Origin: Ralstonia sp. 25mfcol4.1
GTDB taxonomy: Bacteria; Pseudomonadota; Gammaproteobacteria; Burkholderiales; Burkholderiaceae
Reading direction: 5' to 3'
Assembly (NCBI RefSeq): GCF_900104095.1
Contig: NZ_FNJO01000007.1
Span: 186,001-250,000 of the forward strand
DNA: 64,000 bases
The position numbers and the translations under genes are program-made. Positions 1 through 64,000 of the stretch are shown piece after piece (the stretch's first letter is position 1; each line of letters begins with the position of its first letter). The notes under the pieces were generated by a model, which was not told where the DNA came from, did no database searches, and saw nothing but the letters and a program-made list of their open reading frames with translations.

Positions 1-652
1 AGAAAGAGCGCGTCTGCGACCCGTCGCCATAAAGCGTAAGCGGCTCGCCGGCCAGCGCCTGCGAGATGAAATTCGACACCACGCGGCCGTCGGCCGGATG
101 CATGCGAGGCCCGTAGGTATTGAAGATCCGGGCGATCCGCACGTCCACGCCGTGCTGGCGGTGGTAGTCCATGAACAGCGTTTCCGCACAGCGCTTGCCT
201 TCGTCGTAGCACGCCCGCCGGCCCACGGGATTCACGTGCCCCCAGTAGCTTTCCTGTTGCGGATGGTGGTCGGGGTCGCCATAGACTTCGCTGGTGGAAG
301 CCTGCAGGATGCGGGCCTTGACACGCTTGGCCAGGCCCAGCAGGTTGATCGCGCCATGCACACTGGTCTTGGTCGTCTGCACCGGGTCGCTCTGGTAATG
401 CACCGGCGACGCAGGGCAGGCCAGGTTGTAGATCTCGTCGACCTCGACGTAGAGCGGGAACGTCACGTCGTGACGCAGCAATTCGAAATTGGGCCGTGGC
501 AGCAGGTGAGCGATATTTTCCTTGCCACCCGTGTAGAAGTTATCGACGCAAAGTACATCATGGCCCGCTTCCACCAGGCGGTCGCACAGGTGCGAACCGA
601 GGAAGCCGGCGCCGCCCGTTACCAGGATGCGCTTGTGGTGGGGATCCTTCAT
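1..652 (-). CDS. UDP-glucuronate decarboxylase (UXS-type SDR), 3' end outside window
   Basis: The first 217 residues of an extended SDR are present; the C-terminus runs off the left edge. The N-terminus has the NAD-binding motif [10 protein letters not shown] (about residues 12-21). The family-typical block RACYDEGKR supplies the catalytic Tyr-x3-Lys, followed by [10 protein letters not shown]. That block is characteristic of UDP-glucuronic acid decarboxylases, which make UDP-xylose in the cytosol. The ATG at 652 is preceded by AGGAGA at a spacing of about 6. The next gene on the same strand (family-4 glycosyltransferase) ends 10 bases upstream, so the two are probably co-transcribed and the product may feed that or neighbouring glycosyltransferases. 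The alternative is another nucleotide-sugar epimerase/dehydratase, but the ACYDEGKR block argues for UXS. Confidence 0.85.
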
Positions 653-662
653 GGTTCATCTC

Positions 663-1922
663 CTAGGCCGCCACGCGGCCCGCGCCTGCGGCGCGAATCG
701 CCAGCCGGGCGTAGACCTGCTCCATTTGCCGCGCCACGCCCGCCCACGTGAACAGCGCCTGCGCCCGCTGGCGGCCGGCCTCGCCCATGCGTTGCATCAG
801 GGCGGGGTCGGCGCAAAGCTGCGCAAGCCGCTCGGCAAGTGGTTCTGGTGCATTGGGCGGCACCAGGAAGCCCGTTTCGCCATCGAGCACCGTGGAGCGG
901 ATACCGCCGACGTTGGCGCCCACCACCGGCACCCCGCAGGCCATGGCTTCTACCGGGGTGATGCCGAATGGCTCGTACCACGGCGTGGTGACGAAGACGT
1001 CCGATGCGCCATAGAACAGGCGCAACTGTTCCCGGCCCCGCCGGCCCACGAAGGTGACGCTGTCGGCCACGCCGGCCTCGTCGGCCACCTGTTGCAGGCG
1101 TCCGATCTCGGGTGTGGCCGCGACACTCGGCGATTCGGCGTTACCGCCGACCACGTACAGCCGGGCACGCATGCCGAGCGTGTGGCGCAGATACCCGATG
1201 GCCCGGATCACGTTGTCGATACCCTTGCGCGGCACCAGGCGGCCCAGTTGCAGCACCGTGAACTCGCCGCCGTCCCACCCCAGCGTGGCGCGGGCCTGCG
1301 CGCGTTCCACCGGCGCGAACTCTTCGTCGTCGAAGCCGCACGGCACGGTTTCGATGCGTGACCGCTGCGCCCCGCACAAGGTCACGAGGTCTTCGGCATC
1401 CTGCGGGCATTCGGCAATCACGCAATCGGACTCGCGCGCGAGCGCGTCCTCGATATCGAAACGCGCGTCGGGAAAGCCGTCGGCGCTGCCCTGGTGCAGC
1501 CGCCGTACCTTGCCCAGCGCGTGGAACGTCATGACCAGCGGGATGCCCAGCGCCTGTCTGGCCCGTAGTGCCGCCACGCCGGACATGAAAAAGTTGGCGT
1601 GCAAGACGTCGTAGCCGATGGCGTCATGGCGCATGAACTCCACCATGTAGTCGCCAAACGCCGGCATGTGCGGCAGCAGCGATTCTTTCGGCACTTGCAT
1701 GGCGGGCCCCGCCGGGACATGGATTACCCGTACGTTCGGCGCGAAGGCCACGACGTCCGGCAGCAGCGCCTTGTCGCGCCGCGTGAAGACGTCCACCGGG
1801 TAGCCGCTCTTGCCCAGCTGCCGGGCCAGGTGGGCTACATAGACGTTCTGTCCACCGCTATCGACGCTGCCGATGCTGGCAAGCGGCGAGGCATGTTCGC
1901 TGATCAGGGCAATTCTTCGCAT
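663..1922 (-). CDS. Glycosyltransferase family 4 (sucrose-synthase-like fold)
   Basis: A 419-residue GT-B enzyme. The N-terminal domain carries SGGQNVYVAHLARQLG (about residues 22-37), seen in sucrose-phosphate-synthase and MshA-like enzymes. The C-terminal domain carries GRLVPRKG (227-234) and the donor-binding EPFGITPVEAMACG (317-330) with its conserved E-x7-E. It should transfer a sugar from a nucleotide-sugar donor in the cytosol; donor and acceptor cannot be read from sequence. An in-frame ATG lies 57 bases upstream at 1979, but the ATG at 1922 has GGAG 5-7 bases ahead and begins directly with the Rossmann strand RRIALISEH, so it is preferred. It is followed by the UDP-glucuronate decarboxylase gene with a 10-base gap. 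Confidence 0.85.
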   Translation of the reverse strand: MRRIALISEHASPLASIGSVDSGGQNVYVAHLARQLGKSGYPVDVFTRRDKALLPDVVAFAPNVRVIHVPAGPAMQVPKESLLPHMPAFGDYMVEFMRHDAIGYDVLHANFFMSGVAALRARQALGIPLVMTFHALGKVRRLHQGSADGFPDARFDIEDALARESDCVIAECPQDAEDLVTLCGAQRSRIETVPCGFDDEEFAPVERAQARATLGWDGGEFTVLQLGRLVPRKGIDNVIRAIGYLRHTLGMRARLYVVGGNAESPSVAATPEIGRLQQVADEAGVADSVTFVGRRGREQLRLFYGASDVFVTTPWYEPFGITPVEAMACGVPVVGANVGGIRSTVLDGETGFLVPPNAPEPLAERLAQLCADPALMQRMGEAGRQRAQALFTWAGVARQMEQVYARLAIRAAGAGRVAA

Positions 1923-2238
1923 GGCGGACTCCGCGTTGTGGTCGTTGTTCAAACCGGCCGTCTGCAGCATGCATGCCAATCGGTGGTCAGGAGACGGCGT
2001 CCTTACGGAGAAGCGTTATAACGGTTCTCGGCGTCACCTCGCACCTGTGGGGCGCCGGCGCGGGCAATCCCGGATTTGCAGTTCGAGAGAGCCGTTTCTA
2101 CTGACGCCGTGTAGAAGCGTTGGTCCGCCGCTCGTGCAGCGAGGGCGATTGCGGCCGGGCAGGTCGATTGCAGCGGCGGGGTCAGGGGTCGGCGCAAAGC
2201 TTGCATGCCAGACGCACCCATACCTGTCGGGGAATGCC
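1923..2238. other. Divergent intergenic region of the glycan locus
   Basis: About 316 bases separate the minus-strand glycosyltransferase from the plus-strand operon and should hold both promoters. A perfect 10-base palindrome CGTTATAACG lies at 2014-2023. It could be a regulator half-site or a symmetric -10-like element. No convincing sigma-70 pair and no small gene could be identified with confidence. Confidence 0.35.
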
Positions 2239-2727
2239 ATGTCAGCTCAAACCGAAGCCGGCCGCCGGCCGCTGGCCGATGCAGACGCCGCGCGCCGCGC
2301 CATCGCGCTCGCGCTGCCCATGCTCGAGGCCAGTCTCGACGACAAGGGCGTTGGCGAGAGCCACTGCCTGCACATTGTCATCATGGATCCGGGCAAGCCG
2401 TACGGTTCGTGCGCGTTCGAGCAGGCGATCCTGCACGAGCACTCGCTGCCGTCGCGCGACCGCTGGGATGCGGACTATGCCCATTACGCACGCGAGAAGG
2501 CGCGCATCACGTGGCGCACGGCCATCGATAGCGGCCAACTGATGGATCTCGCGCCACACCTGCTCTGCACGGGCGATACGGTGCTGGCAGGCGCCATCGT
2601 GCTGGACGGCATCGTCGTGGCCGCCAGCGGCGCGAACGGATGGTATGACGAGGCATTTTCGCGCTGCATTGCCAGCCTGCTTCGCGCCGTGGTGCGCGAA
2701 CGGCTGCACGGCAACACGCAGGGATGA
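2239..2727 (+). CDS. GlcG/HbpS-like small protein
   Basis: A 162-residue protein without signal peptide or membrane segment. Its order of motifs follows the GlcG/HbpS (haem-degrading-like) fold. An early strand HIVIMDPG is followed by a helix YAREKARITWRTA, matching the family's A-x-x-KA-x-TA helix. A C-terminal AGAIVLDGIVVAASGA and a YDEAFSRCIASLL helix match the family's dG-x-vvGa-x-g and De-x-ca pattern. No catalytic residue is assigned. An upstream in-frame extension exists, but the ATG at 2239 fits the domain start. It lies 75 bases before the SDR gene and is probably the first gene of the glycan operon. The family match is my reading of a distant pattern. Confidence 0.6.
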   Translation: MSAQTEAGRRPLADADAARRAIALALPMLEASLDDKGVGESHCLHIVIMDPGKPYGSCAFEQAILHEHSLPSRDRWDADYAHYAREKARITWRTAIDSGQLMDLAPHLLCTGDTVLAGAIVLDGIVVAASGANGWYDEAFSRCIASLLRAVVRERLHGNTQG

Positions 2728-2802
2728 CAGCCGCCGACTACGGGGTGGCATGCAATTCGCTGCGACGGCTCCATTCATTGACGACGCGAGGGGGAGGGCA
2801 AC

Positions 2803-3552
2803 ATGCGAGACTTCGAGCAAGACAGGCATCCACTGCTGGAAGGCAAACGGTATCTGGTGACTGGCGGAGGGGGCGGACTCGGTGCCGAGATTTGCCGAAT
2901 GCTCGCGCAAGCCGGCGCGCATGTGATCGTTGCCGATGTCAACGAGGCGCTTGGCGAGCGTTGCGCGGCCTCGCTGCGTGAAGCCGGTGCCGAGGCCACG
3001 GTGCGCTGTGCCGACGTCTCGGATCCGGCGGCGGTACAGCGGCTGTTCGCCAGCATTGCGGATGGCGGGGGGCGGCTCGACGGGCTGATCAACAACGCGG
3101 CCATCGACATCACGTTGCCCGTCGAGGAAGTGGATACCGAACAGTGGCGGCGCGTGCTGATGGTCAACCTGTACGGTCCCTACCTGCTGACGCATGCCGC
3201 GGTGCCCCTGATGAAGGCCCAGGGCGGCGGGCATATCGTCAACATCGCCTCCACGGCGTCCAAGCGCGCCTGGCCGAACGCGTCGGCGTACCATGCGACG
3301 AAGTGGGGGCTGCTGGGCCTGTCGCACGCGCTGCACGCCGAACTGCGCGCGCATCGGATCAAGGTGTCCGCCGTGGTGGCAGGCGGCATGCGCACCCCCT
3401 TCCTGCTCGACAGGTTTCCCGATATCGACACCTCGAACCTGCAAGACCCCGCAAACGTGGCGCGCGCCGTCCGCTTCGTGCTGACGCAGCCGGAAGAAAC
3501 CGTGATCCCGGAGGTCATGGTGCTGCCGATGAAGGAGACCTCATGGCCATAG
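2803..3552 (+). CDS. SDR family oxidoreductase
   Basis: A classical short-chain dehydrogenase of 249 residues. The cofactor motif TGGGGGLG is at 20-27, the structural NNAA at 97-100, catalytic Ser at 150/153 and Y163-x3-K167 (YHATK). Asp at the end of the second strand (VIVADVN) suggests NAD(H) preference. It presumably oxidises or reduces a sugar or a lipid carbonyl in the saccharide pathway; the substrate is unknown. Its last 10 bases overlap the start of the next gene, so translation is probably coupled. A GA-rich segment GAGGGGGAGGGCAAC lies just ahead of the ATG. Confidence 0.85.
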   Translation: MRDFEQDRHPLLEGKRYLVTGGGGGLGAEICRMLAQAGAHVIVADVNEALGERCAASLREAGAEATVRCADVSDPAAVQRLFASIADGGGRLDGLINNAAIDITLPVEEVDTEQWRRVLMVNLYGPYLLTHAAVPLMKAQGGGHIVNIASTASKRAWPNASAYHATKWGLLGLSHALHAELRAHRIKVSAVVAGGMRTPFLLDRFPDIDTSNLQDPANVARAVRFVLTQPEETVIPEVMVLPMKETSWP

Positions 3553-4157
3553 TCGACCGTGGCGGCGCAGTGCTGCTGGACAAGGACGGCACGCTGCTCG
3601 AGAACGTGCCCTACAACGTGGACCCCGCAAAGATCCGCCTGGCCGATACCGTCGGCGATGCGCTGCGCCGGCTCTCGCGGCTGGGGTTGCCGCTTGCGGT
3701 GGTCAGCAATCAACCGGGCGTTGCGCTGGGCCGGTTCGACGCGGAGGCGCTCGATGCCGTCCGTGAGCACCTGAGCGATCTGTTTGCCCTGCATGGCGCC
3801 AGGCTATCGGGCTTCTTCTATTGCCCGCATCACCCGGCTGGCCAGGTGAGGCCCTATGCGGTGCATTGCCTGTGCCGCAAGCCGGCGCCCGGACTGCTGC
3901 GGCAGGCCTGCACGGCGCTGGGCTGCGATCCGGGAAAGTCATGGATGGTGGGCGACATCCTCGACGATGTGGAAGCCGGGCGCCGCGCCGGGTGCGGCAC
4001 GGTGCTTGTCGATTGCGGCAACGAAACCGAGTGGATTGGCGGTGCGCTGCGTACGCCGGACTTTATCGTCCCGACGCTCGATCGCGCTGCCCAGGTCATT
4101 GCGGCGGGTCTGCCGGTTTCGCCATCGCCTCCGATGATGACGGAGCGGCCATGCTGA
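3543..4157 (+). CDS. HAD-IIIA phosphatase, GmhB-like (heptose bisphosphate phosphatase family)
   Basis: A 204-residue HAD hydrolase. The nucleophile and acid pair DKDGT (Asp13, Asp15) opens the protein. Motif II is VSNQPG, and motif III/IV is MVGDILDDVEAG. A Zn-binding cluster follows the pattern CPHHP...CLCRKP, as in D-glycero-D-manno-heptose-1,7-bisphosphate 7-phosphatases and histidinol-phosphatase relatives. It should dephosphorylate a sugar bisphosphate in the cytosol, probably on the way to an activated heptose. No gmhA or hldE partner is in the window. Start at 3543 overlaps the SDR by 10 bases and is preceded by AAGGAGA. It overlaps the next gene by 7 bases. Confidence 0.8.
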   Translation: MAIVDRGGAVLLDKDGTLLENVPYNVDPAKIRLADTVGDALRRLSRLGLPLAVVSNQPGVALGRFDAEALDAVREHLSDLFALHGARLSGFFYCPHHPAGQVRPYAVHCLCRKPAPGLLRQACTALGCDPGKSWMVGDILDDVEAGRRAGCGTVLVDCGNETEWIGGALRTPDFIVPTLDRAAQVIAAGLPVSPSPPMMTERPC

Positions 4158-5371
4158 CATGGCAGCAAGCCCGGCGCGTGCTCTGCGTCCGGCTGGACAA
4201 CATGGGCGACGTGCTGATGACCACGCCGGCGATGCAGGCGCTTGCCGAAAGCGTTCCCGGGCGCAGCCTGACGCTACTGACATCGCGCGCATCGGCCATG
4301 CTGGCGCCGCACCTGCCGATGATCGACGACGTGATCGCGTGGGATGCGCCGTGGGTCCGGCATGCGCACGATGGCGACGGCATGGCTGCCGCCATCGGCG
4401 AGGGTGTCGCACAGCTCGCGGCGCAGTCTTTCGACGCGGCGGCGATCTTCACCGTATACAGCCAGAGCGCGCTGCCGGCGGCCATGCTCTGCGGCATGGC
4501 GGGCATTCCGCTGCGGCTGGCCCATTGCCGCGAGAACCCTTATGCGTTGCTGACCGACTGGGTGCCAGACACCGAGCCCGACACGAGGACCGAGGCGCCG
4601 CCAAGGCACGAAGCGCAGCGCCAGCTGGATCTTGTGGCGCAGGTGGGCGCGGTCACTGGCGATCCGCGCCTGCGGTTTTTGCTGACCGACGCTGACCGAG
4701 CGATGGCAGGCGGGCTGCTGACGGACCTGGCTGGCAAGCATCGCGCCGCCGTGCGCGTGGTGGTGCATCCCGGCGCCACGGCCGCATCGCGGCGCTGGCC
4801 TGCGAAACGCTTCGCCAATGTGGCGCGGGAACTGGCCATCGGCGTCGGGGCGCTGGTACTCGTAACAGGCAATGGCGGCGAACGCAGCCTGGTGGAGGAA
4901 GTCTGCAGGCGGGCGGGTCACCCGGCGGTGGTGCCGATGGCCGACCGGCTGTCCATCGGCGAAATGGGTGCGCTGCTGTCGGCGAGCGATCTGCTGGTTT
5001 CGAACAACAGCGGCCCGGTGCATATGGCGGCCGCGCTCGGCACGCCGGTCGTGGATCTGTACGCGCTGACCAACCCGCAGCACACGCCATGGATGGTGCC
5101 GCACCGTGTGCTGTTCCAGGACGTGCCGTGCCGCTATTGCTACAAGAGCGCATGCCCGCAAGGCCATCATCGCTGCTTGCGCGAAGTGTCGGTGCTGCAG
5201 GTGGTGGAGGCATCGATGGCGCTCCTCGACGGCGAGGCCGGCGCACGAACGACGATGCCGTGGGCTTGCCATGCCAGGCGGGTGCCAATGCCGCCGCCCG
5301 TTTCGCCCGGGCAGGAAATGCCCGTGCAAGCCATCGCCAAGGAGGATGTCCATGTACACGCTCGGCATTAA
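4151..5371 (+). CDS. Glycosyltransferase family 9 (heptosyltransferase-like), first copy
   Basis: A 406-residue GT9 with the N-terminal VLCVRLDNMGDVLMTTPA typical of ADP-heptose:LPS heptosyltransferases. The mid-domain has VHPGATAASRRWPAKRF, and the donor site has NNSGPVHMAAALGTP. Near the C-terminus is a cysteine cluster, C-x2-C-x4-C-x6-C within PCRYCYKSACPQGHHRC, which also occurs in the second GT9 of this locus. The last ~60 residues after it are low in conservation. The ATG at 4151 overlaps the phosphatase gene. Adjacency to a GmhB-like enzyme supports a heptose or related donor, but this is inference. Confidence 0.85.
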   Translation: MLTWQQARRVLCVRLDNMGDVLMTTPAMQALAESVPGRSLTLLTSRASAMLAPHLPMIDDVIAWDAPWVRHAHDGDGMAAAIGEGVAQLAAQSFDAAAIFTVYSQSALPAAMLCGMAGIPLRLAHCRENPYALLTDWVPDTEPDTRTEAPPRHEAQRQLDLVAQVGAVTGDPRLRFLLTDADRAMAGGLLTDLAGKHRAAVRVVVHPGATAASRRWPAKRFANVARELAIGVGALVLVTGNGGERSLVEEVCRRAGHPAVVPMADRLSIGEMGALLSASDLLVSNNSGPVHMAAALGTPVVDLYALTNPQHTPWMVPHRVLFQDVPCRYCYKSACPQGHHRCLREVSVLQVVEASMALLDGEAGARTTMPWACHARRVPMPPPVSPGQEMPVQAIAKEDVHVHARH

Positions 5372-7139
5372 CGCTGCCTATCACGACTCCGCCGCCTGTC
5401 TCGTGCATGACGGGGTGGTGGTGGCGGCCGCGGAAGACGAACGCTTCACGCATATCAAGCACGGCAAGCGGCCGGTGCCTTTCAGCGCGTGGGAGCTGCC
5501 GTGGCACGCGATCGAATACTGCCTGCGCCAGGCCGATATCACGCTGGCGGACGTGGATCACGTGGCGTATTCCTATGACCCGGCGCTGCTGCTTGGCGCG
5601 CTGCACGGCGAGGAATCGGTGGTGCTGCCGCTGGAGCCCTCGCGCGACCGGCAGCCCGATGCCCGCACATCGCCCTGGGATCCGCTGTTCCTGTCGTACG
5701 TGGTCAACGCGCCGCGGCAACTGGCATCGGGCGCCCCGCATCATCTGTCGGCCCGCTTTCGCGAGGTCAGCCACGATGGGCCGTTCCGGTGGCATTTCGT
5801 CGAGCACCACATGGCGCACGAAGCCAGCGCGTTCCTGGCGGCGCCGTTCGAGCGATGCGCCGTGCTGACGATGGATGGCCGCGGCGAATCGGCCACCACG
5901 AGCTACGGCATGTTCGACGGGCGCGAGTACCGGCGGATCAAGCAGATCGACCTGCCCGATTCGCTGGGACTGCTGTACGAGAAGGTGACGCGTCATCTGG
6001 GCTTCCTGCATTCGTCGGACGAGTACAAGGTCATGGCGCTCGCGTCATTCGGCAAGCCAACCCATCTCGATGTGTTCCGCAGGATGGTGACCAGCGATGG
6101 CGAGGGCGGCTACCACGTGGCCGATGTCGATCTCGAAACGGTGCTGGGTCCGGCGCGCCTGCGCGGCGATACCTTCGATGCCCGGCACTTCGATATTGCG
6201 CGCTCGCTGCAGCAGGTGCTCGAAGAGACCGTGGTCGGCATGGCGGCCTGGCTCGCCGAGACCACCGGCGAAGCGAATCTGGCGATGGCCGGCGGTGTCG
6301 CGCTCAACTGCGTGATGAACGCGCGGGTACGCGACCAGGCACCGTTCGACGCGGTGTGGGTGCAGCCGGCCGCCGGCGACGCCGGCACGGCGCTGGGCGC
6401 GGCCTTGTGGGTGGATTTCACCGAACGCGGCCGGCCGGCGCGGCACTGGAAGATGGAACACGCCTACCTGGGGCCCGCGTTCGGCGACGACGAGATCGCG
6501 GCGTTCCTGGACTGGGCCAAGCTGCCCTATCGCCGGCTCGATGACGTGGCCGCACGCGCGGCAGAGCTGCTGGCGCAGAACCGCATCATCGGATGGTTTC
6601 AGGGCCGCATGGAATTTGGCCCGCGCGCGTTGGGGGCCCGGTCGATCCTGGCATCGCCGATCGATCCAGGCATGCAGCAGCGACTTAACGAAATCAAGGA
6701 CCGGGAGGACTTCCGGCCGGTGGCGCCGGTGGTCATGCAGGAGCGCCTGGACGAATGGTTCCGCGCGAAGAAGCCTGGCGACGGCGCCGCCCCGTTCATG
6801 CTGTTCGTCTATGACGTGATTCCCCAGCAGGCTAAGCGCATCCCGGCGGTGACGCACGTGGACGGTACGGCGCGGGTGCAGACGATCCGTCGCGACCAGA
6901 ATGCCATCTACTACGATGTGCTGGCGGCCTTCGAGCGGCTGACCGGCGTGCCCGTGCTGGTCAACACGTCGTTCAACACGCGCGGCGAGCCGATTGTCTG
7001 CACGCCGCGCGATGCCGTGGAGTGCTTCTGGACGTCTCCGCTGGACGCGCTGGTGATCGGTTCGTTCCTGCTGGAGAAGCCAGCCGCCGCGCCGGCGGTG
7101 AAGGCCGGCCACAAGGAGGCCGCCGATGCAAGCGTCTGA
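5352..7139 (+). CDS. Carbamoyltransferase (NodU/CmcH family)
   Basis: A 595-residue O-carbamoyltransferase, usual length for the family. The N-terminal Kae1-like domain starts MYTLGINAAYHDSAACL. It carries the metal-binding histidines in EHHMAHEASAF and the LTMDGRGE loop. The C-terminal YrdC-like part has GRMEFGPRALGARSIL and VPVLVNTSFNTRGEP. These enzymes use carbamoyl phosphate and ATP to carbamoylate a hydroxyl of a sugar or natural product. The ATG at 5352 has AAGGAGG at a spacing of 6; an ATG at 5346 touches that RBS and is less likely. It overlaps the preceding GT9 by 20 bases and the following GT2 by 14. Its position inside a glycosyltransferase operon suggests that the product glycan is carbamoylated. 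Confidence 0.9.
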   Translation: MYTLGINAAYHDSAACLVHDGVVVAAAEDERFTHIKHGKRPVPFSAWELPWHAIEYCLRQADITLADVDHVAYSYDPALLLGALHGEESVVLPLEPSRDRQPDARTSPWDPLFLSYVVNAPRQLASGAPHHLSARFREVSHDGPFRWHFVEHHMAHEASAFLAAPFERCAVLTMDGRGESATTSYGMFDGREYRRIKQIDLPDSLGLLYEKVTRHLGFLHSSDEYKVMALASFGKPTHLDVFRRMVTSDGEGGYHVADVDLETVLGPARLRGDTFDARHFDIARSLQQVLEETVVGMAAWLAETTGEANLAMAGGVALNCVMNARVRDQAPFDAVWVQPAAGDAGTALGAALWVDFTERGRPARHWKMEHAYLGPAFGDDEIAAFLDWAKLPYRRLDDVAARAAELLAQNRIIGWFQGRMEFGPRALGARSILASPIDPGMQQRLNEIKDREDFRPVAPVVMQERLDEWFRAKKPGDGAAPFMLFVYDVIPQQAKRIPAVTHVDGTARVQTIRRDQNAIYYDVLAAFERLTGVPVLVNTSFNTRGEPIVCTPRDAVECFWTSPLDALVIGSFLLEKPAAAPAVKAGHKEAADASV

Positions 7140-8112
7140 ACCGCTGGTCTCGGTCGTCATCGCTACCTACCGGCGTGCGGCGCTGCTCAAACGCTGTCTG
7201 CTGGCGCTGTGCCATCAGCGGATGGACGCGCGCGCGTTTGAGATCATCGTGGCCGATGACGGTTGCGAGCCGGCCATCGCGGCATTGGTCGCGACGCTGG
7301 CGGCCCGGTATCGCGCCGTGGCGTTCCGTTACACGGCGGTGCCGGCCACGCAGGGGCCGGCCGGTGCCCGCAATGCGGGCGCGCGTCTTGCACGGGGCGA
7401 GATCCTGGCCTTCACCGACGACGACACGATCCCGTCGCCCGACTGGGTCTGCAACGGCTATCTGGCCCTGGCCGGCGCGCCCGGATGGTGCGCGGCGGCG
7501 GGCCGGGTCGTGGTGCCCACGCCGGCACGGCCGACCGACCACGAGCGCGATACGGCCGGGCTTGCCAGCGCGGAATTCGTTACCGCCAACTGCTTCGTGC
7601 GACGCGCGGCGTTCGAGCGGGTCGGTGGCTTTGACGAACGCTTCACGCGCGCATGGCGGGAGGACTCCGACCTGCAGTTCCGTCTCGAAGGGCAGGTCGG
7701 CCCGGTGGGCCGCGCGACCGATGCGGTGGTCGAGCATCCCGTGCGCCCCGCCGAATGGGGCGCGAGCGCGCGGGCACAGGCCAAGGTCTTCTTCGATGCC
7801 TTGCTGTACAAGAAGCATCCGCTGCTCTATCGCCAGCGTATCCGGCGGGTGCCGCCCTGGCACTACTACGCGATCGTGGCGTGTGCCGGTGTGGCGCTGG
7901 TCGGCGCGCTTGCCGGCGCCGCGCAGGTGGCGGCGGTCGCGGCAGCCGGATGGGCGTTGCTGACGGCGGCCTTCTGTGCGCGCCGGCTGCGCGGTGCGTC
8001 GTGGCGGCCGCGCCATGTCTGCGAGATGGTAGCGACGTCGATCGTCATCCCGCCGCTGTCGCTCTATTGGCGCCTGCGCGGGGCGCTGGCATTCCGCACG
8101 GGCTTCCTGTGA
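7126..8112 (+). CDS. Glycosyltransferase family 2, membrane-anchored
   Basis: A 328-residue GT-A enzyme. The N-terminus is VSVVIATYRR, with the UDP-sugar site VADDG, the metal site FTDDDT, and the acceptor/base region WREDSDLQFRL. About 230 residues of catalytic domain are followed by hydrophobic segments near 245-280 and 300-320, which should anchor it in the inner membrane. AAGGAGG precedes the ATG by 6 bases, inside the end of the carbamoyltransferase gene. Its stop overlaps the next start by one base (TGATG). It would add one sugar on the cytoplasmic face; the sugar is not predictable. Confidence 0.85.
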   Translation: MQASEPLVSVVIATYRRAALLKRCLLALCHQRMDARAFEIIVADDGCEPAIAALVATLAARYRAVAFRYTAVPATQGPAGARNAGARLARGEILAFTDDDTIPSPDWVCNGYLALAGAPGWCAAAGRVVVPTPARPTDHERDTAGLASAEFVTANCFVRRAAFERVGGFDERFTRAWREDSDLQFRLEGQVGPVGRATDAVVEHPVRPAEWGASARAQAKVFFDALLYKKHPLLYRQRIRRVPPWHYYAIVACAGVALVGALAGAAQVAAVAAAGWALLTAAFCARRLRGASWRPRHVCEMVATSIVIPPLSLYWRLRGALAFRTGFL

Positions 8113-9167
8113 TGCCGGCCAATACGCGCAAGGTCGCCGTTTTTCGCGCGCTGCAACTAGGCGACATGCTCTGCGCCGTGCCCGCGCTCAAGGCATTGCG
8201 CGCGGCCGAGCCGGACGCGCACATCACCCTTGTCGGCTTGCCGTGGGCACGCGATTTCGCCGCGCGCTACTGTGGGCTGATCGACGACTTCATGGCCTTT
8301 CCCGGCGCGCCAGGCATGCCGGAGCAGGGCGCCGATGCGCAGGCGCTGGACCGCTTCCTCGCCGATGCGCGGACACGGCGATTCGATCTCGCCATTCAGC
8401 TTCATGGAAGCGGGGCGATCACGAATCCGCTGGTCCGCCAGCTGGGCGCACAGCGCGTGGCCGGATTCTGCGACGGGTCCGACGGCGCACAGCCCACCGC
8501 ACCGGGCGAGTTCTGGATTGCCTGGCCTGACGGCAACGAGATCGAGCGACTGCTTGCCCTGATGCACGCGCTGGGCTATCCGCACGCGGACACCCATCTT
8601 TCCTTTCCCCTCCACCCGGACGACCTGCGTGACTGGCGGAAGCTGGCCGATGCCCATGGGCTGGAGCCGGGCAGCTATGTCTGCGTCCATCCCGGTGCGC
8701 GCATGCTGTCGCGGCGCTGGCCGGTGGAGCGCTTTGCCGAGGTGGCGCAACGTCTGGGCAATCCATGGCGGATCGTGGTAACGGGCGCGCCGGACGAGAG
8801 GGACCTGGCCGACCGGCTTTGTACGCTGACCGCGGTGCCGGTGGTGAACCTGTGCGGCCAGACCTCGCTGGGCGCGATGGCCGCGTTGATCGCCCACGCC
8901 AGGTTGCTGGTCTGCAATGACACCGGGGCGTCGCATATTGCCGCGGCCATGGACACGCCCAGCGTGGTGGTGTCGTGCGGCAGCGACAGCGAGCGATGGG
9001 CGCCGCTCGACCGCACGCTGCACCACGTGCTGGCCGACTATCCGCCTTGCCGCCCCTGCGCCTGGCAGGCGTGCCCGTATGGCCATGAATGTGCGATGCA
9101 CATCGACGTCGACAGCGTGGCCGCCGCGGCACGGCGCCTCGCGGATCGGGAGACCGTATATGTCTAG
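8112..9167 (+). CDS. Glycosyltransferase family 9 (heptosyltransferase-like), second copy
   Basis: A 351-residue GT9 starting VAVFRALQLGDMLCAVPAL, with VHPGARMLSRRWPVERF and the C-terminal CNDTGASHIAAAMDTP. It shares the cysteine cluster C-x2-C-x4-C-x5-C (PCRPCAWQACPYGHEC) with the GT9 at 4151, although the two proteins otherwise differ widely. It is therefore an old paralogue or a second linkage-specific transferase, not a recent duplication. The start overlaps the upstream stop by one base, and its 3' end overlaps the next gene by 8 bases. Likely role: addition of a heptose or similar sugar. Confidence 0.85.
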   Translation: MPANTRKVAVFRALQLGDMLCAVPALKALRAAEPDAHITLVGLPWARDFAARYCGLIDDFMAFPGAPGMPEQGADAQALDRFLADARTRRFDLAIQLHGSGAITNPLVRQLGAQRVAGFCDGSDGAQPTAPGEFWIAWPDGNEIERLLALMHALGYPHADTHLSFPLHPDDLRDWRKLADAHGLEPGSYVCVHPGARMLSRRWPVERFAEVAQRLGNPWRIVVTGAPDERDLADRLCTLTAVPVVNLCGQTSLGAMAALIAHARLLVCNDTGASHIAAAMDTPSVVVSCGSDSERWAPLDRTLHHVLADYPPCRPCAWQACPYGHECAMHIDVDSVAAAARRLADRETVYV

Positions 9168-10107
9168 GCGACTGCGCATCCTGACCTGGCACGTCCACGG
9201 CAACTACCTGTACTACCTGTCGCAGGTGCCGCACGACTTCCTGCTGGTAACGCGGCCCGGCTATCCGCCCGGCTACGCTGGCGTGGGCGGGCAGCTGCCA
9301 TGGGGCGGGAACGTGCGCGAAGTGCCCTATGACGAGGTGCCGCGCACGGCGTTCGACTGCGTGCTTTACCAGCACCGGGACCACTACGCCCGCGACAGGG
9401 AAGTCCTGCTGACCGACGCCCAGCGCGGGCTGCCGGCCATCTATCTTGAGCACGACCCGCCGCAGGAGCATCCCACCAACACGCGGCACCCGGTGCAGGA
9501 CCCGAAGATGTTGCTGGTGCACGTCACGCCGTTCAATGCGCTGATGTGGGACAGCGGCATCACGCCGACGCGTGTGATCGACCATGGCGTGGTGGTCGAT
9601 CCGGCGGTTCGCTACACCGGCCATCGGGCGCGCGGCATCAGCGTGGTCAATCACCTGGCCAGGCGTGGCCGGCGGCTCGGTGCGGATGTGTTCGCGCACG
9701 TCAGCCGGCGCGTGCCGGTGGACCTGGTGGGGATGGACGCGCAGGCGGCCGGCGGCATCGGCGAGGTGCCCAACAACGAGCTTGCCGCCTTCATGGCGCG
9801 CTACCGCTTCTTCTTTCACCCGATCCGCTATACGAGCCTGGGACTCGCGGTAGTGGAAGCCATGACCATCGGCATGCCCGTGGTCGGCCTGGCCACCACC
9901 GAACTGGTGACGGTGATCCGCAACGGCGTCAACGGCCATGTCGATACGCGCGTCGAAGGCCTTGTCGAAGTCATGCGCGCATTGCTGGAAGACCCAGGCA
10001 TGGCGGCGCGCTGGGGCCAGGCGGCCGCCCGGACGGCGCGCGAGCGTTTTGGCATCGAGCGCTTTGTTGCCGACTGGCAGGCCGCATTTCGCGACGTCAC
10101 GCGCTAG
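9160..10107 (+). CDS. Glycosyltransferase, GT4-like
   Basis: A 315-residue protein. The C-terminal half has the GT4 donor-site signature FFHPIRYTSLGLAVVEAM, followed by GMPVVGLATTELVTVI and a NGHVDT loop. The N-terminal half is shorter than usual for GT4 and starts RLRILTWHVHGNYLYYLS, with a DCVLYQHRDHY segment. It resembles glycosyltransferases found with carbamoyltransferase genes in saccharide loci. It is the last gene of the plus-strand operon and runs into the convergent GT2 gene with an 11-base overlap of 3' ends. Sugar specificity is unknown. Confidence 0.75.
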   Translation: MSRRLRILTWHVHGNYLYYLSQVPHDFLLVTRPGYPPGYAGVGGQLPWGGNVREVPYDEVPRTAFDCVLYQHRDHYARDREVLLTDAQRGLPAIYLEHDPPQEHPTNTRHPVQDPKMLLVHVTPFNALMWDSGITPTRVIDHGVVVDPAVRYTGHRARGISVVNHLARRGRRLGADVFAHVSRRVPVDLVGMDAQAAGGIGEVPNNELAAFMARYRFFFHPIRYTSLGLAVVEAMTIGMPVVGLATTELVTVIRNGVNGHVDTRVEGLVEVMRALLEDPGMAARWGQAAARTARERFGIERFVADWQAAFRDVTR

Positions 10108-10783
10108 GTGTGGGGTCGTTGCAGCGGTTTGCCAGCATCGTCAGGTGATCGGCGAATCCGCCCGGCGCGCGGCCCTTGCTGCGGGCGCTGGTCACCACGC
10201 GCGGCAGCGCGCTCCAGGCAATCTGCGCATTCAGCGCGATCAGGCGCTGCACCAGCGCCACATCCTCGCTGCTGGCATGGGGCGGAAATCCGCCCGCACG
10301 GCGGTAGGCCCGCGAGCAGACGCCAAGATTGGCGCCGTGAACATGGCGATGATCGTCGGTACGCTGATACCGTGCGGCAAACCGCACTGAGACGTGCGGA
10401 GGATGCTCGCTCCAGTCGTCGACGGTGACCAGCCCGCACACGGCATCGGCGGCGAGCGCCAGTTGCGCCACCAGCCAGTCCGGTGCCACGCGGCTGTCTG
10501 CATCGGTGAAGGCCAGCCAGCGTGCGCCCAGCCCCAGCAGCAGTTCTGCGCCGGCGTGGCGGGCGACGCCCACGTTGCGCGCGGCGATGGTCAGGCAGGT
10601 AACCTGGGCGGGCGCATGGCGGCGGGCGATGTCAGGCGAACGGTCGCTGCAGTCGTCGAGTACCACGACCAGCATCACCGGTTCGCCCTGCAGGCCGGGG
10701 TGCAGCGCCGCGGCGCGCAGCGCAAGCAGGCACGCCTCCAGACTGGCTTCCTCGTTGTGGACGGGCACCACGACGCCGATCAT
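10097..10783 (-). CDS. Glycosyltransferase family 2
   Basis: A 228-residue soluble GT2 with VVVPVHNEEASLEACL at the N-terminus, VLDDCSDRS and the metal-binding FTDADSRV. SSEDVALVQRL is the acceptor-side motif. There is no transmembrane segment. The ATG at 10783 overlaps the methyltransferase stop (ATGA, 4 bases), so the start is well supported and translation is coupled. It is the third gene of the acyl-CoA-dehydrogenase-like/methyltransferase/GT2 operon. In other proteobacteria I recall this trio occurring with a PIG-L deacetylase; here none is visible. Confidence 0.85.
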   Translation of the reverse strand: MIGVVVPVHNEEASLEACLLALRAAALHPGLQGEPVMLVVVLDDCSDRSPDIARRHAPAQVTCLTIAARNVGVARHAGAELLLGLGARWLAFTDADSRVAPDWLVAQLALAADAVCGLVTVDDWSEHPPHVSVRFAARYQRTDDHRHVHGANLGVCSRAYRRAGGFPPHASSEDVALVQRLIALNAQIAWSALPRVVTSARSKGRAPGGFADHLTMLANRCNDPTPSA

Positions 10784-11382
10784 CGCATGGGCTCCCGGCT
10801 GCGCAGCGGTTCCGGGTTGCGCGACCAGACTTCGAGCAGGAAGTCCGGCTCGACATGCCGCACATGCCGATGCAGGCCCGGCCGGCGCGCAATCGCGGCG
10901 TGCACGTGGCGGGTGGATTGGCGCCGCTCGGAGAACGGGTGCAGCCAATGGCAGGCCACGATGGTGCCGGCAGGCGTGAGCGCCCCGGCGGCGTCTGCCA
11001 CGGTCCGCAGCCACGGCTCGCGATCGAAATAATAGCCAAGCTCGCTCAGCACGATCAGGTCGAAGCAGCCGCCTGGCCACGCGTCGGGCAGGCTTGCCAC
11101 GCGCGTCTCGACCTGCGGGAGGCCCGCCACGCGCGCACGGGTACGCTCGATGGCGCGCGGCATCATGTCGATGGCAAGCAGCGCGTCGCAGCGTGCGGCC
11201 AGCCTCTCTGTCAGCAGGCCCGTGGCACAGCCGGCTTCCAGCGCCCGGGCATAGCGCGGCTCCGGCAGGGTAGCCATCAGCAGATCGCGCTTGCGCGCCT
11301 CGTACCAGAGCGAAGCGAAGCCCCAGGGGTCGTCCTGCTCGAAGATGGCGCTGAAGTCGGTGGTGGCGTCCGGTGGTGTCAT
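10780..11382 (-). CDS. SAM-dependent methyltransferase (NodS-like)
   Basis: A 200-residue class I methyltransferase. Motif I is ALEAGCATGLLTERLA (about 47-62), the acidic loop is LLAIDMMPRAI, and motif II/III is FDLIVLSELGYYFD. The spacing and the SELGYY block match NodS-type N-methyltransferases, which act on glucosamine-derived saccharides. It therefore probably methylates an amino sugar or a related nucleophile. It is joined by 4-base overlaps to both neighbours. Acceptor identity is inference from family and context. Confidence 0.8.
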   Translation of the reverse strand: MTPPDATTDFSAIFEQDDPWGFASLWYEARKRDLLMATLPEPRYARALEAGCATGLLTERLAARCDALLAIDMMPRAIERTRARVAGLPQVETRVASLPDAWPGGCFDLIVLSELGYYFDREPWLRTVADAAGALTPAGTIVACHWLHPFSERRQSTRHVHAAIARRPGLHRHVRHVEPDFLLEVWSRNPEPLRSREPMR

Positions 11383-12449
11383 AGCCGGTAGCCCTGCTCG
11401 CCGACATCGTTGGCGCTGCCGGCGTCGCCGGCTTTGCCGCCGCGATTGCCCTGGCTCAGCCTGTCCCCCAGCGACGCCAGATCGCGCTCCGCGTGGCTTT
11501 GCCGCAGGAGTACGGGCAGGTCCGCGAACAGGGCGGCCAGCCGCGCGTCGCGACAGAGCGGGCCTGCGCCCAGCACGTTGCCGGCGCGCTGCATCACACG
11601 CTGGACGGTGGCCTCGACCGTGGCGCGCAATCGCATGGCCGGCACGTACGCGTCGTCTTTGGGATGCGCGTCGATCCAGGCCGCCGTTTCACGCAGCAAT
11701 GCCGCTGATGCCCGCAGGTCGCTGTCGATGGCGCCCAGGTGGGCGGCAGCATGGGGGTCGCCATGGCGGCATACCGTGTGCCGCACGGCGTGTTCGAACG
11801 GCAGTACGGCGCCGTACCAGCAGGCGGCGATGCCCGCGCCGCCATGCCAGAAACCAGGGCGGTCCAGATAGGCGCCTGCCGGGCCGATTTGCAGCGCGGG
11901 GCAGTTATCCAGCATGACGTCGCCGCTGCCTGTGTCGCGCATGCCCACGGCATGCCAGCCCTCGTCGGTGATTCGCACGCCGGGGCCGTGCAGGTCGATG
12001 GCCGCCATCAGCGCGCCGCCATTGCCGTCGTGGCAGGTGACCAGTGCATGCGACACGGCTTGCGCGCCCGAGCACCAAGCCTTGCGGCCATCGAGCCGCA
12101 GCGGCGTGCCGCCTGCCAGCCCGGTGCGCGCCGCCAGCGGGCGGATGTCGGTGTCCATGGCGGCACGCGCCTGCACGCGGGCATCGGGCGGCTCGGCGGC
12201 CCACACGGCCCAGCGCGTATCGCGTGGGGGGCGGGCCTGCGCGACCTCCAGCAGAATGGCCAGCGCATCGGCATGCGCCTCGAAGAGCTTGATGGCGACG
12301 GCGCCGTGCGTCGCGGCAACGTCCGAGAAGACTCGCCAGCGGGCGAGCGTCTGGCCGTGGCCGGGCGGCGGCATGCCGTCTGGCGTGTCAAAGCGGGCGA
12401 TCAGCGATCCGAGCGTGTCGTCGGGGACCATGGCGGCGGGAAGGTGCAT
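11379..12449 (-). CDS. Acyl-CoA-dehydrogenase-like flavoprotein of a saccharide operon
   Basis: A 356-residue protein with the ACAD layout: an N-terminal helical part, a middle beta domain (LRLDGRKAWCSGA, about 122-134) and a C-terminal helical bundle. The family end motif, normally R-D-x-R-x-x-x-IYEG, reads here as CRDARLAALFADLPVLL. The usual catalytic glutamate of many ACADs is therefore absent at that place. HAERDLASLG follows. The operon partners are a NodS-like methyltransferase and a GT2, not beta-oxidation genes, so a fatty-acid-degradation role is unlikely. It is the first gene of the operon and ends with an ATGA overlap. Confidence 0.75.
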   Translation of the reverse strand: MHLPAAMVPDDTLGSLIARFDTPDGMPPPGHGQTLARWRVFSDVAATHGAVAIKLFEAHADALAILLEVAQARPPRDTRWAVWAAEPPDARVQARAAMDTDIRPLAARTGLAGGTPLRLDGRKAWCSGAQAVSHALVTCHDGNGGALMAAIDLHGPGVRITDEGWHAVGMRDTGSGDVMLDNCPALQIGPAGAYLDRPGFWHGGAGIAACWYGAVLPFEHAVRHTVCRHGDPHAAAHLGAIDSDLRASAALLRETAAWIDAHPKDDAYVPAMRLRATVEATVQRVMQRAGNVLGAGPLCRDARLAALFADLPVLLRQSHAERDLASLGDRLSQGNRGGKAGDAGSANDVGEQGYRL

Positions 12450-12637
12450 TCACATGCACGGCGCTCCGCAAGTTTCCTGCCAAAGCACCTGTGGGGCTGC
12501 CAGCGCCCATGGCACGCGATTCGCAGAGCCGGCCAGGGGGAAGACGGGCCGTCGGCCGGTGTGGCGCAGGCCCCCATATTTGCCGGTCTGTTGTAGGGCT
12601 TACAAGGGACGGCAGCGTGGCCGCAGGCGGTCGTGAA

Positions 12638-12904
12638 CTATCGGATGCGGCCCCGGATCGCCTTCAACATTGCGCGCCGATAGGCCCGGTCCACGGCCAG
12701 CGTCCGGCACATCAGTCCAAGCAGCCGCTCGGCATGCGCCACCGGATACCCTTTCTGCTTCAGATTTCGCAAATGCCTCAGCCGTGCGCGAATCTCGCTG
12801 CGCAGGCGTTGTATCCGGTGGTCCACCGGGAATATCTCTCGTTCGAGGAGGGCCTGTTGCCGTTGCGCCTCCAGGTCCTCGTCGCTATACCGCATGCGAT
12901 CCAT
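12638..12904 (-). CDS. Small helical protein of unknown function
   Basis: An 88-residue, strongly basic, Arg- and Leu-rich protein without signal peptide. The pattern between about 12 and 55 (EAQRQQALLEREI, RIQRLRSEIRARLRHLRNL) suggests a coiled coil. GGAAGG stands about 5 bases ahead of the ATG, which supports it as a real gene. It is isolated between the ACAD-like operon and selU, on the same strand as both. I recognise no family. Confidence 0.5.
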   Translation of the reverse strand: MDRMRYSDEDLEAQRQQALLEREIFPVDHRIQRLRSEIRARLRHLRNLKQKGYPVAHAERLLGLMCRTLAVDRAYRRAMLKAIRGRIR

Positions 12905-12991
12905 TACAGCCTTCCGGTTGATCCGTATGGGCGAGGACTCGCATCTTTCGTTCCGGGCGCGGGCCGTGGCGCGGTGTGATGCAGGCGGTAT

Positions 12992-14053
12992 CTACCCCGG
13001 CCAGCGCGCGTTGACCCGTTCGGCAATGCTGGCCGCCAGCGCGTCGATGCCGTCGGCCGACAGGGTGTCCGCCGCGATCGTCATGCGATCGTTCCAGCGA
13101 TGAAAGTGCCTGCGCTGCGAGCGCGCGTACGACGGGTCGTAGTGCCGGGCGGCCAGTCCGGCGAACAGTTCCGGCAGGTTGCGGGCGAGCGCCATGCCCT
13201 GCCAGGCGTCGACGGTGGTCTTGCCGTGCAGCGCCTTGAGCCGCCCGATCTGCGCGGCCAGCCATTCCGGACGGTCGCCCAGGTAGGCGTAGTCACGCAG
13301 CAGGAAGGCCAGCCGGGCAGGCATCGGCACGTCGATTTCCAGGCACGGGCTGTCGCGCATGCGTGCCACCAGCGGTACTGGCAGGTTGAGCTGGCCGATG
13401 CGCGCGCCTTCGCCTTCCACAAACAGCGGACGGGACAGGTCGATGTGCTCGATGGCGTCGGCGAGTGTCGTCTCGAAACGGGTCTGCGAGGGCTGCGGCA
13501 CGCCCGGCAGCGCGCCCAGCAGCGATCCCTTGTGCCGCGCCAGCCCTTCGATATCGACCACCTGTTCGCCGTGGGCCGCCAAGGCCTGCAATACGCGGGT
13601 CTTGCCGCTGCCCGTGGCGCCACAGATCACCACCAGCGGCAGTTGCAGCGCCAGGGTTTCCAGGGTGGTGAGGACATGCCGCCGCCACGACTTGTAGCCG
13701 CCCGCCAGCTGCTGGGCGTCCCAGCCGACCATGCGCATCCAGGTGGTCATCGCACCGCTGCGCATCCCGCCGCGCCAGCAGTAGACCAGCGGCCGCCAGT
13801 CAGCCGGGCGGTCGGCAAACTGGCCGCGCAGGTGTCGGGCCAGGTTGGCGGCCACCATGGCGCCGCCCAGCCGGCGGGCCTCGAAGGCGCCTGCCTGCTT
13901 GTACAGCGTACCGACGATGCGCCGCTCCTCGTTGTCGAGCACGGGGCAGTTGATCGCGCCCGGCATATGGTCGATCTCGAATTCGGCCGGCGAGCGCGCG
14001 TCGATGATGGTGTCGAAGGCGTGGCGGTCTTCCACGCGCACAAAGGGCTTCAT
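12992..14053 (-). CDS. selU: tRNA 2-selenouridine synthase
   Basis: A 353-residue protein with an N-terminal rhodanese domain and a C-terminal P-loop domain, the arrangement of SelU (MnmH/YbbB). The active-site loop is LVYCWRGGMRSGA (Cys92). The P-loop is GATGSGKT (145-152). It first geranylates, then selenates, the 2-thiouridine at the wobble position of Lys, Glu and Gln tRNAs, using selenophosphate. A TTG codon 36 bases upstream (14089) extends the frame, but MKPFVRVEDRHAF is a normal start, so the ATG at 14053 is preferred. No selD is nearby. The gene appears to be monocistronic. Confidence 0.9.
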   Translation of the reverse strand: MKPFVRVEDRHAFDTIIDARSPAEFEIDHMPGAINCPVLDNEERRIVGTLYKQAGAFEARRLGGAMVAANLARHLRGQFADRPADWRPLVYCWRGGMRSGAMTTWMRMVGWDAQQLAGGYKSWRRHVLTTLETLALQLPLVVICGATGSGKTRVLQALAAHGEQVVDIEGLARHKGSLLGALPGVPQPSQTRFETTLADAIEHIDLSRPLFVEGEGARIGQLNLPVPLVARMRDSPCLEIDVPMPARLAFLLRDYAYLGDRPEWLAAQIGRLKALHGKTTVDAWQGMALARNLPELFAGLAARHYDPSYARSQRRHFHRWNDRMTIAADTLSADGIDALAASIAERVNARWPG

Positions 14054-14286
14054 GAAAGCACGGGCAGAGCGGGCTGTGAAATGGGTCAAGGATGAAGCCT
14101 ACTCCAACCAGGACCGCCCGGGATGCCGAAGATCTTGCCGCCAGGCGCGGACCCCGGAATTGTGCGATAGCCGGCGGCGGCGCCATGCGGCGGCCGCGGC
14201 CTGCGTGCTATGCTGCGCCGGCCTGCTTCTGCAAGGATCTGGTAAGAATCAGGCGGCATCATCGTGATTCATCGCGGACTTTCGCC

Positions 14287-15201
14287 ATGTCGACAACCCA
14301 AACCACATCCGCCCCGATGGTCAAGCCAGGTCTGGTCGATACGTTCGGCTGCTCCGCAGACAAGCTGGGCGCCGACCAGGCCCTGGCCGGCGGCGACATC
14401 CAGTTCTATCGCAAGAGCTCGCGCCTGCAGTCGGGCCAGATCGCCATGCCGGCGGCCGAGCGCGGCTTTGTCGCGGGCATTGCCCTGGAGGCTGGCCACC
14501 GCCGCCGCATCATTGCCGGGCGCCACGCGCGCACGCACGATTTTGCGGCGGGCGACATCTACGTCCGCAGCCTGTCCGAGGACTACAAGGCCGATTACCA
14601 GACCCGTTTCGATTTCATCCTGATGGAGCTGCCGCGCAGCTTCATCGAGCGCACCAGCAGCGAGATGGGCCGGGTGCGTCAACGCGCCCTGCGCGAGACC
14701 GCCGGTCAGCCCGACCCCGTGCTGGCGCACCTGGCCCAGGCGATGGTGCCTGCGCTGAGCCACCCCGAACATGCCTGCCGGCTGTTCGTCGACCAGTTGA
14801 GCCTGACCATCGGCGTGCATCTGGTGAGCCAGTATGGCGAGGAGCCGGTGGCATCGCGCAGGGTCAACCGCCTGCTGTCGCCGCGCAGCATGGCCCGGGC
14901 CAAGGAACTATTGGCCGCCAAGCTCGACGGCGACCTGTCGATTGCCGACGTGGCCGACGCCTGCCAGCTGTCACGCAGCCATTTCACGCGCGCCTTTCGC
15001 GATACCACCGGACAGACGCCTTATCAGTGGCTGCAGTCCCAGCGGCTGGAACGCGCCTGCGCGCTGCTGCGGGACGCCGCCGTGCCACTGGCCGAGGTGG
15101 CCGTGGCCTGTGGCTTTTCCGACCAGAGCCATTTCACGCGCGTCTTTACGCGGCACATGGGCATGGCACCCGGTATCTGGCGTCGCCGCTGCCTGGGCTG
15201 A
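14287..15201 (+). CDS. AraC family transcriptional regulator
   Basis: 304 residues: an N-terminal sensing domain of about 190 residues (AraC-binding-like, no membrane segment) and a C-terminal double helix-turn-helix. The DNA-binding half reads LSIADVADACQLSRSHFTRAF, written here only in part, and ends with the family signature VACGFSDQSHFTRVF. It is flanked by unrelated genes, so the target is unknown; autoregulation and control of a divergent neighbour are usual in the family. The ATG at 14287 is the first methionine of the conserved frame. Confidence 0.85.
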   Translation: MSTTQTTSAPMVKPGLVDTFGCSADKLGADQALAGGDIQFYRKSSRLQSGQIAMPAAERGFVAGIALEAGHRRRIIAGRHARTHDFAAGDIYVRSLSEDYKADYQTRFDFILMELPRSFIERTSSEMGRVRQRALRETAGQPDPVLAHLAQAMVPALSHPEHACRLFVDQLSLTIGVHLVSQYGEEPVASRRVNRLLSPRSMARAKELLAAKLDGDLSIADVADACQLSRSHFTRAFRDTTGQTPYQWLQSQRLERACALLRDAAVPLAEVAVACGFSDQSHFTRVFTRHMGMAPGIWRRRCLG

Positions 15202-15439
15202 CGACAGCTGGGGCCGCTGGGCGGGCCCCGCGGCATCGGTGTCGCCTCAGTGGCATTTCAGGCACATATAGCGCGGCAGTTCGGCGCACAGACGTTCCAG
15301 GCGCGGCACAAACCGACAAGTCAATTTCCGATGCATGCCGTAGATTGCGTCTGACGGCCGCATGGCGCGCCAGCAGGAGCCACGAGCTTCTGCCCCGGCC
15401 GCCGGCGGTGCTTGATTGTTGCCAAATGGAGATGCCGCC

Positions 15440-16318
15440 GTGACACCGCAGAGCGACCCGCCCCTGGAGGCGGCATTCCAGCTGGACGCCATCCGCATGG
15501 TGCGTGACGTGGCTCAGGCCATCGAACGGCGTATTCAGGAAAACCTCAGCGGTGCCGGGGCGGACGCTGGCGCATGCCGCAGCGACACGGCCATCATCCA
15601 GTGCCTGCAGGAGCAGATGGTCCATCTGTCGCGCGTGGCCACGCTGGGCACGCTGGCAGCGTCCATCGCCCACGAAATCCGCCAGCCGCTGACCGCCATC
15701 CGCATCGAAGCCGGCACCATCGAACGCTGGATGAAGCGTGACGCGCCCATGGCCGCGGAAGTCAGCGAAGGGATCCGCCGCATCCAGGAACAATCCGAGC
15801 GTGCCGAGCGCGTGATCCGCAGCCTGCGCGCGTTGATGCGCCGCGAGCCGTTGCCGCCCCAGCCGTTCCGGCTGGACGACGCGCTGCGCGAGGTGCTGCC
15901 ACTGGCCGATTGCCGGATCAGTGTCGCCTGCGTCGATCTGCGGCTCGATCTGGATACGACCCTGCCGCCGGTACATGGCGACCGCGTGCAGATCCAGCAG
16001 GTCATGCTCAATCTGCTGCTCAATGCGGTGGAAGCCAGGCGCGATGGCCCGCCGGGCAGTGCCCGGGTGACGCTGCGCACGCGGCAAGGCGCGGCCGGCA
16101 TGGCCGTGATCGAAGTCATCGACAACGGGCGTGGCATCGAATCGGGACAACTGGCCCGGATCTTCGAACCGTTCTTCAGCACGAAGGACGATGGCATGGG
16201 GATCGGGCTAGCCATCTGCCGCTCGATCGTGGAACTGCACGGCGGCACCATTGCCGCTGCCTCGGGCCATGGAGAGACCACGGTGACGGTGACCCTGCCG
16301 TTGTACGCGGCCGCCTAG
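15440..16318 (+). CDS. Soluble sensor-type histidine kinase
   Basis: A 292-residue kinase without transmembrane segment or recognisable sensor domain. A short N-terminal helical stretch leads to the H-box SIAHEIRQPL (phosphoacceptor near His78). The N-box NLLLNAVEA, G1 DNGRGIE, F-box FEPFFSTK and G2 GMGIGLAI follow. The ATPase half resembles the FixL/DctB group. A GTG at 15440 with GGAG at a spacing of 8 is the best start; an upstream TTG would add 8 residues. No response regulator is adjacent, so it is an orphan or partners with a regulator elsewhere, possibly the FixJ-type protein at 28311. Confidence 0.8.
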   Translation: MTPQSDPPLEAAFQLDAIRMVRDVAQAIERRIQENLSGAGADAGACRSDTAIIQCLQEQMVHLSRVATLGTLAASIAHEIRQPLTAIRIEAGTIERWMKRDAPMAAEVSEGIRRIQEQSERAERVIRSLRALMRREPLPPQPFRLDDALREVLPLADCRISVACVDLRLDLDTTLPPVHGDRVQIQQVMLNLLLNAVEARRDGPPGSARVTLRTRQGAAGMAVIEVIDNGRGIESGQLARIFEPFFSTKDDGMGIGLAICRSIVELHGGTIAAASGHGETTVTVTLPLYAAA

Positions 16319-16342
16319 TCGACAGGCGCGCTTTCACCCGGA

Positions 16343-16789
16343 TCAGGCCGCGCCGGTGGCTTCCGCGCCGTCTGCGGGCTGCGGTGTCTCTGGGCGCAGC
16401 GCGCGCAGGATATCGCGCCAGCTCACGATGCCGACCGGCCGGAACTGCGCATCCACGACGGGAATGCAGGACACCTGGTGCGTCAGGAACAGGTCGATCG
16501 CATCGGCGATGGCGGCTTCCGGGCGCAGGGTAATCGGCTGGCGGGACATGATCTGATGGACGCGCCGGTTCAGGGTATTGAGATCCCTGGCCGATTCCAC
16601 GTTGCTGCCGATGAACGGGCTCATGGCCCGCAGCAGGTCGCGATCGGACACCACGCCATGCAGCCTGCCGTCTTCCACCACCAGCAGATGGTGGAAGCTC
16701 GCGGCGTCAAAGATGTCCTTCACCGTTGCCAACGTGTCATCGAAGACCACGGTGGCCACCTGTTTCGACATGATGCTGTCAATACTCAC
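16343..16789 (-). CDS. Tandem CBS-domain protein
   Basis: A 148-residue protein consisting almost only of two CBS motifs: VATVVFDDTLATVKDIFD with FHHLLVVEDGRLHGVVSD (about 11-50), and ITLRPEAAIADAIDLFL with CIPVVDAQFRPVGIVSW (about 86-127). A Bateman module of this type binds adenine nucleotides and senses energy charge in the cytosol. The stand-alone form is common in betaproteobacterial stress islands. It is convergent with the kinase at 15440 (24 bases between stops). No partner domain is fused, so the effector is unknown. Confidence 0.85.
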   Translation of the reverse strand: MSIDSIMSKQVATVVFDDTLATVKDIFDAASFHHLLVVEDGRLHGVVSDRDLLRAMSPFIGSNVESARDLNTLNRRVHQIMSRQPITLRPEAAIADAIDLFLTHQVSCIPVVDAQFRPVGIVSWRDILRALRPETPQPADGAEATGAA

Positions 16790-16919
16790 GACTGGCTCCG
16801 TTCAGCTAGATCAGGCGCACATTTCCGCATGGGGTCGGCGCGGATGCGCGGGTGACATGTGCCCGGTAGGTATAACGGCAGCATCGGCCGGAAACTGAAG
16901 CCGGGACGGCGCGCGCGGG

Positions 16920-17327
16920 TCAGTCGTCGAACGTCCCCTGGTACTCGGGGGCGGCGTCCGAGCGCGTATTGAGTTCGAACATCACGCCGCCCGGTGCGCG
17001 GCAGAAGAAGCGTGAACCCCGCCCGTTGTTGAAGACGCCAGTCTCGAGCTTCACGGCATCGTTCTGGAAGCGCGCGTACAGTTCACGCACCGCGTCGAGC
17101 GTCGGCAGTTCGAATCCCACGTGGAAATTGCCGGGCCATGCGGGCACGTCATCGCTCGCGTGGTCGATCACCACGTCGAAGCCGGCGCGCTTGAGGATGA
17201 AGGATTTGTCCCACGTCCCGGCGATCGTGAATCCAAGGTACTGCTCGAAGAAGCGGGCCGTGGCCGCGGCGTTGGCGGAGGGAAAGCTCAGGTGGTTGAG
17301 CTTCATGGTATGGGTCACATCAGTCAT
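16920..17327 (-). CDS. VOC (glyoxalase/bleomycin-resistance) family protein
   Basis: 135 residues with two beta-alpha-beta-beta-beta repeats: KLNHLSFPSANAAATARFFE at the start and HVGFELPTLDAVRELYARF in the second half, ending APGGVMFELNTR. Metal-ligand candidates are the His in LNHLSF, the His in FHVGFE and the Glu in VMFELN, consistent with a metal-dependent lyase or dioxygenase. The substrate is unknown. The start at 17327 opens with MTDVTHTMKLNH. It lies downstream of the TetR gene on the same strand with a 174-base gap, so co-transcription is uncertain. Confidence 0.75.
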   Translation of the reverse strand: MTDVTHTMKLNHLSFPSANAAATARFFEQYLGFTIAGTWDKSFILKRAGFDVVIDHASDDVPAWPGNFHVGFELPTLDAVRELYARFQNDAVKLETGVFNNGRGSRFFCRAPGGVMFELNTRSDAAPEYQGTFDD

Positions 17328-17501
17328 CGTCGGTCTTTCATGCTGGCGGCGGGCACCATTGCCCGGCTCGCCCGAGGACTTCAGATTATTGGCAGCGGCC
17401 CGCAGCCACAACTCGCATCGGCGGCATGCGCCGGATGGCCGCAAAACCCGCGCCAGCCATGGATTTCCGGCTGGTGGCGCAGGCCCGAGTTCAGGGCGTG
17501 C

Positions 17502-18119
17502 TCACATTCGGCGTTTGCGGACCCGGGCCAGATAGCCGAAAACCGCCGCCTGCAGACGGTGTTCCAGGCTCTCGATATCGCGTTCGCCGCGCTCGCCGGC
17601 GGCATCGACCATGCCGCGAATCATGGCGAAGAGGTCCCCCGCCACCATTTCGACCTGGGCCGGATCGGCAACCACGCGGCCCACGATGGTGGTGAACAGG
17701 GCCTGCAGTTCGGCCGAGCCCACTTCGTCCCGCAAGGCCGGGCGCGCTTCCTCGATGTCGAGCAGCTTGGCCAGCATGGGCCGCTGCAGTTGCTGGCGCA
17801 CACACGCGCCCAGCAGGTATTCGAGCGCGGCCTTGCCCCCGCGCCGGGTCAGCGCGAAGGCCATGTCGGCGCGAAAGCGCTCCGTTTCGCGCTGGATCAG
17901 CGCCACGGTCAGCGCGTCCTTGCCGGGAAAGTACTGGTAGAGCGAGCCGATGCTGACACCGGCCCGCTCGGCCACCGCGTTAGTGTTGAAACCTTCGACA
18001 CCGTGGGCTTCCAGCACCTGGGCGGCGGCCTCGACAATGGCGGCCACGGTCTCGCCGGCACGTGCCTGGCGCGGCATCTTGCGCGGGCGCAGCGGCGCCG
18101 CCGGTCTGGATTGGGGCAT
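17502..18119 (-). CDS. TetR family transcriptional regulator
   Basis: 205 residues. The N-terminal helix-turn-helix is AVAERAGVSIGSLYQYFPGK (about 48-67), followed by a helical ligand-binding domain. The ATG at 18119 is preferred over a TTG 9 bases upstream. It follows the hydroxy-acid oxidase gene by only 15 bases on the same strand. It could be the last gene of the receptor/piuC/oxidase unit or regulate it. The sequence does not show the ligand. Confidence 0.8.
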   Translation of the reverse strand: MPQSRPAAPLRPRKMPRQARAGETVAAIVEAAAQVLEAHGVEGFNTNAVAERAGVSIGSLYQYFPGKDALTVALIQRETERFRADMAFALTRRGGKAALEYLLGACVRQQLQRPMLAKLLDIEEARPALRDEVGSAELQALFTTIVGRVVADPAQVEMVAGDLFAMIRGMVDAAGERGERDIESLEHRLQAAVFGYLARVRKRRM

Positions 18120-18134
18120 GGGTGGCAACCTGAT

Positions 18135-19211
18135 CTATCGCTGCTGGACGGCGGCGCTGTCCAGCGCATCGAGGCGTGGACAGCCCAACTGGGCCATCGC
18201 CACTTCCAGTTCGGTCTGCAGCATCGTCAGCAGGTGGGCCACGCCGGGCATGCCGCCCACGGCCAGCGCATGCAGCACCGGCTGGCCGACGAGCACCGCC
18301 CTGGCGCCCAGCGCGAGGGCCTTTGCGATATCGGTGCCGCGCCGGATACCACCGTCGAGCAGGATCGGCACCGCACCGTTCACGGCCTGCGCCACGGCCG
18401 GCAGCGCGTCGATGGTGGCCGGCACCGTGTCCAGCGTACGACCGCCATGGTTCGAGACGATGATGCCCGCCACGCCGGCATCGAGGGCGGGGCGGACATC
18501 GGCCGGATTGAGCAATCCCTTGACCAGGACAGGCAGCGCCGTCTGGCTGCACAGCCATGCCACGTCCTGCCAGGTTGGCGCATGGCGCAGCATGCTGCGG
18601 AATACCGGGCTGCCGTGGCTGGCGTCGTGGGCCGACTGCGGCGGCAATTCGGCCAGGTTGACAGCGCTGATACCGTCGGGCAGGCGGAATCCCGCGCGCT
18701 GCTCGACATTGCGGATGCCGTTGACCACCGCATCGATGGTGAGCACGATGGCCCGGTAGCCGGCCTGCTCGGCGCGGCGCACCAGGGTCAGGGTGTCTTC
18801 GCGGCGCGGCTGCAGGTAAAGCTGGAACCACAACGTGGTGGTGGAGGTGCGGGCGATGTCTTCGAGCGTGACGCTGGCCTGTGTGCTGACCGTCATCCAG
18901 GTGCGCGTCAGCGATGCTGCATGGACCGTGGCCAGCTCGCCATCGGGATGCGCGAGCTTGTGATAGGCGGTGGGGGCGATCAGCACCGGATAGTCGAGCA
19001 CCTGGCCGAACAGTTCCGAGCGCGCCGACGCCTGGGACATGTCGACCAGGGCGCGCGGCATGAGGCGCAGGCGCTCGAAGGCCGCCTGGTTGTCGCGCTG
19101 GGTGATGCCGTCTGCCGCGTAACCGGCGATATACGCGGCAACGGACGGATGCACGCGTTCGTGAAAACGGCGTTCGTAGTCGCGCGCGGAAACGGTATCG
19201 GCAGGAATCAT
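18135..19211 (-). CDS. FMN-dependent alpha-hydroxy-acid oxidase/dehydrogenase
   Basis: 358 residues, a (beta/alpha)8 FMN enzyme of the glycolate oxidase/lactate oxidase family without membrane insert. FMN and substrate residues are visible in the early YPVLIAPTAYHKLAHPDGE, in VLVKGLLNPAD (active-site Lys) and in IIVSNHGGRTLD (catalytic His and Arg). PILLDGGIRRGTDIAKALALGA is the phosphate-binding end. It oxidises an L-2-hydroxy acid to a 2-oxo acid. The ATG at 19211 starts 2 bases after the stop of the PiuC gene, so it belongs to an iron-regulated-looking unit, unusual company for this enzyme. A TTG 6 bases upstream overlaps that stop. Confidence 0.85.
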   Translation of the reverse strand: MIPADTVSARDYERRFHERVHPSVAAYIAGYAADGITQRDNQAAFERLRLMPRALVDMSQASARSELFGQVLDYPVLIAPTAYHKLAHPDGELATVHAASLTRTWMTVSTQASVTLEDIARTSTTTLWFQLYLQPRREDTLTLVRRAEQAGYRAIVLTIDAVVNGIRNVEQRAGFRLPDGISAVNLAELPPQSAHDASHGSPVFRSMLRHAPTWQDVAWLCSQTALPVLVKGLLNPADVRPALDAGVAGIIVSNHGGRTLDTVPATIDALPAVAQAVNGAVPILLDGGIRRGTDIAKALALGARAVLVGQPVLHALAVGGMPGVAHLLTMLQTELEVAMAQLGCPRLDALDSAAVQQR

Positions 19212-19213
19212 CG

Positions 19214-19900
19214 TCAAAGCTCGGCCCAGCGCCGCAGCAGGTTGTGATAGTGGTTTACCAATGACAGCACCGCGTCATCGCCGTCGCCGAGCCGCGTGCG
19301 GATGCCGATAATCGTCATGTCGAGTTCGTGCAGCGTCGTGCGCTTGCCATCGTCCTTGACCATCGACTGGGCCCAGAAGAACGAGGCCCAGCGGCAGCCG
19401 CGCGTGACAGGCGTGACACGATGCAGCGACGAGGCAGGATACACCACCATATGTCCGGCCGGCAGCTTGACGGCGTGGGTGCCGAACAGGTCTTCGATGA
19501 CCAGTTCGCCGCCGTCGTACTCGTCGGGATCGGACAGGAACAGCGTAGTCGACACGTCGGCGCGCATGCGCAGGCCGCCGGTGCCGGGCATGGTGCGGAT
19601 GGCGTTGTCGACGTGCGTGCCGAACGTCATGCCGGCTTCGTAGCGGTTGAACATCGGGGGCAGCACGCGCAGCGGCAGTGCGGCCGAATGGTAGGCCGCG
19701 CTGCGGCCAAGCGCCTGCAGGACGAAATCGGCCAGTTCCAGGGCTTCGGCGGTGTGCGTCGGCAGCTGCAGGTTGGCCTTGGACTGCGCGGCCAGGTCGC
19801 CGGCCGTGACGCGGCCATCGACCCAGGATGACGCCTCCAGACGTCGCCTTAGCGCGCGCACTTCGTCGGGGGTCAGGACATCGGGGATGCGGATCAGCAT
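19214..19900 (-). CDS. piuC: PiuC-type Fe(II)/2-oxoglutarate-dependent hydroxylase
   Basis: 228 residues of the PKHD-type hydroxylase family (PiuC/YbiX). The facial triad is visible as H96-x-D98 in FGTHVDNAIR and H160 in SSLHRVTPV. An Arg in VTRGCRW binds 2-oxoglutarate. The usual length for the family is about 225-230. The gene follows a TonB-dependent siderophore receptor, its standard neighbour in pseudomonads and Burkholderiales, with a gap of 71 bases. The in vivo substrate is not established; it is usually iron-regulated. The downstream hydroxy-acid oxidase starts 2 bases after its stop. Confidence 0.9.
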   Translation of the reverse strand: MLIRIPDVLTPDEVRALRRRLEASSWVDGRVTAGDLAAQSKANLQLPTHTAEALELADFVLQALGRSAAYHSAALPLRVLPPMFNRYEAGMTFGTHVDNAIRTMPGTGGLRMRADVSTTLFLSDPDEYDGGELVIEDLFGTHAVKLPAGHMVVYPASSLHRVTPVTRGCRWASFFWAQSMVKDDGKRTTLHELDMTIIGIRTRLGDGDDAVLSLVNHYHNLLRRWAEL

Positions 19901-19971
19901 GGTGGGGATTTCTCGGGGAGGGCGGCCGGCCCCCGGCGAACGGTGAAGGAGCCGGCCCGGTGTCGGCAGGA

Positions 19972-22209
19972 TCAGAACGTCATGCCAACATTGAGCAGGA
20001 CGGTGCGGCCAGAGGCCGGAACTGCCCGCGTGGCGTTGAACGCCGACGCGTAGTTCAGGCTGTTGGTCAGGTTGTAGCCGTTGAGCGATGCGCGGAACTT
20101 GCCCTGCTGGTAGGCCAGCATGGCATCGAACGAGAAGGTATCGGGCACGCGGCCCGTGTTGTCCGAATTCGCCCAGTAGCCCGACGCATATTGCACGCCG
20201 CCGCCCAGTGTCAGCTTGCCCGGCAGTGGCACGAGCGCGTGCGGGATGTCATACGCCGTCCACAGCGTCAGGTTGTGATGCGGCACGCCGGGCGCCACGT
20301 TGCCGACCAGCGCCGGCCGGGAGGCCGATGTCACCTCACCATCCAGATAGGCATAGGCGAAGTTGGCCGACCAGTTCGTGGTGATCCTGCCGGTCAGTCC
20401 AAGCTCCGCGCCGCGTATGCGACGGCCTTCGCCGCTGTCGGAGAAGCCGTTGGCGACTGCCCCCGTCACCGGGTCCACCGTGTAGGCGTTGGACTTGCGG
20501 ATCTGGAACAGCGACCCCGTCACACCCAGGCGCTTGTCGAGGAAGTCCAGCTTGGTCCCTACTTCCACGGTGTCGGACCGCTCCGGCTCGTTGGCGGCGC
20601 CGGCCTTGGGCACCTCGGACTGCACGCCGCCCACGGCCAGTGCGATGTCGGTGCCCACGGGCCGGTACGAGCGCGAGAACATCGCGTAGAACATGGCGTT
20701 CTTCGTCGGTTCCCAGATCGCGCTGATGGCCGGACTGAGTTTTTTCGAATCCGCCGTACCACCCGCCGCCGAGGCGCTGGTCTCGTATTCGCTGCGGAAG
20801 TAGTCCCAGCGCAGGCTGCCGAGCAGCGAGACCTGGTCCGTCAGCCAGACGCGGTCGTTGACGAACACGCCGACGTTGGTGGAATTGGCGTCGCGCGTGG
20901 CCACGTACTTGACACTGGCATTCTTGCTGGCGTCGAAGACCGGATCGACGATGGTCTGGTTGTTCAGGCGGCCGGTCCAGCTGCCGATGTCGCGATGATC
21001 GCGCTGGTAGTTGACGTCCAGCCCGGCCATGGCGCGGTGGCGGATGGTGCCGGTATGGAACTCGCCTTTCGCGGTCAGCACGTTCTGCAGGCCCCAGCCG
21101 CGCTGCATGTAGGTCATGCCGCCGCGCGCACCGTACCGCAGCCGCGCGTTGCCGCCAGCCAGCAGCTTCTGCAGCGTGGCCTGGTTCACCCCGGCGGGGT
21201 TGGTGCCCGAGAAGTCGCGGTCGTAGTAGCTGAAGCGCGTGTCGTTGTTCAGGGTGATGCCATTGCCGAACTTCGTCTGGAAGAGCGAAGTCACCACATG
21301 GGCATCACTGGTGTCGCGGTCAGTGTTGCGCACATAGGAAGTGGACCGCGACAGGCCCGGTACGTCGTACTCGGTGATCGGCCGGTACACGCCGTCGGCG
21401 CCCTGCGCCATCGGCACACCATAGTCGGGCGGCCCGCTGCGGTGCAGGTAGGCGTAGTTCAGATGCCACTCGGTGGGCGTGCCCAGGCCGGTGCCGAAGT
21501 CCACGGACAGGCCGCGGCGGTCATCGTCGACGTGATCGCGGTCAGGTGTCCTGCCATCCTGGAACATGGCGTTGACGCGCACGGCCGTGGTCTCGCCGAG
21601 CTGGTAATTGCCATCCAGCATGGTGCGGTACGTAGGGCCGGAGCCGAAGTTCTGGTCGATGCTGGTGCGCGTGCCCTTGCCGGCCTTTTTCGAGGTCTGG
21701 TTGATCAGGCCGCCCAGGTTGCCCACGCCGAAGCTCTCGCCGGCGGGGCCCTTGATGACTTCGACGCTTTCGGTGTTGAAGATGTCGCGCCGGTAGGCGC
21801 CAAAGTCGCGCAGGCCGTCGATATAGACATCGCCCTTGGCCGACAGGCCGCGAATGCGGAACTGGTCGCCGTTCTGGCCGCCGTTGCCTTCGCCGGTGGA
21901 CACCGTGATGCCGGGCACGTTCTTCAGCGCCTGTTCCAGCGAGGTAACCTGCTGCTGCTCCAGCACGTCGCGCGGGATGACGAAGATGGTCTTGGGCGTC
22001 TCTTTCACGGTATCGGGTAGCCGCGCGATGCCGGTGAGCGCTTCGTTGGTGTTCTCGATGCCCTTGCCGGTCACGGTGACCGCCGGGAGCACCGTGGCGG
22101 GCTGGGCGTGGGCGATCTGTGGAAGCGCCGTGATCGTAAGGACGGTGCCGGTGCTTGCCGCGCCGGACACCAGCACGCGGATCGAAGACGATAGGATTTT
22201 CTGCTGCAC
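19972..22209 (-). CDS. TonB-dependent siderophore receptor (PiuA/Fiu-like)
   Basis: 745 residues. The signal peptide ends at AHA|QPATV. The plug domain includes ETPKTIFVIPRDVLEQQQ, FRIRGLSAKGDVYIDGLRD and SVEVIKGPAGESFG. A 22-strand barrel ends in the outer-membrane signature NVGMTF with C-terminal Phe. The sequence style and the linked piuC place it with catecholate-type receptors. A GTG at 22209 with GGAG at a spacing of 7 gives a proper signal peptide; frames further upstream would not. I did not find a Fur box (GATAAT-type dyad) in the roughly 230 bases upstream, although iron control is expected. Confidence 0.9.
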   Translation of the reverse strand: MQQKILSSSIRVLVSGAASTGTVLTITALPQIAHAQPATVLPAVTVTGKGIENTNEALTGIARLPDTVKETPKTIFVIPRDVLEQQQVTSLEQALKNVPGITVSTGEGNGGQNGDQFRIRGLSAKGDVYIDGLRDFGAYRRDIFNTESVEVIKGPAGESFGVGNLGGLINQTSKKAGKGTRTSIDQNFGSGPTYRTMLDGNYQLGETTAVRVNAMFQDGRTPDRDHVDDDRRGLSVDFGTGLGTPTEWHLNYAYLHRSGPPDYGVPMAQGADGVYRPITEYDVPGLSRSTSYVRNTDRDTSDAHVVTSLFQTKFGNGITLNNDTRFSYYDRDFSGTNPAGVNQATLQKLLAGGNARLRYGARGGMTYMQRGWGLQNVLTAKGEFHTGTIRHRAMAGLDVNYQRDHRDIGSWTGRLNNQTIVDPVFDASKNASVKYVATRDANSTNVGVFVNDRVWLTDQVSLLGSLRWDYFRSEYETSASAAGGTADSKKLSPAISAIWEPTKNAMFYAMFSRSYRPVGTDIALAVGGVQSEVPKAGAANEPERSDTVEVGTKLDFLDKRLGVTGSLFQIRKSNAYTVDPVTGAVANGFSDSGEGRRIRGAELGLTGRITTNWSANFAYAYLDGEVTSASRPALVGNVAPGVPHHNLTLWTAYDIPHALVPLPGKLTLGGGVQYASGYWANSDNTGRVPDTFSFDAMLAYQQGKFRASLNGYNLTNSLNYASAFNATRAVPASGRTVLLNVGMTF

Positions 22210-22570
22210 AACTGAACTCCAGCGTTGACGACAACAATCGGGGCGGATGCAGGCATCCATTGCGCCTGTCAGGCGACAGGCGCGCGGGCGGTCGAAGGGG
22301 GGCGGAGTAGGTGTGACGCGGAGGCTTGCTGGTCGCTGGGGGCGATGGCTGGCTATGGGCGGGCGGATGCGCTTTCGGCATCGACATGGCCCGACCCGGC
22401 GCCTGTGTTTCTTCAACAACGGGCGCCAACGTAAGCCATCCGGCTACGGTGGGTCAATCGAAGATCGGGAGGGACGAGATATTTCGGAAAACTTCGAAAA
22501 TCTCACAAAGAATGACTGACTCGGAGGTTTCCGAGCCGGTCAGGCGGTGCGTGGGAGGTGAGGGGCAAGC
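22210..22570. other. Intergenic region upstream of the siderophore receptor
   Basis: About 360 bases without a supported gene. It should contain the receptor promoter on the minus strand. At its distal end is an imperfect inverted repeat at 22476-22504 (GAGAT-A-TTTCG, 8-base loop, CGAAA-ATCTC) in an AT-rich patch unlike its surroundings. Next to it is a terminator-like hairpin of the adjacent barrel gene. No Fur-type dyad is evident. Confidence 0.4.
22506..22543 (-). terminator. Probable Rho-independent terminator of the outer-membrane barrel gene
   Basis: Read on the minus strand, CTGAC-CGGC-TCGGA-AACC-TCCGA-GTCAG forms a stem with a 4-base bulge, followed by TCATTCTTTG. It lies about 30 bases after the stop of the gene at 22573. 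The bulge and the weak T-run keep confidence moderate. Confidence 0.4.
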
Positions 22571-22572
22571 GT

Positions 22573-23571
22573 TCAGAAGCTTGCCGCCAGGCCCAGCGAC
22601 ACCCCGGACACGTTGTTGCCGAAGACGTAGCGCACCACGGCCCGCACGCGCGTGACGAAGACCTCGTGCGCCGTGGTGTCCAGTTCCAGGCCCATCCCGA
22701 GCGTTGTCAGGTAGTTGAAGCCCAGCGCCCCAGCCTGCGCGCCGAGGTAGTGGGAGTGCGACAGTTCCAGCACGTAGCGCACGGGCCGATCCATCGCGAA
22801 ATAGCCGGTGGGGGCGCGCCAGCGCGCGTACAGGTTGGCGGTCTGGGCGATGGCGGAGCCCTGCACCGCATCGGACGAGCCGCCGAAGCTCTTCAGGTGG
22901 ATATTGGTATAGCGCAGTTCGACGTCGATGTCGTGCTCGGGCCGGTAGTGTTCCCAGTCGATCATCACCGAGCCACCCAGCCCGTAGGCATTGAGCGATC
23001 CGCCATCGAGGAAGTTGATGGTGCGGTCGGTCTTGCGGTTGACGAAGCCTTGCGCCAGCCGCAGGTCGCTGGACACATTGCCCAGCGAGGCGTTGAAGAT
23101 CGGGCGGAACACCAGTTCCTTGCTTTCGGTCAGCGGGAAGTCCCAGCCGATGCCGACGGTGCCGGCCACCGTGTTCCAGCGCGTGGGCAGTTCGCGCGAC
23201 TCCGTGCCGTTCGAGGCCACGAACGTAGGGTCGTAGCGGCTGTAGGCAATCGACCCTTCCATGTAGATCGGCGTGGTCTTGCTGAGGGTGAAGCCGCCGC
23301 CCAGCTGCGACATGATGATGCCTGGATTGGCGGTCTGCCCGTTCGAGATCGACAGGGAACTCGACGCCAGGTCGGGCACCACCGAAAAGCTCATCAGGGT
23401 CAGCACCGCATTGGCCTGCCGCTGCACTGCCGGGCCGAATACCACCTGGAGATCGGAAGATTGCTGCGCATGCGCCGCCCCCGCGCCGCCCCATAGCAGC
23501 ACGGCGGGCACGGCGAGCACCAGCGCGGTCAGGCAGCGCCGACGGACGAAACCGGATCCTGGAAGCGTCAT
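22573..23571 (-). CDS. Outer-membrane beta-barrel protein (solitary autotransporter-barrel-like)
   Basis: About 332 residues. A signal peptide (RRRCLTALVLAVPAVLLWGGAGAAHA|QQ) is followed by alternating amphipathic strands, and the last residue is Phe (SLGLAASF), the BAM recognition signature. No passenger domain is present, which fits solitary autotransporter-barrel-like proteins; substrate and pore function are unknown. Two ATGs (23580 and 23571) differ by three residues and neither has a clear RBS; the shorter is given. The divergent DUF3300 gene shares the upstream region, which contains two copies of the dyad described elsewhere, one of them a half-site facing this gene. Confidence 0.75.
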   Translation of the reverse strand: MTLPGSGFVRRRCLTALVLAVPAVLLWGGAGAAHAQQSSDLQVVFGPAVQRQANAVLTLMSFSVVPDLASSSLSISNGQTANPGIIMSQLGGGFTLSKTTPIYMEGSIAYSRYDPTFVASNGTESRELPTRWNTVAGTVGIGWDFPLTESKELVFRPIFNASLGNVSSDLRLAQGFVNRKTDRTINFLDGGSLNAYGLGGSVMIDWEHYRPEHDIDVELRYTNIHLKSFGGSSDAVQGSAIAQTANLYARWRAPTGYFAMDRPVRYVLELSHSHYLGAQAGALGFNYLTTLGMGLELDTTAHEVFVTRVRAVVRYVFGNNVSGVSLGLAASF

Positions 23572-23648
23572 GCGGCCCATGGGGTCGGCCGGATAGGCCC
23601 GGCGGCGATCGGCAATGCTGCAAAGCGTACGCCAGCGCGGGGCGGCTT

Positions 23649-23668
23649 GCGAATTGGACCAAAGCCGT
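23649..23668 (-). promoter_or_regulatory. Half-conserved copy of the WTTGGNCC dyad facing the outer-membrane barrel gene
   Basis: On the minus strand TTGGTCCAATTC matches the right half of the recurrent dyad, while the other half (TACGGCT) is degenerate. A weak -10-like TACGCT lies at 23629-23624, about 33 bases downstream of the centre, compared with 33-37 bases at the better sites. It could be a weak or half operator. Confidence 0.35.
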
Positions 23669-23702
23669 ATGGGCCACGCGATACCGGGCCCGGAAAGCGG
23701 CC

Positions 23703-23722
23703 TATTGGCCCAAGGTTCCATT
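23703..23722 (+). promoter_or_regulatory. GG-rich dyad operator upstream of the DUF3300/DUF2950 genes
   Basis: ATTGGCCCAAGGTTCCATTG is a near match to the consensus ATTGGNCCWWGGNCCAAT, centred at 23712.5. TATGTT at 23746-23751 (overlapping TATATG) is a plausible -10 about 33 bases downstream. The gene starts at 23803. Confidence 0.5.
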
Positions 23723-23802
23723 GCGGCGTGTCTGGCTGCCATCTATATGTTGTGCTGACAGCCGGAGAAGGGGACGTCGGCACCATTTTGCGGAGGGATG
23801 CC

Positions 23803-25317
23803 ATGAGGCGTGGCAGCGGGCGACAAATTCGGCGCATGCGATGCATCGGCCACTGGATGCTTGCCGGCCTGTTGGTCTCCACGGGCAGCGCCCTGGCGCA
23901 GCAGGCGCCCGGGCAGCAGCCGGCCCAGCCGCCCGCGCAGGGCGCGCAGGCGACAGCGGGGCAGCAGACCTTCAAGCCCGAGGAGATCGAGGCACTGGTG
24001 GCGCCCATCGCGCTATATCCGGATTCGGTGCTGTCGCAGGTGCTGATGGCGTCGACCTATCCGCTGGAAATCGTGCAGGCCGCGCGCTGGCAGAAATCCA
24101 ATTCGAGCCTCAAGGGCGATGATGCCGTGAAGGCCGTGCAGGACCAGCCGTGGGACGTCAGCGTGAAGTCGCTGGTGGCGTTTCCGCAGGTGCTTGAGCC
24201 GATGAACGACAAGCTCGACTGGACGCAGAAGCTTGGCGATGCCTTCCTGGCCCAGGAAAAGGACGTGCTCGCGGCCGTGCAGCGGCTGCGCAACAAGGCC
24301 CAGCAGTCCGGCAACCTGAAGTCGAACGAGCAGCAGAACGTGACGGTCCAGCCGGCCACGCAAAGCAGCGGCTCGCAGCAGACGATCATCATCGAGCCCG
24401 CCAATCCGCAGGTGATCTACGTGCCGGCGTACAACCCGGCCACGGTCTACGGCAGTTGGGGCTATCCGAGTTATCCGCCGTACTACTGGCCGCCGTATCC
24501 GGCCTACTATCCGGGCGCCGCGCTGGCAACCGGGTTTGCCTGGGGCGTGGGGCTGGCGGCCGCCGGCGCGATCTTCGGCAACTGCAACTGGGGCGGCGGC
24601 GACGTGAACGTCAACGTGAACCGTGCCACCAACATCGACCGCAGCTTCAACCGCAACAGCGTCGAAGGCGGCAAGTGGAAGCACGACTCCAGCCACCGCA
24701 AGGGTGTGGCCTATCGCGACAACGCCACGCGCGAGAAATTCGGCAACAACGTTGGGGGCGCGGACCGGCGCAACGATTTCCGGGGCCGCGAGGGAGACCG
24801 GGGCGGTGATCGCGCGGGAGACCGTGCAGGAGATCGCTCGGGCAATCGGGCCGGCGACCGCAGTGCGGATCGTGCGGGGGATCGGGCTGGAGACCGGGCT
24901 GGAGACCGCTCGGCTGACCGGGGCGGTAACCGTGGCGGCGATCGTGGCCAGGGTGTGGGCGGCGACCGCGCCAGTACCGGCGACAGGATGTCCACGGATC
25001 GCGGGGGCGCCGGAGATCGCGGCGGCGCCGGCGCGAATCGCACCAGCTACAGCGGCGGCGGCCGGGACAGCGCTTTCCAGGGCGTGGGCGGCAGCGGCGC
25101 ATCATCGCAGCGCGACTTCGATCGCGGACGTGCCAGCTCGGGCGGTGGCTACGGCGGCGGACAGGGCGCGGCCCAGCGCAGTGCCGGAGGCGGCGGCTTC
25201 CAGGGCGGCGGGGCAAGCCGTGGCGGCGGCGGTGGCTTCCAGGGTGGCGGAGGCGGCCGGGGCGGCGGCGGATTTGGCGGCGGCGGTGGCCGTGGGGGCG
25301 GCGGCGGCCGTCGGTAG
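23803..25317 (+). CDS. DUF3300 domain protein with long GDR-repeat/Gly-rich tail
   Basis: 504 residues. The signal peptide ends LAQQ. The DUF3300 core (about 55-250) starts FKPEEIEALVAPIALYPDSV and contains VIYVPAYNPATVYGSWGY. A short Gly/Ala segment (about 240-265) may insert in a membrane. From about residue 331 the tail is low complexity: a four-residue repeat [GA]-[DN]-R-x repeated some 16 times, then Ser/Gly-rich sequence, ending in RGGGGGRR. The tail is predicted to be disordered and positively charged in blocks. CGGAGGG precedes the ATG by 5 bases. The DUF2950 gene follows 35 bases later; the pair is commonly linked. Function of both is unknown; envelope location is inferred. Confidence 0.85.
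   Translation: MRRGSGRQIRRMRCIGHWMLAGLLVSTGSALAQQAPGQQPAQPPAQGAQATAGQQTFKPEEIEALVAPIALYPDSVLSQVLMASTYPLEIVQAARWQKSNSSLKGDDAVKAVQDQPWDVSVKSLVAFPQVLEPMNDKLDWTQKLGDAFLAQEKDVLAAVQRLRNKAQQSGNLKSNEQQNVTVQPATQSSGSQQTIIIEPANPQVIYVPAYNPATVYGSWGYPSYPPYYWPPYPAYYPGAALATGFAWGVGLAAAGAIFGNCNWGGGDVNVNVNRATNIDRSFNRNSVEGGKWKHDSSHRKGVAYRDNATREKFGNNVGGADRRNDFRGREGDRGGDRAGDRAGDRSGNRAGDRSADRAGDRAGDRAGDRSADRGGNRGGDRGQGVGGDRASTGDRMSTDRGGAGDRGGAGANRTSYSGGGRDSAFQGVGGSGASSQRDFDRGRASSGGGYGGGQGAAQRSAGGGGFQGGGASRGGGGGFQGGGGGRGGGGFGGGGGRGGGGGRR
24793..24950 (+). repeat. Degenerate 12-bp tandem repeat encoding [GA][DN]R-x
   Basis: Inside the DUF3300 gene about 13 consecutive 12-base units follow the pattern GGn-GAy-CGn-GCn/GGn (Gly/Ala-Asp/Asn-Arg-x). 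Units differ mainly at third positions, so the repeat is old and maintained at protein level rather than a recent slippage product. Confidence 0.75.
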
Positions 25318-25352
25318 CGGGAAATGGCGATGACAACCACGAGGTGTCAGGC

Positions 25353-26300
25353 ATGCGTGCAATGAAAGCAATCCTGCCGTCGCGCATCGCGCGTACCGTC
25401 CTGCCGCTGGTGCTGGGCGCGGCGCTGATGTCGGCTGCGCAGGCCCAGAAGCCGTTCGATACGCCCGAGGCCGCCATGAATGCTTTTGGTGACGCCGTGG
25501 CCACCAGCAATGACGCGGCCATGACGGCGCTGCTGGGCCCGGAGGCCCGCCGCATGATCCCGCCGGTGGGCGCGGAGCAGCGTTATCGCTTCCTGTCGGC
25601 CTGGAGCCAGTCGCACCGCATCGAAGGTGGCGAAGACGGCACTGCGCGTGTGGTGGTGGGCAACAACGGCTGGACGCTGCCGATACCGCTGGTCAAGGCA
25701 GCCAACGGCCGCTGGCATTTCGATGCGAAGCAGGGCATCGGCGAGATCCGCTTGCGGCGCATCGGCCGGAACGAACTGTCTACCATCCAGACCATGCTGG
25801 CCATCTACGACGCCCAGCACGACTACGCGCTGGGCAACCATGAAGGCAATGGCCTGACGGTCTATGCGCGCAAGCTGGTCAGTTCGCCGGGCAAGAAGGA
25901 CGGGCTCTACTGGCCCACCCGCCCGGGCGAACCGGAGAGTCCGCTGGGGCCGGCGTTCATCGATGCCGTGTCGAGCCATCGCAGTGCATCGGACGGCTAT
26001 AACGGCTATCGCTACAAGCTGCTCAACGGCCAGGGCCCGACCGCGCCCGGCGGCAAGTACACGTATCTGGTCAACGGTAAGCTGTTCGGCGGGTTTGCGG
26101 TGCTGGCATGGCCGGCCCGCTATGGCGATACCGGCATCAAGAGCTTCATGGTCAGTCACGACGGCCAGGTCTACGAGCGCGACCTCGGACGCGACACCGG
26201 CGCGCGCGCTGCCGCCATCGATACTTTCGATCCCGGCTCGGGATGGAGCAAGGTGGCCCCTGAACTGCTGCAGCCCGTGACGGCGGGCAACGCGGACTAG
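25353..26300 (+). CDS. DUF2950 family secreted protein
   Basis: 315 residues with signal peptide (LPLVLGAALMSAAQA|QKPF). The DUF2950 pattern follows: FDTPEAAMNAFGDAVA, NNGWTLPIPLVKA, and a C-terminal GYNGYRYKLLNGQG with FAVLAWPARYGDTGIKSFMV. It is probably periplasmic or cell-wall associated; no enzymatic residue is assigned. Starts at 25353 (GAGG 8 bases ahead), 25362 and a GTG at 25344 are all possible. It is cotranscribed with the DUF3300 gene and closed by a clear terminator at 26341-26379. Confidence 0.8.
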   Translation: MRAMKAILPSRIARTVLPLVLGAALMSAAQAQKPFDTPEAAMNAFGDAVATSNDAAMTALLGPEARRMIPPVGAEQRYRFLSAWSQSHRIEGGEDGTARVVVGNNGWTLPIPLVKAANGRWHFDAKQGIGEIRLRRIGRNELSTIQTMLAIYDAQHDYALGNHEGNGLTVYARKLVSSPGKKDGLYWPTRPGEPESPLGPAFIDAVSSHRSASDGYNGYRYKLLNGQGPTAPGGKYTYLVNGKLFGGFAVLAWPARYGDTGIKSFMVSHDGQVYERDLGRDTGARAAAIDTFDPGSGWSKVAPELLQPVTAGNAD

Positions 26301-26340
26301 GCAGCTGGCCGGCGCCGGCTTACGCGGGCGATCCCCACAA

Positions 26341-26379
26341 TGCTCTGGCCGGTGTGAACACCGGGCCAGGGCATTTTTT
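26341..26379 (+). terminator. Rho-independent terminator after DUF2950 gene
   Basis: TGCTCTGGCCGGTG, loop TGAA, CACCGGGCCAGGGCA, then TTTTTT. The stem has one bulged G and one G-T pair. It ends the DUF3300-DUF2950 unit. Confidence 0.85.
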
Positions 26380-26821
26380 CTTCCGGCTTTCCTTATCTGG
26401 CAATGGGTGCGCACCGGTGCGTGTGGATTGCGCGGCTGATGCTAAGCAGGCTTTTTAATTTGCGCCGAGATCCCGCCAAAAACCTCGAATAAACGTGCTG
26501 CCCGGCAGGATTGGGTACCGTTGGCGGCGCTTGAATATGAACGCTTGATTAATGACAAGCAGGCCGTGTGCTGATATTTTTTTCGGCCGTGTTTCATCTT
26601 TACATAACAAGGGAAGTAAAGATTGCAATCGCGGGGCCATCGACCTACTTTGATATGGCACTAACGGAATATCCAGAAAAAGCAATAAGCATCAATCGTA
26701 TTGGCGTGGGGTAGGCACGCCCAGGGACGTTCCATGGATCTGGCGCAGCGGCACGCAACTCGCCGCTGGCCGTTGTAGGGCCCGCTCGCCCTGGCTTGCT
26801 CCCCGTTCTGTTTGGGAGACC
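26380..26821. other. AT-richer intergenic region before the SYLF lipoprotein gene
   Basis: About 440 bases with no supported gene. The segment 26440-26700 is clearly less GC-rich than the rest of the window (for example GATATTTTTTTCGG and TTTACATAACAAGGG). An open frame of 76 codons on the minus strand has no RBS or family resemblance and is not called. The promoter of the downstream lipoprotein gene must lie here. A small RNA or an H-NS-type binding region are possible but not shown. Confidence 0.4.
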
Positions 26822-27391
26822 ATGATGAATCGACGGTTGTTCATGAGCCTGCCTTCACTGGCATTGGCACCGGCTTTATTTGCCTGTACCACCAACATGT
26901 CTGGCAGCGATGCCGTGGCCAAGCGGCGTGAGATCGATGCCGGCGTGGACGGCACCATGAGCAAGCTGTTCGCGTCCGCCAGTTCGGCGCAGGCGCTGTC
27001 GCAGCAGGCAAAGGGCATACTGGTCTTTCCCAAGATCCTGGCCGCCGGCTTTATCGTCGGTGCCGAGTATGGCGAGGGGTCGCTCCGGGTGGCCAATGCG
27101 CCGGTGGGCTATTACCGCACCACGACCGCATCGTTCGGTTTCCTGGCCGGCGCACAGTCCAAGGCGCTCATCCTGATGTTCATGACCGACGCCGCATTGC
27201 AGGCGTTCCAGGCCAGCAGCGGCTGGACGGCCGGCGTGGACGGATCGGTTGCGCTGGCGACCATCGGCGCGAACGGGCAGATCGACACCAACACGGCCCG
27301 CGCGCCCATCGTCGGATTCGTGCTGACCAACGCCGGGCTGATGGCCAACCTGTCGCTCGAAGGCACCAAGATCAGCAAGCTCGATATCTGA
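26822..27391 (+). CDS. SYLF-domain (YSC84-like) lipoprotein
   Basis: 189 residues. The N-terminus is a lipoprotein signal with lipobox ALFAC (Cys22). The SYLF/Ysc84 domain follows, with AKGILVFPKILAAGFIVGAEYGEGSL, quoted here in segments (AKGILVFPK, GAEYGEGSL), and the repeated SFGFLAGAQSKALILMFM. In eukaryotes the domain binds phosphoinositides; in bacteria its role is unknown, and the lipid anchor places it at the outer membrane. MMNRR gives two possible ATGs (26822 and 26825). The kinase gene starts 17 bases after its stop, so they are probably cotranscribed. Confidence 0.85.
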   Translation: MMNRRLFMSLPSLALAPALFACTTNMSGSDAVAKRREIDAGVDGTMSKLFASASSAQALSQQAKGILVFPKILAAGFIVGAEYGEGSLRVANAPVGYYRTTTASFGFLAGAQSKALILMFMTDAALQAFQASSGWTAGVDGSVALATIGANGQIDTNTARAPIVGFVLTNAGLMANLSLEGTKISKLDI

Positions 27392-27407
27392 GCGTGCGCG
27401 TCCGACC

Positions 27408-28304
27408 ATGAGATGGGTCACGATCCTGCTGCTGGGGGCGTCCGTCGCGCTGGCGACGGGCGTGCTGCCGCGCCCGCGCGCCGCGCCGAGGCGCCGTAGC
27501 GATACCCTGCGCGTGATCGATACCAGTCCGTTCTCCGACATCGCCAGCCGCCCCGGCATGGTCGAACTGGCTGGGTCGCTGGCGCACGAACTCAATCAGC
27601 CGCTGACCGCCATTACCAGCAACGCCCAGGCCGCGCGCGAGTACCTGATGTCGGGCACGCCGGATCAGGGCGAGATCCGCGAAATCCTCGATGACATCGT
27701 CAGCGACGCCTCGCGCGCCAGCGATATCGTCAAGGGCGTGCGGGCGCTGATCCGCGGCGAGGCCCCTCACCTGGTGCCGTTCCAGATTGGCGAGGTGATC
27801 GCGCGTGCGCTGGAACTGGTGCGCGACGAAGCCCGGGCGCGCGAGGTGACCGTGGATGGCACGGCGGATGGCGAATTGCCGCGCGCCGTGGGCGATCCGA
27901 TGGAGATCCAGCTCGTGCTGCTGAACCTTCTGGTCAATGCGCTGGATGCCGTCGAGGCAGCGCACGCCCGTGGCGCGCGCAAGGTATCGGTCGGCGCGTC
28001 CGCGCAGGACGGCGTGCTGAAGCTGACCGTCCGCGACAACGGCTGCGGCGTCGCCGAGGGCGACCTCGACAAGATCTTCCGCCCGTTCTTTTCCTCTAAG
28101 CCCAAGGGCATGGGCCTGGGCCTGTCGTTCAGCCGCGCGCTCATGGAACGCAATGGCGGCCGGCTGCGCGCCATCCGAAACAGCGACAGGGGCATGACGT
28201 TCGAATGCCTGCTGCGCACCGAACTTCCCGCCTCGGCCACGGCGCATCATCGCGGCCCTGCGGTCGTTGCGGCCCGGTTCAGGACTGCATTTTCCCGGAG
28301 GTAG
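27408..28304 (+). CDS. Membrane-tethered sensor histidine kinase
   Basis: 298 residues. One N-terminal hydrophobic segment (about 3-20) is followed directly by the dimerisation domain: SLAHELNQPLTAITSNAQAA with phosphoacceptor His60. The N-box is NLLVNALDAVE, G1 DNGCGV, F-box FRPFFSSK and G2 GMGLGLSF. No periplasmic or PAS sensor domain exists, so signal input is unclear; the single segment may interact with a partner membrane protein. It is followed after 6 bases by a FixJ-type regulator, its likely cognate. Confidence 0.85.
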   Translation: MRWVTILLLGASVALATGVLPRPRAAPRRRSDTLRVIDTSPFSDIASRPGMVELAGSLAHELNQPLTAITSNAQAAREYLMSGTPDQGEIREILDDIVSDASRASDIVKGVRALIRGEAPHLVPFQIGEVIARALELVRDEARAREVTVDGTADGELPRAVGDPMEIQLVLLNLLVNALDAVEAAHARGARKVSVGASAQDGVLKLTVRDNGCGVAEGDLDKIFRPFFSSKPKGMGLGLSFSRALMERNGGRLRAIRNSDRGMTFECLLRTELPASATAHHRGPAVVAARFRTAFSRR

Positions 28305-28310
28305 GACTCC

Positions 28311-28934
28311 ATGCTCGCTACCAGGACCACCCTCTACATCGTTGACGATGACGATAGCGTTCGCCGCGCGCTGGGCCGTGTGCTGGGCGCGCATGGCTAC
28401 CTGACTGCCGGGTTTGCGTCAGCCAGCCAGTTCCTGGAAGAAGCCGATCTGGACACCGCTCCTGGCTGCATGCTGCTGGACCTGCAGCTGCCCGACATCA
28501 GCGGCATCGACCTGCAGCAGGCGCTGTGCAGCCGGATTCCGGTCATCATCCTGACCGGACATGCCGACGTGGCCAGCGCGGTACTGACGATGCAGGCGGG
28601 CGCCATCGACTTCCTGCAAAAGCCGGTATCCGACGTGCAATTGCTGGCTGCGGTCAGCAAGGGCTGCGACTGTGCCACGCGACTGTTTGCACAGGCCAGC
28701 GAATTGCGCGACCTGAAAAAGAAGATCGACCGCCTGACGCCGCGCGAGCGCGAGGTGCTGGCGTGGATCGTCACGGGCTTCCGCAACAAGCAGGTGGCCA
28801 ACCGGCTTGGCACGGTGGAGAAAACCATCAAGGTTCATCGCGCCCACGTCATGCAGAAGCTCGAAGTGGATTCCCTGCCGGCATTGGTCCGCATTGCCGA
28901 CCGCATGGGCATGGTGGCGGATCCGGCCGCCTGA
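28311..28934 (+). CDS. FixJ/NarL-type response regulator
   Basis: 207 residues. The receiver domain has YIVDDDDSVRRAL at the start, phosphoacceptor Asp in LLDLQLPD, Thr in IILTGHAD and Lys in LQKPVS. The LuxR-type output domain reads LTPREREVLAWIVTGFRNKQ with recognition helix EKTIKVHRAHVMQKL. It lies 6 bases after the kinase gene. The family activates transcription as a phosphorylated dimer on dyad sites. The recurrent ATTGGNCCWWGGNCCAAT dyads of this region, including one 100 bases downstream of its stop, are candidate targets; that link is an inference. Confidence 0.9.
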   Translation: MLATRTTLYIVDDDDSVRRALGRVLGAHGYLTAGFASASQFLEEADLDTAPGCMLLDLQLPDISGIDLQQALCSRIPVIILTGHADVASAVLTMQAGAIDFLQKPVSDVQLLAAVSKGCDCATRLFAQASELRDLKKKIDRLTPREREVLAWIVTGFRNKQVANRLGTVEKTIKVHRAHVMQKLEVDSLPALVRIADRMGMVADPAA

Positions 28935-29032
28935 ACACGGTTCGTCAGCCCGGGGGCGCAATCCCGCGGCGCGCTCCCCGATACCATCCCAGGGCCATTC
29001 CCGCGCCGGTCCGGCGAAAATCCTGCATGCCC

Positions 29033-29052
29033 GCTGGACCATGGGCCAATAT
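29033..29052 (+). promoter_or_regulatory. GG-rich dyad operator upstream of the lone receiver gene
   Basis: GCTGGACCATGGGCCAATAT, centred at 29041.5, matches the right half of ATTGGNCCWWGGNCCAAT fully and the left half partly. A -10-like CCTAAT at 29076-29081 lies about 35 bases from the centre. The receiver gene starts at 29117. Confidence 0.55.
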
Positions 29053-29116
29053 CGCCCGCCGCGCGTGTCTCGTAGCCTAATCAGTACGTGCTTACGATCG
29101 GCTGCGCAACGTGCAA

Positions 29117-29488
29117 ATGGGTGCGACGGGAAACTTCGTGGTGGTTGTCGACGACGACGCGTCGGTGGCGCGGTCCACGTCGCGGCTATTGCGTGCCGCG
29201 GGGATCACCGTCGACACCTTCACCAGCGGCGCCGATTTTCTTTCCCGCATCCACGGCAAGGCGAGCTATCGGCCGTTCTGCGTGATCCTCGATGTCTGCA
29301 TGCCCGGGATTGACGGGCTGGAAGTGCAGCAGCAACTGGCCGGCCTGGACCTGCCCCTGATCTTCATCACCGCGCACGAGGTGCCCGAGGCACGTGACAA
29401 GGCATTGGCGGCCGGCGCCGTCGGCTATCTGCGCAAGCCTTTCGACGCCGCGCAGCTGGTGGATCTGGTACGTAGCGTGATGCCTTAG
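29117..29488 (+). CDS. Stand-alone receiver-domain response regulator
   Basis: 123 residues consisting of one receiver domain: VVVVDDDASVARS (acidic pocket), VILDVCMPG (phosphoacceptor Asp), LIFITAHE (Thr) and YLRKPFD (Lys). No output domain follows; the next 120 bases are non-coding. Such CheY/SpdR-like proteins act as phosphate sinks or protein-interaction switches. A GTG at 29111 would add two residues. It has its own promoter with a dyad operator, separate from the kinase/FixJ pair 180 bases upstream, so it may give feedback on that pair. Confidence 0.85.
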   Translation: MGATGNFVVVVDDDASVARSTSRLLRAAGITVDTFTSGADFLSRIHGKASYRPFCVILDVCMPGIDGLEVQQQLAGLDLPLIFITAHEVPEARDKALAAGAVGYLRKPFDAAQLVDLVRSVMP

Positions 29489-29497
29489 CCCCATGCC

Positions 29498-29517
29498 TTT
29501 GGTCCTTGGTCCAATTG
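29498..29517 (+). promoter_or_regulatory. GG-rich dyad operator upstream of the RRM/RND-efflux unit
   Basis: TTTGGTCCTTGGTCCAATTG, centred at 29506.5, differs from ATTGGNCCWWGGNCCAAT at one base. TCTTAT at 29542-29547 is a -10 candidate 35.5 bases from the centre. The RRM gene starts at 29611. Confidence 0.6.
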
Positions 29518-29610
29518 TCATTCAGGCCGCAACAGGCACACTCTTATCAGGGCACGCGGCAGGCACCCTGCCATACGCGTGTTTCGCGGGCCGAACAGGA
29601 GGACCGGCAA

Positions 29611-29865
29611 ATGTCGCTACTGATGATTTCCAACCTCCACCCGGACACCACGGAGGAGCAGGTCAAGGAATTCCTTGGCCGCTATGGCTTTCCGGCGGCA
29701 GACGAGATCGAACGGCAGGAGGGCGATGGCACGCGTCCGTCGATGACGCTGACGTTCCGGACGGTGGACATGGGCGCGCTGCAACAGCTCGTACCGCGTA
29801 TCCACGGCGTGTTCTGGAATGGCCACAAGATCAATGCGCTGATCCTGCGCGAACACTTCAGGTAA
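29611..29865 (+). CDS. Small RRM-type RNA-binding protein
   Basis: 84 residues. It opens with SLLMISNLHPDTTEEQVKEF, resembling the beta1-alpha1 part of an RNA-recognition motif, and later TLTFRTVDMGALQQLV covers beta3-alpha2. The aromatic RNP residues of classical RRMs are only partly present. AGGAGG lies ahead of the ATG at a spacing of 8. It is placed directly behind a dyad operator and 50 bases before the RND adaptor gene. Similar short RRM proteins in betaproteobacteria respond to cold or stress; the RNA target here is unknown. Confidence 0.7.
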   Translation: MSLLMISNLHPDTTEEQVKEFLGRYGFPAADEIERQEGDGTRPSMTLTFRTVDMGALQQLVPRIHGVFWNGHKINALILREHFR

Positions 29866-29915
29866 TCGCAAAAGTCTCGCGTGGCCCACGGCCGGCGCGG
29901 GCAGGAGATACGACG

Positions 29916-31166
29916 ATGGCAAGCGGTCTGGTATCCAAGCGCGGTCGGTGGGCATTGCTGGTCCTGGCCGCACTGGCGGTGACCGGCTGCCACAAGCAGG
30001 AGGCCAAGGCGCCGGCGGCACCGCCGGCGGCCGAAGTGGGCGTGGTCAAGGTGACGCTGCACGACGTGCCCCTCACCTACGAGTTCGTGGGTGAAACGCA
30101 GAGTTCGCAGCAGGTGGAAATCCGGGCCCGGGTGAGCGGCTTCCTGGAGCAGCGCCTCTATACCGAGGGCTCGATGGTCAAGGCCGGCCAGGTCATGTTC
30201 CGCATGGACCAGAAGCCGTTCCAGGCCGCGCTCGATGCGGCGCAGGCCGAACTGGCCCAGCAGCAGGCCCGGCTGACCACCGCGCGGTCCAACCTGGCAC
30301 GCGTCAAGCCGCTGGCTGCCAAGAACGCGTTGAGCCAGAAGGACCTCGATGAAGCCACCGGGCAGGAACAGGCCGCCGCCGCCGCCGTGGAAGCGGCCAG
30401 GGCCAACGTCACCAACGCCAAACTGAATCTCGGCTACACGACCATCACGTCGCCGGTGGATGGCCTGTCCAGCTACGCCAAGAAGCAGGTGGGGTCCTAC
30501 ATCGACGCCACCAACAGCCTGCTCACCTATGTGGCCAAGCTCGATCCGATCTGGATCAACTTCAGCCTGTCCGAGAACGAGGTGCTGCAATACCAGTCGC
30601 AGACCGCGTCCGGCACGCTCCGCATGCCCGAGCGCGGCGCGATGGAGGTCGAGATCGTGCTGGCCGACGGCACCACGTATCCGCAGCGCGGGCGTATCGC
30701 CTTCGCCGATGCGTCGTTCAACTCCGAGACCGGCACCTACCTGATCCGCGCCGAAATGCCGAACACCAAGGGCATGCTGCGGCCGGGGCAGTTCGTGCGC
30801 GTGAGGCTGATCGGCGCGGTGCGTACCAAGGCCATCACCGTGCCGCAGGAAGCCGTCGTGCAGGGCCAGCGCGGCCAGTCCGTCTGGCTGGTGGGCAAGG
30901 AGAACAAGGCCGAGTCGCGCGTGATCGACGTGGGCGAATGGTCGCAGGGCAACTGGGTGGTCCGTTCGGGCCTGCGCGAGGGCGATACCGTCATCGTCGA
31001 TGGTGCGATACGCCTCGCGCCGGGCGCGCCGGTCAAGCCGGTGGCGGCTGCGCCGCGCCCGGCCAGCGACGGGCCGTCACCGGTGCCGCCGTCGGCGCCG
31101 CCCGCGCGGCCAGCGGCGCCGGGCGCCCCCGGTGCGGCGGAAGCCGGCAAGGGTGCCGCGTCATGA
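29916..31166 (+). CDS. RND efflux periplasmic adaptor (membrane fusion lipoprotein)
   Basis: 416 residues. The signal sequence ends in lipobox AVTGC (Cys near 24). Adaptor domains are in the usual order: VEIRARVSGFLEQRLYTEGS (lipoyl half), an alpha-hairpin with Ala/Gln heptads (about 100-160), NLGYTTITSPVDGLS (second lipoyl half), then beta-barrel and membrane-proximal domain. A Pro/Ala-rich tail of about 50 residues ends the protein. It links the inner-membrane pump to the outer-membrane channel. GGAGA precedes the ATG; the stop overlaps the permease start by 4 bases. Confidence 0.9.
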   Translation: MASGLVSKRGRWALLVLAALAVTGCHKQEAKAPAAPPAAEVGVVKVTLHDVPLTYEFVGETQSSQQVEIRARVSGFLEQRLYTEGSMVKAGQVMFRMDQKPFQAALDAAQAELAQQQARLTTARSNLARVKPLAAKNALSQKDLDEATGQEQAAAAAVEAARANVTNAKLNLGYTTITSPVDGLSSYAKKQVGSYIDATNSLLTYVAKLDPIWINFSLSENEVLQYQSQTASGTLRMPERGAMEVEIVLADGTTYPQRGRIAFADASFNSETGTYLIRAEMPNTKGMLRPGQFVRVRLIGAVRTKAITVPQEAVVQGQRGQSVWLVGKENKAESRVIDVGEWSQGNWVVRSGLREGDTVIVDGAIRLAPGAPVKPVAAAPRPASDGPSPVPPSAPPARPAAPGAPGAAEAGKGAAS

Positions 31167-34100
31167 AACTGTCCCACTTCTTCATCGACCGGCCGATCTT
31201 TGCGTCGGTGCTGTCGATCATCATCGTGGTGGGCGGGATGGTGGCGCTGTTCAACCTGCCTATCGCGCAGTTTCCCGACATCACGCCACCCAGCATCACG
31301 GTGTCGACCACGTATCCGGGCGCCAGCTCGGAAGTGGTGGCGCAGAATGTGGCGGCGCCCATCGAGCAGCAGGTGAACGGCGCGGACAACATGCTGTACA
31401 TGTCGTCCACCAGTTCGTCCACGGGCAATATCACGCTGACCACGTACTTCGAGATCGGCACCGATCCGGCACTGGCGCAGGTTGACGTGCAAAATCGGGT
31501 CAACCTGGCCCTGCCGACCCTGCCCGACGCCGTGACCAAGCAGGGCGTGACCGTGGAAAAGCGTTCGCAGGCGTTCATGATGGTGATTGCCGTCTATTCG
31601 CCTGACAACAGCTACCCGCAAACCTTCGTCGACAACTACACCAGCATCTACATCCTCGATTCGCTCAAGCGCATCCCGGGTGCCAACCAGTCGTCCATCT
31701 TCGGCACGCCGGACTACGCGATGCGCATCTGGCTCAAGCCGGACCGCATGGCCCAGCTGGGCATCACGGCCGAGGATGTCAAGAACGCCGTGGCCAACCA
31801 GAACGAGCAGTTCTCGGCGGGCCGCATCGGCAGTTCGCCCACGTCGGAGCCGGTCAAGCAGACGTTCCCGGTGACCACCAAGGGCCGCATGACCGAGCCG
31901 GCCGAGTTCGAGAACATCATCCTGCGCGCGGCATCGGGCGACGCCGCGCTGGTGCGGCTCAAGGATGTCGGCCGGGCCGAGCTGGGTTCGAAGGACTACT
32001 CGCTGCGCAGCCGCTACAAGGGCAAGACGGCCACGCTGCTGGCCGTGTACCAGCAGCCGGGCGCCAATGCGCTGGCAGTGGCCGGCCAGGTCCGCAAGGC
32101 GCTGGAGGAAGCCAAGAAGACGTTTCCGCCGGGGCTGGAATACGAGATCGCGCTCGACACCACCGAGTTCGTGCATGAATCGATCAACGAGGTGGTCCAC
32201 ACCTTGCGCGACGCGGTGATCCTGGTGATTCTGGTGGTGTACCTGTTCCTGCAGAGTTTCCGCGCCACGCTGGTGCCGATCCTGGCGGTGCCGGTGTCGA
32301 TCATCGGTACGTTCACCGCCATGGCCGCGTTCGGCTTCTCGGTGAACATGCTCACGCTGTTCGGGATGGTGCTGGCCATCGGCATCGTGGTGGACGATGC
32401 CATCGTCGTGATCGAGAACGTCGAACGCAACATGATGGAGTTCCACATGCCGCCCAAGGAGGCCGCCAAGGCCGCCATGGACGAAGTGGGCGGCCCGGTG
32501 ATCGCCATCGTGCTGGTGCTGCTGGCGGTGTTCATCCCGGTGGCGTTCCTGTCGGGCATCACGGGCCAGCTATACAAGCAGTTCGCCATCACGCTGGCGG
32601 TATCGGTGCTGCTGTCCGGGGTGGTGGCGCTGACGCTGTCGCCGGCGCTGGCGGCCATCCTGCTCAAGCCGGGCAGCCACGAGAAGAACCGGTTCTTCCG
32701 CTGGTTCAACCGCAGTTTCGACCGGCTGGTGGAAGGCTATGGCTCGACCGTGCAGGCCGTGATCCGGCGCACGGCGATCTCGGTGGGCATCGTCATCGCG
32801 CTGATCGTGGCCGCCGTGCTGATGTTCATGCGCATTCCGTCATCGTTCCTGCCGGTGGAGGACCAGGGCTATCTGCTCGGCGCGGTCATCATGCCCGACG
32901 CGGCCAGCCTGGACCGCACCGGCGCGGTATCGAAGCGGGCTGCCGAGTGGTTCGAGAAGCAGCCGGCGGTGAAATCGGTGGCGGTGCCCGACGGCTACAG
33001 CCTGATCGATTCGCAGAACAAGTCGAACGCCGGCACGCTGTTCATCACGCTGAAGGGCTTCCATGAGCGCGGCAAGGGCGAAAGCGCGGCTGACCTGATC
33101 GCGCAGGCCAACAAGGAGTTTTCGACCTATCGGGAAGGGCTGGTGATTCCCGTGAATCCGCCGTCGATACCGGGGCTCGGCACCACGGGCGGCTTCGAGT
33201 TCTGGCTGCAGAGCACCGGCGACGGTACCTACCAGCAGCTTGAGGAACGCACGCGGGCGTTCATTGCCAAGGCCCGGCAGCGGCCGGAACTGCGCGGCGT
33301 GAGCACGACGATCAACACGCGGTCGCGGCAATTGCTGGTCGACCTCGACCGCGAGCGCGCCGAAACACAGGGCGTGCCCGTGGAGCAGGTGTATTCCGCG
33401 CTGCAGACGATGTTTGGGTCGTTGTACGTGAGCCAGTTCCCGAAAAACAGCCGGCTGTTCCAGGTGATCCTGCAGGCCGAACCGGAGTACCGGTCGAAGC
33501 CCGAGGATATCGACAAGGTCTACGTGCGCAATTCACGCAACGAAATGGTGCCGATCAAGGCCGTGACCACGGCGCGTTATGTGGCCGGCGCCGATCTGGT
33601 GACGCGCTTCAACAACTTCCCGGCGGCCAAGATCACCGGTGACGCCGCGCCGGGGTACAGCTCGGGCCAGGCGCTGCAGGCCATGGAGGAGGTGGCGGCC
33701 GAGGTGCTGGGCCTAGGCTACAGCTATGCGTGGAGCGGTCAGGCCTATGAGGAAAAGAAGGCCGGGTCCACGGCGGCGATGGTGTTCGCGTTCGCATTGC
33801 TGATGGTGTTCCTGATCCTGGCGGCGCAGTACGAGAAATGGTCGCTGCCGATCGGGGTGCTGCTGGCCGTGCCGTTCGCGCTGTTCGGCGCGCTGGTGGG
33901 CATCCTGGTGCGGGGCATGGAAAACGATGTGTACTTCCAGATCGGCCTGACGGTGCTGATCGCCCTGGCCGCCAAGAATGCCATCCTGATCTTCGAATTC
34001 GCGGTGGAGATGCGTGTCAAGGAGGGACTCAGCCCGTATGACGCGGCGGTCAAGGCGTCCAAGATGCGGCTGCGCCCGATCATCATGACGTCGCTGGCGT

Positions 34101-34336
34101 TCATCCTCGGCTGCATCCCGCTGGCCATCGCAAGCGGTGCGTCGGCGGCCAGCCGCCAGTCGCTGGGCACGGGCGTGATCGGTGGGATGCTTGGCGCCAC
34201 GGTGATCGCCATCTTCTTTATCCCGATGTTCTTCTGGGGGCTGGAGCGCGAGAGCAAGAAGAAGCTCGCCAAGCAGGCCGAGAAGGATGCCGGGCCAGGC
34301 GCCGACCCCGCCGCGCCCACCGGAGGCACGCTATGA
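31163..34336 (+). CDS. RND multidrug efflux permease (HAE1 family)
   Basis: 1057 residues, normal length for MexB/AcrB-like pumps. It starts LSHFFIDRPIFASVLSIII. The proton-relay residues are in TM4 (GIVVDDAIVVIENVER) and the Lys in TM10 (LAAKNAILIFEFA). Two large periplasmic loops and the duplicated six-helix halves are present. It should export hydrophobic drugs or aromatic compounds as a trimer driven by the proton gradient. It is the middle gene of an adaptor-permease-outer-membrane-factor operon with ATGA overlaps on both sides. Substrate range cannot be read from the sequence. Confidence 0.95.
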   Translation: MKLSHFFIDRPIFASVLSIIIVVGGMVALFNLPIAQFPDITPPSITVSTTYPGASSEVVAQNVAAPIEQQVNGADNMLYMSSTSSSTGNITLTTYFEIGTDPALAQVDVQNRVNLALPTLPDAVTKQGVTVEKRSQAFMMVIAVYSPDNSYPQTFVDNYTSIYILDSLKRIPGANQSSIFGTPDYAMRIWLKPDRMAQLGITAEDVKNAVANQNEQFSAGRIGSSPTSEPVKQTFPVTTKGRMTEPAEFENIILRAASGDAALVRLKDVGRAELGSKDYSLRSRYKGKTATLLAVYQQPGANALAVAGQVRKALEEAKKTFPPGLEYEIALDTTEFVHESINEVVHTLRDAVILVILVVYLFLQSFRATLVPILAVPVSIIGTFTAMAAFGFSVNMLTLFGMVLAIGIVVDDAIVVIENVERNMMEFHMPPKEAAKAAMDEVGGPVIAIVLVLLAVFIPVAFLSGITGQLYKQFAITLAVSVLLSGVVALTLSPALAAILLKPGSHEKNRFFRWFNRSFDRLVEGYGSTVQAVIRRTAISVGIVIALIVAAVLMFMRIPSSFLPVEDQGYLLGAVIMPDAASLDRTGAVSKRAAEWFEKQPAVKSVAVPDGYSLIDSQNKSNAGTLFITLKGFHERGKGESAADLIAQANKEFSTYREGLVIPVNPPSIPGLGTTGGFEFWLQSTGDGTYQQLEERTRAFIAKARQRPELRGVSTTINTRSRQLLVDLDRERAETQGVPVEQVYSALQTMFGSLYVSQFPKNSRLFQVILQAEPEYRSKPEDIDKVYVRNSRNEMVPIKAVTTARYVAGADLVTRFNNFPAAKITGDAAPGYSSGQALQAMEEVAAEVLGLGYSYAWSGQAYEEKKAGSTAAMVFAFALLMVFLILAAQYEKWSLPIGVLLAVPFALFGALVGILVRGMENDVYFQIGLTVLIALAAKNAILIFEFAVEMRVKEGLSPYDAAVKASKMRLRPIIMTSLAFILGCIPLAIASGASAASRQSLGTGVIGGMLGATVIAIFFIPMFFWGLERESKKKLAKQAEKDAGPGADPAAPTGGTL

Positions 34337-35799
34337 GCCATCGCGGCTTGCGGGCGCGAGCCCTGGTGCCGGGGCTGGCGGCGATGACGCTGCTGGCCGG
34401 CGGCTGTACCGTCGGACCCGACTACGTGCGGCCGGACGTGGCCGTGCCGGAGACCTACCGCTTCGCGCCCGAAACGCCGCAGGCGGCCGACGTGGTCACC
34501 ACGCAATACTGGTGGTCGCAGATCGGTGATCCGGTGCTCGACGACCTGATCGCCGCGGCGCGCGCGCACAACTACGACGTGCTGATTGCCACGGCGCGCG
34601 TAGAGGAATACTACGGACGCGTGATGACCACGCGGGCCGGCCTGTTCCCACAGGTGGGGGCAGAGGCGGGCGGCGGGCGGCAGCGCATCAGCACCAGCGG
34701 CGGCACCGTGCTGCCCATCGACAACCCGTTCAACTCGGTCAAGGCCGACGTCTACGCGTCGTGGGAGATCGACCTGTTCGGGCGCATCCGGCGGATGACC
34801 GAAGCGGCCCGGGCGGATTGGGCGGCTTCCGAACAGGCGCGCCGCAGCACCGAGATCAGCGTGGTGGCGGCGGTGGCCAGCGGCTACATCACGTTGCGCG
34901 ATCTCGACAACCGCCTGCGCATCGCGCAGGACACGCTGGCCAGCCGCGAGGGCGCGCTGCAGGTGTTCCGCGAACGGTTCCAGGGTGGCGTGGTGTCGGA
35001 GGTCGAGTATGCGCAGTCGCGCTCCGAGTATGCGTCGGCGCAGGCTTCGGTCGAGCAGTTCCGGCAGCTGGTGGCGCAGCAGGAAGACCTGCTGGCCGTG
35101 CTGGTTGGCGACAACCCGCGTGCCATGCCGCGTGGCAAGTCGATCGACGAGCTGATTCTTCCGGTGGTGCCGGTGGGATTGCCGTCGTCGCTGCTGGAAC
35201 AGCGCCCGGATCTTCTGCAGGCCGAACAATCGCTGGTGGCGGCCAACGCGCAGATCGGCGCCGCGCGCGCGCAGTATTTCCCGACGATCTCGCTGACCGG
35301 CATGTTCGGCGCGGCCAGCACCGCGCTGTCCGGGCTGTGGGTGGGTTCATCCAGGGCGTGGTCGTACGGTGGCCTGATCAGCGTGCCGATCTTCACCGCC
35401 GGTGCGATTGCCGGTGACGTGAAGCAGGCCGAGGCACGCCAGAAGCAGGCGCTCTACGGCTACCAGCAGGCGGTGCAGACCGCGTTCCGCGAGGTGGCCG
35501 ATGCGCTGGCTGGCGTGCAGTACACGCGCAGCCAGCTCCTGGCCAAGAACGACCAGGTGGATGCGTTGTCGCGCTACGCGCTGCTGGCGCGCGACCGATA
35601 CGAAGGCGGCTACACCAGTTACCTGGAAGTGCTCGATTCCGAGCGTTCGCTGTTTTCCGCGCAACTCGAACAATCGACGTTGCGCGGCACGGAGTTCGGC
35701 CAACTGGTCCAGCTCTACAAGGCGCTGGGCGGCGGCTGGCCCGTCGACGGCGCACCCCAGGCCAGCGTCAACCAGCCGGCCAGCCCCGCCAAGGAGTGA
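34333..35799 (+). CDS. RND outer-membrane channel lipoprotein (NodT/OprM family)
   Basis: 488 residues. The lipobox is LLAGGC (Cys near 25), followed by TVGPDYVRP, the classical start of this family. Two repeats each have helical hairpins and barrel strands: DVYASWEIDLFGRIRR, written in part, and VGLPSSLLEQRPDLLQAE mark the standard positions. It forms the trimeric exit duct of the preceding pump. The start overlaps the permease stop by 4 bases. The next small gene follows after 3 bases, so the operon continues. Confidence 0.92.
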   Translation: MSHRGLRARALVPGLAAMTLLAGGCTVGPDYVRPDVAVPETYRFAPETPQAADVVTTQYWWSQIGDPVLDDLIAAARAHNYDVLIATARVEEYYGRVMTTRAGLFPQVGAEAGGGRQRISTSGGTVLPIDNPFNSVKADVYASWEIDLFGRIRRMTEAARADWAASEQARRSTEISVVAAVASGYITLRDLDNRLRIAQDTLASREGALQVFRERFQGGVVSEVEYAQSRSEYASAQASVEQFRQLVAQQEDLLAVLVGDNPRAMPRGKSIDELILPVVPVGLPSSLLEQRPDLLQAEQSLVAANAQIGAARAQYFPTISLTGMFGAASTALSGLWVGSSRAWSYGGLISVPIFTAGAIAGDVKQAEARQKQALYGYQQAVQTAFREVADALAGVQYTRSQLLAKNDQVDALSRYALLARDRYEGGYTSYLEVLDSERSLFSAQLEQSTLRGTEFGQLVQLYKALGGGWPVDGAPQASVNQPASPAKE

Positions 35800-35802
35800 T
35801 TC

Positions 35803-36285
35803 ATGTCCAGATCCAGCATTCCGGCCGCGCTGCTAGCCGCCACCGTTTTGGTTGGCCTCAGCGCCGGCGCCCTCGCGCAATCGAAACCGATCGCCTATCC
35901 GGCCAAGGGACAAAGCCAGGCCAAGCAGCAGGAGGATGACGGTTACTGCTACTCGTGGGCCAAGTCGAACACCGGCATCGATCCGGCGCAGGTGGCCGCC
36001 GCGCCCCCGCCCGCGCCCAGCGGCCCCGCCGTAGGGGGCGGCGAACGGGTGGGCGGTGCGGCGCGCGGCGCTGCGGGGGGCGCGGTGGTGGGCGCCATTG
36101 CGGGCGATGCCGGCAAGGGCGCCGCGGCCGGTGCGGCCGTGGGCACGATGGCGGGCGGTCACCGGGCAAGGCAGAACCAGCGCAATGCGCAGGCCAATGC
36201 GCAATCGCAGCAGTCGGGAGCCATGAATACCTACTACCGCGCCTATTCGGCCTGCATGCAGGGGCGCGGTTACACGATCCAATAA
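35803..36285 (+). CDS. Glycine-zipper family envelope protein
   Basis: 160 residues with signal peptide (GLSAGALAQ). A central glycine-zipper region (GGAARGAAGGAVVGAIAGDA and GAAAGAAVGTMAGG) could insert in a membrane as a hairpin. A C-terminal YYRAYSACMQGRGYTI motif with Cys is typical for this group of small outer-membrane or periplasmic proteins. Another Cys in DDGYCYSWAK may pair with it. It starts 3 bases after the efflux channel gene with AAGGAG ahead. Function unknown; a role in envelope stability is a guess from the zipper. Confidence 0.75.
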   Translation: MSRSSIPAALLAATVLVGLSAGALAQSKPIAYPAKGQSQAKQQEDDGYCYSWAKSNTGIDPAQVAAAPPPAPSGPAVGGGERVGGAARGAAGGAVVGAIAGDAGKGAAAGAAVGTMAGGHRARQNQRNAQANAQSQQSGAMNTYYRAYSACMQGRGYTIQ

Positions 36286-36298
36286 CCAAGGAGGTCAT

Positions 36299-36886
36299 AT
36301 GTTCAAGCGAGTCGCCATTACAGCTGCAGTGCTGCTGAGCCTGTCGGCAGCGTCGTACGCCCAGCCGGACGTGAAGACGGACGTGCAACGGTCGCCCGGG
36401 CAGACCACGGCCACCGGCACGGCCAAGGTCAACGCCACCATCACCGCCATCGACGCGGCGTCGCGCAAGGTCACGCTCAAGACCCAGGCCGGCAAGGTGG
36501 TGGACATGACCGTGGGCGACGAGGCGCGCAACTTCGACCAGTTGCGCGTGGGCGACAAGGTTGCCGTCGAGTACACCGAGGCCCTGACCGTAAGCCTGAA
36601 GAAGGGCAGCGGGGCGTCCACCATGCAGGAACGCGAGATTTCGGAGCGTTCCGAACCCGGCGCCAAGCCGGGTGGCCGGCTCGGGCGCGAGGTAACCGTG
36701 GTGGCACAGGTTGTCAAGGTCGACAAGGAAAAGAACATCGTCACGGTCAAGGGGCCCCGTGGCCACACGGTGGATCTGCTGGTGGAAGACCCCGAGCAGA
36801 TGAAGGCCGTGAAGAAGGGGGACCGCGTGCAGGCTGTCTATACTGAGGCAGTCGCGGTATCTGTCACACCGGGCGCCGCGAAGTAA
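36299..36886 (+). CDS. Secreted protein with two OB-like repeats
   Basis: 195 residues with signal peptide (LLSLSAASYAQ). Two similar segments, NATITAIDAASRKVTLKTQAG with GDKVAVEYTEALTVSL, and VVAQVVKVDKEKNIVTVKGP with GDRVQAVYTEAVAVSV, indicate an internal duplication of a small beta fold. It is probably periplasmic. AAGGAGG precedes the ATG, and the gene lies 13 bases after the glycine-zipper gene in the same unit. No enzymatic motif is visible. I do not recognise a named function. Confidence 0.7.
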   Translation: MFKRVAITAAVLLSLSAASYAQPDVKTDVQRSPGQTTATGTAKVNATITAIDAASRKVTLKTQAGKVVDMTVGDEARNFDQLRVGDKVAVEYTEALTVSLKKGSGASTMQEREISERSEPGAKPGGRLGREVTVVAQVVKVDKEKNIVTVKGPRGHTVDLLVEDPEQMKAVKKGDRVQAVYTEAVAVSVTPGAAK

Positions 36887-36932
36887 CGGCATTCCCGATC
36901 CAGTCCGGCAAGGAGTGAAGGAGGCAGCCTCG

Positions 36933-37328
36933 ATGCTCACTGCGAAATGGCACGGCCTGTGCGCGGCCGCGCTGCTGGGCCTGGCCTGGCCAGCGCATGC
37001 GTATTACGATCACTTCCTCAGCGGCACCATCATCGGCACCCTGGACAAGGACCAGGTGGCGGCGTTGCGCACCACATTCGGCAAGGCGCTGACCGACTCC
37101 GATGACGGTGCCAGCGTGCCGTTCCACCTGGACGCCAGCACCAGCAACGCCAAGAGCAAAGCCACCGATGGCACGTTCACGCCGCTCAAGACGCGTACGG
37201 AGAACGGGCAGCGTTGCCGCAAGGTGCGCAGCGAACTGCGTCAGCCGGGCCGGCAGCCGGAACGCTGGACAGGCTGGTATTGCCAGCAATCGGACGGCGA
37301 CTGGAAGAAGACGATGATCAAGGACTGA
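36933..37328 (+). CDS. Small secreted surface-antigen-like protein
   Basis: 131 residues. The signal peptide ends AHA|YYDHF. The mature part contains NGQRCRKVRSELR and GWYCQQSDGDWK, a pattern of the C-terminal domain of rickettsial 17-kDa-antigen-like proteins (RT0821/Lpp0805 type), with two cysteines. AAGGAGG stands 8 bases before the ATG at 36933; a GTG at 36915 is also open. It is the last gene of the run that starts with the efflux operon. Family assignment is tentative. Confidence 0.6.
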   Translation: MLTAKWHGLCAAALLGLAWPAHAYYDHFLSGTIIGTLDKDQVAALRTTFGKALTDSDDGASVPFHLDASTSNAKSKATDGTFTPLKTRTENGQRCRKVRSELRQPGRQPERWTGWYCQQSDGDWKKTMIKD

Positions 37329-37356
37329 CCGCGCGCCGCCCGGCGGCGGACCTGGC

Positions 37357-37378
37357 CCCACCGCCGCACGGCGGTGGG
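37357..37378. terminator. Perfect GC hairpin between convergent genes
   Basis: CCCACCGCCG-CA-CGGCGGTGGG is a perfect inverted repeat located 28 bases after one stop and 2 bases after the stop of the convergent PPK2 gene. It has no T-run on either strand, so it may act with Rho or only protect 3' ends. Confidence 0.5.
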
Positions 37379-37379
37379 C

Positions 37380-38198
37380 TCAGAACTTCTCGGGGATGTA
37401 GCGGTACGGATAGTCGGGTGCCTTGTAGTTGCCCGCCTTCTGGCGCGCCGGCAGCGTGACCTTCTTGCTCTTGACGTGCTCGTACGGCACGGAGGCGAGC
37501 AGATGGCTGATGATGTTCAGCCGCGCGCGCCGCTTGTTGTCGGAGCGCACCACATGCCACGGGGCAAAGTCGGTATCCGAGGCCGCGAACATCGCGTCCC
37601 GGGCGCGGGAGTAGTCATACCAGCGGCTGTACGACTTCAGGTCCATGTCCGTCAGCTTCCAGGTCTTGCGCCCGTCCTCGATGCGCGATTGCAGCCGGCG
37701 CGTCTGCTCTTCGGGCGTGACTTCGAGCCAGTATTTCAGCAGCAGCACGTTGGACCCGACGATGGCGCGTTCCATCAGCGGCACGGCACGCAGGAACGCA
37801 TCCACCTGTTCTTCGCTGGCAAAGCCCATCACGCGTTCCACGCCGGCCCGGTTGTACCAGCTGCGGTCGAAGATCACCACTTCGCCGGCGGCGGGCAGAT
37901 GGGGGATGTACCGTTGCATGTACATCTGGCTCTTCTCGCGCTCCGTGGGTGCGGGCAGCGCCACCACCCGGAACACGCGCGGGCTGACCCGCTCGGTGAT
38001 GGCCTTGATGGTGCCGCCCTTGCCGGCGCCGTCCCGTCCCTCGAAAACGATGCATACCTTGGTGCCGCTGGCCTTGATCCAGTTCTGCATGTGCACCAGT
38101 TCCACATGCAGCCCGGCCAGCGCCTCGTCATAGTCCTTGCGGCCCAGTTCGGTGCTGGCCCCCGCCTCGCTTTCGGCGCGCCGTGCCTGTTTTGCCAT
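37380..38198 (-). CDS. ppk2: Polyphosphate kinase 2
   Basis: 272 residues, the one-domain PPK2 form. Walker A is FEGRDGAGKGG (52-62). The lid and Walker B region is VVIFDRSWYNRAGVERVMG (about 108-126), then WLEVTPEEQTRRLQSR and the C-terminal YRYIPEKF. It transfers phosphate between polyphosphate and nucleoside di- or triphosphates in the cytosol. Class I features (one domain, about 270-300 residues) suggest ADP or GDP phosphorylation from polyphosphate. Its divergent upstream region holds two dyad operators, one placed correctly for this gene. Confidence 0.92.
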   Translation of the reverse strand: MAKQARRAESEAGASTELGRKDYDEALAGLHVELVHMQNWIKASGTKVCIVFEGRDGAGKGGTIKAITERVSPRVFRVVALPAPTEREKSQMYMQRYIPHLPAAGEVVIFDRSWYNRAGVERVMGFASEEQVDAFLRAVPLMERAIVGSNVLLLKYWLEVTPEEQTRRLQSRIEDGRKTWKLTDMDLKSYSRWYDYSRARDAMFAASDTDFAPWHVVRSDNKRRARLNIISHLLASVPYEHVKSKKVTLPARQKAGNYKAPDYPYRYIPEKF

Positions 38199-38236
38199 GT
38201 CAGCTCCCGGAGTCTTGATGGGGATACTCTCCCCCG

Positions 38237-38287
38237 AGTATCAATCTGGACACTGGGTCGGGCTTTGGCAATGGACCTTGGTCCAAT
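38237..38287 (-). promoter_or_regulatory. Dyad operator and -10 box of the PPK2 promoter
   Basis: On the minus strand CATTGGACCAAGGTCCATTG (centre 38278.5) matches the dyad consensus on both halves. GATACT at 38242-38237 is the -10 candidate, 36.5 bases from the centre, and the PPK2 start is 39 bases further. Confidence 0.6.
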
Positions 38288-38337
38288 GCTTGGCCCAAGG
38301 ACCAATTGCTTTGCGCCGGTGCTTGGCTGACTCTAAC
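38288..38337 (+). promoter_or_regulatory. Dyad operator and -10 box of the small membrane-protein/AI-2E transporter unit
   Basis: CTTGGCCCAAGGACCAATTG (centre 38297.5) is one of the best copies of the dyad. TCTAAC at 38332-38337 is a -10 candidate 34.5 bases from the centre. The centre lies 19 bases from the copy used by PPK2, so two dimers would bind side by side. Confidence 0.6.
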
Positions 38338-38363
38338 TGGAGAACCTGTTCGAGTTTGCCATC

Positions 38364-38636
38364 ATGCATAAATGCGGTGTCGTGTTGATGGCGGGGGCGC
38401 TGTGGCTGGCCGTGGTGGGCATCTTCTTCAGCGATCCCAGCGGACAGATGCCGGACAAACTGAACCTGTTCAGGCTGGCAATGCGCGGCCTGGAGGTGCA
38501 GATGTTCCGGACTGGCAGCGACCCGCCACGCTACCTGGTGAACGTGCTCGCCCGCGACTGGCTGATCGGCTGCGTGGTGCTGTTCGCCGTCGGTGCCGTC
38601 GTGTTCCTGATCGCGCGCCGGCGCCAGGTCGCCTGA
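38364..38636 (+). CDS. Small two-helix membrane protein
   Basis: 90 residues with hydrophobic segments at about 3-22 and 66-85, separated by a hydrophilic loop of about 40 residues (LNLFRLAMRGLEVQM, TGSDPPRYLVNVLARDW). A C-terminal RRRQ suggests both ends in the cytoplasm. The RBS is weak; a later ATG (38388) would remove half of the first helix. It sits right behind a dyad operator and 51 bases before the AI-2E-type gene. Function unknown. Confidence 0.6.
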   Translation: MHKCGVVLMAGALWLAVVGIFFSDPSGQMPDKLNLFRLAMRGLEVQMFRTGSDPPRYLVNVLARDWLIGCVVLFAVGAVVFLIARRRQVA

Positions 38637-38687
38637 TGGCGTGCCCGCTGTCCCGCTCGCAATCCGCCGCACAAGGGAGGTCATCCC

Positions 38688-39830
38688 ATGCTGCAAGCCC
38701 CGTATTCCAGCGCGACCGCGTCGCGCACGCTGATCGACTCGCTGATCCGCTTTGGCCTGATCGCGCTGCTCTCGGTCTTCTGCTTCCAGATCTTCAAGCC
38801 GTTCATGAACCTGCTGCTGTGGTCGGTGATCCTTGCCATCACGATGTATCCGCTGCAGGTGCGGTTGCGTGGCAAGGTCTTTGACGGCGAAGGGCGCACC
38901 GCCACGCTGATCATCGTGCTGGTGATCGCCGTGGTGATGGTTCCGACCTACCTGCTGGGCATTGCGCTGATCGAATCGGTCGAGCATGCCATGGCAATCG
39001 CCAAGACCGGCGAATTCACGATCCCGCCGCCGCCCGAGACGGTGGCCGGCTGGCCCGTGATCGGACAGCGGCTCCATGACGCCTGGCAGATGGCATCCAC
39101 TGATGCGGGCGGCCTGATCCAGAAGCTGGGGCCGCAGATCAAGACGGCCAGCCTGGGCCTGCTGGGGGCCATGGGTGGCGTGGGCGTGGGGCTGTTGGTC
39201 TTCGTCGGTGCGCTGATCATCGCCGGGATCATCATGGCCTATGGCGAACTGGGCACGCGCAGCGCGGAGCAGATCGCCACGCGTCTCACCAGCCCGGAAC
39301 GCGGGCCGCGCATCACGGCGCTGTGCACGGCGACCGTGCGCGCGGTGGCCCAGGGCGTGGTGGGCATCGCCTTCATCCAGATGCTGCTGATCGGCGTCGC
39401 GTTCATCATCAAGGGCGTGCCGGGCGCGGGGCTGCTGGCGCTGGCCGTGCTGCTGCTGGGCATCATGCAGTTGCCTGCCACGCTGATCACGGTGCCGGTG
39501 ATCGTGCTGGTTTTCGCGGCCGAGGGTGCTTCCGGCGCCAACATCGTCTTTGCGATCTACGTGTTCATCGCGGGGCTGTCGGACAATGTGCTCAAGCCAT
39601 TGCTGCTGGGGCGAGGCGTGGACGTGCCGATGCCGGTCATCCTGATCGGCGCGCTGGGCGGCATGGTCACCGGGGGCGTGATCGGCCTGTTCATCGGCCC
39701 AATCGTGCTGGCGGTGGGCTATCAGCTGTTCTGGCAATGGGTGGAAGATCCGCCGCCGCGTATCGAGGTGGAAACCGAAGCGCCGCGCAGCGTGCCCGAC
39801 ATCACCGGTGCAGACATCACCAGGGGATAA
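38688..39830 (+). CDS. AI-2E family transporter (PerM-like)
   Basis: 380 residues with about eight hydrophobic segments. It starts RFGLIALLSVFCFQIFKPFMNLLLWSVILA. The family signature region GAGLLALAVLLLGIMQLPA and YVFIAGLSDNVLKPLLLGRG is in the C-terminal half. Members are described as autoinducer-2 exporters or Na+/H+-coupled transporters; here substrate is open. AAGGGAGG precedes the ATG. The efflux channel gene follows after 2 bases, so it opens a second efflux operon. Confidence 0.85.
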   Translation: MLQAPYSSATASRTLIDSLIRFGLIALLSVFCFQIFKPFMNLLLWSVILAITMYPLQVRLRGKVFDGEGRTATLIIVLVIAVVMVPTYLLGIALIESVEHAMAIAKTGEFTIPPPPETVAGWPVIGQRLHDAWQMASTDAGGLIQKLGPQIKTASLGLLGAMGGVGVGLLVFVGALIIAGIIMAYGELGTRSAEQIATRLTSPERGPRITALCTATVRAVAQGVVGIAFIQMLLIGVAFIIKGVPGAGLLALAVLLLGIMQLPATLITVPVIVLVFAAEGASGANIVFAIYVFIAGLSDNVLKPLLLGRGVDVPMPVILIGALGGMVTGGVIGLFIGPIVLAVGYQLFWQWVEDPPPRIEVETEAPRSVPDITGADITRG

Positions 39831-39832
39831 CC

Positions 39833-41374
39833 GTGGCTGCATCCGCCCGTGCCTGGCTGGCCCTGGCCGCCGTGCTTGGCGGATGCGCGCGGGTGGGGCC
39901 CGATTTCCAGCCGCAGCCCGAGCCATGGACCGCCACGTGGCGCAGCGATGCCATCGAGCAGGCCAGCGTTCAGCAGGCGACGCCGGACCTGCGCCAATGG
40001 TGGCAGGTGTTTGGCGACCCGGTACTCGAAACGCTGATGGCGGAAGCCGACGCCGGCAATGCCGATGTGCGGATTGCCGGCCTGCGCGTGATGGAAGCGC
40101 GCGCGCAGTTGGGCATTGCGCTCGCGGGCCGCTATCCGCAGATGCAGCAGGCCAGCGCGTCGGCCATGTATGTCCACAGCCGCCAGTCCGGTCCCACGGC
40201 GCAGAGCGCGCGGCTCTGGGAATACAGCGCGGGCGTGGATGTCGGCTGGGAGCTTGATTTCTGGGGTCGTTTTGCGCGCGCCATCGAATCGGCCGATGCC
40301 GGGTACTTTGCCGCCCAGGCCAATCGCGAGTCGGTGCTGGTGTTGCTGCATGCCCAGCTGGCCACGACGTACTTCGCCGTACGCACGGCCGAGGCCCGGC
40401 TGCGCATTGCGCGCGACAACGCCCGGCTGCAGAAGCGGAGCTTCGAGATCACGGAACGGTTGTTCAAGGGCGGCGAGAGCGACGAACTGGACTTCCAGCA
40501 GGCGCGTACCCAGTACCTGGGCACGTTGAGCAGCATTCCGGAACTGGAAAACCAGATCGGGCAGGCACGCAACGCGCTGGTACTGCTGCTGGGCCGGCCA
40601 CCGGGTCCGCTGCCTGAACTGGCGGAGGCTCCCGAGCGAGAGGGCGTGCTGCCATTGATCGATCGCGCTGTGCTGCAGGATGTACCGGCCAACCTGCTGT
40701 TGCGCCGGGCGGACATCCGTGCGGCCGAATTTCGCATCGCGGCCCAGTCCGCGCTGATCGGCGTGGCGAAGGCCGACCTGTATCCGGCCGTCACGCTGAT
40801 GGGCAGCATCGGCTGGACAGCGGCGTCGCTGCCCGGCACCCAGAACGGCCTGCTGCTGGTGGGCGGGCCCAGCGTGCGCTGGAACATCTTCGACTACGGC
40901 CGCATCGTGAACAACGTGCGCGTACAGGATGCGCGGCTGCAGCAGTTGATCGTCGACTATCAGGCGGCGGTTCGGCAGGCCGCGCGCGAAGCCGACGATG
41001 CGGCCAGCGGGCTGGACAAGGCGCTGCAGCGCGAGCGCATCCTGGGCCAGGCGGCCCAGTCGGCCGAGCGGTCGCTTTCGCTGGCGAACACGGTGTTCCG
41101 CGAAGGATATTCGGATTTCCAGCGCGTGCTTGACGCACAGCGCGCGCTGTTCGCCCAGCAGGACGCATATCTGGTGAATCGAGGCAACGCCGTGAACTAC
41201 CTGATCGGGCTCTACAAGGCACTTGGGGGCGGCTGGGACACCACGGCGCCGCTGCTTGACGCCGGCACGCGGACCCAGATGCAGCAGCGCATCAACTGGG
41301 GTGGGCTGATCGACGAAGTGTCGCCGCCGCCGGCGGCCAGCCTTCCGGCGCAGAAGGGGAGCGCACGCCCATGA
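39833..41374 (+). CDS. Efflux outer-membrane channel lipoprotein (second copy)
   Basis: 513 residues of the NodT/OprM family. A GTG at 39833 with AGGGGA ahead gives a signal peptide ending in lipobox VLGGC, followed by ARVGPDFQPQPEPW. Standard positions are VDVGWELDFWGRFARAIES, quoted in part, and LLLRRADIRAAEFRIAAQ. It is clearly diverged from the channel at 34333. It is positioned first in a channel-adaptor-DUF2955 operon, the reverse of the RND operon order. Overlap with the next gene is 4 bases. Confidence 0.9.
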   Translation: MAASARAWLALAAVLGGCARVGPDFQPQPEPWTATWRSDAIEQASVQQATPDLRQWWQVFGDPVLETLMAEADAGNADVRIAGLRVMEARAQLGIALAGRYPQMQQASASAMYVHSRQSGPTAQSARLWEYSAGVDVGWELDFWGRFARAIESADAGYFAAQANRESVLVLLHAQLATTYFAVRTAEARLRIARDNARLQKRSFEITERLFKGGESDELDFQQARTQYLGTLSSIPELENQIGQARNALVLLLGRPPGPLPELAEAPEREGVLPLIDRAVLQDVPANLLLRRADIRAAEFRIAAQSALIGVAKADLYPAVTLMGSIGWTAASLPGTQNGLLLVGGPSVRWNIFDYGRIVNNVRVQDARLQQLIVDYQAAVRQAAREADDAASGLDKALQRERILGQAAQSAERSLSLANTVFREGYSDFQRVLDAQRALFAQQDAYLVNRGNAVNYLIGLYKALGGGWDTTAPLLDAGTRTQMQQRINWGGLIDEVSPPPAASLPAQKGSARP

Positions 41375-42546
41375 ACGATACGCGCACTGGCGACTCCACC
41401 CTCGACGACAAGCGCGCCGCCGACAAGCCGGCCGAGGGTGGCGGCACCCTCGCACCGCCTGTCAAGGAGGCCGCGGCCGATCCGTCGCACAAGGCGCTGC
41501 GCTGGGTGGTGGCGCTGATCGTGCTGAGCCTGGCGTGGTATCTGCTGGCCGACCGCTTCACGCCTTACACCCAGCAGGCGCGCGTGCAGGCGTTCGTGAT
41601 TCCGGTGGCCTCCGAAGTGCCGGGCCGTGTGACGCGCGTCTACGTGCAGAACAACCAGAACGTGACGGCCGGCACCGTGCTGTTCGATGTCGATCCGCAG
41701 CACTACAAGATCGCGCTGGACCGCGCTCGGGCCGACCTGGAAACCACGCGGCGCGGTATCGGCGCCAATACCGCCGGCATCGATTCGGCCCGGGCGTCGC
41801 TGCGCGCCGCGCAGGCCAACGAACTCAAGGCCCAGCAGGACAGCGAGCGGCTGGAGCGGCTGTATCGCGAGGATCCGGGCACCGTGTCGGTACGCCGCCT
41901 GGAAGTGGCGCGGGCCACGCATACGCAGGCCATCAGCCAGGTTGCCGCGGCACGTGCCGAGGTGGAGCGTGCGCGCGAGCAGCAGGGCGGCAGCGATGAC
42001 GACAACGCCAAGCTTCGCAGCGCTGCCGCCGCCGTCGACAAGGCCGAGCTGGACCTGGCCAACGCGCAGGTACGGGCGCGTACGGCCGGCCTGATTACGG
42101 ACCTGCGCACCGAGGCGGGCCAGTACGCGGCGGCGGGCGCGCCGTTGATGACGTTGATCGCCATCCACGATGTCTGGATAAGCGCCGACATGACCGAGAA
42201 CAACCTGGGTCATCTGGTCCCCGGCTCGCCGGTGCGCATCGTGCTGGACGCGCTGCCGGGCACCGTGCTCACGGGCAAGGTGCGCAGCATCGGCTATGGC
42301 ATCAGCGCGGGTCAGAGTACGCCGCCCGGCACGCTGCCGACGATCCAGAACAGCCGCGACTGGCTGCGTCCCGCACAGCGATTCCCGGTGATCGTCGACA
42401 TCGACCCGGGGCAGCTGTCCACGTTGCGCGGCGTGCGCGTGGGCGGACAGGCCGAGGTGATGGCATTTCCGACCGAAGGCAATCCGCTGAACCTGCTGGG
42501 CCGTGCGTTCCTGCGCTTCATGAGCTGGGTCTCGTATGTCTACTGA
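41371..42546 (+). CDS. HlyD/EmrA-type membrane fusion protein
   Basis: 391 residues. One transmembrane segment (about 43-62, WVVALIVLSLAWYLLA) follows a cytoplasmic N-terminal tail. The lipoyl-type VIPVASEVPGRVTRVYVQNN, a long coiled-coil hairpin (about 115-205, rich in Arg, Glu, Ala) and ARTAGLITDLRTEAGQY follow. It should bridge the DUF2955 inner-membrane protein and the channel encoded upstream, as AaeA does with AaeB. Start and stop both overlap neighbours (4 and 11 bases). Confidence 0.88.
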   Translation: MNDTRTGDSTLDDKRAADKPAEGGGTLAPPVKEAAADPSHKALRWVVALIVLSLAWYLLADRFTPYTQQARVQAFVIPVASEVPGRVTRVYVQNNQNVTAGTVLFDVDPQHYKIALDRARADLETTRRGIGANTAGIDSARASLRAAQANELKAQQDSERLERLYREDPGTVSVRRLEVARATHTQAISQVAAARAEVERAREQQGGSDDDNAKLRSAAAAVDKAELDLANAQVRARTAGLITDLRTEAGQYAAAGAPLMTLIAIHDVWISADMTENNLGHLVPGSPVRIVLDALPGTVLTGKVRSIGYGISAGQSTPPGTLPTIQNSRDWLRPAQRFPVIVDIDPGQLSTLRGVRVGGQAEVMAFPTEGNPLNLLGRAFLRFMSWVSYVY

Positions 42547-43570
42547 CGCCGCCGCGTTGGCCATGCGCGCGATGCTGGCGCGCCGTGCCTTGCGGCTGGC
42601 GCTGGGCACGGCGGCCTGCCTGGCCGTGAGCTTCGGCATGCAGTGGGCGGTGCCCGTGATGGCGCCGGTGCTGGCCGTCTTCCTGTTTGCGACGTTGGAC
42701 CGTCCGTTGCCGTTCAAGGCAGGCGTGGGCCTGGCGCTGGTGGTCATGCTGACGACCGGCAGCGGCATGCTGCTGGTGCCGTTCCTGCGCCATGCGCCGC
42801 TGACCGGCGTACTGATGGCGGGCCTGTGCCTGTTTCTGGCATTTCGCCATGGTTTGCGGGGCGGCAACAATCTCGTGTCGACGTTCCTGGTAGCGGGCGT
42901 CACGCTGATTTCGGCGGCGGGCACCGCCAACAGCGCGCTGGCGCTGACCGTGATCGGCGCGCTGGTGCGCGGCCTGCTGTGCGCGGTGCTGATGCTGGGT
43001 ATCTGCTACCAGCTGATTCCCGAACCGGGCGGCCTGCGCATGCCGCAGAAGCCCAGCGTCGCCCCCGGGGATGCGGATGCCATGGCCCTGCGCGCCACGC
43101 TGGTGGTGATGCCGCCGTTCCTGCTGGCGATGGCGGACCCGGCCGCGTACCTGCCCATCATCATGAAGGCGGTCAGCCTGGGGCGGCAAAGCTGCAGCAC
43201 GACGGCGCGGGGTGCGGCGCTGGAACTGGTGGGCTCCACGCTGATGGGCGGGGCACTGGCCATTCTGTGCTGGCTGGCGTTGGGGCTGTTCGTCCACATC
43301 TGGATGTTCTTTCTCTGGATGCTGCTGTTCGGGCTATGGGTGGCGCGCCGGCTGTTCCGGCTGCGGCCGGGGCGCATGTCGCCAGGCTTCTGGCTGAACA
43401 GCCTTGTCACGATGATCATCCTGCTGGGGCAGTCCGTGGCGGACAGCGCGGCGGGCAAGGATGTCTACCAGGCGTTCATGGTGCGCATGGGGCTGTTTGT
43501 CGGCGTGTCGCTGTACGCCTGGCTGATGATCGCACTGCTGGACCGGCGCGCCGCGCCGGTGCCCGCGTAA
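42536..43570 (+). CDS. DUF2955 (FUSC-like) inner-membrane pump protein
   Basis: 344 residues with about ten hydrophobic segments in two blocks, as in DUF2955 proteins distantly related to AaeB/FUSC aromatic-acid exporters. It starts LALGTAACLAVSFGMQWAVP with VMAPVLAVFLFATLDRPLPF. FUSC proteins normally have a soluble domain between the blocks; here only a short loop (about 165-185) is present, so this is a minimal version. With the preceding adaptor and channel it would form a tripartite exporter, perhaps of aromatic acids. Substrate inference is weak. Confidence 0.8.
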   Translation: MSTDAAALAMRAMLARRALRLALGTAACLAVSFGMQWAVPVMAPVLAVFLFATLDRPLPFKAGVGLALVVMLTTGSGMLLVPFLRHAPLTGVLMAGLCLFLAFRHGLRGGNNLVSTFLVAGVTLISAAGTANSALALTVIGALVRGLLCAVLMLGICYQLIPEPGGLRMPQKPSVAPGDADAMALRATLVVMPPFLLAMADPAAYLPIIMKAVSLGRQSCSTTARGAALELVGSTLMGGALAILCWLALGLFVHIWMFFLWMLLFGLWVARRLFRLRPGRMSPGFWLNSLVTMIILLGQSVADSAAGKDVYQAFMVRMGLFVGVSLYAWLMIALLDRRAAPVPA

Positions 43571-43586
43571 GCTGAGGGAGACCGTC

Positions 43587-44036
43587 ATGCAATTGCACCT
43601 GCTGGTTGCCGCTCCCGTGATGCTGCTTTGCCTGCTGCTGCAGTGCGGGGCCGTGGCACTGTGCCTGCGGCGCTATGCGAGGTTCCAGAACAAGTGGCAG
43701 GGGCGCGAACCGCTGTGGATGGACGCCGTGCTGCTGACGTCCGTGATGCTGCTGACGCTGTTCTGCAACTTCGCGCAGATGGTGGTGTGGGCGGGGCTGT
43801 TCATGGTGCTGGGCGAGTTCGACACGCTCGGGGCGGCGCTGTATCACTCGGCGGTGAACTTCGCCACCCTGGGCTACGGCGATATCGTGATGTCGCCCCG
43901 CTGGCGCATGCTCGGGCCGATCGAATCGGCGCTGGGCATCCTGATGTTCGGCCTGTCCACGGCGCTGATGACGGCCGCGGTACTTGACGTGGTCAAGAGC
44001 CAGATGGCCCGCCTGCGGGAGGCGGGGCCGTCATGA
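43587..44036 (+). CDS. Two-helix potassium channel
   Basis: 149 residues. Hydrophobic segments at about 5-27, 47-75 and 108-133 surround a pore loop with selectivity filter TLGYGD (94-99). This is the minimal ion-channel (Kch/KcsA-like) core without RCK domain. A tetramer would conduct K+ across the inner membrane. The gene starts 16 bases after the DUF2955 gene with GAGGGAGA ahead, so it belongs to the same transcript as the exporter. Why a K+ channel is coupled to an efflux pump is not known; membrane-potential adjustment is a guess. Confidence 0.85.
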   Translation: MQLHLLVAAPVMLLCLLLQCGAVALCLRRYARFQNKWQGREPLWMDAVLLTSVMLLTLFCNFAQMVVWAGLFMVLGEFDTLGAALYHSAVNFATLGYGDIVMSPRWRMLGPIESALGILMFGLSTALMTAAVLDVVKSQMARLREAGPS

Positions 44037-44064
44037 CGCAGGGGCCATCGATCGCGGTTTGTGA

Positions 44065-44430
44065 TCAGGTGCAGTTGGCGCGGTAGGTTTCTTCCAGCTG
44101 CTTGCGCGAATCGTCGCGCTCAAGCTTGGGAACGGCACGGCCCTGCGCACTTTGGGTGGCCGTGCCGGGCGACGTGTAGGCGCGCTGCTTCGACGTACCG
44201 CTCAGCTCCTGCAACAGCGCGTCGCAGCGTTCGCGTTTGGCGTCGGCCGGACTCGCGGTCGGTGCCGAAGGAGGCCGGTAGGGGTTGCCGCCTTCACGTA
44301 CCGCATCGGAGATGGCCGCGGCACCCGAACTCGGCATTTGCTGCGCCTGCGCGGGCATCGCGCCCAGACTGATGCTCAGCGCGCCGGAGGCGGCGATCAC
44401 GCACTGCAACGACTTCATGGCGTTCGGCAT
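44065..44430 (-). CDS. Small secreted protein of unknown function
   Basis: 121 residues. The ATG at 44430 has GGAG 7 bases ahead, giving a signal peptide (SGALSISLGAMPAQA|QQMP). The mature part is short, hydrophilic and probably helical at the end (KLERDDSRKQLEETYRANC), with two cysteines. It resembles the many small periplasmic hypothetical proteins of Cupriavidus and Ralstonia. It is convergent with the K+ channel operon. Three 10-base repeats lie 69-98 bases upstream. Confidence 0.65.
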   Translation of the reverse strand: MPNAMKSLQCVIAASGALSISLGAMPAQAQQMPSSGAAAISDAVREGGNPYRPPSAPTASPADAKRERCDALLQELSGTSKQRAYTSPGTATQSAQGRAVPKLERDDSRKQLEETYRANCT

Positions 44431-44498
44431 GCGGGCTCCGCGTTGGACCTCAGGTTGGTGTGGCATACATAGCTGATGCTTCGGGATGTTCGGGTGGC

Positions 44499-44528
44499 GT
44501 AGTGACGCGTAGTGACGCGCAGTGACGT
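44499..44528. repeat. Three tandem 10-bp repeats upstream of a secreted-protein gene
   Basis: GTAGTGACGC, GTAGTGACGC, GCAGTGACGT stand head to tail at exactly 10-base spacing, one helical turn, so three identical faces point the same way. The position, 69-98 bases before the start codon at 44430 on the minus strand, suits an activator array. Confidence 0.65.
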
Positions 44529-44591
44529 TTCCTTAGCCTAGACGCAGCCGTCCCGTGCCGCAAGGGCAGCATGAGAGACCCTCCGTCTCCG

Positions 44592-45593
44592 TCAGCGCGA
44601 GTTGGCGTGCCGTCGCCGCCAGACGATCGGCGCCTCGCCGAACTGTGCGGAGAACCAGCGGGTGAACGCCGCGGCCGACCCGTAGCCCAGCAGTTCCGAC
44701 ACCCGCAGCAGGGAATAGTCGGGGTTGGCGACGTATCGCTGCGCCAGGTCGCGCCGCACGCCATTGACGATGTCCGAGAAAGTCTCGCCGGAGGCGTCGA
44801 GCTGGCGTTGCATGGTGCGCAGGCTCATGCCCAGCCCCTGCGCCACGGCTTCGCTGGTGGCGCGCCCCATCGGCAACATCAGGTAGACGGCATTGCGTAC
44901 CTCGCGCCCGACCGACGCGTCGTTCACGCGCGGCAGCGATTCCACCACGCGCTCCGCGTGGCGCGCCATGGCGGGGTTGCCGGTCGGGTTCGGCGTGTCC
45001 AGGTCGGCCGCCAGGCAGACGATGCCGTTAAACTCGCTGCCGAACTCCAGCGGGCAGCCGAACAGGCGCCGATGCACCTGCAGGTCCGGCGGCGCCGCGT
45101 GCGTGAAATTCACGCTTTGCGGATGCCATTGCGGCCCCAGCAGTGCGCGGCACAGCCGGAATACCACGCCCAGCGCCAGTTCAGTGGCCTGGCGCGAGGG
45201 CGCTTCGAGCACCACTTCCTGCCGGATCAGCACGATCTTGTCGGACGCTTCCAGCAGGATGGCCACCGATTCGTTGACCAGATGCCGGTAGCGGATGATG
45301 GTTTCCAGCGCGTCGCGCAACGTGGGTTGCTGGCTGATCAGCAAGCTCATCAAGCCAAAGTCCGACAACTGCCGCGACTCCGCCATGCGCAGGCCGAACG
45401 TGGGGCAGCTGGTGGCTTCCGCAGCGGCTTCGAGCAGCGTGGCGCAGGCCTGCACCGGAATGCGCTGCTCCGGGTCGGCCAGCAGCGCCTGGCTCAGGCG
45501 GGCCGTGCGCAGCAGCGGCAGCGGATTGACGCCGAGGCCATTCGCGACGTCGAAGAAATTGGTCATCACCGCAGCGCGTACCAGGGTTTTCAA
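44592..45593 (-). CDS. AraC family regulator with OruR-type N-terminal domain (first)
   Basis: 333 residues. An N-terminal arabinose-binding-like domain (LLEAAAEATSCPTFGLRMAE, FGLMSLLISQQPTLRDALE) precedes a C-terminal double HTH ending LGYGSAAAFTRWFSAQFG. A TTG at 45593 with GGGAGA 6 bases ahead gives the normal family N-terminus MKTLVRAAVMTNFFDVAN; the first ATG (45566) would cut nine residues and lacks an RBS. It is divergent from the oxidoreductase/TauD/ligase operon and is its probable regulator. Confidence 0.85.
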   Translation of the reverse strand: MKTLVRAAVMTNFFDVANGLGVNPLPLLRTARLSQALLADPEQRIPVQACATLLEAAAEATSCPTFGLRMAESRQLSDFGLMSLLISQQPTLRDALETIIRYRHLVNESVAILLEASDKIVLIRQEVVLEAPSRQATELALGVVFRLCRALLGPQWHPQSVNFTHAAPPDLQVHRRLFGCPLEFGSEFNGIVCLAADLDTPNPTGNPAMARHAERVVESLPRVNDASVGREVRNAVYLMLPMGRATSEAVAQGLGMSLRTMQRQLDASGETFSDIVNGVRRDLAQRYVANPDYSLLRVSELLGYGSAAAFTRWFSAQFGEAPIVWRRRHANSR

Positions 45594-45681
45594 GCGAGTC
45601 TCCCGATGTCGTTTTGCGCGCGTCACATGCAGGGTGCCATGACGCGTCGTTGGCGCGATGATAGGCGGCGATGGCATGAAA

Positions 45682-45708
45682 TGCAAAGTGTCCGGATTGC
45701 GCTGCAAA
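45682..45708. promoter_or_regulatory. Direct repeat TGCAAA with 21-bp period between AraC gene and oxidoreductase operon
   Basis: TGCAAA at 45682-45687 and 45703-45708 are exactly 21 bases apart, with flanking similarity (ATGCAAAG and CTGCAAAG). Two helical turns between half-sites is the usual arrangement for AraC-type binding. It lies about 80-105 bases before the oxidoreductase start. Confidence 0.5.
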
Positions 45709-45787
45709 GCAGCCGAAGCCTCCGACTCCTACATTGAGGGCATGGCGGCGCAAGTGGTGCCGCCCCCAAACTCAGGAGACGATTCCC

Positions 45788-46768
45788 ATGGCCAAGGCAG
45801 TGCGTATGTATGAAACCGGCGGACCCGAGGTGCTTCGCTACGAAGACGTCGAGGTAGGCGACCCGGGTCCGGGTCAGGTCCGCATCCGCCACGTGGCGGT
45901 GGGGCTCAACTACGCCGACACGTACTTCCGCAATGGCACCTACCCGGTGCCGCTGCCCGCGGGCATGGGCGTGGAAGCGTCGGGCGTGGTGCAGGCGGTG
46001 GGCGCCGGTGTGACCAATGTGGCCGTGGGCGACCGTGTGACGTACACCGGCTTCCTGAACACCCTGGGTGCCTACAGCACCGAGCGCCTGGTGCCGGCCG
46101 CGCCGCTGATCCGCCTGCCGGAAAGCATCGGCTTCGAGACGGCCGCCGCCATGACCATGCGCGGCCTGACGTCGGCTTACCTGATGCGCCGCATCCACAC
46201 CTTCCGCAAGGGCGACACGATCCTGTTGCACGCGGCGGCCGGCGGCGTCGGGCTGATCGTCTCGCAGTGGGCGCGCCTGCTGGGGCTGAACGTGATCGGC
46301 ACGGTATCGACCGAAGAGAAGGGCGAGATCGCGCGGGCCCACGGCTGCCAGCACATCATCAACTACAGCCACGAGGACGTGGCGGCGCGGGTACGCGAAC
46401 TGACCGACGGCGTGGGCGCCAACGTGGTGTTCGACAGCGTGGGCAAGAGCACCTTCATGGCATCGCTGGATTCGCTCAAGCGCCGTGGCCTGCTGGTATG
46501 CGTGGGGACGGCCTCGGGCCCGATCCCGCCGTTCGACCCGGTGCTCCTGGCGATGAAGGGCTCGGTCTACGTGACGCGTCCGGCGCTGGCCGACTACATT
46601 GCCGACCCGGCCGAGAAGGCCGAACTGGCAGGCGAGCTGTTCGACCACGTGGGGTCGGGCCGCATCCGCATCGAGATCAACCAGCGTTATGCGCTGGAAG
46701 ACGCGGTGCAGGCCCATCGCGACCTGGAGTCGCGCAAGACCACCGGTTCGTCGATCTTCGTCGTCTGA
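45788..46768 (+). CDS. Quinone oxidoreductase (zeta-crystallin/QOR type MDR)
   Basis: 326 residues of the zinc-independent MDR family. The N-terminal YEDVEVGDPGPGQVRIRH and GLNYADTYFRNGTYP (QOR type, no catalytic zinc cysteines) precede the NADPH motif HAAAGGVGLIVSQWARLLG. NVVFDSVGKSTF and SLKRRGLLVCVG follow. It reduces quinones or enone-type double bonds with NADPH. AGGAGA precedes the ATG at a spacing of about 7. It is the first gene of an operon with a TauD-like dioxygenase and an acyl-CoA ligase, divergent from an AraC gene. Confidence 0.88.
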   Translation: MAKAVRMYETGGPEVLRYEDVEVGDPGPGQVRIRHVAVGLNYADTYFRNGTYPVPLPAGMGVEASGVVQAVGAGVTNVAVGDRVTYTGFLNTLGAYSTERLVPAAPLIRLPESIGFETAAAMTMRGLTSAYLMRRIHTFRKGDTILLHAAAGGVGLIVSQWARLLGLNVIGTVSTEEKGEIARAHGCQHIINYSHEDVAARVRELTDGVGANVVFDSVGKSTFMASLDSLKRRGLLVCVGTASGPIPPFDPVLLAMKGSVYVTRPALADYIADPAEKAELAGELFDHVGSGRIRIEINQRYALEDAVQAHRDLESRKTTGSSIFVV

Positions 46769-46787
46769 AGACCTTGAGGAGACAGTG

Positions 46788-47636
46788 ATGAAAGTACAAC
46801 AACTAAGCTGTGCGCTGGGCGCCGAACTGGTGGGCGTGGATCTGGGCGAAGCGGTGCGCAACGACGACCTGTTTGGCGAGATCCGTGCGCAACTGCTGAA
46901 GCACCGCGTACTGTTCCTGCGCAACCAGCAGTTCAGCCGTGCCGAGCACGTGGCATTTGCAAGCCGCTTCGGCGCGCTGGAAGACCACCCGGTGGCGGGC
47001 AGCGATCCCGAGCATCCGGGGCTGGTGCGCATCTACAAGCGGCCGGACCAGCCGAACGACCGCTACGAGAACTGCTGGCACTCGGACACCACCTGGCGCG
47101 AGGCGCCGCAGTTCGGCGCGGTGCTGCGCTGCATCGAGTGCCCGCCCGTGGGCGGCGACACGATGTGGGCCAACATGGCGCTGGCCTATGAGCGGCTGCC
47201 CGACACGGTCAAGGCACAGATTGCCGACCTGCGCGCCCGCCACAGCATCGAGGCAAGCTTCGGGGCGGCCATGCCGATCGAAAAGCGGCTGGCGCTCAAG
47301 GCCCAGTTCCCCGACGCAGAGCATCCGGTGGTACGCACGCATCCCGATACCGGCGAGAAGGTGCTGTACGTGAACGGTTTCACCACGCACTTCACCAACT
47401 TCCACACCCCGGCGCGCGTGCGTTACGGCCAGGATGCCAACCCGGGCGCGGCCGATCTGCTGCGCTACCTGGTGTCGCAGGCGTACATCCCGGAATTCCA
47501 GGTGCGCTGGCGATGGGAACCGAATAGCGTGGCGATCTGGGACAACACGGCCACCCAGCACTACGCGGTAATGGACTACGCGCCGTGCCACCGCAAGATG
47601 GAACGCGCCGGCATCATCGGCAGCGTGCCGTACTGA
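46788..47636 (+). CDS. TauD/TfdA family 2-oxoglutarate-dependent dioxygenase
   Basis: 282 residues. The iron triad is visible as H98-x-D100 (CWHSDTTW) and a distal His near 258 (NTATQHYAVMDY). The 2-oxoglutarate-binding Arg lies in the C-terminal CHRKMERAG. Segments VLFLRNQQFS and GGDTMWANMALAYERL are family-typical. It hydroxylates an organic acid, sulfonate or similar substrate with O2 and succinate release. AGGAGA precedes the ATG at 46788, 19 bases after the oxidoreductase stop. The neighbouring ligase suggests that the product enters CoA-linked degradation. Substrate not determined. Confidence 0.88.
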   Translation: MKVQQLSCALGAELVGVDLGEAVRNDDLFGEIRAQLLKHRVLFLRNQQFSRAEHVAFASRFGALEDHPVAGSDPEHPGLVRIYKRPDQPNDRYENCWHSDTTWREAPQFGAVLRCIECPPVGGDTMWANMALAYERLPDTVKAQIADLRARHSIEASFGAAMPIEKRLALKAQFPDAEHPVVRTHPDTGEKVLYVNGFTTHFTNFHTPARVRYGQDANPGAADLLRYLVSQAYIPEFQVRWRWEPNSVAIWDNTATQHYAVMDYAPCHRKMERAGIIGSVPY

Positions 47637-47695
47637 TCCGCATGCGGATCAGGCAGAACCCGCAAGACATGATGGACATGAAGGACAGAGCTGGC

Positions 47696-49345
47696 ATGAA
47701 GGACAACCTCGTCGTTACCACCCCCTCGGCATACGCCTACCCGCTGCTGGTCAAGCAGCTGCTGACCAACGCGATGAGCCTGTATGGTGATCAGGAAATC
47801 AGCTATCGCGGCGAGATGCGCTACACGTATCGCGATTTCCACCAGCGTCTGGGCAGGCTCGCCAATGCGCTGGGGGCGCTGGGCGTGCGTCACGGCAGCA
47901 CCGTGGCCGTGATGGATTGGGACAGCCATCGGTACCTGGAGTGCTACTTCGGCGTGCCGATGATGGGCGCCACGCTATTCACGGTGAACGTGCGCCTGTC
48001 GCCCCAGCAGATCCTCTACACGCTGAACGACGCCGGCGCCGACGTGGTGCTGGTGCATCCGGACTTCCTGCCGGTGCTCGAACAGATCCGCGACAGCCTG
48101 GTGCGCCAGCCGCGTTTCGTGCTGATGGCCGACGGCCAGGACGTGCCCGCCGGCACCGTGCCGTTCGATGGCGAATACGAGGCCCTGCTGGCTGCCGCGC
48201 CGGCCGCGTTCGATTTTCCGGACTTCGACGAGCGCACCAAGGCCACCACGTTCTACACCACGGGCACCACGGGCGACCCCAAGGGCGTGTGCTACAGCCA
48301 TCGCGACATCGTGCTGCACACGCTGACCACGGCCACCAGCCTGTGCTCGCCGCGCGAAGGCCAGCGCATGCACCGTGAAGACGTGTACATGCCGATCACG
48401 CCGATGTTCCACGTGATGGCATGGGGCATGCCGTTCGTGGCGATCATGCTGGGCCTGCGCACCGTGCTGCCGGGCCGCTATGTGCCGGCCACGCTGCTGC
48501 AACTGCGCAAGACCGAGAAGGTCACGTTCTCGCACTGCGTGCCGACCATCCTGCAGATGCTGCTGCAGGCGGCGGACGAAGGGGAATACAACCTGTGGGG
48601 CTGGAAGATGATCATCGGCGGCTCGGCGTTGCCGCCGGTGCTGTGCGAGGCGGCGCTGTCGCGCGGCATCGACATCTTTGCCGGCTACGGCATGTCGGAG
48701 ACGGGCCCCATCGTCGCGCTGGCCCAGCTGCCGCCGGGCCATGTGCCGCTCACCCGCGAGGAGGAAGTGCGCATGCGCAGCGCCACGGGCCGTCCCGTGC
48801 CGCTGGCCGACTTCCGCATCGTCGGCCCCGATATGCGCGAAGTGCCGCACGACGGCAAGGCGCAGGGCGAGATCGTGCTGCGCGGGCCGTATCTGACCAA
48901 GTCGTACTTCCGCAAGCCGTCCGCGTCGGAGGACCTGTGGGCCGATGGCTACCTGCACACGCAGGACGTGGCGGTGATGGGCGAGGACGGGTTCGTGCAG
49001 ATCGTGGACCGGCTCAAGGACGTGATCAAGACCGGCGGCGAATGGGTGTCGTCGATCGAGATCGAGAACCTGGTCACCCAGGTACCCGGCGTGCAGGAAT
49101 GCGCGGTGGTGGGCGTGCCCGATGCGCGCTGGGGCGAGCGGCCGATGGCCTACGTGGTGCGCAAGGCTGGCATCGAGGTGGATGCCCAGCAGATCCGCGC
49201 GGTGCTGCTTGGACACGTCGAAGCCCAGCGGCTGAGCAAGTTCGCGGTGCCCGAGGGCGACCGTATCGCGTTCGTCACGGCGATTCCGAAGACGAGCGTG
49301 GGCAAGATTGACAAGAAGCTGCTGCGGGAAAAGAAGGCAGCCTGA
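47696..49345 (+). CDS. AMP-forming acyl-CoA ligase (medium/long chain type)
   Basis: About 549 residues of the ANL superfamily. The P-loop-like A3 motif is TTFYTTGTTGDPKG, A5 is FAGYGMSETGP, A8 is DRLKDVIKTGGEWVSS, and the catalytic A10 Lys is in PKTSVGKIDKKLL. It activates a carboxylic acid with ATP and CoA. Several ATGs are open (47642, 47669, 47672, 47678, 47696); the one at 47696 has AAGGA 10 bases ahead and precedes the conserved part, so it is given. It is the third gene of the AraC-linked operon and is closed by a strong terminator. Confidence 0.85.
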   Translation: MKDNLVVTTPSAYAYPLLVKQLLTNAMSLYGDQEISYRGEMRYTYRDFHQRLGRLANALGALGVRHGSTVAVMDWDSHRYLECYFGVPMMGATLFTVNVRLSPQQILYTLNDAGADVVLVHPDFLPVLEQIRDSLVRQPRFVLMADGQDVPAGTVPFDGEYEALLAAAPAAFDFPDFDERTKATTFYTTGTTGDPKGVCYSHRDIVLHTLTTATSLCSPREGQRMHREDVYMPITPMFHVMAWGMPFVAIMLGLRTVLPGRYVPATLLQLRKTEKVTFSHCVPTILQMLLQAADEGEYNLWGWKMIIGGSALPPVLCEAALSRGIDIFAGYGMSETGPIVALAQLPPGHVPLTREEEVRMRSATGRPVPLADFRIVGPDMREVPHDGKAQGEIVLRGPYLTKSYFRKPSASEDLWADGYLHTQDVAVMGEDGFVQIVDRLKDVIKTGGEWVSSIEIENLVTQVPGVQECAVVGVPDARWGERPMAYVVRKAGIEVDAQQIRAVLLGHVEAQRLSKFAVPEGDRIAFVTAIPKTSVGKIDKKLLREKKAA

Positions 49346-49364
49346 GGCGAAAGGGAAAACTGAT

Positions 49365-49399
49365 GGCCGCCCCTCCCCGGCTCGGAGGGCGGCCTTTTT
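49365..49399. terminator. Rho-independent terminator after the acyl-CoA ligase
   Basis: GGCCGCCCCTCC, loop, GGAGGGCGGCC and TTTTT on the plus strand. It lies 20 bases after the ligase stop and directly before the stop of the convergent exporter gene. Confidence 0.9.
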
Positions 49400-49403
49400 G
49401 CGT

Positions 49404-50102
49404 TTACGCCGCCGGCAGCACCCCTGGCAGCCAGTCCATTCCCCGGAATCCGCCGATGGCATGCCGCGCCAGCAGCGCCGAAAGCACCAGCATGGTCACG
49501 CCGACCAGGCGGTCCAGCATCTGCCAGGCGCGCGGATTGGCAAACCACGGCGCGAGCCATCGTGCACCGAAACCCAGGGCACCAAACCAGGCCAGGCTGC
49601 CGACGCTGGCGCCGGCCACGAACCAGCCGCGCATGGCGGCCGGCTGTTGTGCGCCGATGCTGCCCACCAGCAGTACGGTGTCCAGGTAGACATGGGGATT
49701 GAGCAACGTGAAGGCCAGGGCCTGCGCCAGCACAGCGCCGCGCGTGGTGCTGGACGGGCCGTCGGCAGCCCGCAGCACATGCTGCCCGTGGGCGCGCCGC
49801 CACGCCCGCCAGCCGTAGCAAGCCAGGAAGACCGCGCCGGCCAAAGCCAGCGCGGTCGCCAGTGCGGGCCGTTCGCCCAGTGCGCGGGCCATGCCCATGA
49901 CGCCGGCTGCGATGAGCAGCGCATCGGCCAGCGCGCACAGCAGCACCACGCTCCCCACGTGTTCGCGGCGCAGGCCCTGGCGCAGGACGAAGGCGTTCTG
50001 GGCACCAATGGCGACGATCAGGCCCAGGCTAAGGGCCAGGCCCTGCAGCAGGACGGCGATACCGGGCGGCATGCCCGAAGTCAGGAGGTCGGTCGAGTAC
50101 AT
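49404..50102 (-). CDS. argO: LysE/ArgO family amino-acid exporter
   Basis: 232 residues with six hydrophobic segments. The N-terminal family signature LIVAIGAQNAFVLRQGLRREHV is present (quoted here in part: GAQNAFVLRQG), with the central TLLNPHVYLDTVLL, whose Asn-Pro is conserved in LysE and ArgO. It exports basic amino acids (Arg or Lys) across the inner membrane. The divergent LysR-type gene 72 bases away is of ArgP/LysG type, the usual activator of this exporter. Arg versus Lys specificity is not decided. Confidence 0.85.
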   Translation of the reverse strand: MYSTDLLTSGMPPGIAVLLQGLALSLGLIVAIGAQNAFVLRQGLRREHVGSVVLLCALADALLIAAGVMGMARALGERPALATALALAGAVFLACYGWRAWRRAHGQHVLRAADGPSSTTRGAVLAQALAFTLLNPHVYLDTVLLVGSIGAQQPAAMRGWFVAGASVGSLAWFGALGFGARWLAPWFANPRAWQMLDRLVGVTMLVLSALLARHAIGGFRGMDWLPGVLPAA

Positions 50103-50174
50103 GACGCAAGCTTGCCATCGTGCGGCGATGAAGCCAAACTAAACAATCTTCATTGACATTAGCCAGGCTTAAGC

Positions 50175-51071
50175 ATGCTCGACTACGCGGCGCTATCCGC
50201 GCTGGCCGCCGTTGTGCGCGAAGGCAGTTTCGAGCGCGCCGCCCGCGCGCTTCATGTCACGCCATCGGCCATTTCGCAGCGCATCCGGATGCTGGAGGAG
50301 CGCGTCGGCTGCGCGCTTGTGATCCGCGACAACCCATGCCGGGCCACCGAAACAGGCCGCCGTCTGTGCCAGCACGTCGATCACGTCCGGTTGCTCGAAC
50401 AGGAGCTGCACGGCACCTTGCCCGCCCTGGCGCCGCAGGGCGAGACCCGCGTGCCGCTGCCGGTGGCCGTGAACGCCGACAGCCTGGCCACCTGGCTGGC
50501 GCAGCCGATTGCCGCGTTTGCCGCGCGGCATCCGGTGCTGATGGAAGTGGCGGTCGACGATCAGGACCATACGACGGAATGGCTGCGCAGCGGCGCGGTG
50601 CTGGCCGCCGTCACGGCCACCGCGCGACCGGCGACAGGATGCAACAGCCGCCCGCTGGGGGCCATGCGCTATGTGGCGGCGGCCAGCCCGGCGTTTGTGA
50701 CGCGCCATTTCGCGGCCGGGGTGGGGGCGGGCAGTCTTGCGCAGGCGCCGAGTCTGGTCTTCAACGCCAAGGACGAACTCCAGGCGCGTTGGGTGAGCCG
50801 GCTATGCCACCGGCAGGTGCAGCTGCCCCATCACACGCTGCCGTCATCGTATGCGTTTGTCACGGCGGCGCTGGCTGGCATGGGTTGGGGCATGCATCCG
50901 CAGTCGATGATCGATGGCTATCTGAAGGCCGGAATGCTGGTGGAACTGGTGCCCGACACGCCGCTCGATGTGCCGCTGCACTGGCAGCATGCGCGTGCCG
51001 CTTCGGGCCTGCTGGAAGGATTGACCGCCGAAGTGCTGGCCGCTGCGCGGACGGCGCTGCTGCCGCCCTGA
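50175..51071 (+). CDS. argP: LysR-type regulator ArgP/LysG
   Basis: 298 residues. The N-terminal winged HTH is YAALSALAAVVREGSFERAARALHVTPSAISQRI (segment FERAARALHVTPSAISQRI), followed by LEERVGC, where most LysR regulators have LE-x-x-LG-x-x-LF. The length and the C-terminal ligand domain fit ArgP, which senses Lys/Arg and activates argO. It is divergent from the exporter, sharing a 72-base promoter region that contains AT-rich sequence suitable for binding. It probably also represses itself. Confidence 0.85.
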   Translation: MLDYAALSALAAVVREGSFERAARALHVTPSAISQRIRMLEERVGCALVIRDNPCRATETGRRLCQHVDHVRLLEQELHGTLPALAPQGETRVPLPVAVNADSLATWLAQPIAAFAARHPVLMEVAVDDQDHTTEWLRSGAVLAAVTATARPATGCNSRPLGAMRYVAAASPAFVTRHFAAGVGAGSLAQAPSLVFNAKDELQARWVSRLCHRQVQLPHHTLPSSYAFVTAALAGMGWGMHPQSMIDGYLKAGMLVELVPDTPLDVPLHWQHARAASGLLEGLTAEVLAAARTALLPP

Positions 51072-51103
51072 ACAACTGTCGGGGCCGCGAGCCCGCGACG
51101 GCC

Positions 51104-51580
51104 TCAGCGCAGCGTCAAGGCGAAATCGTCGAGCTGGGTGATGGCGGTGTTCCAGCCTTCGAAGAAGCCCATCTTCTCGTGCTGGTCGCGCGTGGCGTCG
51201 TCGGGATGCATGACACGGGCGACATAGCGGCTGCCGCCGGGGTCGTCTTCCATCGTGATGATCGCGGTGAAGCCGAGCCACGGCTTGTGCGGACGCCAGC
51301 CGCCGGTCAGCATCGACGTGAACACCAGGCGAGACTGTGGCACGACTTCGAGAAAGCAGCCGGGGTTGTCGCTGGTGCCTCCGTCCGGCCCCTGCATGAA
51401 GGTATGGAAGTTGCCGCCCGGCCGCAGGTCGAAGTCGCGCACCTGCGTGGTCCATGGCTTGGGGCACCACCATTCCTTGAGCAGGGCGGGATCCGACCAG
51501 GCGCGCCAGAGTACGGACCGCGGCGCGCGCAGCACGCGGGAAATCACGAGATCGCGGGATTCAGCGGCGTTTTCCGGCAT
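51104..51580 (-). CDS. SRPBCC (AHSA1/START-like) protein
   Basis: 158 residues with the AHSA1 pattern: VISRVLRAPRSVLWRAWSDP at the start, LLKEWWCPKPW, then RPGGNFHTFMQGPDG and a C-terminal amphipathic helix FFEGWNTAITQLDDF. The fold binds hydrophobic ligands; enzymatic function is unknown. Its start overlaps the end of the ArsR gene by 20 bases, the common ArsR-SRPBCC pair of actinobacteria and proteobacteria in which the ArsR protein represses both. Confidence 0.85.
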   Translation of the reverse strand: MPENAAESRDLVISRVLRAPRSVLWRAWSDPALLKEWWCPKPWTTQVRDFDLRPGGNFHTFMQGPDGGTSDNPGCFLEVVPQSRLVFTSMLTGGWRPHKPWLGFTAIITMEDDPGGSRYVARVMHPDDATRDQHEKMGFFEGWNTAITQLDDFALTLR

Positions 51581-51920
51581 GGGCTTGCTCCTCTTGATGC
51601 AGTCGCTCGACGAAATCGACCATGCGGTCGGACCTGGCTTCCCACACGGCGCGCTGCTCGGCCAGCCATTGCTCGGCTTGCGACAGCGTTTCCGGCACGA
51701 GTTCGCAGGTGCGGGTGCGCCCGGCCTTGCTGGTGCGGATCAGGCCACTGCGTTCCAGCACCGTCACGTGCTTCATGAATGACGGCAGCGCCATGTCGAA
51801 CGGCGCCGCCAGCGACGACACGGTCTGCGCGCCGCCAACCAGCGCGCAGACAATGGCGCAGCGCGTGGGATCGGCAAGCGCATGGAATACGTCGCTCACC
51901 GAGACTTGATAGTTAGCCAT
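51561..51920 (-). CDS. ArsR-type transcriptional repressor
   Basis: 119 residues. The winged HTH is VFHALADPTRCAIVCALV, with recognition region FDMALPSFMKHVTVLERSGL and the wing SKAGRTRTCELVP. No metal-binding CxC motif of the ArsR alpha-3 type is present, so it is probably not a metal sensor; the linked SRPBCC protein suggests an organic ligand. The ATG at 51920 lies inside an 8+8 inverted repeat, an unusually direct form of autorepression. Confidence 0.85.
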   Translation of the reverse strand: MANYQVSVSDVFHALADPTRCAIVCALVGGAQTVSSLAAPFDMALPSFMKHVTVLERSGLIRTSKAGRTRTCELVPETLSQAEQWLAEQRAVWEARSDRMVDFVERLHQEEQAHAGKRR

Positions 51921-51932
51921 GCAGCTAACTAT
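51909..51932. promoter_or_regulatory. Inverted repeat over the ArsR start codon
   Basis: ATAGTTAG, 8-base spacer CCATGCAG, CTAACTAT: a perfect 8-base dyad whose spacer contains the start codon of the repressor gene. Binding here would block both transcription and translation start of the ArsR-SRPBCC pair. The dyad is AT-rich in GC-rich surroundings. Confidence 0.75.
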
Positions 51933-51992
51933 AGGGCAAGACGCAGGCCGTGGCAATGACGGCTTGTGGTTGCGGGTAATGAGGAGATGGGG

Positions 51993-52970
51993 TCAGGGCT
52001 TGATGTTGAACGTCTTGACGATGCCGGCGTTGCGGTCGTATTCGGCGTGCAGCGACTGGCTCAGGTCCTGCAGCGACTGCGCCGGCATCGGTTCGTAGCC
52101 CAGCGCCTCCAGGCGCTCACGCACCTTGGGATTGGCCGCGGCCTTGTACACCGCGCTCTGGATCTTCTGCGCCACGTCGGCCGGCATCTGCGCGGACGCG
52201 ATCACGCCCACCCAGTTGCTGAAGTCGATATCGGGATAGCCCTGCTCGGCAAACGTCGGCACCTGCGGCAACAGCGGCGAGCGCGTCCGGGACGCCACGG
52301 CGTAGGGCTGCAGCTTGCCGGCGCGGATCATGGGCAGCGAGGTCACCATGCCGTCATACATCAGCGGGATCTGGCCGCCCATCACCTGGGCCAGTGCGGG
52401 GCCCGAGCCGGCGAACGGCACGTGCTGCAGGTCCATGCCGGCTTCCTGGTTCATGATGGCGCCGGCGTAGTGCGATGCGGTGCCAGCGCTGTACGAGGCA
52501 AAGCTGAGCTTGCCCGGATTGGCCTTGGCGTACGCAATCAGGCTTTTGAGATCCTTGGCCGGCAGGTTCGGCGCGCCGACCAGTACCATCCGCGAACGGC
52601 CCACCGCCGCCAGCGGACGAACGTCCTTCATGGTGTCGTACGGCGTTTTCTGCACCTGCGGCACTTCGGTCAGCACATTGGTGGCCGTCACCATGATGGT
52701 CTGGCCATCGGCGGGCGCGGCCAGCATCGTGTTGATGGCGATGGCACCGCCACCGCCCGGCTTGTTGTCGACCACTACGGACTGCCCAAGGTCGGCGGCC
52801 AGCTGTTCGGCCAGCACGCGCGCCATGACGTCCATGGTGCCGCCCGCAGGCGCGGGCACGAGCACGCGCACGGGCTTGCTGGTCCAGGCCATGGCGGCCG
52901 GCATCGCCAGCGTCATGATGGCCGCAAGGATCGCACGGCGCATGCGGAGGGGGGCAGGTTGGTTCGGCAT
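51993..52970 (-). CDS. Bug-type (TTT) substrate-binding protein, first copy
   Basis: 325 residues. The signal peptide (AAIMTLAMPAAMA|WTSKPV) is followed by the Bug fold: VRVLVPAPAGGTMDVMARVLAEQL, given as PAGGTMDVMARVLA, with VVVDNKPGGGGAIAINTM and a central GKLSFASYSAGTASHYAG. Such periplasmic receptors bind small carboxylates, often for tripartite carriers; orphan copies are abundant in Bordetella and Cupriavidus. GGAGA lies 5 bases ahead of the ATG at 52970; an upstream ATG at 52982 is less likely. No TctA/B membrane genes are adjacent. Confidence 0.88.
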   Translation of the reverse strand: MPNQPAPLRMRRAILAAIMTLAMPAAMAWTSKPVRVLVPAPAGGTMDVMARVLAEQLAADLGQSVVVDNKPGGGGAIAINTMLAAPADGQTIMVTATNVLTEVPQVQKTPYDTMKDVRPLAAVGRSRMVLVGAPNLPAKDLKSLIAYAKANPGKLSFASYSAGTASHYAGAIMNQEAGMDLQHVPFAGSGPALAQVMGGQIPLMYDGMVTSLPMIRAGKLQPYAVASRTRSPLLPQVPTFAEQGYPDIDFSNWVGVIASAQMPADVAQKIQSAVYKAAANPKVRERLEALGYEPMPAQSLQDLSQSLHAEYDRNAGIVKTFNIKP

Positions 52971-53128
52971 CTTTGTCTCCATGATAGGTCTTGTAGGTAT
53001 AGAAAGCCGGACCCGCCCGCGTTGGGCTGTAGAGGAACGTGTCTTCGCGTTGGAATCGGCAGACCCGGTGAAACAGCTGGCGCGCGCCGCATACGTCGTG
53101 CGGCGCATCGCCGGGAATGCTGGGGCGG

Positions 53129-53329
53129 TCAGGCCTTGCCTGCCGCCGGTCGACCGCGCCGCGCAGGCAGCGCCTCCATGATGAAGGCGCGCTGTGCGGC
53201 GGTCATGCCGTCCCACAGGCCGATTTCGGTCGAGGTCCGGCCGCATCCCTGGCAGTAACGTCGCGCACTGTCCATGCGGCAGATATTGATGCAGGGATTG
53301 GCGGGCCGGGTATCCGTGGACTTTGACAT
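53129..53329 (-). CDS. DUF1289 small cysteine-rich protein
   Basis: 66 residues. Four cysteines (13, 17, 26, 29) in the pattern NPCINICRMD...YCQGCGRT, followed by EIGLWDGMTAAQRAFIM, match DUF1289 proteins. The cluster may bind zinc or an iron-sulfur centre; biochemical function is unknown. It is 24 bases after the BKACE gene on the same strand and is probably the second gene of that transcript. Confidence 0.85.
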   Translation of the reverse strand: MSKSTDTRPANPCINICRMDSARRYCQGCGRTSTEIGLWDGMTAAQRAFIMEALPARRGRPAAGKA

Positions 53330-53353
53330 GGCGGTCGCGGGCTCAGGGGTGGA

Positions 53354-54412
53354 TCAGGCTGCGCGGCGCAGCGGCAGGTTCTTCTGGCCCGACTGGCGGT
53401 TCGGCAGCATGCCGTGGGCCGCCAGCGTTTCGTCCACGCTGTCGTACCAGGTGCCGATGCGATAGATCTCGCGCGCTTCCTTGCCCGTGGCGATCTCGCG
53501 GCCCAGCTCGTGCGCCACGCGCACGCACTGCTCGATCTGCTGCACAGACGTCATGCGGTTGCCGTGCTGGTCGATGATGGTGTCTTCGATGCCGCATCGC
53601 GGGTGCAGGCCCATGGCCATCGCCATCATGTTGAACGGCAGCACGTTCTTGAGCAGCGACTCGGCGGTCAGCGTGCAGCCGTCCGGCGCGCGGTGGATGA
53701 AGTTGAAGAAGTTGAACGGATTCGGGCCGTCAAAGCCGCCGCCGATACCGATCCAGGTCAGGTTCAGCGGGCCCTTGTACGCGCCGGCACGCACCATGCG
53801 TTCGAGCGTTTCCAGGGCATGCATGCCGGTCAGCTGGAAGTGCGGCTGGATGCCTGCGTTCGACAGGCGGCGCAGGTGTTCTTCCACCCAGCCCGGGCCG
53901 GCCGGCACGGTCATCTCGCGGTACGCCTCGATATACGCCGGGTTCGACAGCGACGTGCCGGCCAGGTACTCGGGGTACAGCAATTCCATGATGTTCATCT
54001 GCGTGGTGTTGATCGCCACGGTAACCTGGTCGGGGGCCGGAGTCAGATCGGCCAGCATGTGGCGCGTATCGTCCGACAGCCACACGGCGGCCTGGCCTTC
54101 GTCTTCCGGGGCGAACGAGATCGAGCCGCCCACCTGGATGATCATGTCGGGTACCGCGGCGCGCACGCCGGCAATCAGCTCGTTGAACTTGGACAGGCGC
54201 TTCGATCCCTTGCCGTCCAGTTCGCGCACGTGCAGGTGCAGCACGGTGGCGCCGGCGTTGTAGCAGTCAACGGCCTTCTGGATCTGCTCTTCCATGGTGA
54301 CCGGAATGTCTTCCGGGAAATCTTCGGGCATCCACTCGGGACCGTACGGGGCCACGGTGATGACCACCTTGTCCATGTTTTCGGGGTGCAGGGAATCGTC
54401 GAGGAATTGCAT
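53354..54412 (-). CDS. Beta-keto acid cleavage enzyme (BKACE, Kce-like)
   Basis: 352 residues of the DUF849/BKACE family. Zinc ligands are H59 and H61 in LHLHVRELDG; further active-site segments are IIQVGGSISF, FQLTGMHALETLERM and the C-terminal GREIATGKEAREIYRIG. The enzyme condenses a beta-keto acid with acetyl-CoA, releasing acetoacetate and a new CoA ester (or the CoA-transfer variant), as for 3-keto-5-aminohexanoate or dehydrocarnitine. The substrate cannot be assigned here. AGGAGA precedes the ATG at 54412. The gene is divergent from an AraC regulator, which shares its promoter region. Confidence 0.88.
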   Translation of the reverse strand: MQFLDDSLHPENMDKVVITVAPYGPEWMPEDFPEDIPVTMEEQIQKAVDCYNAGATVLHLHVRELDGKGSKRLSKFNELIAGVRAAVPDMIIQVGGSISFAPEDEGQAAVWLSDDTRHMLADLTPAPDQVTVAINTTQMNIMELLYPEYLAGTSLSNPAYIEAYREMTVPAGPGWVEEHLRRLSNAGIQPHFQLTGMHALETLERMVRAGAYKGPLNLTWIGIGGGFDGPNPFNFFNFIHRAPDGCTLTAESLLKNVLPFNMMAMAMGLHPRCGIEDTIIDQHGNRMTSVQQIEQCVRVAHELGREIATGKEAREIYRIGTWYDSVDETLAAHGMLPNRQSGQKNLPLRRAA

Positions 54413-54448
54413 GTTGGTCTCCTGTGTAGGGTGCGTGCTGCGGTGACG

Positions 54449-54528
54449 GAAGTATCGGCGAACGGTGTGCCGCAATTTGACGATCGGGGACGCTCGATTT
54501 ACATTTGGGGACAGTCAGGGAAAACGCG
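54449..54528 (-). promoter_or_regulatory. AraC-type promoter module of the BKACE gene
   Basis: GGGGAC at 54486-54491 and 54507-54512 are direct repeats 21 bases apart within longer similar units (TTTGACGATCGGGGAC and TTTACATTTGGGGAC). On the minus strand GATACTTC (54456-54449) is the -10 candidate. An almost identical module stands before the MFS gene (58997-59075) with the same spacing. It also overlaps the promoter of the divergent AraC gene. Confidence 0.65.
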
Positions 54529-55551
54529 ATGTCCTACTTTCTGCGCAGTGCCAGCCTTACCAACTACGTTGATGTGGCACGGGCCGTGGGGCTCGATCCA
54601 CACCAGATGCTGCGTGCCGCACGCATCAGCCGTAACGCGTTGCTGGATCCCGACATCCGCATTCCCGCGGCGCTGGTGGGCAAGCTGCTGGAGGCGTCGG
54701 CCAGCGCCGCACAGGTGGACGATTTCGGCTTGCGCATGGCCGAACTGCGCCCGTTCGCGAACCTGGGGCCGCTCGCCTTCGTAGTGCGGGAGGAACCCAC
54801 GCTTCGCCGCGCGCTGGAGTCGATGGTGCGCTACATGGGCCTGCAGAACGAGGCGCTGGTCATGCGCGTGGAAGATGCCGACGACGTGGTGCTGATCCGC
54901 CTGCACATCCTCAGCGATACCCCCGGCAGCCTGCGCCAGGCCACCGAACTGGCGGCAGGCGTGATGTTCCGCATGCTGACGCTGTTCCTGGGCCCGGCCT
55001 GGCGTCCGCGCAGCATCTGCTTCACGCATGCGGCGCCCGACAGCCAGGCCGCCTGCATGCGCGTGTTCGGCATGCCGGCGCTTTACGGGCAGGATTTCGA
55101 CGGCATCGTCTGCGTGGCCAGGGACCTGGAAGCGCCGTTGCCGTCCTACGATCCGGTCATGGCCCAGCAGGTCAAGCTCTACCTGGGCACGCTGCTGGCG
55201 CAGTCCGACACCAGCATGACCGACAAGGTCCGCAAGCTGGTGCATGCGCTGCTGCCCAGTGGCATGTGCTCGGTCGACCGTGTGGCCCAGCAGCTCAACG
55301 TGGACCGGCGCACCGTACATCGCTGGCTGGCACAGGACGGCGTCACCTATTCGGACATCCTCAACGACGCCCGCGCCAGCCTGGCCACGCGCTATATCGA
55401 AAACCGCGCACGGCCGCTGTCCGAGGTGGCCACGCTGCTGGGCTTCTCGTCGCTGAGCGCGTTCTCGCGCTGGTTCGGCGCGCAGTACGGCTGCAGCGTA
55501 TCGAAGTGGCGCGCGCGGCAGGTACGGGCGGACGAGGCGTCGGCGCCATAA
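54529..55551 (+). CDS. AraC family regulator with OruR-type N-terminal domain (second)
   Basis: 340 residues. The N-terminus starts SYFLRSASLTNYVDVARAVG, with FGLRMAELRPFANLGPLAF as the ligand-domain core. The C-terminal HTH pair includes VDRVAQQLNVDRRTVHRWLA and ends LGFSSLSAFSRWFGAQYG. It is a paralogue of the regulator at 44592. The ATG at 54529 is preceded by AGGGAAA; a TTG 24 bases upstream is less likely. Its own promoter lies within the direct-repeat module, so it probably controls the BKACE gene, the MFS gene and itself. Confidence 0.88.
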   Translation: MSYFLRSASLTNYVDVARAVGLDPHQMLRAARISRNALLDPDIRIPAALVGKLLEASASAAQVDDFGLRMAELRPFANLGPLAFVVREEPTLRRALESMVRYMGLQNEALVMRVEDADDVVLIRLHILSDTPGSLRQATELAAGVMFRMLTLFLGPAWRPRSICFTHAAPDSQAACMRVFGMPALYGQDFDGIVCVARDLEAPLPSYDPVMAQQVKLYLGTLLAQSDTSMTDKVRKLVHALLPSGMCSVDRVAQQLNVDRRTVHRWLAQDGVTYSDILNDARASLATRYIENRARPLSEVATLLGFSSLSAFSRWFGAQYGCSVSKWRARQVRADEASAP

Positions 55552-55587
55552 AAAATGGCCACGCCAGCGCGCACGCCGGGGTGGCCA
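55550..55587 (-). terminator. Rho-independent terminator of the porin gene
   Basis: On the minus strand TGGCCAC (outer stem), a GC-rich loop and GTGGCCA are followed by TTTTTT. It is located 71 bases after the porin stop and right at the stop of the convergent AraC gene. Confidence 0.75.
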
Positions 55588-55657
55588 AACGAAGCTCGAC
55601 ACGACCGGACGGCGGGGTGCAGGAGTATCCCGTCCGGCTGTGCCGATCCCTACATGA

Positions 55658-56848
55658 TCAGAACTTGTGCCGGATGCCGAGGCTGACGCCGACCATGCTG
55701 CTCTGGCCGTTGCCCAGGATGTAGCTGTTGCCCGTGGCACCGGTCGATGCCAGCTGGTTCGTGCTGGCGCCATCGAGCGTCAGGCCGGCATGCTTGGCGT
55801 AGGCCGTGCTCAGGTACAGATCGGTGCGCTTCGAGAACGCGTAGTTGGCCACAAAGGCGACCTGCCACGGATTCGGCGCATTGGTGCGGTTGAAGTAGTC
55901 GCGCTTGAGGTCGTCGTAGTCGTACTCCAGCGTCAGGCCGATGGCCGGTGTCACCTGATAGTTCACACCGATCCAGTAGTAGTCGTCACGCTGGATCTGG
56001 GCGTTCGTGCCGTTGTTCTCGGCCTTGCCCCAGCGGTAGCCGCCCATGATCTTGGCGACCGCGCCGATCGTGTAGCTGGCCGCCACCGAAGCCTTCTTCA
56101 GCGTCGCGGTGTTGCCCTGGTAGATGCCCGCCACGTTGTTGATCGACGGGTTCCACTGGTCATAGGCGATGGCCGCGCCGAACGGTCCGGCCGAGTACAC
56201 CAGGCCTGCGCCGTAGGCATTGTCGCGGCGGAAGGCACCGGGCACCTCGCCGTTGCCGCCGAACGCGATCGTGCCGGCCGGCAGGTTGGGCACGCCCGCG
56301 CCAAACGAAAAGTGGGCCATGGCCGTCAGCGGGCCGAACGTGCCGTTGTAGGCCAGCACGTTGTCCTCGCGGAAGTTGTTGCCTGCCATGAGGGCTGCCG
56401 GCTCGTACTGTGTGGCGTAGGCCGTCGGCATGAAGTTGGCCATCGCCGCGAACAGCGACGTGTACTGGCGACCCAGCGTGATCTGCCCGAAGGTCTGGTG
56501 CTGCAGGCCGACGAATGCCTGACGACCGAACAGACGGCCGCTCTGCTGCATCGTGCCGTTGTCGCCGCTGAAACCGCTTTCCAGCACGAACAGGCTCTTC
56601 AGGCCGTTGCCCAGGTCCTCGGTGCCGCGCAGACCCCAGCGCGAACCGGACAGGCCGCCCGAGTTCATGCGATACACGGTATCGCCGGCGCCCGGATTCG
56701 GGGTAAAGCCTGCCGCCGAGTACGGGGCAACGTGGTTCGCGTATTCCACGCTGGCGTCGATCACGCCGTACAGCGTGACGGTGGATTGCGCGAATGCGCT
56801 GCCGGTACAGGCGAACAACGCGGCTAAGGCCATGCCCTTGAGCTTCAT
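55658..56848 (-). CDS. Trimeric porin (Burkholderiales OmpC-like)
   Basis: 396 residues. The signal peptide ends GSAFA|QSTVTLYGVIDASVEY, the standard start of this porin group. A 16-stranded barrel follows, with LRGTEDLGNGLKSLFVLESG and GRQAFVGLQHQTFGQITLGR marking loop L3 and its strands. It ends in RHKF. It should allow diffusion of small solutes through the outer membrane. It lies within the BKACE/MFS group, so it may serve the same substrate. It has its own upstream region of about 120 bases and a terminator. Confidence 0.93.
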   Translation of the reverse strand: MKLKGMALAALFACTGSAFAQSTVTLYGVIDASVEYANHVAPYSAAGFTPNPGAGDTVYRMNSGGLSGSRWGLRGTEDLGNGLKSLFVLESGFSGDNGTMQQSGRLFGRQAFVGLQHQTFGQITLGRQYTSLFAAMANFMPTAYATQYEPAALMAGNNFREDNVLAYNGTFGPLTAMAHFSFGAGVPNLPAGTIAFGGNGEVPGAFRRDNAYGAGLVYSAGPFGAAIAYDQWNPSINNVAGIYQGNTATLKKASVAASYTIGAVAKIMGGYRWGKAENNGTNAQIQRDDYYWIGVNYQVTPAIGLTLEYDYDDLKRDYFNRTNAPNPWQVAFVANYAFSKRTDLYLSTAYAKHAGLTLDGASTNQLASTGATGNSYILGNGQSSMVGVSLGIRHKF

Positions 56849-56968
56849 GAAACAGTCTCCTTTTTTACGTCTTGTGTAGTGGGGGTTCCCGTCGGAATGG
56901 GTACTACGGTGTTGTGAAAATGTTGTTGTGTCGCGGCCCGGAGCCGCTTCCTGCTGTGGCCCTGCGGT

Positions 56969-57559
56969 TCAGCGTGCCAGCCGTGCCAGCAGCGCCATCG
57001 CTTCGGGCCACGGGCCGAAGCCGGCCGCAGGGTTCAGGTGGCCAACGTGGCCCAGATCGACCAGTTCGCTGCCCCAGTCCTGCGCCATGGCGGTGGCGCG
57101 CTTGAACGAGGCCAGCGGATCGTTGCGGCTGGCCGCCAGCAACGTCGGGAACGGCAGCGCCTGGCGCGGCACCGGCAGCCAGCCGTGCTGGTCGAGCGTG
57201 GCCACTTCCGGATATCCGGGCGGCAGCGGCGTTTCCAGGTCGGCAGGCGTGGCCAGCAGCGCGCCAAGGATCTTGCCGGCCGGCACTCGGCTGTGCAGGT
57301 GCCGGGCCCAGTGCACGCTGATCATCACACCGGCGCTGTGAGCGCCCAGCACGACCGGGCCGTCGATGGCCGCGATGGCCTCGTCGAGGGCGACGATGCG
57401 CGCGGCGCAGCTGAGCTTCTCGTGTTCCAGCGGCTGCACGGATGCCACTTTCTGGCCCTGGGCCTCCAGTTCGGCTTGCAGCAGGGTCTGCCAGTGGTCG
57501 GCTACGTGGTCGCGCAGCCCGGGCACCAGCAGCACGGTGATTTCGGGGGACAAGAACAT
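56969..57559 (-). CDS. RBBP9/YdeN-type serine hydrolase
   Basis: 196 residues of the small alpha/beta-hydrolase group. It starts VLLVPGLRDHVADHWQTLLQ (segment LVPGLRDHVADHWQ) and has the nucleophile elbow GAHSAG (Ser of GxSxG). Asp in ASRNDPLA and the final His in LGHVGHLN complete the triad. The substrate is unknown; an ester or lactone linked to the adjacent transport genes is possible. It begins 33 bases after the MFS stop on the same strand, so both are probably cotranscribed. The ATG at 57559 opens directly on the fold. Confidence 0.85.
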   Translation of the reverse strand: MFLSPEITVLLVPGLRDHVADHWQTLLQAELEAQGQKVASVQPLEHEKLSCAARIVALDEAIAAIDGPVVLGAHSAGVMISVHWARHLHSRVPAGKILGALLATPADLETPLPPGYPEVATLDQHGWLPVPRQALPFPTLLAASRNDPLASFKRATAMAQDWGSELVDLGHVGHLNPAAGFGPWPEAMALLARLAR

Positions 57560-57591
57560 CGTTGAATCGCTTGCGTGTTGGGGAATGCGCG

Positions 57592-58914
57592 TCACGCTGC
57601 GGCGCGGCGTTGAGCCAGGCGCTGCAGATCCGCGGTATAGGTGCGGCGGCCGAGCAGGAAGCAGACCGCGGCGATCAGGCCGGCGACGGGCATCCACTGC
57701 AGGGCGCCTGCCAGACCGATGTGGTCAGCCATCAGGCCGGTGAAGAACGGGCCCGGCGCCAGGCCAAGCAGGTTGTTCACCAGCGTCAGCGTGGCGAACG
57801 CGCTGGCATGGATGCGGGGATCGGTCAGGTTGGCGACGGCGGCGCTGGCCGGGCCGGCGCTGCCGCCCGCCAGCATCATGCCGGCGGCGATCAGGGCCAG
57901 TTGCGCGGTCCCTGCCTGCAGGTGGAACGCGGTGCCAAGCAGTGCGAAGCACAGCACGCTGTATGTGACGGCCATCAGCCACTTGCGTGCCGGGGCGTGG
58001 CGGGCCACGCGGTCGGTCAGCGCGCCGCACATGATCATGCCGGCACCACCCACCAGGACGAAGCACGCGGCGCCCAGGCCGGCTTGCGCGGTGGCCAGGC
58101 CGTAGTAGCGGCCCAGGAAGCTGGGCATCCACGCCAGCAGCGAACCCATCACGAACAGCTGCAGGGCGCTGCCGACATAGGCGCAGATGATCGACCGCGA
58201 CGCCACCAGGGCGCTGCACAGGGCGCGCAGCGGCATCGGTCCCAGGCGCGGTGCCTCGGCCGCCTGTTCATTGAGCGCCTCGCGTTGGATCTTCAGGCGC
58301 TCCTCGGTGACCAGCAGGCGGTAGAAGCCCACCATCACCAGGCCGAACAGGGCCATGCTGACAAACGCGATACGCCAGCCGAAATGTGCCGAGATCACGC
58401 CGCCGAGCGCCATGCCCAGCACCGACCCGAATGCGCCGCCGGCAATGAACGCGGCGCTAAGGCTGGCGCGCAGATGGCGCGGAAAGACCGACAGCACCAG
58501 TGCGATGCCGACGCTGCCGTAGGCGGCCTCGCCGATCCCGACGAAGAGCCGGGCGATGAACATTTCGCCGAACGAGTTGGCGATGGCGCAGCCCAGCGTT
58601 GCCAGGCTCCAGAGCGCGGCCATCAGCGTCAGGCTGCGCACGCGGCCCCAGCGGTCAGCCAGGATCGAAAGCGGCAGGGTGAGCACGCCCACCATCAGCG
58701 CCACGACGCCGCCCAGCGCGCCAAGATTGGCGTCGGTGAGGGCCCATTCCGCCTTCAGCAGCGGAAAGAGTGCGTTGAGTACCTGCCGCGACATGTAGTC
58801 GGACAGCAGCAGGCCAAAGCTCAGCGCGAAGACCAGCCACGGGTAGTAGCGCGAAGCCCGGACGCTCGGGGCGCCGGCAAAAATTTGAGGACGTGAAATA
58901 CGAAGTCCCGACAT
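57592..58914 (-). CDS. MFS transporter (organic acid/aromatic type)
   Basis: 440 residues with twelve hydrophobic segments. It starts after RISRPQIFAG with FALSFGLLLSDYMSRQVLNAL, where the TM1 Asp and the SRQV motif resemble aromatic-acid and hexuronate transporters (AAHS/ACS type). The signature loop between TM2 and TM3 is ILADRWGRVRS. AGGAGA lies about 6 bases before the ATG at 58914. Its promoter module nearly duplicates that of the BKACE gene, so it probably imports the BKACE-pathway substrate. The hydrolase gene follows after 32 bases. Confidence 0.87.
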   Translation of the reverse strand: MSGLRISRPQIFAGAPSVRASRYYPWLVFALSFGLLLSDYMSRQVLNALFPLLKAEWALTDANLGALGGVVALMVGVLTLPLSILADRWGRVRSLTLMAALWSLATLGCAIANSFGEMFIARLFVGIGEAAYGSVGIALVLSVFPRHLRASLSAAFIAGGAFGSVLGMALGGVISAHFGWRIAFVSMALFGLVMVGFYRLLVTEERLKIQREALNEQAAEAPRLGPMPLRALCSALVASRSIICAYVGSALQLFVMGSLLAWMPSFLGRYYGLATAQAGLGAACFVLVGGAGMIMCGALTDRVARHAPARKWLMAVTYSVLCFALLGTAFHLQAGTAQLALIAAGMMLAGGSAGPASAAVANLTDPRIHASAFATLTLVNNLLGLAPGPFFTGLMADHIGLAGALQWMPVAGLIAAVCFLLGRRTYTADLQRLAQRRAAA

Positions 58915-58996
58915 GAACCGTCTCCTGATATTCTCAGCCGCGCCCCGCACAATGCCGGGGGCCCGCTGGCTTGTCGCGGAGTGGCCGCGACCCAGC

Positions 58997-59075
58997 GAAG
59001 TATCGGGGAATGACGGTTCACGGTTTGACTTATCGGGACATCCGTTTTGCTTGACGGGACAGTGCGGGAAAACCC
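58997..59075 (-). promoter_or_regulatory. AraC-type promoter module of the MFS gene
   Basis: CGGGAC at 59034-59039 and 59055-59060 are direct repeats 21 bases apart. GATACTTC at 59004-58997 (minus strand) is the -10 candidate. Both distances equal those of the module at 54449-54528 (37 bases from first repeat to the -10 end), and most intermediate bases also agree. Confidence 0.65.
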
Positions 59076-59121
59076 GCTTCGGGTTGCTGCGGAGCCGCCG
59101 CTTGCCTGTGCCCGTGCCCGG

Positions 59122-60114
59122 TTACTCGATCGTCACCTTGCCTTCCTTGACCAGCACGGCGAACTTCGATGTCTCGTCGTTGATGCGCTTTGCGAACGCC
59201 TCGGGCGCGCTTGCCATGGGCTCCGCGCCGGCTGCGGCCATGCGCTGCTGGAAGTCGGGCGAGTTCACGATCTTCACGATCTCGGCGTTAAGGCGCGTGA
59301 CGATCGGTTTGGGCGTGGCAGCCGGCGCCAGCACGCCGAACCAGGTGCCGATATCGAAACCCTTGAGGCCGGCTTCCTCCAGCGTAGGCACGTCGGGCAA
59401 CACGCTGGACCGTTTGGCCGTGGTCACCGCCAGCGCCTTGAGCTTGCCAGCCTTGATATGCGGCAGCACCGTGGTCAGCGTGTCGAACGACATCGTGACC
59501 TGCCCGCCCAGCAGGTCGGTGGTGAGCGGGCCGCTGCCCTTGTAAGGCACGTGCAGCAACTGGGTGCCCGTGGCCGCCTGGAACTGCGTGCCGATCAGGT
59601 GCTGCGCGGTGCCGTTGCCGTTCGAGCCGTACGACAGCTCCGGCGACGCCTTCTTTGCCAGCGCCACCAGATCGGCCACGTTCTTCGCGGGCGTCTTCGC
59701 GCTGTTGATGACCAGCACGTTGGGCACCATGGCCAGCGTCGACACGGGCGTCAGGTCCTTCTGGAAGCTATAGGGCAGCTTGCGATAGACCGAGGTGGCA
59801 ATCGTGTGATGCACGGCGCCCATCAGCAGCGTGTAGCCGTCGGGTTTGGCCTTGGCCACGTAGTCGGCCCCCACCGTGGCGCCTGCGCCGGGCCGGTTCT
59901 CGACGATCACGGGCTGGCCGAGGTTCTTCGACAGCTGGTCGCCCAGCGCGCGCGCCAGGATGTCGGTGGTGCCGCCCGACGGGAAGGGCACCACGAGGCT
60001 GATCGGCTTGGCGGGCCATTCCTGCGCCGTGGCCATTGACGCACCGCCCAGCCCGATGGCGTACAGCGACAGGCCGCAGACCCGGCGGATCGTCCGAAGG
60101 TTGAAGTTGCGCAT
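59122..60114 (-). CDS. Bug-type (TTT) substrate-binding protein, second copy
   Basis: 330 residues. Signal peptide (LSLYAIGLGGASMATAQ) and Bug fold: ISLVVPFPSGGTTDILARAL, VIVENRPGAGATVGADYV, LSYGSNGNGTAQHLIG and LLHVPYKGSGPL. It is not closely similar to the copy at 51993. It starts 46 bases after the enolase gene and is the last gene of the glycerate operon. The ligand could therefore be glycerate, tartrate or a related hydroxy acid; this is inferred from context only. No TctA/B genes are in the window. Confidence 0.9.
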   Translation of the reverse strand: MRNFNLRTIRRVCGLSLYAIGLGGASMATAQEWPAKPISLVVPFPSGGTTDILARALGDQLSKNLGQPVIVENRPGAGATVGADYVAKAKPDGYTLLMGAVHHTIATSVYRKLPYSFQKDLTPVSTLAMVPNVLVINSAKTPAKNVADLVALAKKASPELSYGSNGNGTAQHLIGTQFQAATGTQLLHVPYKGSGPLTTDLLGGQVTMSFDTLTTVLPHIKAGKLKALAVTTAKRSSVLPDVPTLEEAGLKGFDIGTWFGVLAPAATPKPIVTRLNAEIVKIVNSPDFQQRMAAAGAEPMASAPEAFAKRINDETSKFAVLVKEGKVTIE

Positions 60115-60160
60115 GGTTGTCTCCTCTTCTTGTAGTGGTGGTTGGGAAAAAATGCGGATA

Positions 60161-62912
<2,752 letters not shown>

Positions 62913-62924
62913 GGTGTTGCTCCA

Positions 62925-64000
62925 TCAGGGCGCGATCAGGATCGCGCGGAAGTCGTTGACGTTGGTGAGGGTGGGGCCGGTGATGACGGCATCGCCCAGT
63001 GTTGCAAAGAAGCCGTGTCCGTCGTTGTTGGCCAGCGCGTCCTGTGGCCGGACGCCAAGCGCCCACGCGCGCCGCAGCGTGTCGGGGCCGATGACGGCGC
63101 CGGCGATCTCTTCCTGGCCATCGACGCCATCGGTATCGCCGGCCAGTGCATGGATGCCGGCGTGGCCGCGTAGCGTCATGGCCAGCGCCAGCAGGAATTC
63201 GACGTTGCGGCCGCCGCGCCCGTTGCCGCGCAGGGTGACCGTGGTCTCGCCGCCGGACAGCAGCACGCAGGGCGGCGGAAACAGCCGGTGGTCGGCCGCT
63301 TCGAGCGCGATGCCGCCCAGCACCAGGCCTACGTCACGGGCCTCGCCTTCGATGGCATCGCCGAGCAGGTGAACGGACAGCCCGGCGTCGCGCGCCACCG
63401 CCGCCGCCGCTTCCAGCGCCATGCGCGGCGTGGCGATCAGCGTGGTGTCGATACGTGGCAGGCGCGGGTCGCCCGGCTTGACGGATTCGGCCGCCTCGGA
63501 GCCGAGCACGCGCAGGACGTGCGCGGGGAGGTCCAGGCCGTAGCGGCGGATGATCTCCAGCGCATCGTGCCGCGTGGTGGGATCGGCCACCGTAGGCCCC
63601 GACGCAATGTCGATCGGGTCGTCGCCCGGCACATCGGACAGCAGCAGGTTGCAGACGCGCGCCGGATAGCACGCCGCCGACAACCGGCCACCCTTGATGG
63701 CCGACAGGTGGCGGCGCACGCAGTTCATCTCGGTGATGGTGGCACCGGACTTCAGCAACGCGCGATTCACGGCCTGCTTGTCTTCGAGCGTCACGCCGGC
63801 CAGCGGCAGCGGCAGCAATGACGATCCGCCGCCCGAGATCAGGCTGACCACGAGGTCATCCTCGGTCAGCCCGGAAACCAGTTCCAGCATGCGACGCGCG
63901 GCGTCGTGCCCGGCGGTGTCGGGCACCGGATGCGCGGCTTCGACGATCTCTATGTGCTGGCAAGGCACCGCGTAGCCGTAGCGCGTGACCACCAGCCCTT
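62925..64000 (-). CDS. ttuD: Glycerate 2-kinase (MOFRL family, TtuD-like), 5' end outside window
   Basis: 358 C-terminal residues are visible; the start lies beyond the right edge. The glycerate kinase domain has SLISGGGSSLLPLPL, EMNCVRRHLSAIKGGRL and LLLSDVPGDDPIDIASGPT. The MOFRL C-terminal domain has LSGGETTVTLRGNGRGGRNVEF and LAGDTDGVDG, given in parts (GNGRGGRNVEF). It phosphorylates D-glycerate with ATP to 2-phosphoglycerate, the substrate of the enolase two genes downstream. Annotated relatives are called hydroxypyruvate reductase TtuD, but the domains are those of the kinase. Confidence 0.9.
   Translation of the reverse strand, partial: GLVVTRYGYAVPCQHIEIVEAAHPVPDTAGHDAARRMLELVSGLTEDDLVVSLISGGGSSLLPLPLAGVTLEDKQAVNRALLKSGATITEMNCVRRHLSAIKGGRLSAACYPARVCNLLLSDVPGDDPIDIASGPTVADPTTRHDALEIIRRYGLDLPAHVLRVLGSEAAESVKPGDPRLPRIDTTLIATPRMALEAAAAVARDAGLSVHLLGDAIEGEARDVGLVLGGIALEAADHRLFPPPCVLLSGGETTVTLRGNGRGGRNVEFLLALAMTLRGHAGIHALAGDTDGVDGQEEIAGAVIGPDTLRRAWALGVRPQDALANNDGHGFFATLGDAVITGPTLTNVNDFRAILIAP

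Follow-up and report, generated by a model that had tools for sequence, protein, structure and literature searches.

A conserved dyad before envelope and stress-related promoters of Ralstonia sp. 25mfcol4.1, a candidate operator of a FixJ/StyR-type two-component system

Phosphorylated StyR, from the StyS/StyR system of styrene-degrading Pseudomonas, activates from STY2, a site at about -40 relative to the start (PMC2442086). FixT of Caulobacter is a lone receiver and a negative-feedback regulator of FixL (PMC7078487), and the E. coli EvgA protein is a LuxR-type regulator tied to acid resistance and to the RND pump MdtEF (PMC10333786). The DUF3300 and DUF2950 proteins are described as a universally co-localised pair with no characterised members, induced in two RNA-seq studies (root nodule bacteria study; PMC4653623).

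We analysed a 64,000-nt stretch of the Ralstonia sp. 25mfcol4.1 genome (the window), in which a histidine kinase, a FixJ/StyR-type response regulator, a dyad and a lone receiver follow one another (Table 1); the same order was detected in other Burkholderiaceae and in Lysobacter. The lone receiver under the dyad often has a second dyad copy behind it. The dyad consensus is ATTGGNCCWWGGNCCAAT. Matching the 18-mer at up to 3 mismatches gave six sites in the window vs 0.37 expected, and none of 100 shuffles reached as many. An earlier note had placed five intergenic dyads here, and each was found at the centre it gave, with 1-2 mismatches. Their intergenic placement holds with the likely gene starts; if every ORF is mechanically extended to its longest start, some of the sites overlap a call, as the RRM site does with ORF 29493-31166. 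The coding match near 39695 falls short of the 3-mismatch level. The reported half-site near 23661 is present; it has the look of a degenerate sixth promoter of opposite orientation, probably a divergent one serving the gene at 22573. Of 10 Cupriavidus loci aligned, 5, one being the window, combine the good half with a TA-rich hexamer at about the distance predicted. The motif was not found in print by a literature search whose reach left out most subscription journals.

Table 1. Dyads and genes of the window, with the hexamer assigned to each dyad
Feature	Position	Strand	Remarks
Degenerate dyad, one good half	23653..23670	-	3 mismatches; hexamer TACGCT 23629-23624
Dyad before DUF3300/DUF2950	23704..23721	+	2 mismatches; hexamer TATATG 23744-23749
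DUF3300 protein	23800..25317	+	Pfam PF11737, 316 bits
DUF2950 protein	25344..26300	+	Pfam PF11453, 365 bits
Ysc84-like protein	26822..27391	+	Pfam PF04366
Histidine kinase, HisKA + HATPase_c	27408..28304	+	Pfam
FixJ/StyR-type response regulator, REC + LuxR-type HTH	28311..28934	+	PF00072 + PF00196 above cut-off
Dyad before lone receiver	29033..29050	+	2 mismatches; hexamer TAGCCT 29073-29078
Lone receiver protein	29111..29488	+	Usual phosphorylation-pocket residues, read by eye
Dyad before RRM-like gene and RND efflux genes	29498..29515	+	1 mismatch; hexamer CACACT 29537-29542
RRM-like small protein	29611..29865	+	19.4 bits, just under Pfam cut-off 20.7
RND efflux system: membrane-fusion protein, AcrB-type pump, outer-membrane factor	29910..35799	+	
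Polyphosphate kinase 2 (PPK2)	37380..38198	-	Pfam PF03976; NCBIfam TIGR03707 344.9 bits vs cut-off 301.8
Dyad assigned to PPK2 promoter	38270..38287	-	1 mismatch; hexamer CAGATT 38248-38243
Dyad assigned to small membrane protein/AI-2E promoter	38289..38306	+	1 mismatch; hexamer GACTCT 38329-38334
Small membrane protein, AI-2E family transporter, outer-membrane factor, HlyD-type protein	38364..42546	+	

The small membrane protein has no Pfam family. No dyad was found before the window Ysc84-like gene; Ysc84-like genes of other genomes are preceded by one (loci L199/L220, L218, L216, L153 and L194).

Orthologues in related species also have the dyad upstream. Cupriavidus promoters keep it while the flanks drift: across aligned orthologous promoters its conservation is 0.89-0.99, vs 0.50-0.67 for the flanks. 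The values are 0.96 with flanks of 0.60 and 0.65 for the DUF3300/DUF2950 promoter (10 loci), 0.99 with 0.59 and 0.60 for the RRM promoter (13 loci), and 0.89 with 0.50 and 0.53 for the lone-receiver promoter (15 loci, including L079 and two Lysobacter). The exception is the PPK2/small membrane protein pair (9 loci aligned for each promoter), where the upstream flank of 0.90 holds the other dyad. The exact motif was detected in 16 of 36 genus genomes and in none of 24 genomes of other families (reversed control, 1 of 60), and in 37 of 299 family genomes, with the control in 8. The possibility that the sites are spread evenly over coding DNA did not hold: of 49 distinct exact sites, only 2 are deeper than 200 bp inside an ORF call, both calls being doubtful, and the 24 that overlap some ORF call do so nearly all at an over-extended 5' end. 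The exact G253 site overlaps an ORF call at its longest start.

A stacked comparison of 52 dyad-led promoters, with rows picked and oriented by hand and near-duplicates and orthologues among them, detected an nAnnnT hexamer at a single fixed offset in 39. The conserved hexamer sits 22-29 nt past the 16-mer. In the same stack TA...T occurred 25 times at the best two adjacent offsets, vs a mean of 4.3 and a maximum of 9 in 2000 shuffles. The near-constant distance from dyad to -10 proposed earlier was right, and all five hexamers proposed with it lie a few bases off in this comparison. Promoters of quite different genes are led in this way, including a glycine-zipper gene (L192), an AI-2E gene (L198) and a RoxA-like cytochrome gene (L194:6078). 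Judged from the predicted start sites, the dyad centre would lie near -43, suggesting the StyR-like class II arrangement, in which the -10 stands at a constant spacing from a site centred about -40.

We favour an activator over a repressor, since constant spacing to weak -10 hexamers is typical of the former and needless for the latter. The alternative, that the dyad is the operator of a repressor (TetR, MarR or similar) overlapping the -35 and that its association with the regulator is hitch-hiking in one genomic island, appears very unlikely to us, even though a position beside the -35 would suit repressor action too and the dyads and the regulator are linked in Cupriavidus. The hitch-hiking part is also at odds with the dyad adjoining the regulator in two Lysobacter, and with the separate contigs described next.

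All 28 motif-positive genomes have a homologue of the 28311 regulator scoring at least 177 bits, as do 6 of the 50 motif-negative ones (Fisher p about 1e-15, ignoring phylogeny and inflated, as are our p-values generally, because the genomes are related). The threshold was chosen after a gap was seen. Of the motif-negative genomes 30 were hand-picked from four genera, and the 25 of these below the threshold score at most 152 bits; scores below it reach 149 among the genus negatives, 158 in the g36 genomes and 167 in one other-family genome. The count excludes 13 small-genome g36 genomes (13 of the 37 family motif-positive genomes) and becomes 28 of 41 when they are included. All 13 were treated as coding coincidences: the match encodes NFGPWPNG in an open frame in 5 of 6 loci, which stand for 6 of the 13 genomes (L175 lay outside the check), and their best regulators score no more than 158 bits. 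Near-dyads lie beside the regulator in 4 of the 6 motif-negative, regulator-positive genomes (G017, G096, G242 and G118). In G310 (six contigs) and in G292 and G232 (draft contigs) the regulator and exact dyads are on separate contigs, so that linkage alone does not explain the co-occurrence.

In a tree of 84 regulators we labelled those whose downstream 600 bp hold a dyad with a score of 14 or more (25), or with hand-labelled dyads elsewhere (5). All 30 fall in one 42-row group (support 96/69), and 26 of them in an inner 37-row group (99/95); 12 of the 42 rows carry no dyad label. Five loci (L208, L209, L213, L214 and L215) have no dyad scoring over 14 in the surrounding 16-17 kb, although they have similar-looking recognition helices. 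Beyond the group, matches in L080 are scattered; the best of them, 16.3 at a distance of 3.6 kb, is close to the random 95% level (15.7 for 20 kb).

Two further clade members are encoded in this genome, C28:153795 (49% identity) and C16:8268 (45%), so that 28311 is named here as a candidate binder. The dyad may be bound by the clade generally and here mainly by one of these paralogues, or by all three with overlap. We consider this unlikely, though less so than a repressor. In its favour, both paralogues belong to the dyad-bearing tree group and have the recognition-helix signature EKT(I/V)KVHRA in common, and the dyads of G310, G292 and G232 are on contigs other than those of the clade members found. 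Against it, neither paralogue has a good dyad within 600 bp downstream (best scores 0.4 and 2.6), both sit on a long branch of the tree, and in named Cupriavidus loci the dyads cluster around 28311 and its orthologues. The 28311 protein is our predicted binder among the three.

Genome-wide, matches with up to 2 mismatches show no excess, with 127 in this genome vs 232 for the reversed control, and adding the -10 did not rescue the signal (32 on each strand vs control 22 and 35). Only sites with 0-1 mismatch were used, because the looser matches are rarer than the control, and the full regulon is not listable from sequence alone, given this lack of excess with or without the -10. The same scarcity would suit chance or repeat-element copies without function, a reading to which we give almost no credence in view of the window excess, the conservation, the fixed -10 spacing in non-homologous promoters and the placement outside gene interiors. 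Five 1-mismatch sites lie outside the window in this genome, three of them leading genes: napD, a small protein/EamA, and an Orn/Lys/Arg-type decarboxylase. Another, on C38, is inside an ORF call, and C17:58483 is intergenic with a score below 13.5. A 2-mismatch site on the LysR side, C17:61818, was dropped as weak. In 66 distant FixJ loci (L045-L110, 1.05 Mb) the pattern matched once exactly, 4 times with one mismatch and 28 times with two, vs 0, 0-4 and 34-46 for six control patterns; the informative matches were L079 and L050. In this and related genomes the dyad was also detected before nap, decarboxylase, HdeA and phosphotransacetylase genes.

Taken together, the dyad is very probably the operator of a FixJ/StyR-type two-component activator, formed by the 27408 kinase and the candidate regulator 28311, with the lone receiver as a predicted feedback element. 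The earlier proposal of one activator gains support from the rigid -10 spacing, the conservation and the regulator-clade co-occurrence, and the last of these also strengthens the case for the FixJ-type regulator at 28311, already named as a candidate. The 27408 kinase would phosphorylate this regulator, which would then dimerise, bind the dyad and recruit sigma-70 RNA polymerase as a class II-like activator at promoters whose -35 is weak and whose -10 reads nAnnnT. The predicted window targets are envelope genes (DUF3300/DUF2950, the small membrane protein), RND efflux, polyphosphate kinase 2 and AI-2E. Outside the window the targets in this genome may include periplasmic nitrate reductase, the Orn/Lys/Arg-type decarboxylase, the EamA transporter and a VIT-like gene. 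The lone receiver, driven from its own dyad, would probably be a phosphate sink, competitor or feedback brake. We suspect acid or low-energy stress to be the signal.

This proposal gives an uncharacterised regulator clade of several Burkholderiaceae genera and Lysobacter a candidate operator, promoter geometry and target list, so that its signal becomes testable with one reporter. It also offers a candidate regulator for the DUF3300/DUF2950 pair and a natural case of a lone receiver under the operator of its own pathway.

The 28311 protein has the receiver and GerE/LuxR HTH that define the NarL/FixJ family, and its nearest solved relatives are StyR (1yio, 139.6 bits), with the same REC and LuxR HTH domains, and FixJ (126.1 bits). 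The locus is first compared with StyS/StyR (and TodS/TodT). The StyR site is reportedly ATAAACCATGGTTTAT, which has the CC-WW-GG core in common with the dyad, while the outer half-site letters of the two differ. Many dispersed promoters appear to be controlled here, vs one catabolic operon for StyR, and a lone receiver is among the predicted targets.

FixL/FixJ/FixT is similar in that FixJ is the best NCBIfam family of the regulator and a lone receiver belongs to the pathway. FixJ proper is a different matter, as the regulator scores 175.2 bits against NF006900, below the cut-off of 255. The window kinase has no recognised sensor domain and no PAS match in Pfam, unlike FixL with its PAS and HisKA/HATPase domains; ten relatives from other genera all match PAS, 9 of them above a Pfam cut-off. 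The window lone receiver has 2 Cys, and 26 relatives have 0-4, vs the 4-Cys motif of FixT.

The low-oxygen-activated (lxa) locus of B. cenocepacia is said to hold stress, phosphotransacetylase and acetate kinase genes, and in this gene content it resembles G001, where a dyad precedes a phosphotransacetylase gene adjoining acetate kinase. Regulators of four g35 genomes (presumed Burkholderia) show at most 44% identity.

EvgS/EvgA of E. coli differs in gene set, and its regulator is not orthologous (47.5 bits for 28311 vs the EvgA equivalog cut-off of 251). It is similar in that RND genes, glutamate and Orn/Lys/Arg-type decarboxylases and HdeA lie near dyads, in different genomes. A tentative hypothesis, which we put forward with some reserve, is that Burkholderiaceae and Lysobacter may possess a self-limiting acid/low-energy stress switch, a functional equivalent of EvgAS built on a FixJ/StyR-type pair, in which one operator would couple decarboxylase acid resistance, HdeA, nitrate respiration, phosphotransacetylase, polyphosphate kinase and RND efflux with the function-unknown DUF3300/DUF2950, and the lone receiver between two operator copies would set the pulse length.

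Judged by its sequence setting, the 18-bp dyad is a well-supported candidate for the operator of an uncharacterised FixJ/StyR-type two-component clade, with a regulon of its own. The earlier note had placed five dyads and a half-site in the window, and all were found where it put them. Its 18-mer, at up to three mismatches, gave 6 matches in the 64 kb (shuffle mean 0.37; 6 never reached in 100 shuffles). The exact core, TTGGNCCNNGGNCCAA, has 2 occurrences in the whole 6.34-Mb genome, both inside the window; looser genome-wide matches were uninformative (127 at up to two mismatches vs 232 for the reversed pattern). We take the genus to be Cupriavidus, because the nearest named relatives by regulator are Cupriavidus sp. 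U2, C. pauculus UM1 and Cupriavidus sp. D384 (96-98% identity).

Named Cupriavidus loci around the regulator orthologue (L031-L043) carry the dyad in the same places, before DUF3300, the lone receiver and the RRM-like gene and between the PPK2 and small membrane protein/AI-2E genes, so that it is kept upstream of orthologues in related species. The site complement varies (a single weak site in L043; no DUF3300 part in L034) and is incomplete in the shortened loci L036, L037 and L042. With loci aligned on the dyad, its columns were conserved at 0.89-0.99, downstream flanks at 0.53-0.67 and upstream flanks at 0.50-0.60, except 0.90 in the paired PPK2/small membrane protein region, where that flank is the other dyad. 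The half-site looks like a degenerate dyad of a putative promoter that would read divergently into the gene at 22573 (no Pfam family); of 10 aligned loci, 5, including the window, keep the good half and, at the expected distance, a TA-rich hexamer.

An even spread over coding and intergenic DNA, which the earlier note said would refute its reading, was not seen for the exact sites. Among 245 sequences (all except six loci of the small-genome genus g36), 24 of the 49 distinct exact sites, many of them orthologues of one another, overlap an ORF as called from its furthest upstream start, nearly always close to the 5' end. Of the 49, 2 lie more than 200 bp inside a call: the L033 site in an overlapping antisense call within the PPK2/small membrane protein gap, and the L204 site 10 bp short of the end of a 91-codon call. 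When 65 of these sequences were counted first, under a stricter rule, the figure was 1/47; ORF calls covered 0.84 of their DNA.

The exact motif was compared, genome by genome, with regulator homologues of at least 177 bits, a threshold placed at an observed score gap. Homologues were detected in 16/16 motif-positive and 1/20 motif-negative genomes of the genus (36 genomes), and in 12/12 and 5/30 of a further 42, the 30 being hand-picked; combined, 28/28 vs 6/50 (Fisher p ~1e-15, relatedness ignored). The 24 genomes of other families had no motif and a best regulator of 167 bits, and the reversed control occurred in 1 of these 60 genus and other-family genomes. Across 299 family genomes the motif was found in 37 and the control in 8; the 37 comprise 14 genomes from the genus, 10 from four other genera and 13 from g36, whose matches look coding. 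For instance, in L173-L178 of g36 the exact motif falls in a conserved gene, apparently by coincidence, and encodes the protein motif NFGPWPNG. Of the six motif-negative genomes with a homologue, G017, the one in the genus, carries 1-mismatch sites upstream of the RND genes and in the interval from regulator to lone receiver; G096, G242 and G118 have weaker dyads, and within the 16 kb examined G160 and G291 have no dyad scoring above 14.

A tree of 84 regulators put all 30 dyad-labelled ones in one 42-row group (support 96/69), whose inner group of 37 rows (99/95) holds 26 of the 30. The recognition helix EKT(I/V)K(V/A/I)HRA is common to most members, including those without a nearby dyad, L054 excepted. 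Co-occurrence and tree grouping together support the earlier proposal of one regulator, with the FixJ-type protein as candidate. The sites, their conservation, the geometry, the co-occurrence and the module are computed results; we infer binding, activation, the signal, the exact binder among the three clade members of this genome and the role of the lone receiver.

The promoter layout is unusually rigid. In a stack of 52 dyad-led promoters, oriented by downstream gene, a.A...T hexamer begins exactly 23 nt past the 16-mer core in 39 and TA...T in 23; the two best neighbouring offsets together contain 25 TA...T, where 2000 shuffles averaged 4.3 and peaked at 9. T directly follows the 16-mer in 98%, and the sequence from this T on is often TTGNNN, a -35-like hexamer 17 bp ahead of the -10. 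With the start placed 7 nt downstream of the -10, the dyad centre would lie near -43, a class II-like activator position. Some rows are orthologues or near-copies of one another (e.g. G124/G141, two G023 CusF-like promoters); the stack omits, among others, nap and EamA orthologues (L148, L150, L151, L152), other Cupriavidus orthologues, weaker sites (L207, L210, L211), sites with no obvious neighbouring gene (L195, L200, L203) and second sites (Table). The bases after the dyad form the classes TTGY, TATC and TGGC/TGGA, and several promoters of the last class (EamA, VIT-like, DUF2252 of G005) carry a CTACCGT-type -10.

Outside Cupriavidus, kinase, regulator and lone receiver stand together in G330, G313, G094, G075, G124, G141, G253 (with intervening genes), G096, G242 and G118, where the dyads around the lone receiver differ in strength; RND genes follow in 8/10, and none were seen in the G094 and G141 stretches. 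A betaproteobacterial MAG (L079, regulator 50%) has a dyad before the lone receiver, AI-2E and DUF3300 close by, and no kinase detected by similarity. In two Lysobacter (regulator 44%) a dyad separates the regulator from the lone receiver, and DUF3300/DUF2950 lie downstream. The kinases of ten other-genus relatives have a PAS match, and those of the window and G017 have none; the Cupriavidus lineage may have lost the sensor domain. The lone receiver, read by eye, retains the acidic pocket, phosphorylation Asp, Thr and Lys. In several Cupriavidus loci an RRM-like gene separates the dyad from the efflux genes. Autoregulation is possible through the dyads near the G001 regulator and G330 kinase genes. 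A lone receiver also comes after the more distant FixJ-type regulators in L046, L048 (Bradyrhizobium), L060 and L097 (Hyphomonadaceae), with weak, differently lettered dyads behind the regulator in L046 and L097.

According to the per-genome targets (Table), AI-2E, PPK2, DUF2092, Ysc84, glycine-zipper, RND and lone-receiver genes are dyad-led repeatedly, in more than one genus or genome. From this gene list we read a possible acid/low-energy theme of the regulon, and the regulon offers a useful handle on DUF3300/DUF2950.

Table. Coordinates of the features and dyad-led genes by genome
Genome	Coordinates	Feature
Window	23661	half-site
Window	27408..28304	kinase; HisKA + HATPase, no recognised sensor domain
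Window	28311..28934 (+)	FixJ/StyR-type response regulator
Window	29111..29488	lone receiver
Window	29611-29865	RRM-like protein, 19.4 vs Pfam cut-off 20.7 bits
Own genome		napD-A-B-C; small protein + EamA; Orn/Lys/Arg-type decarboxylase
Own genome		VIT-like gene, weaker dyad (2 core mismatches, good -10)
Own genome		aspartate 4-decarboxylase + aspartate-alanine antiporter opposite decarboxylase, weak dyad
Own genome (C40)	L142:4800-4851	two opposed dyads separating the Orn/Lys/Arg-type decarboxylase from the aspartate decarboxylase/antiporter pair, second weak
G017	L155:8760-9851	kinase; HisKA + HATPase, no recognised sensor domain
G012, G035, G009		nap-like gene layout (ORF sizes)
G035		EamA layout
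G005		VIT-like (below cut-off), DUF2252
G026		DUF3141
G001		PTA, adjoined by acetate kinase
G001	L154:12859	dyad directly before regulator gene; second site
G330	L199:8728	dyad ~350 bp before kinase gene; second site
	L153:10342, L205:5911, L202:965, L216:10127, L157:5525	other second sites
G023		patatin, lone-receiver, Ysc84-like, CusF-like genes
G023	C7:350000-365000 (L153), 333000-345000 (L157)	island (Cupriavidus genome): at least 7 dyads scoring >15, variant half GGACTTT in 5/7; two clade regulators ~17 kb apart
G292		HdeA, glycine-zipper gene, aldehyde dehydrogenase, RoxA-like cytochrome, DUF2092
G124		glutamate decarboxylase behind 122-codon ORF call
G330, G075		DUF2092 behind small ORF call
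G124, G141, G094		AI-2E
G094		PPK2; flavin monooxygenase

Identity with FixJ, FixT or EvgA was rejected by the tests made. Among known systems, StyR/TodT comes nearest in regulator and promoter geometry, FixLJ-FixT in wiring and EvgA in physiology.
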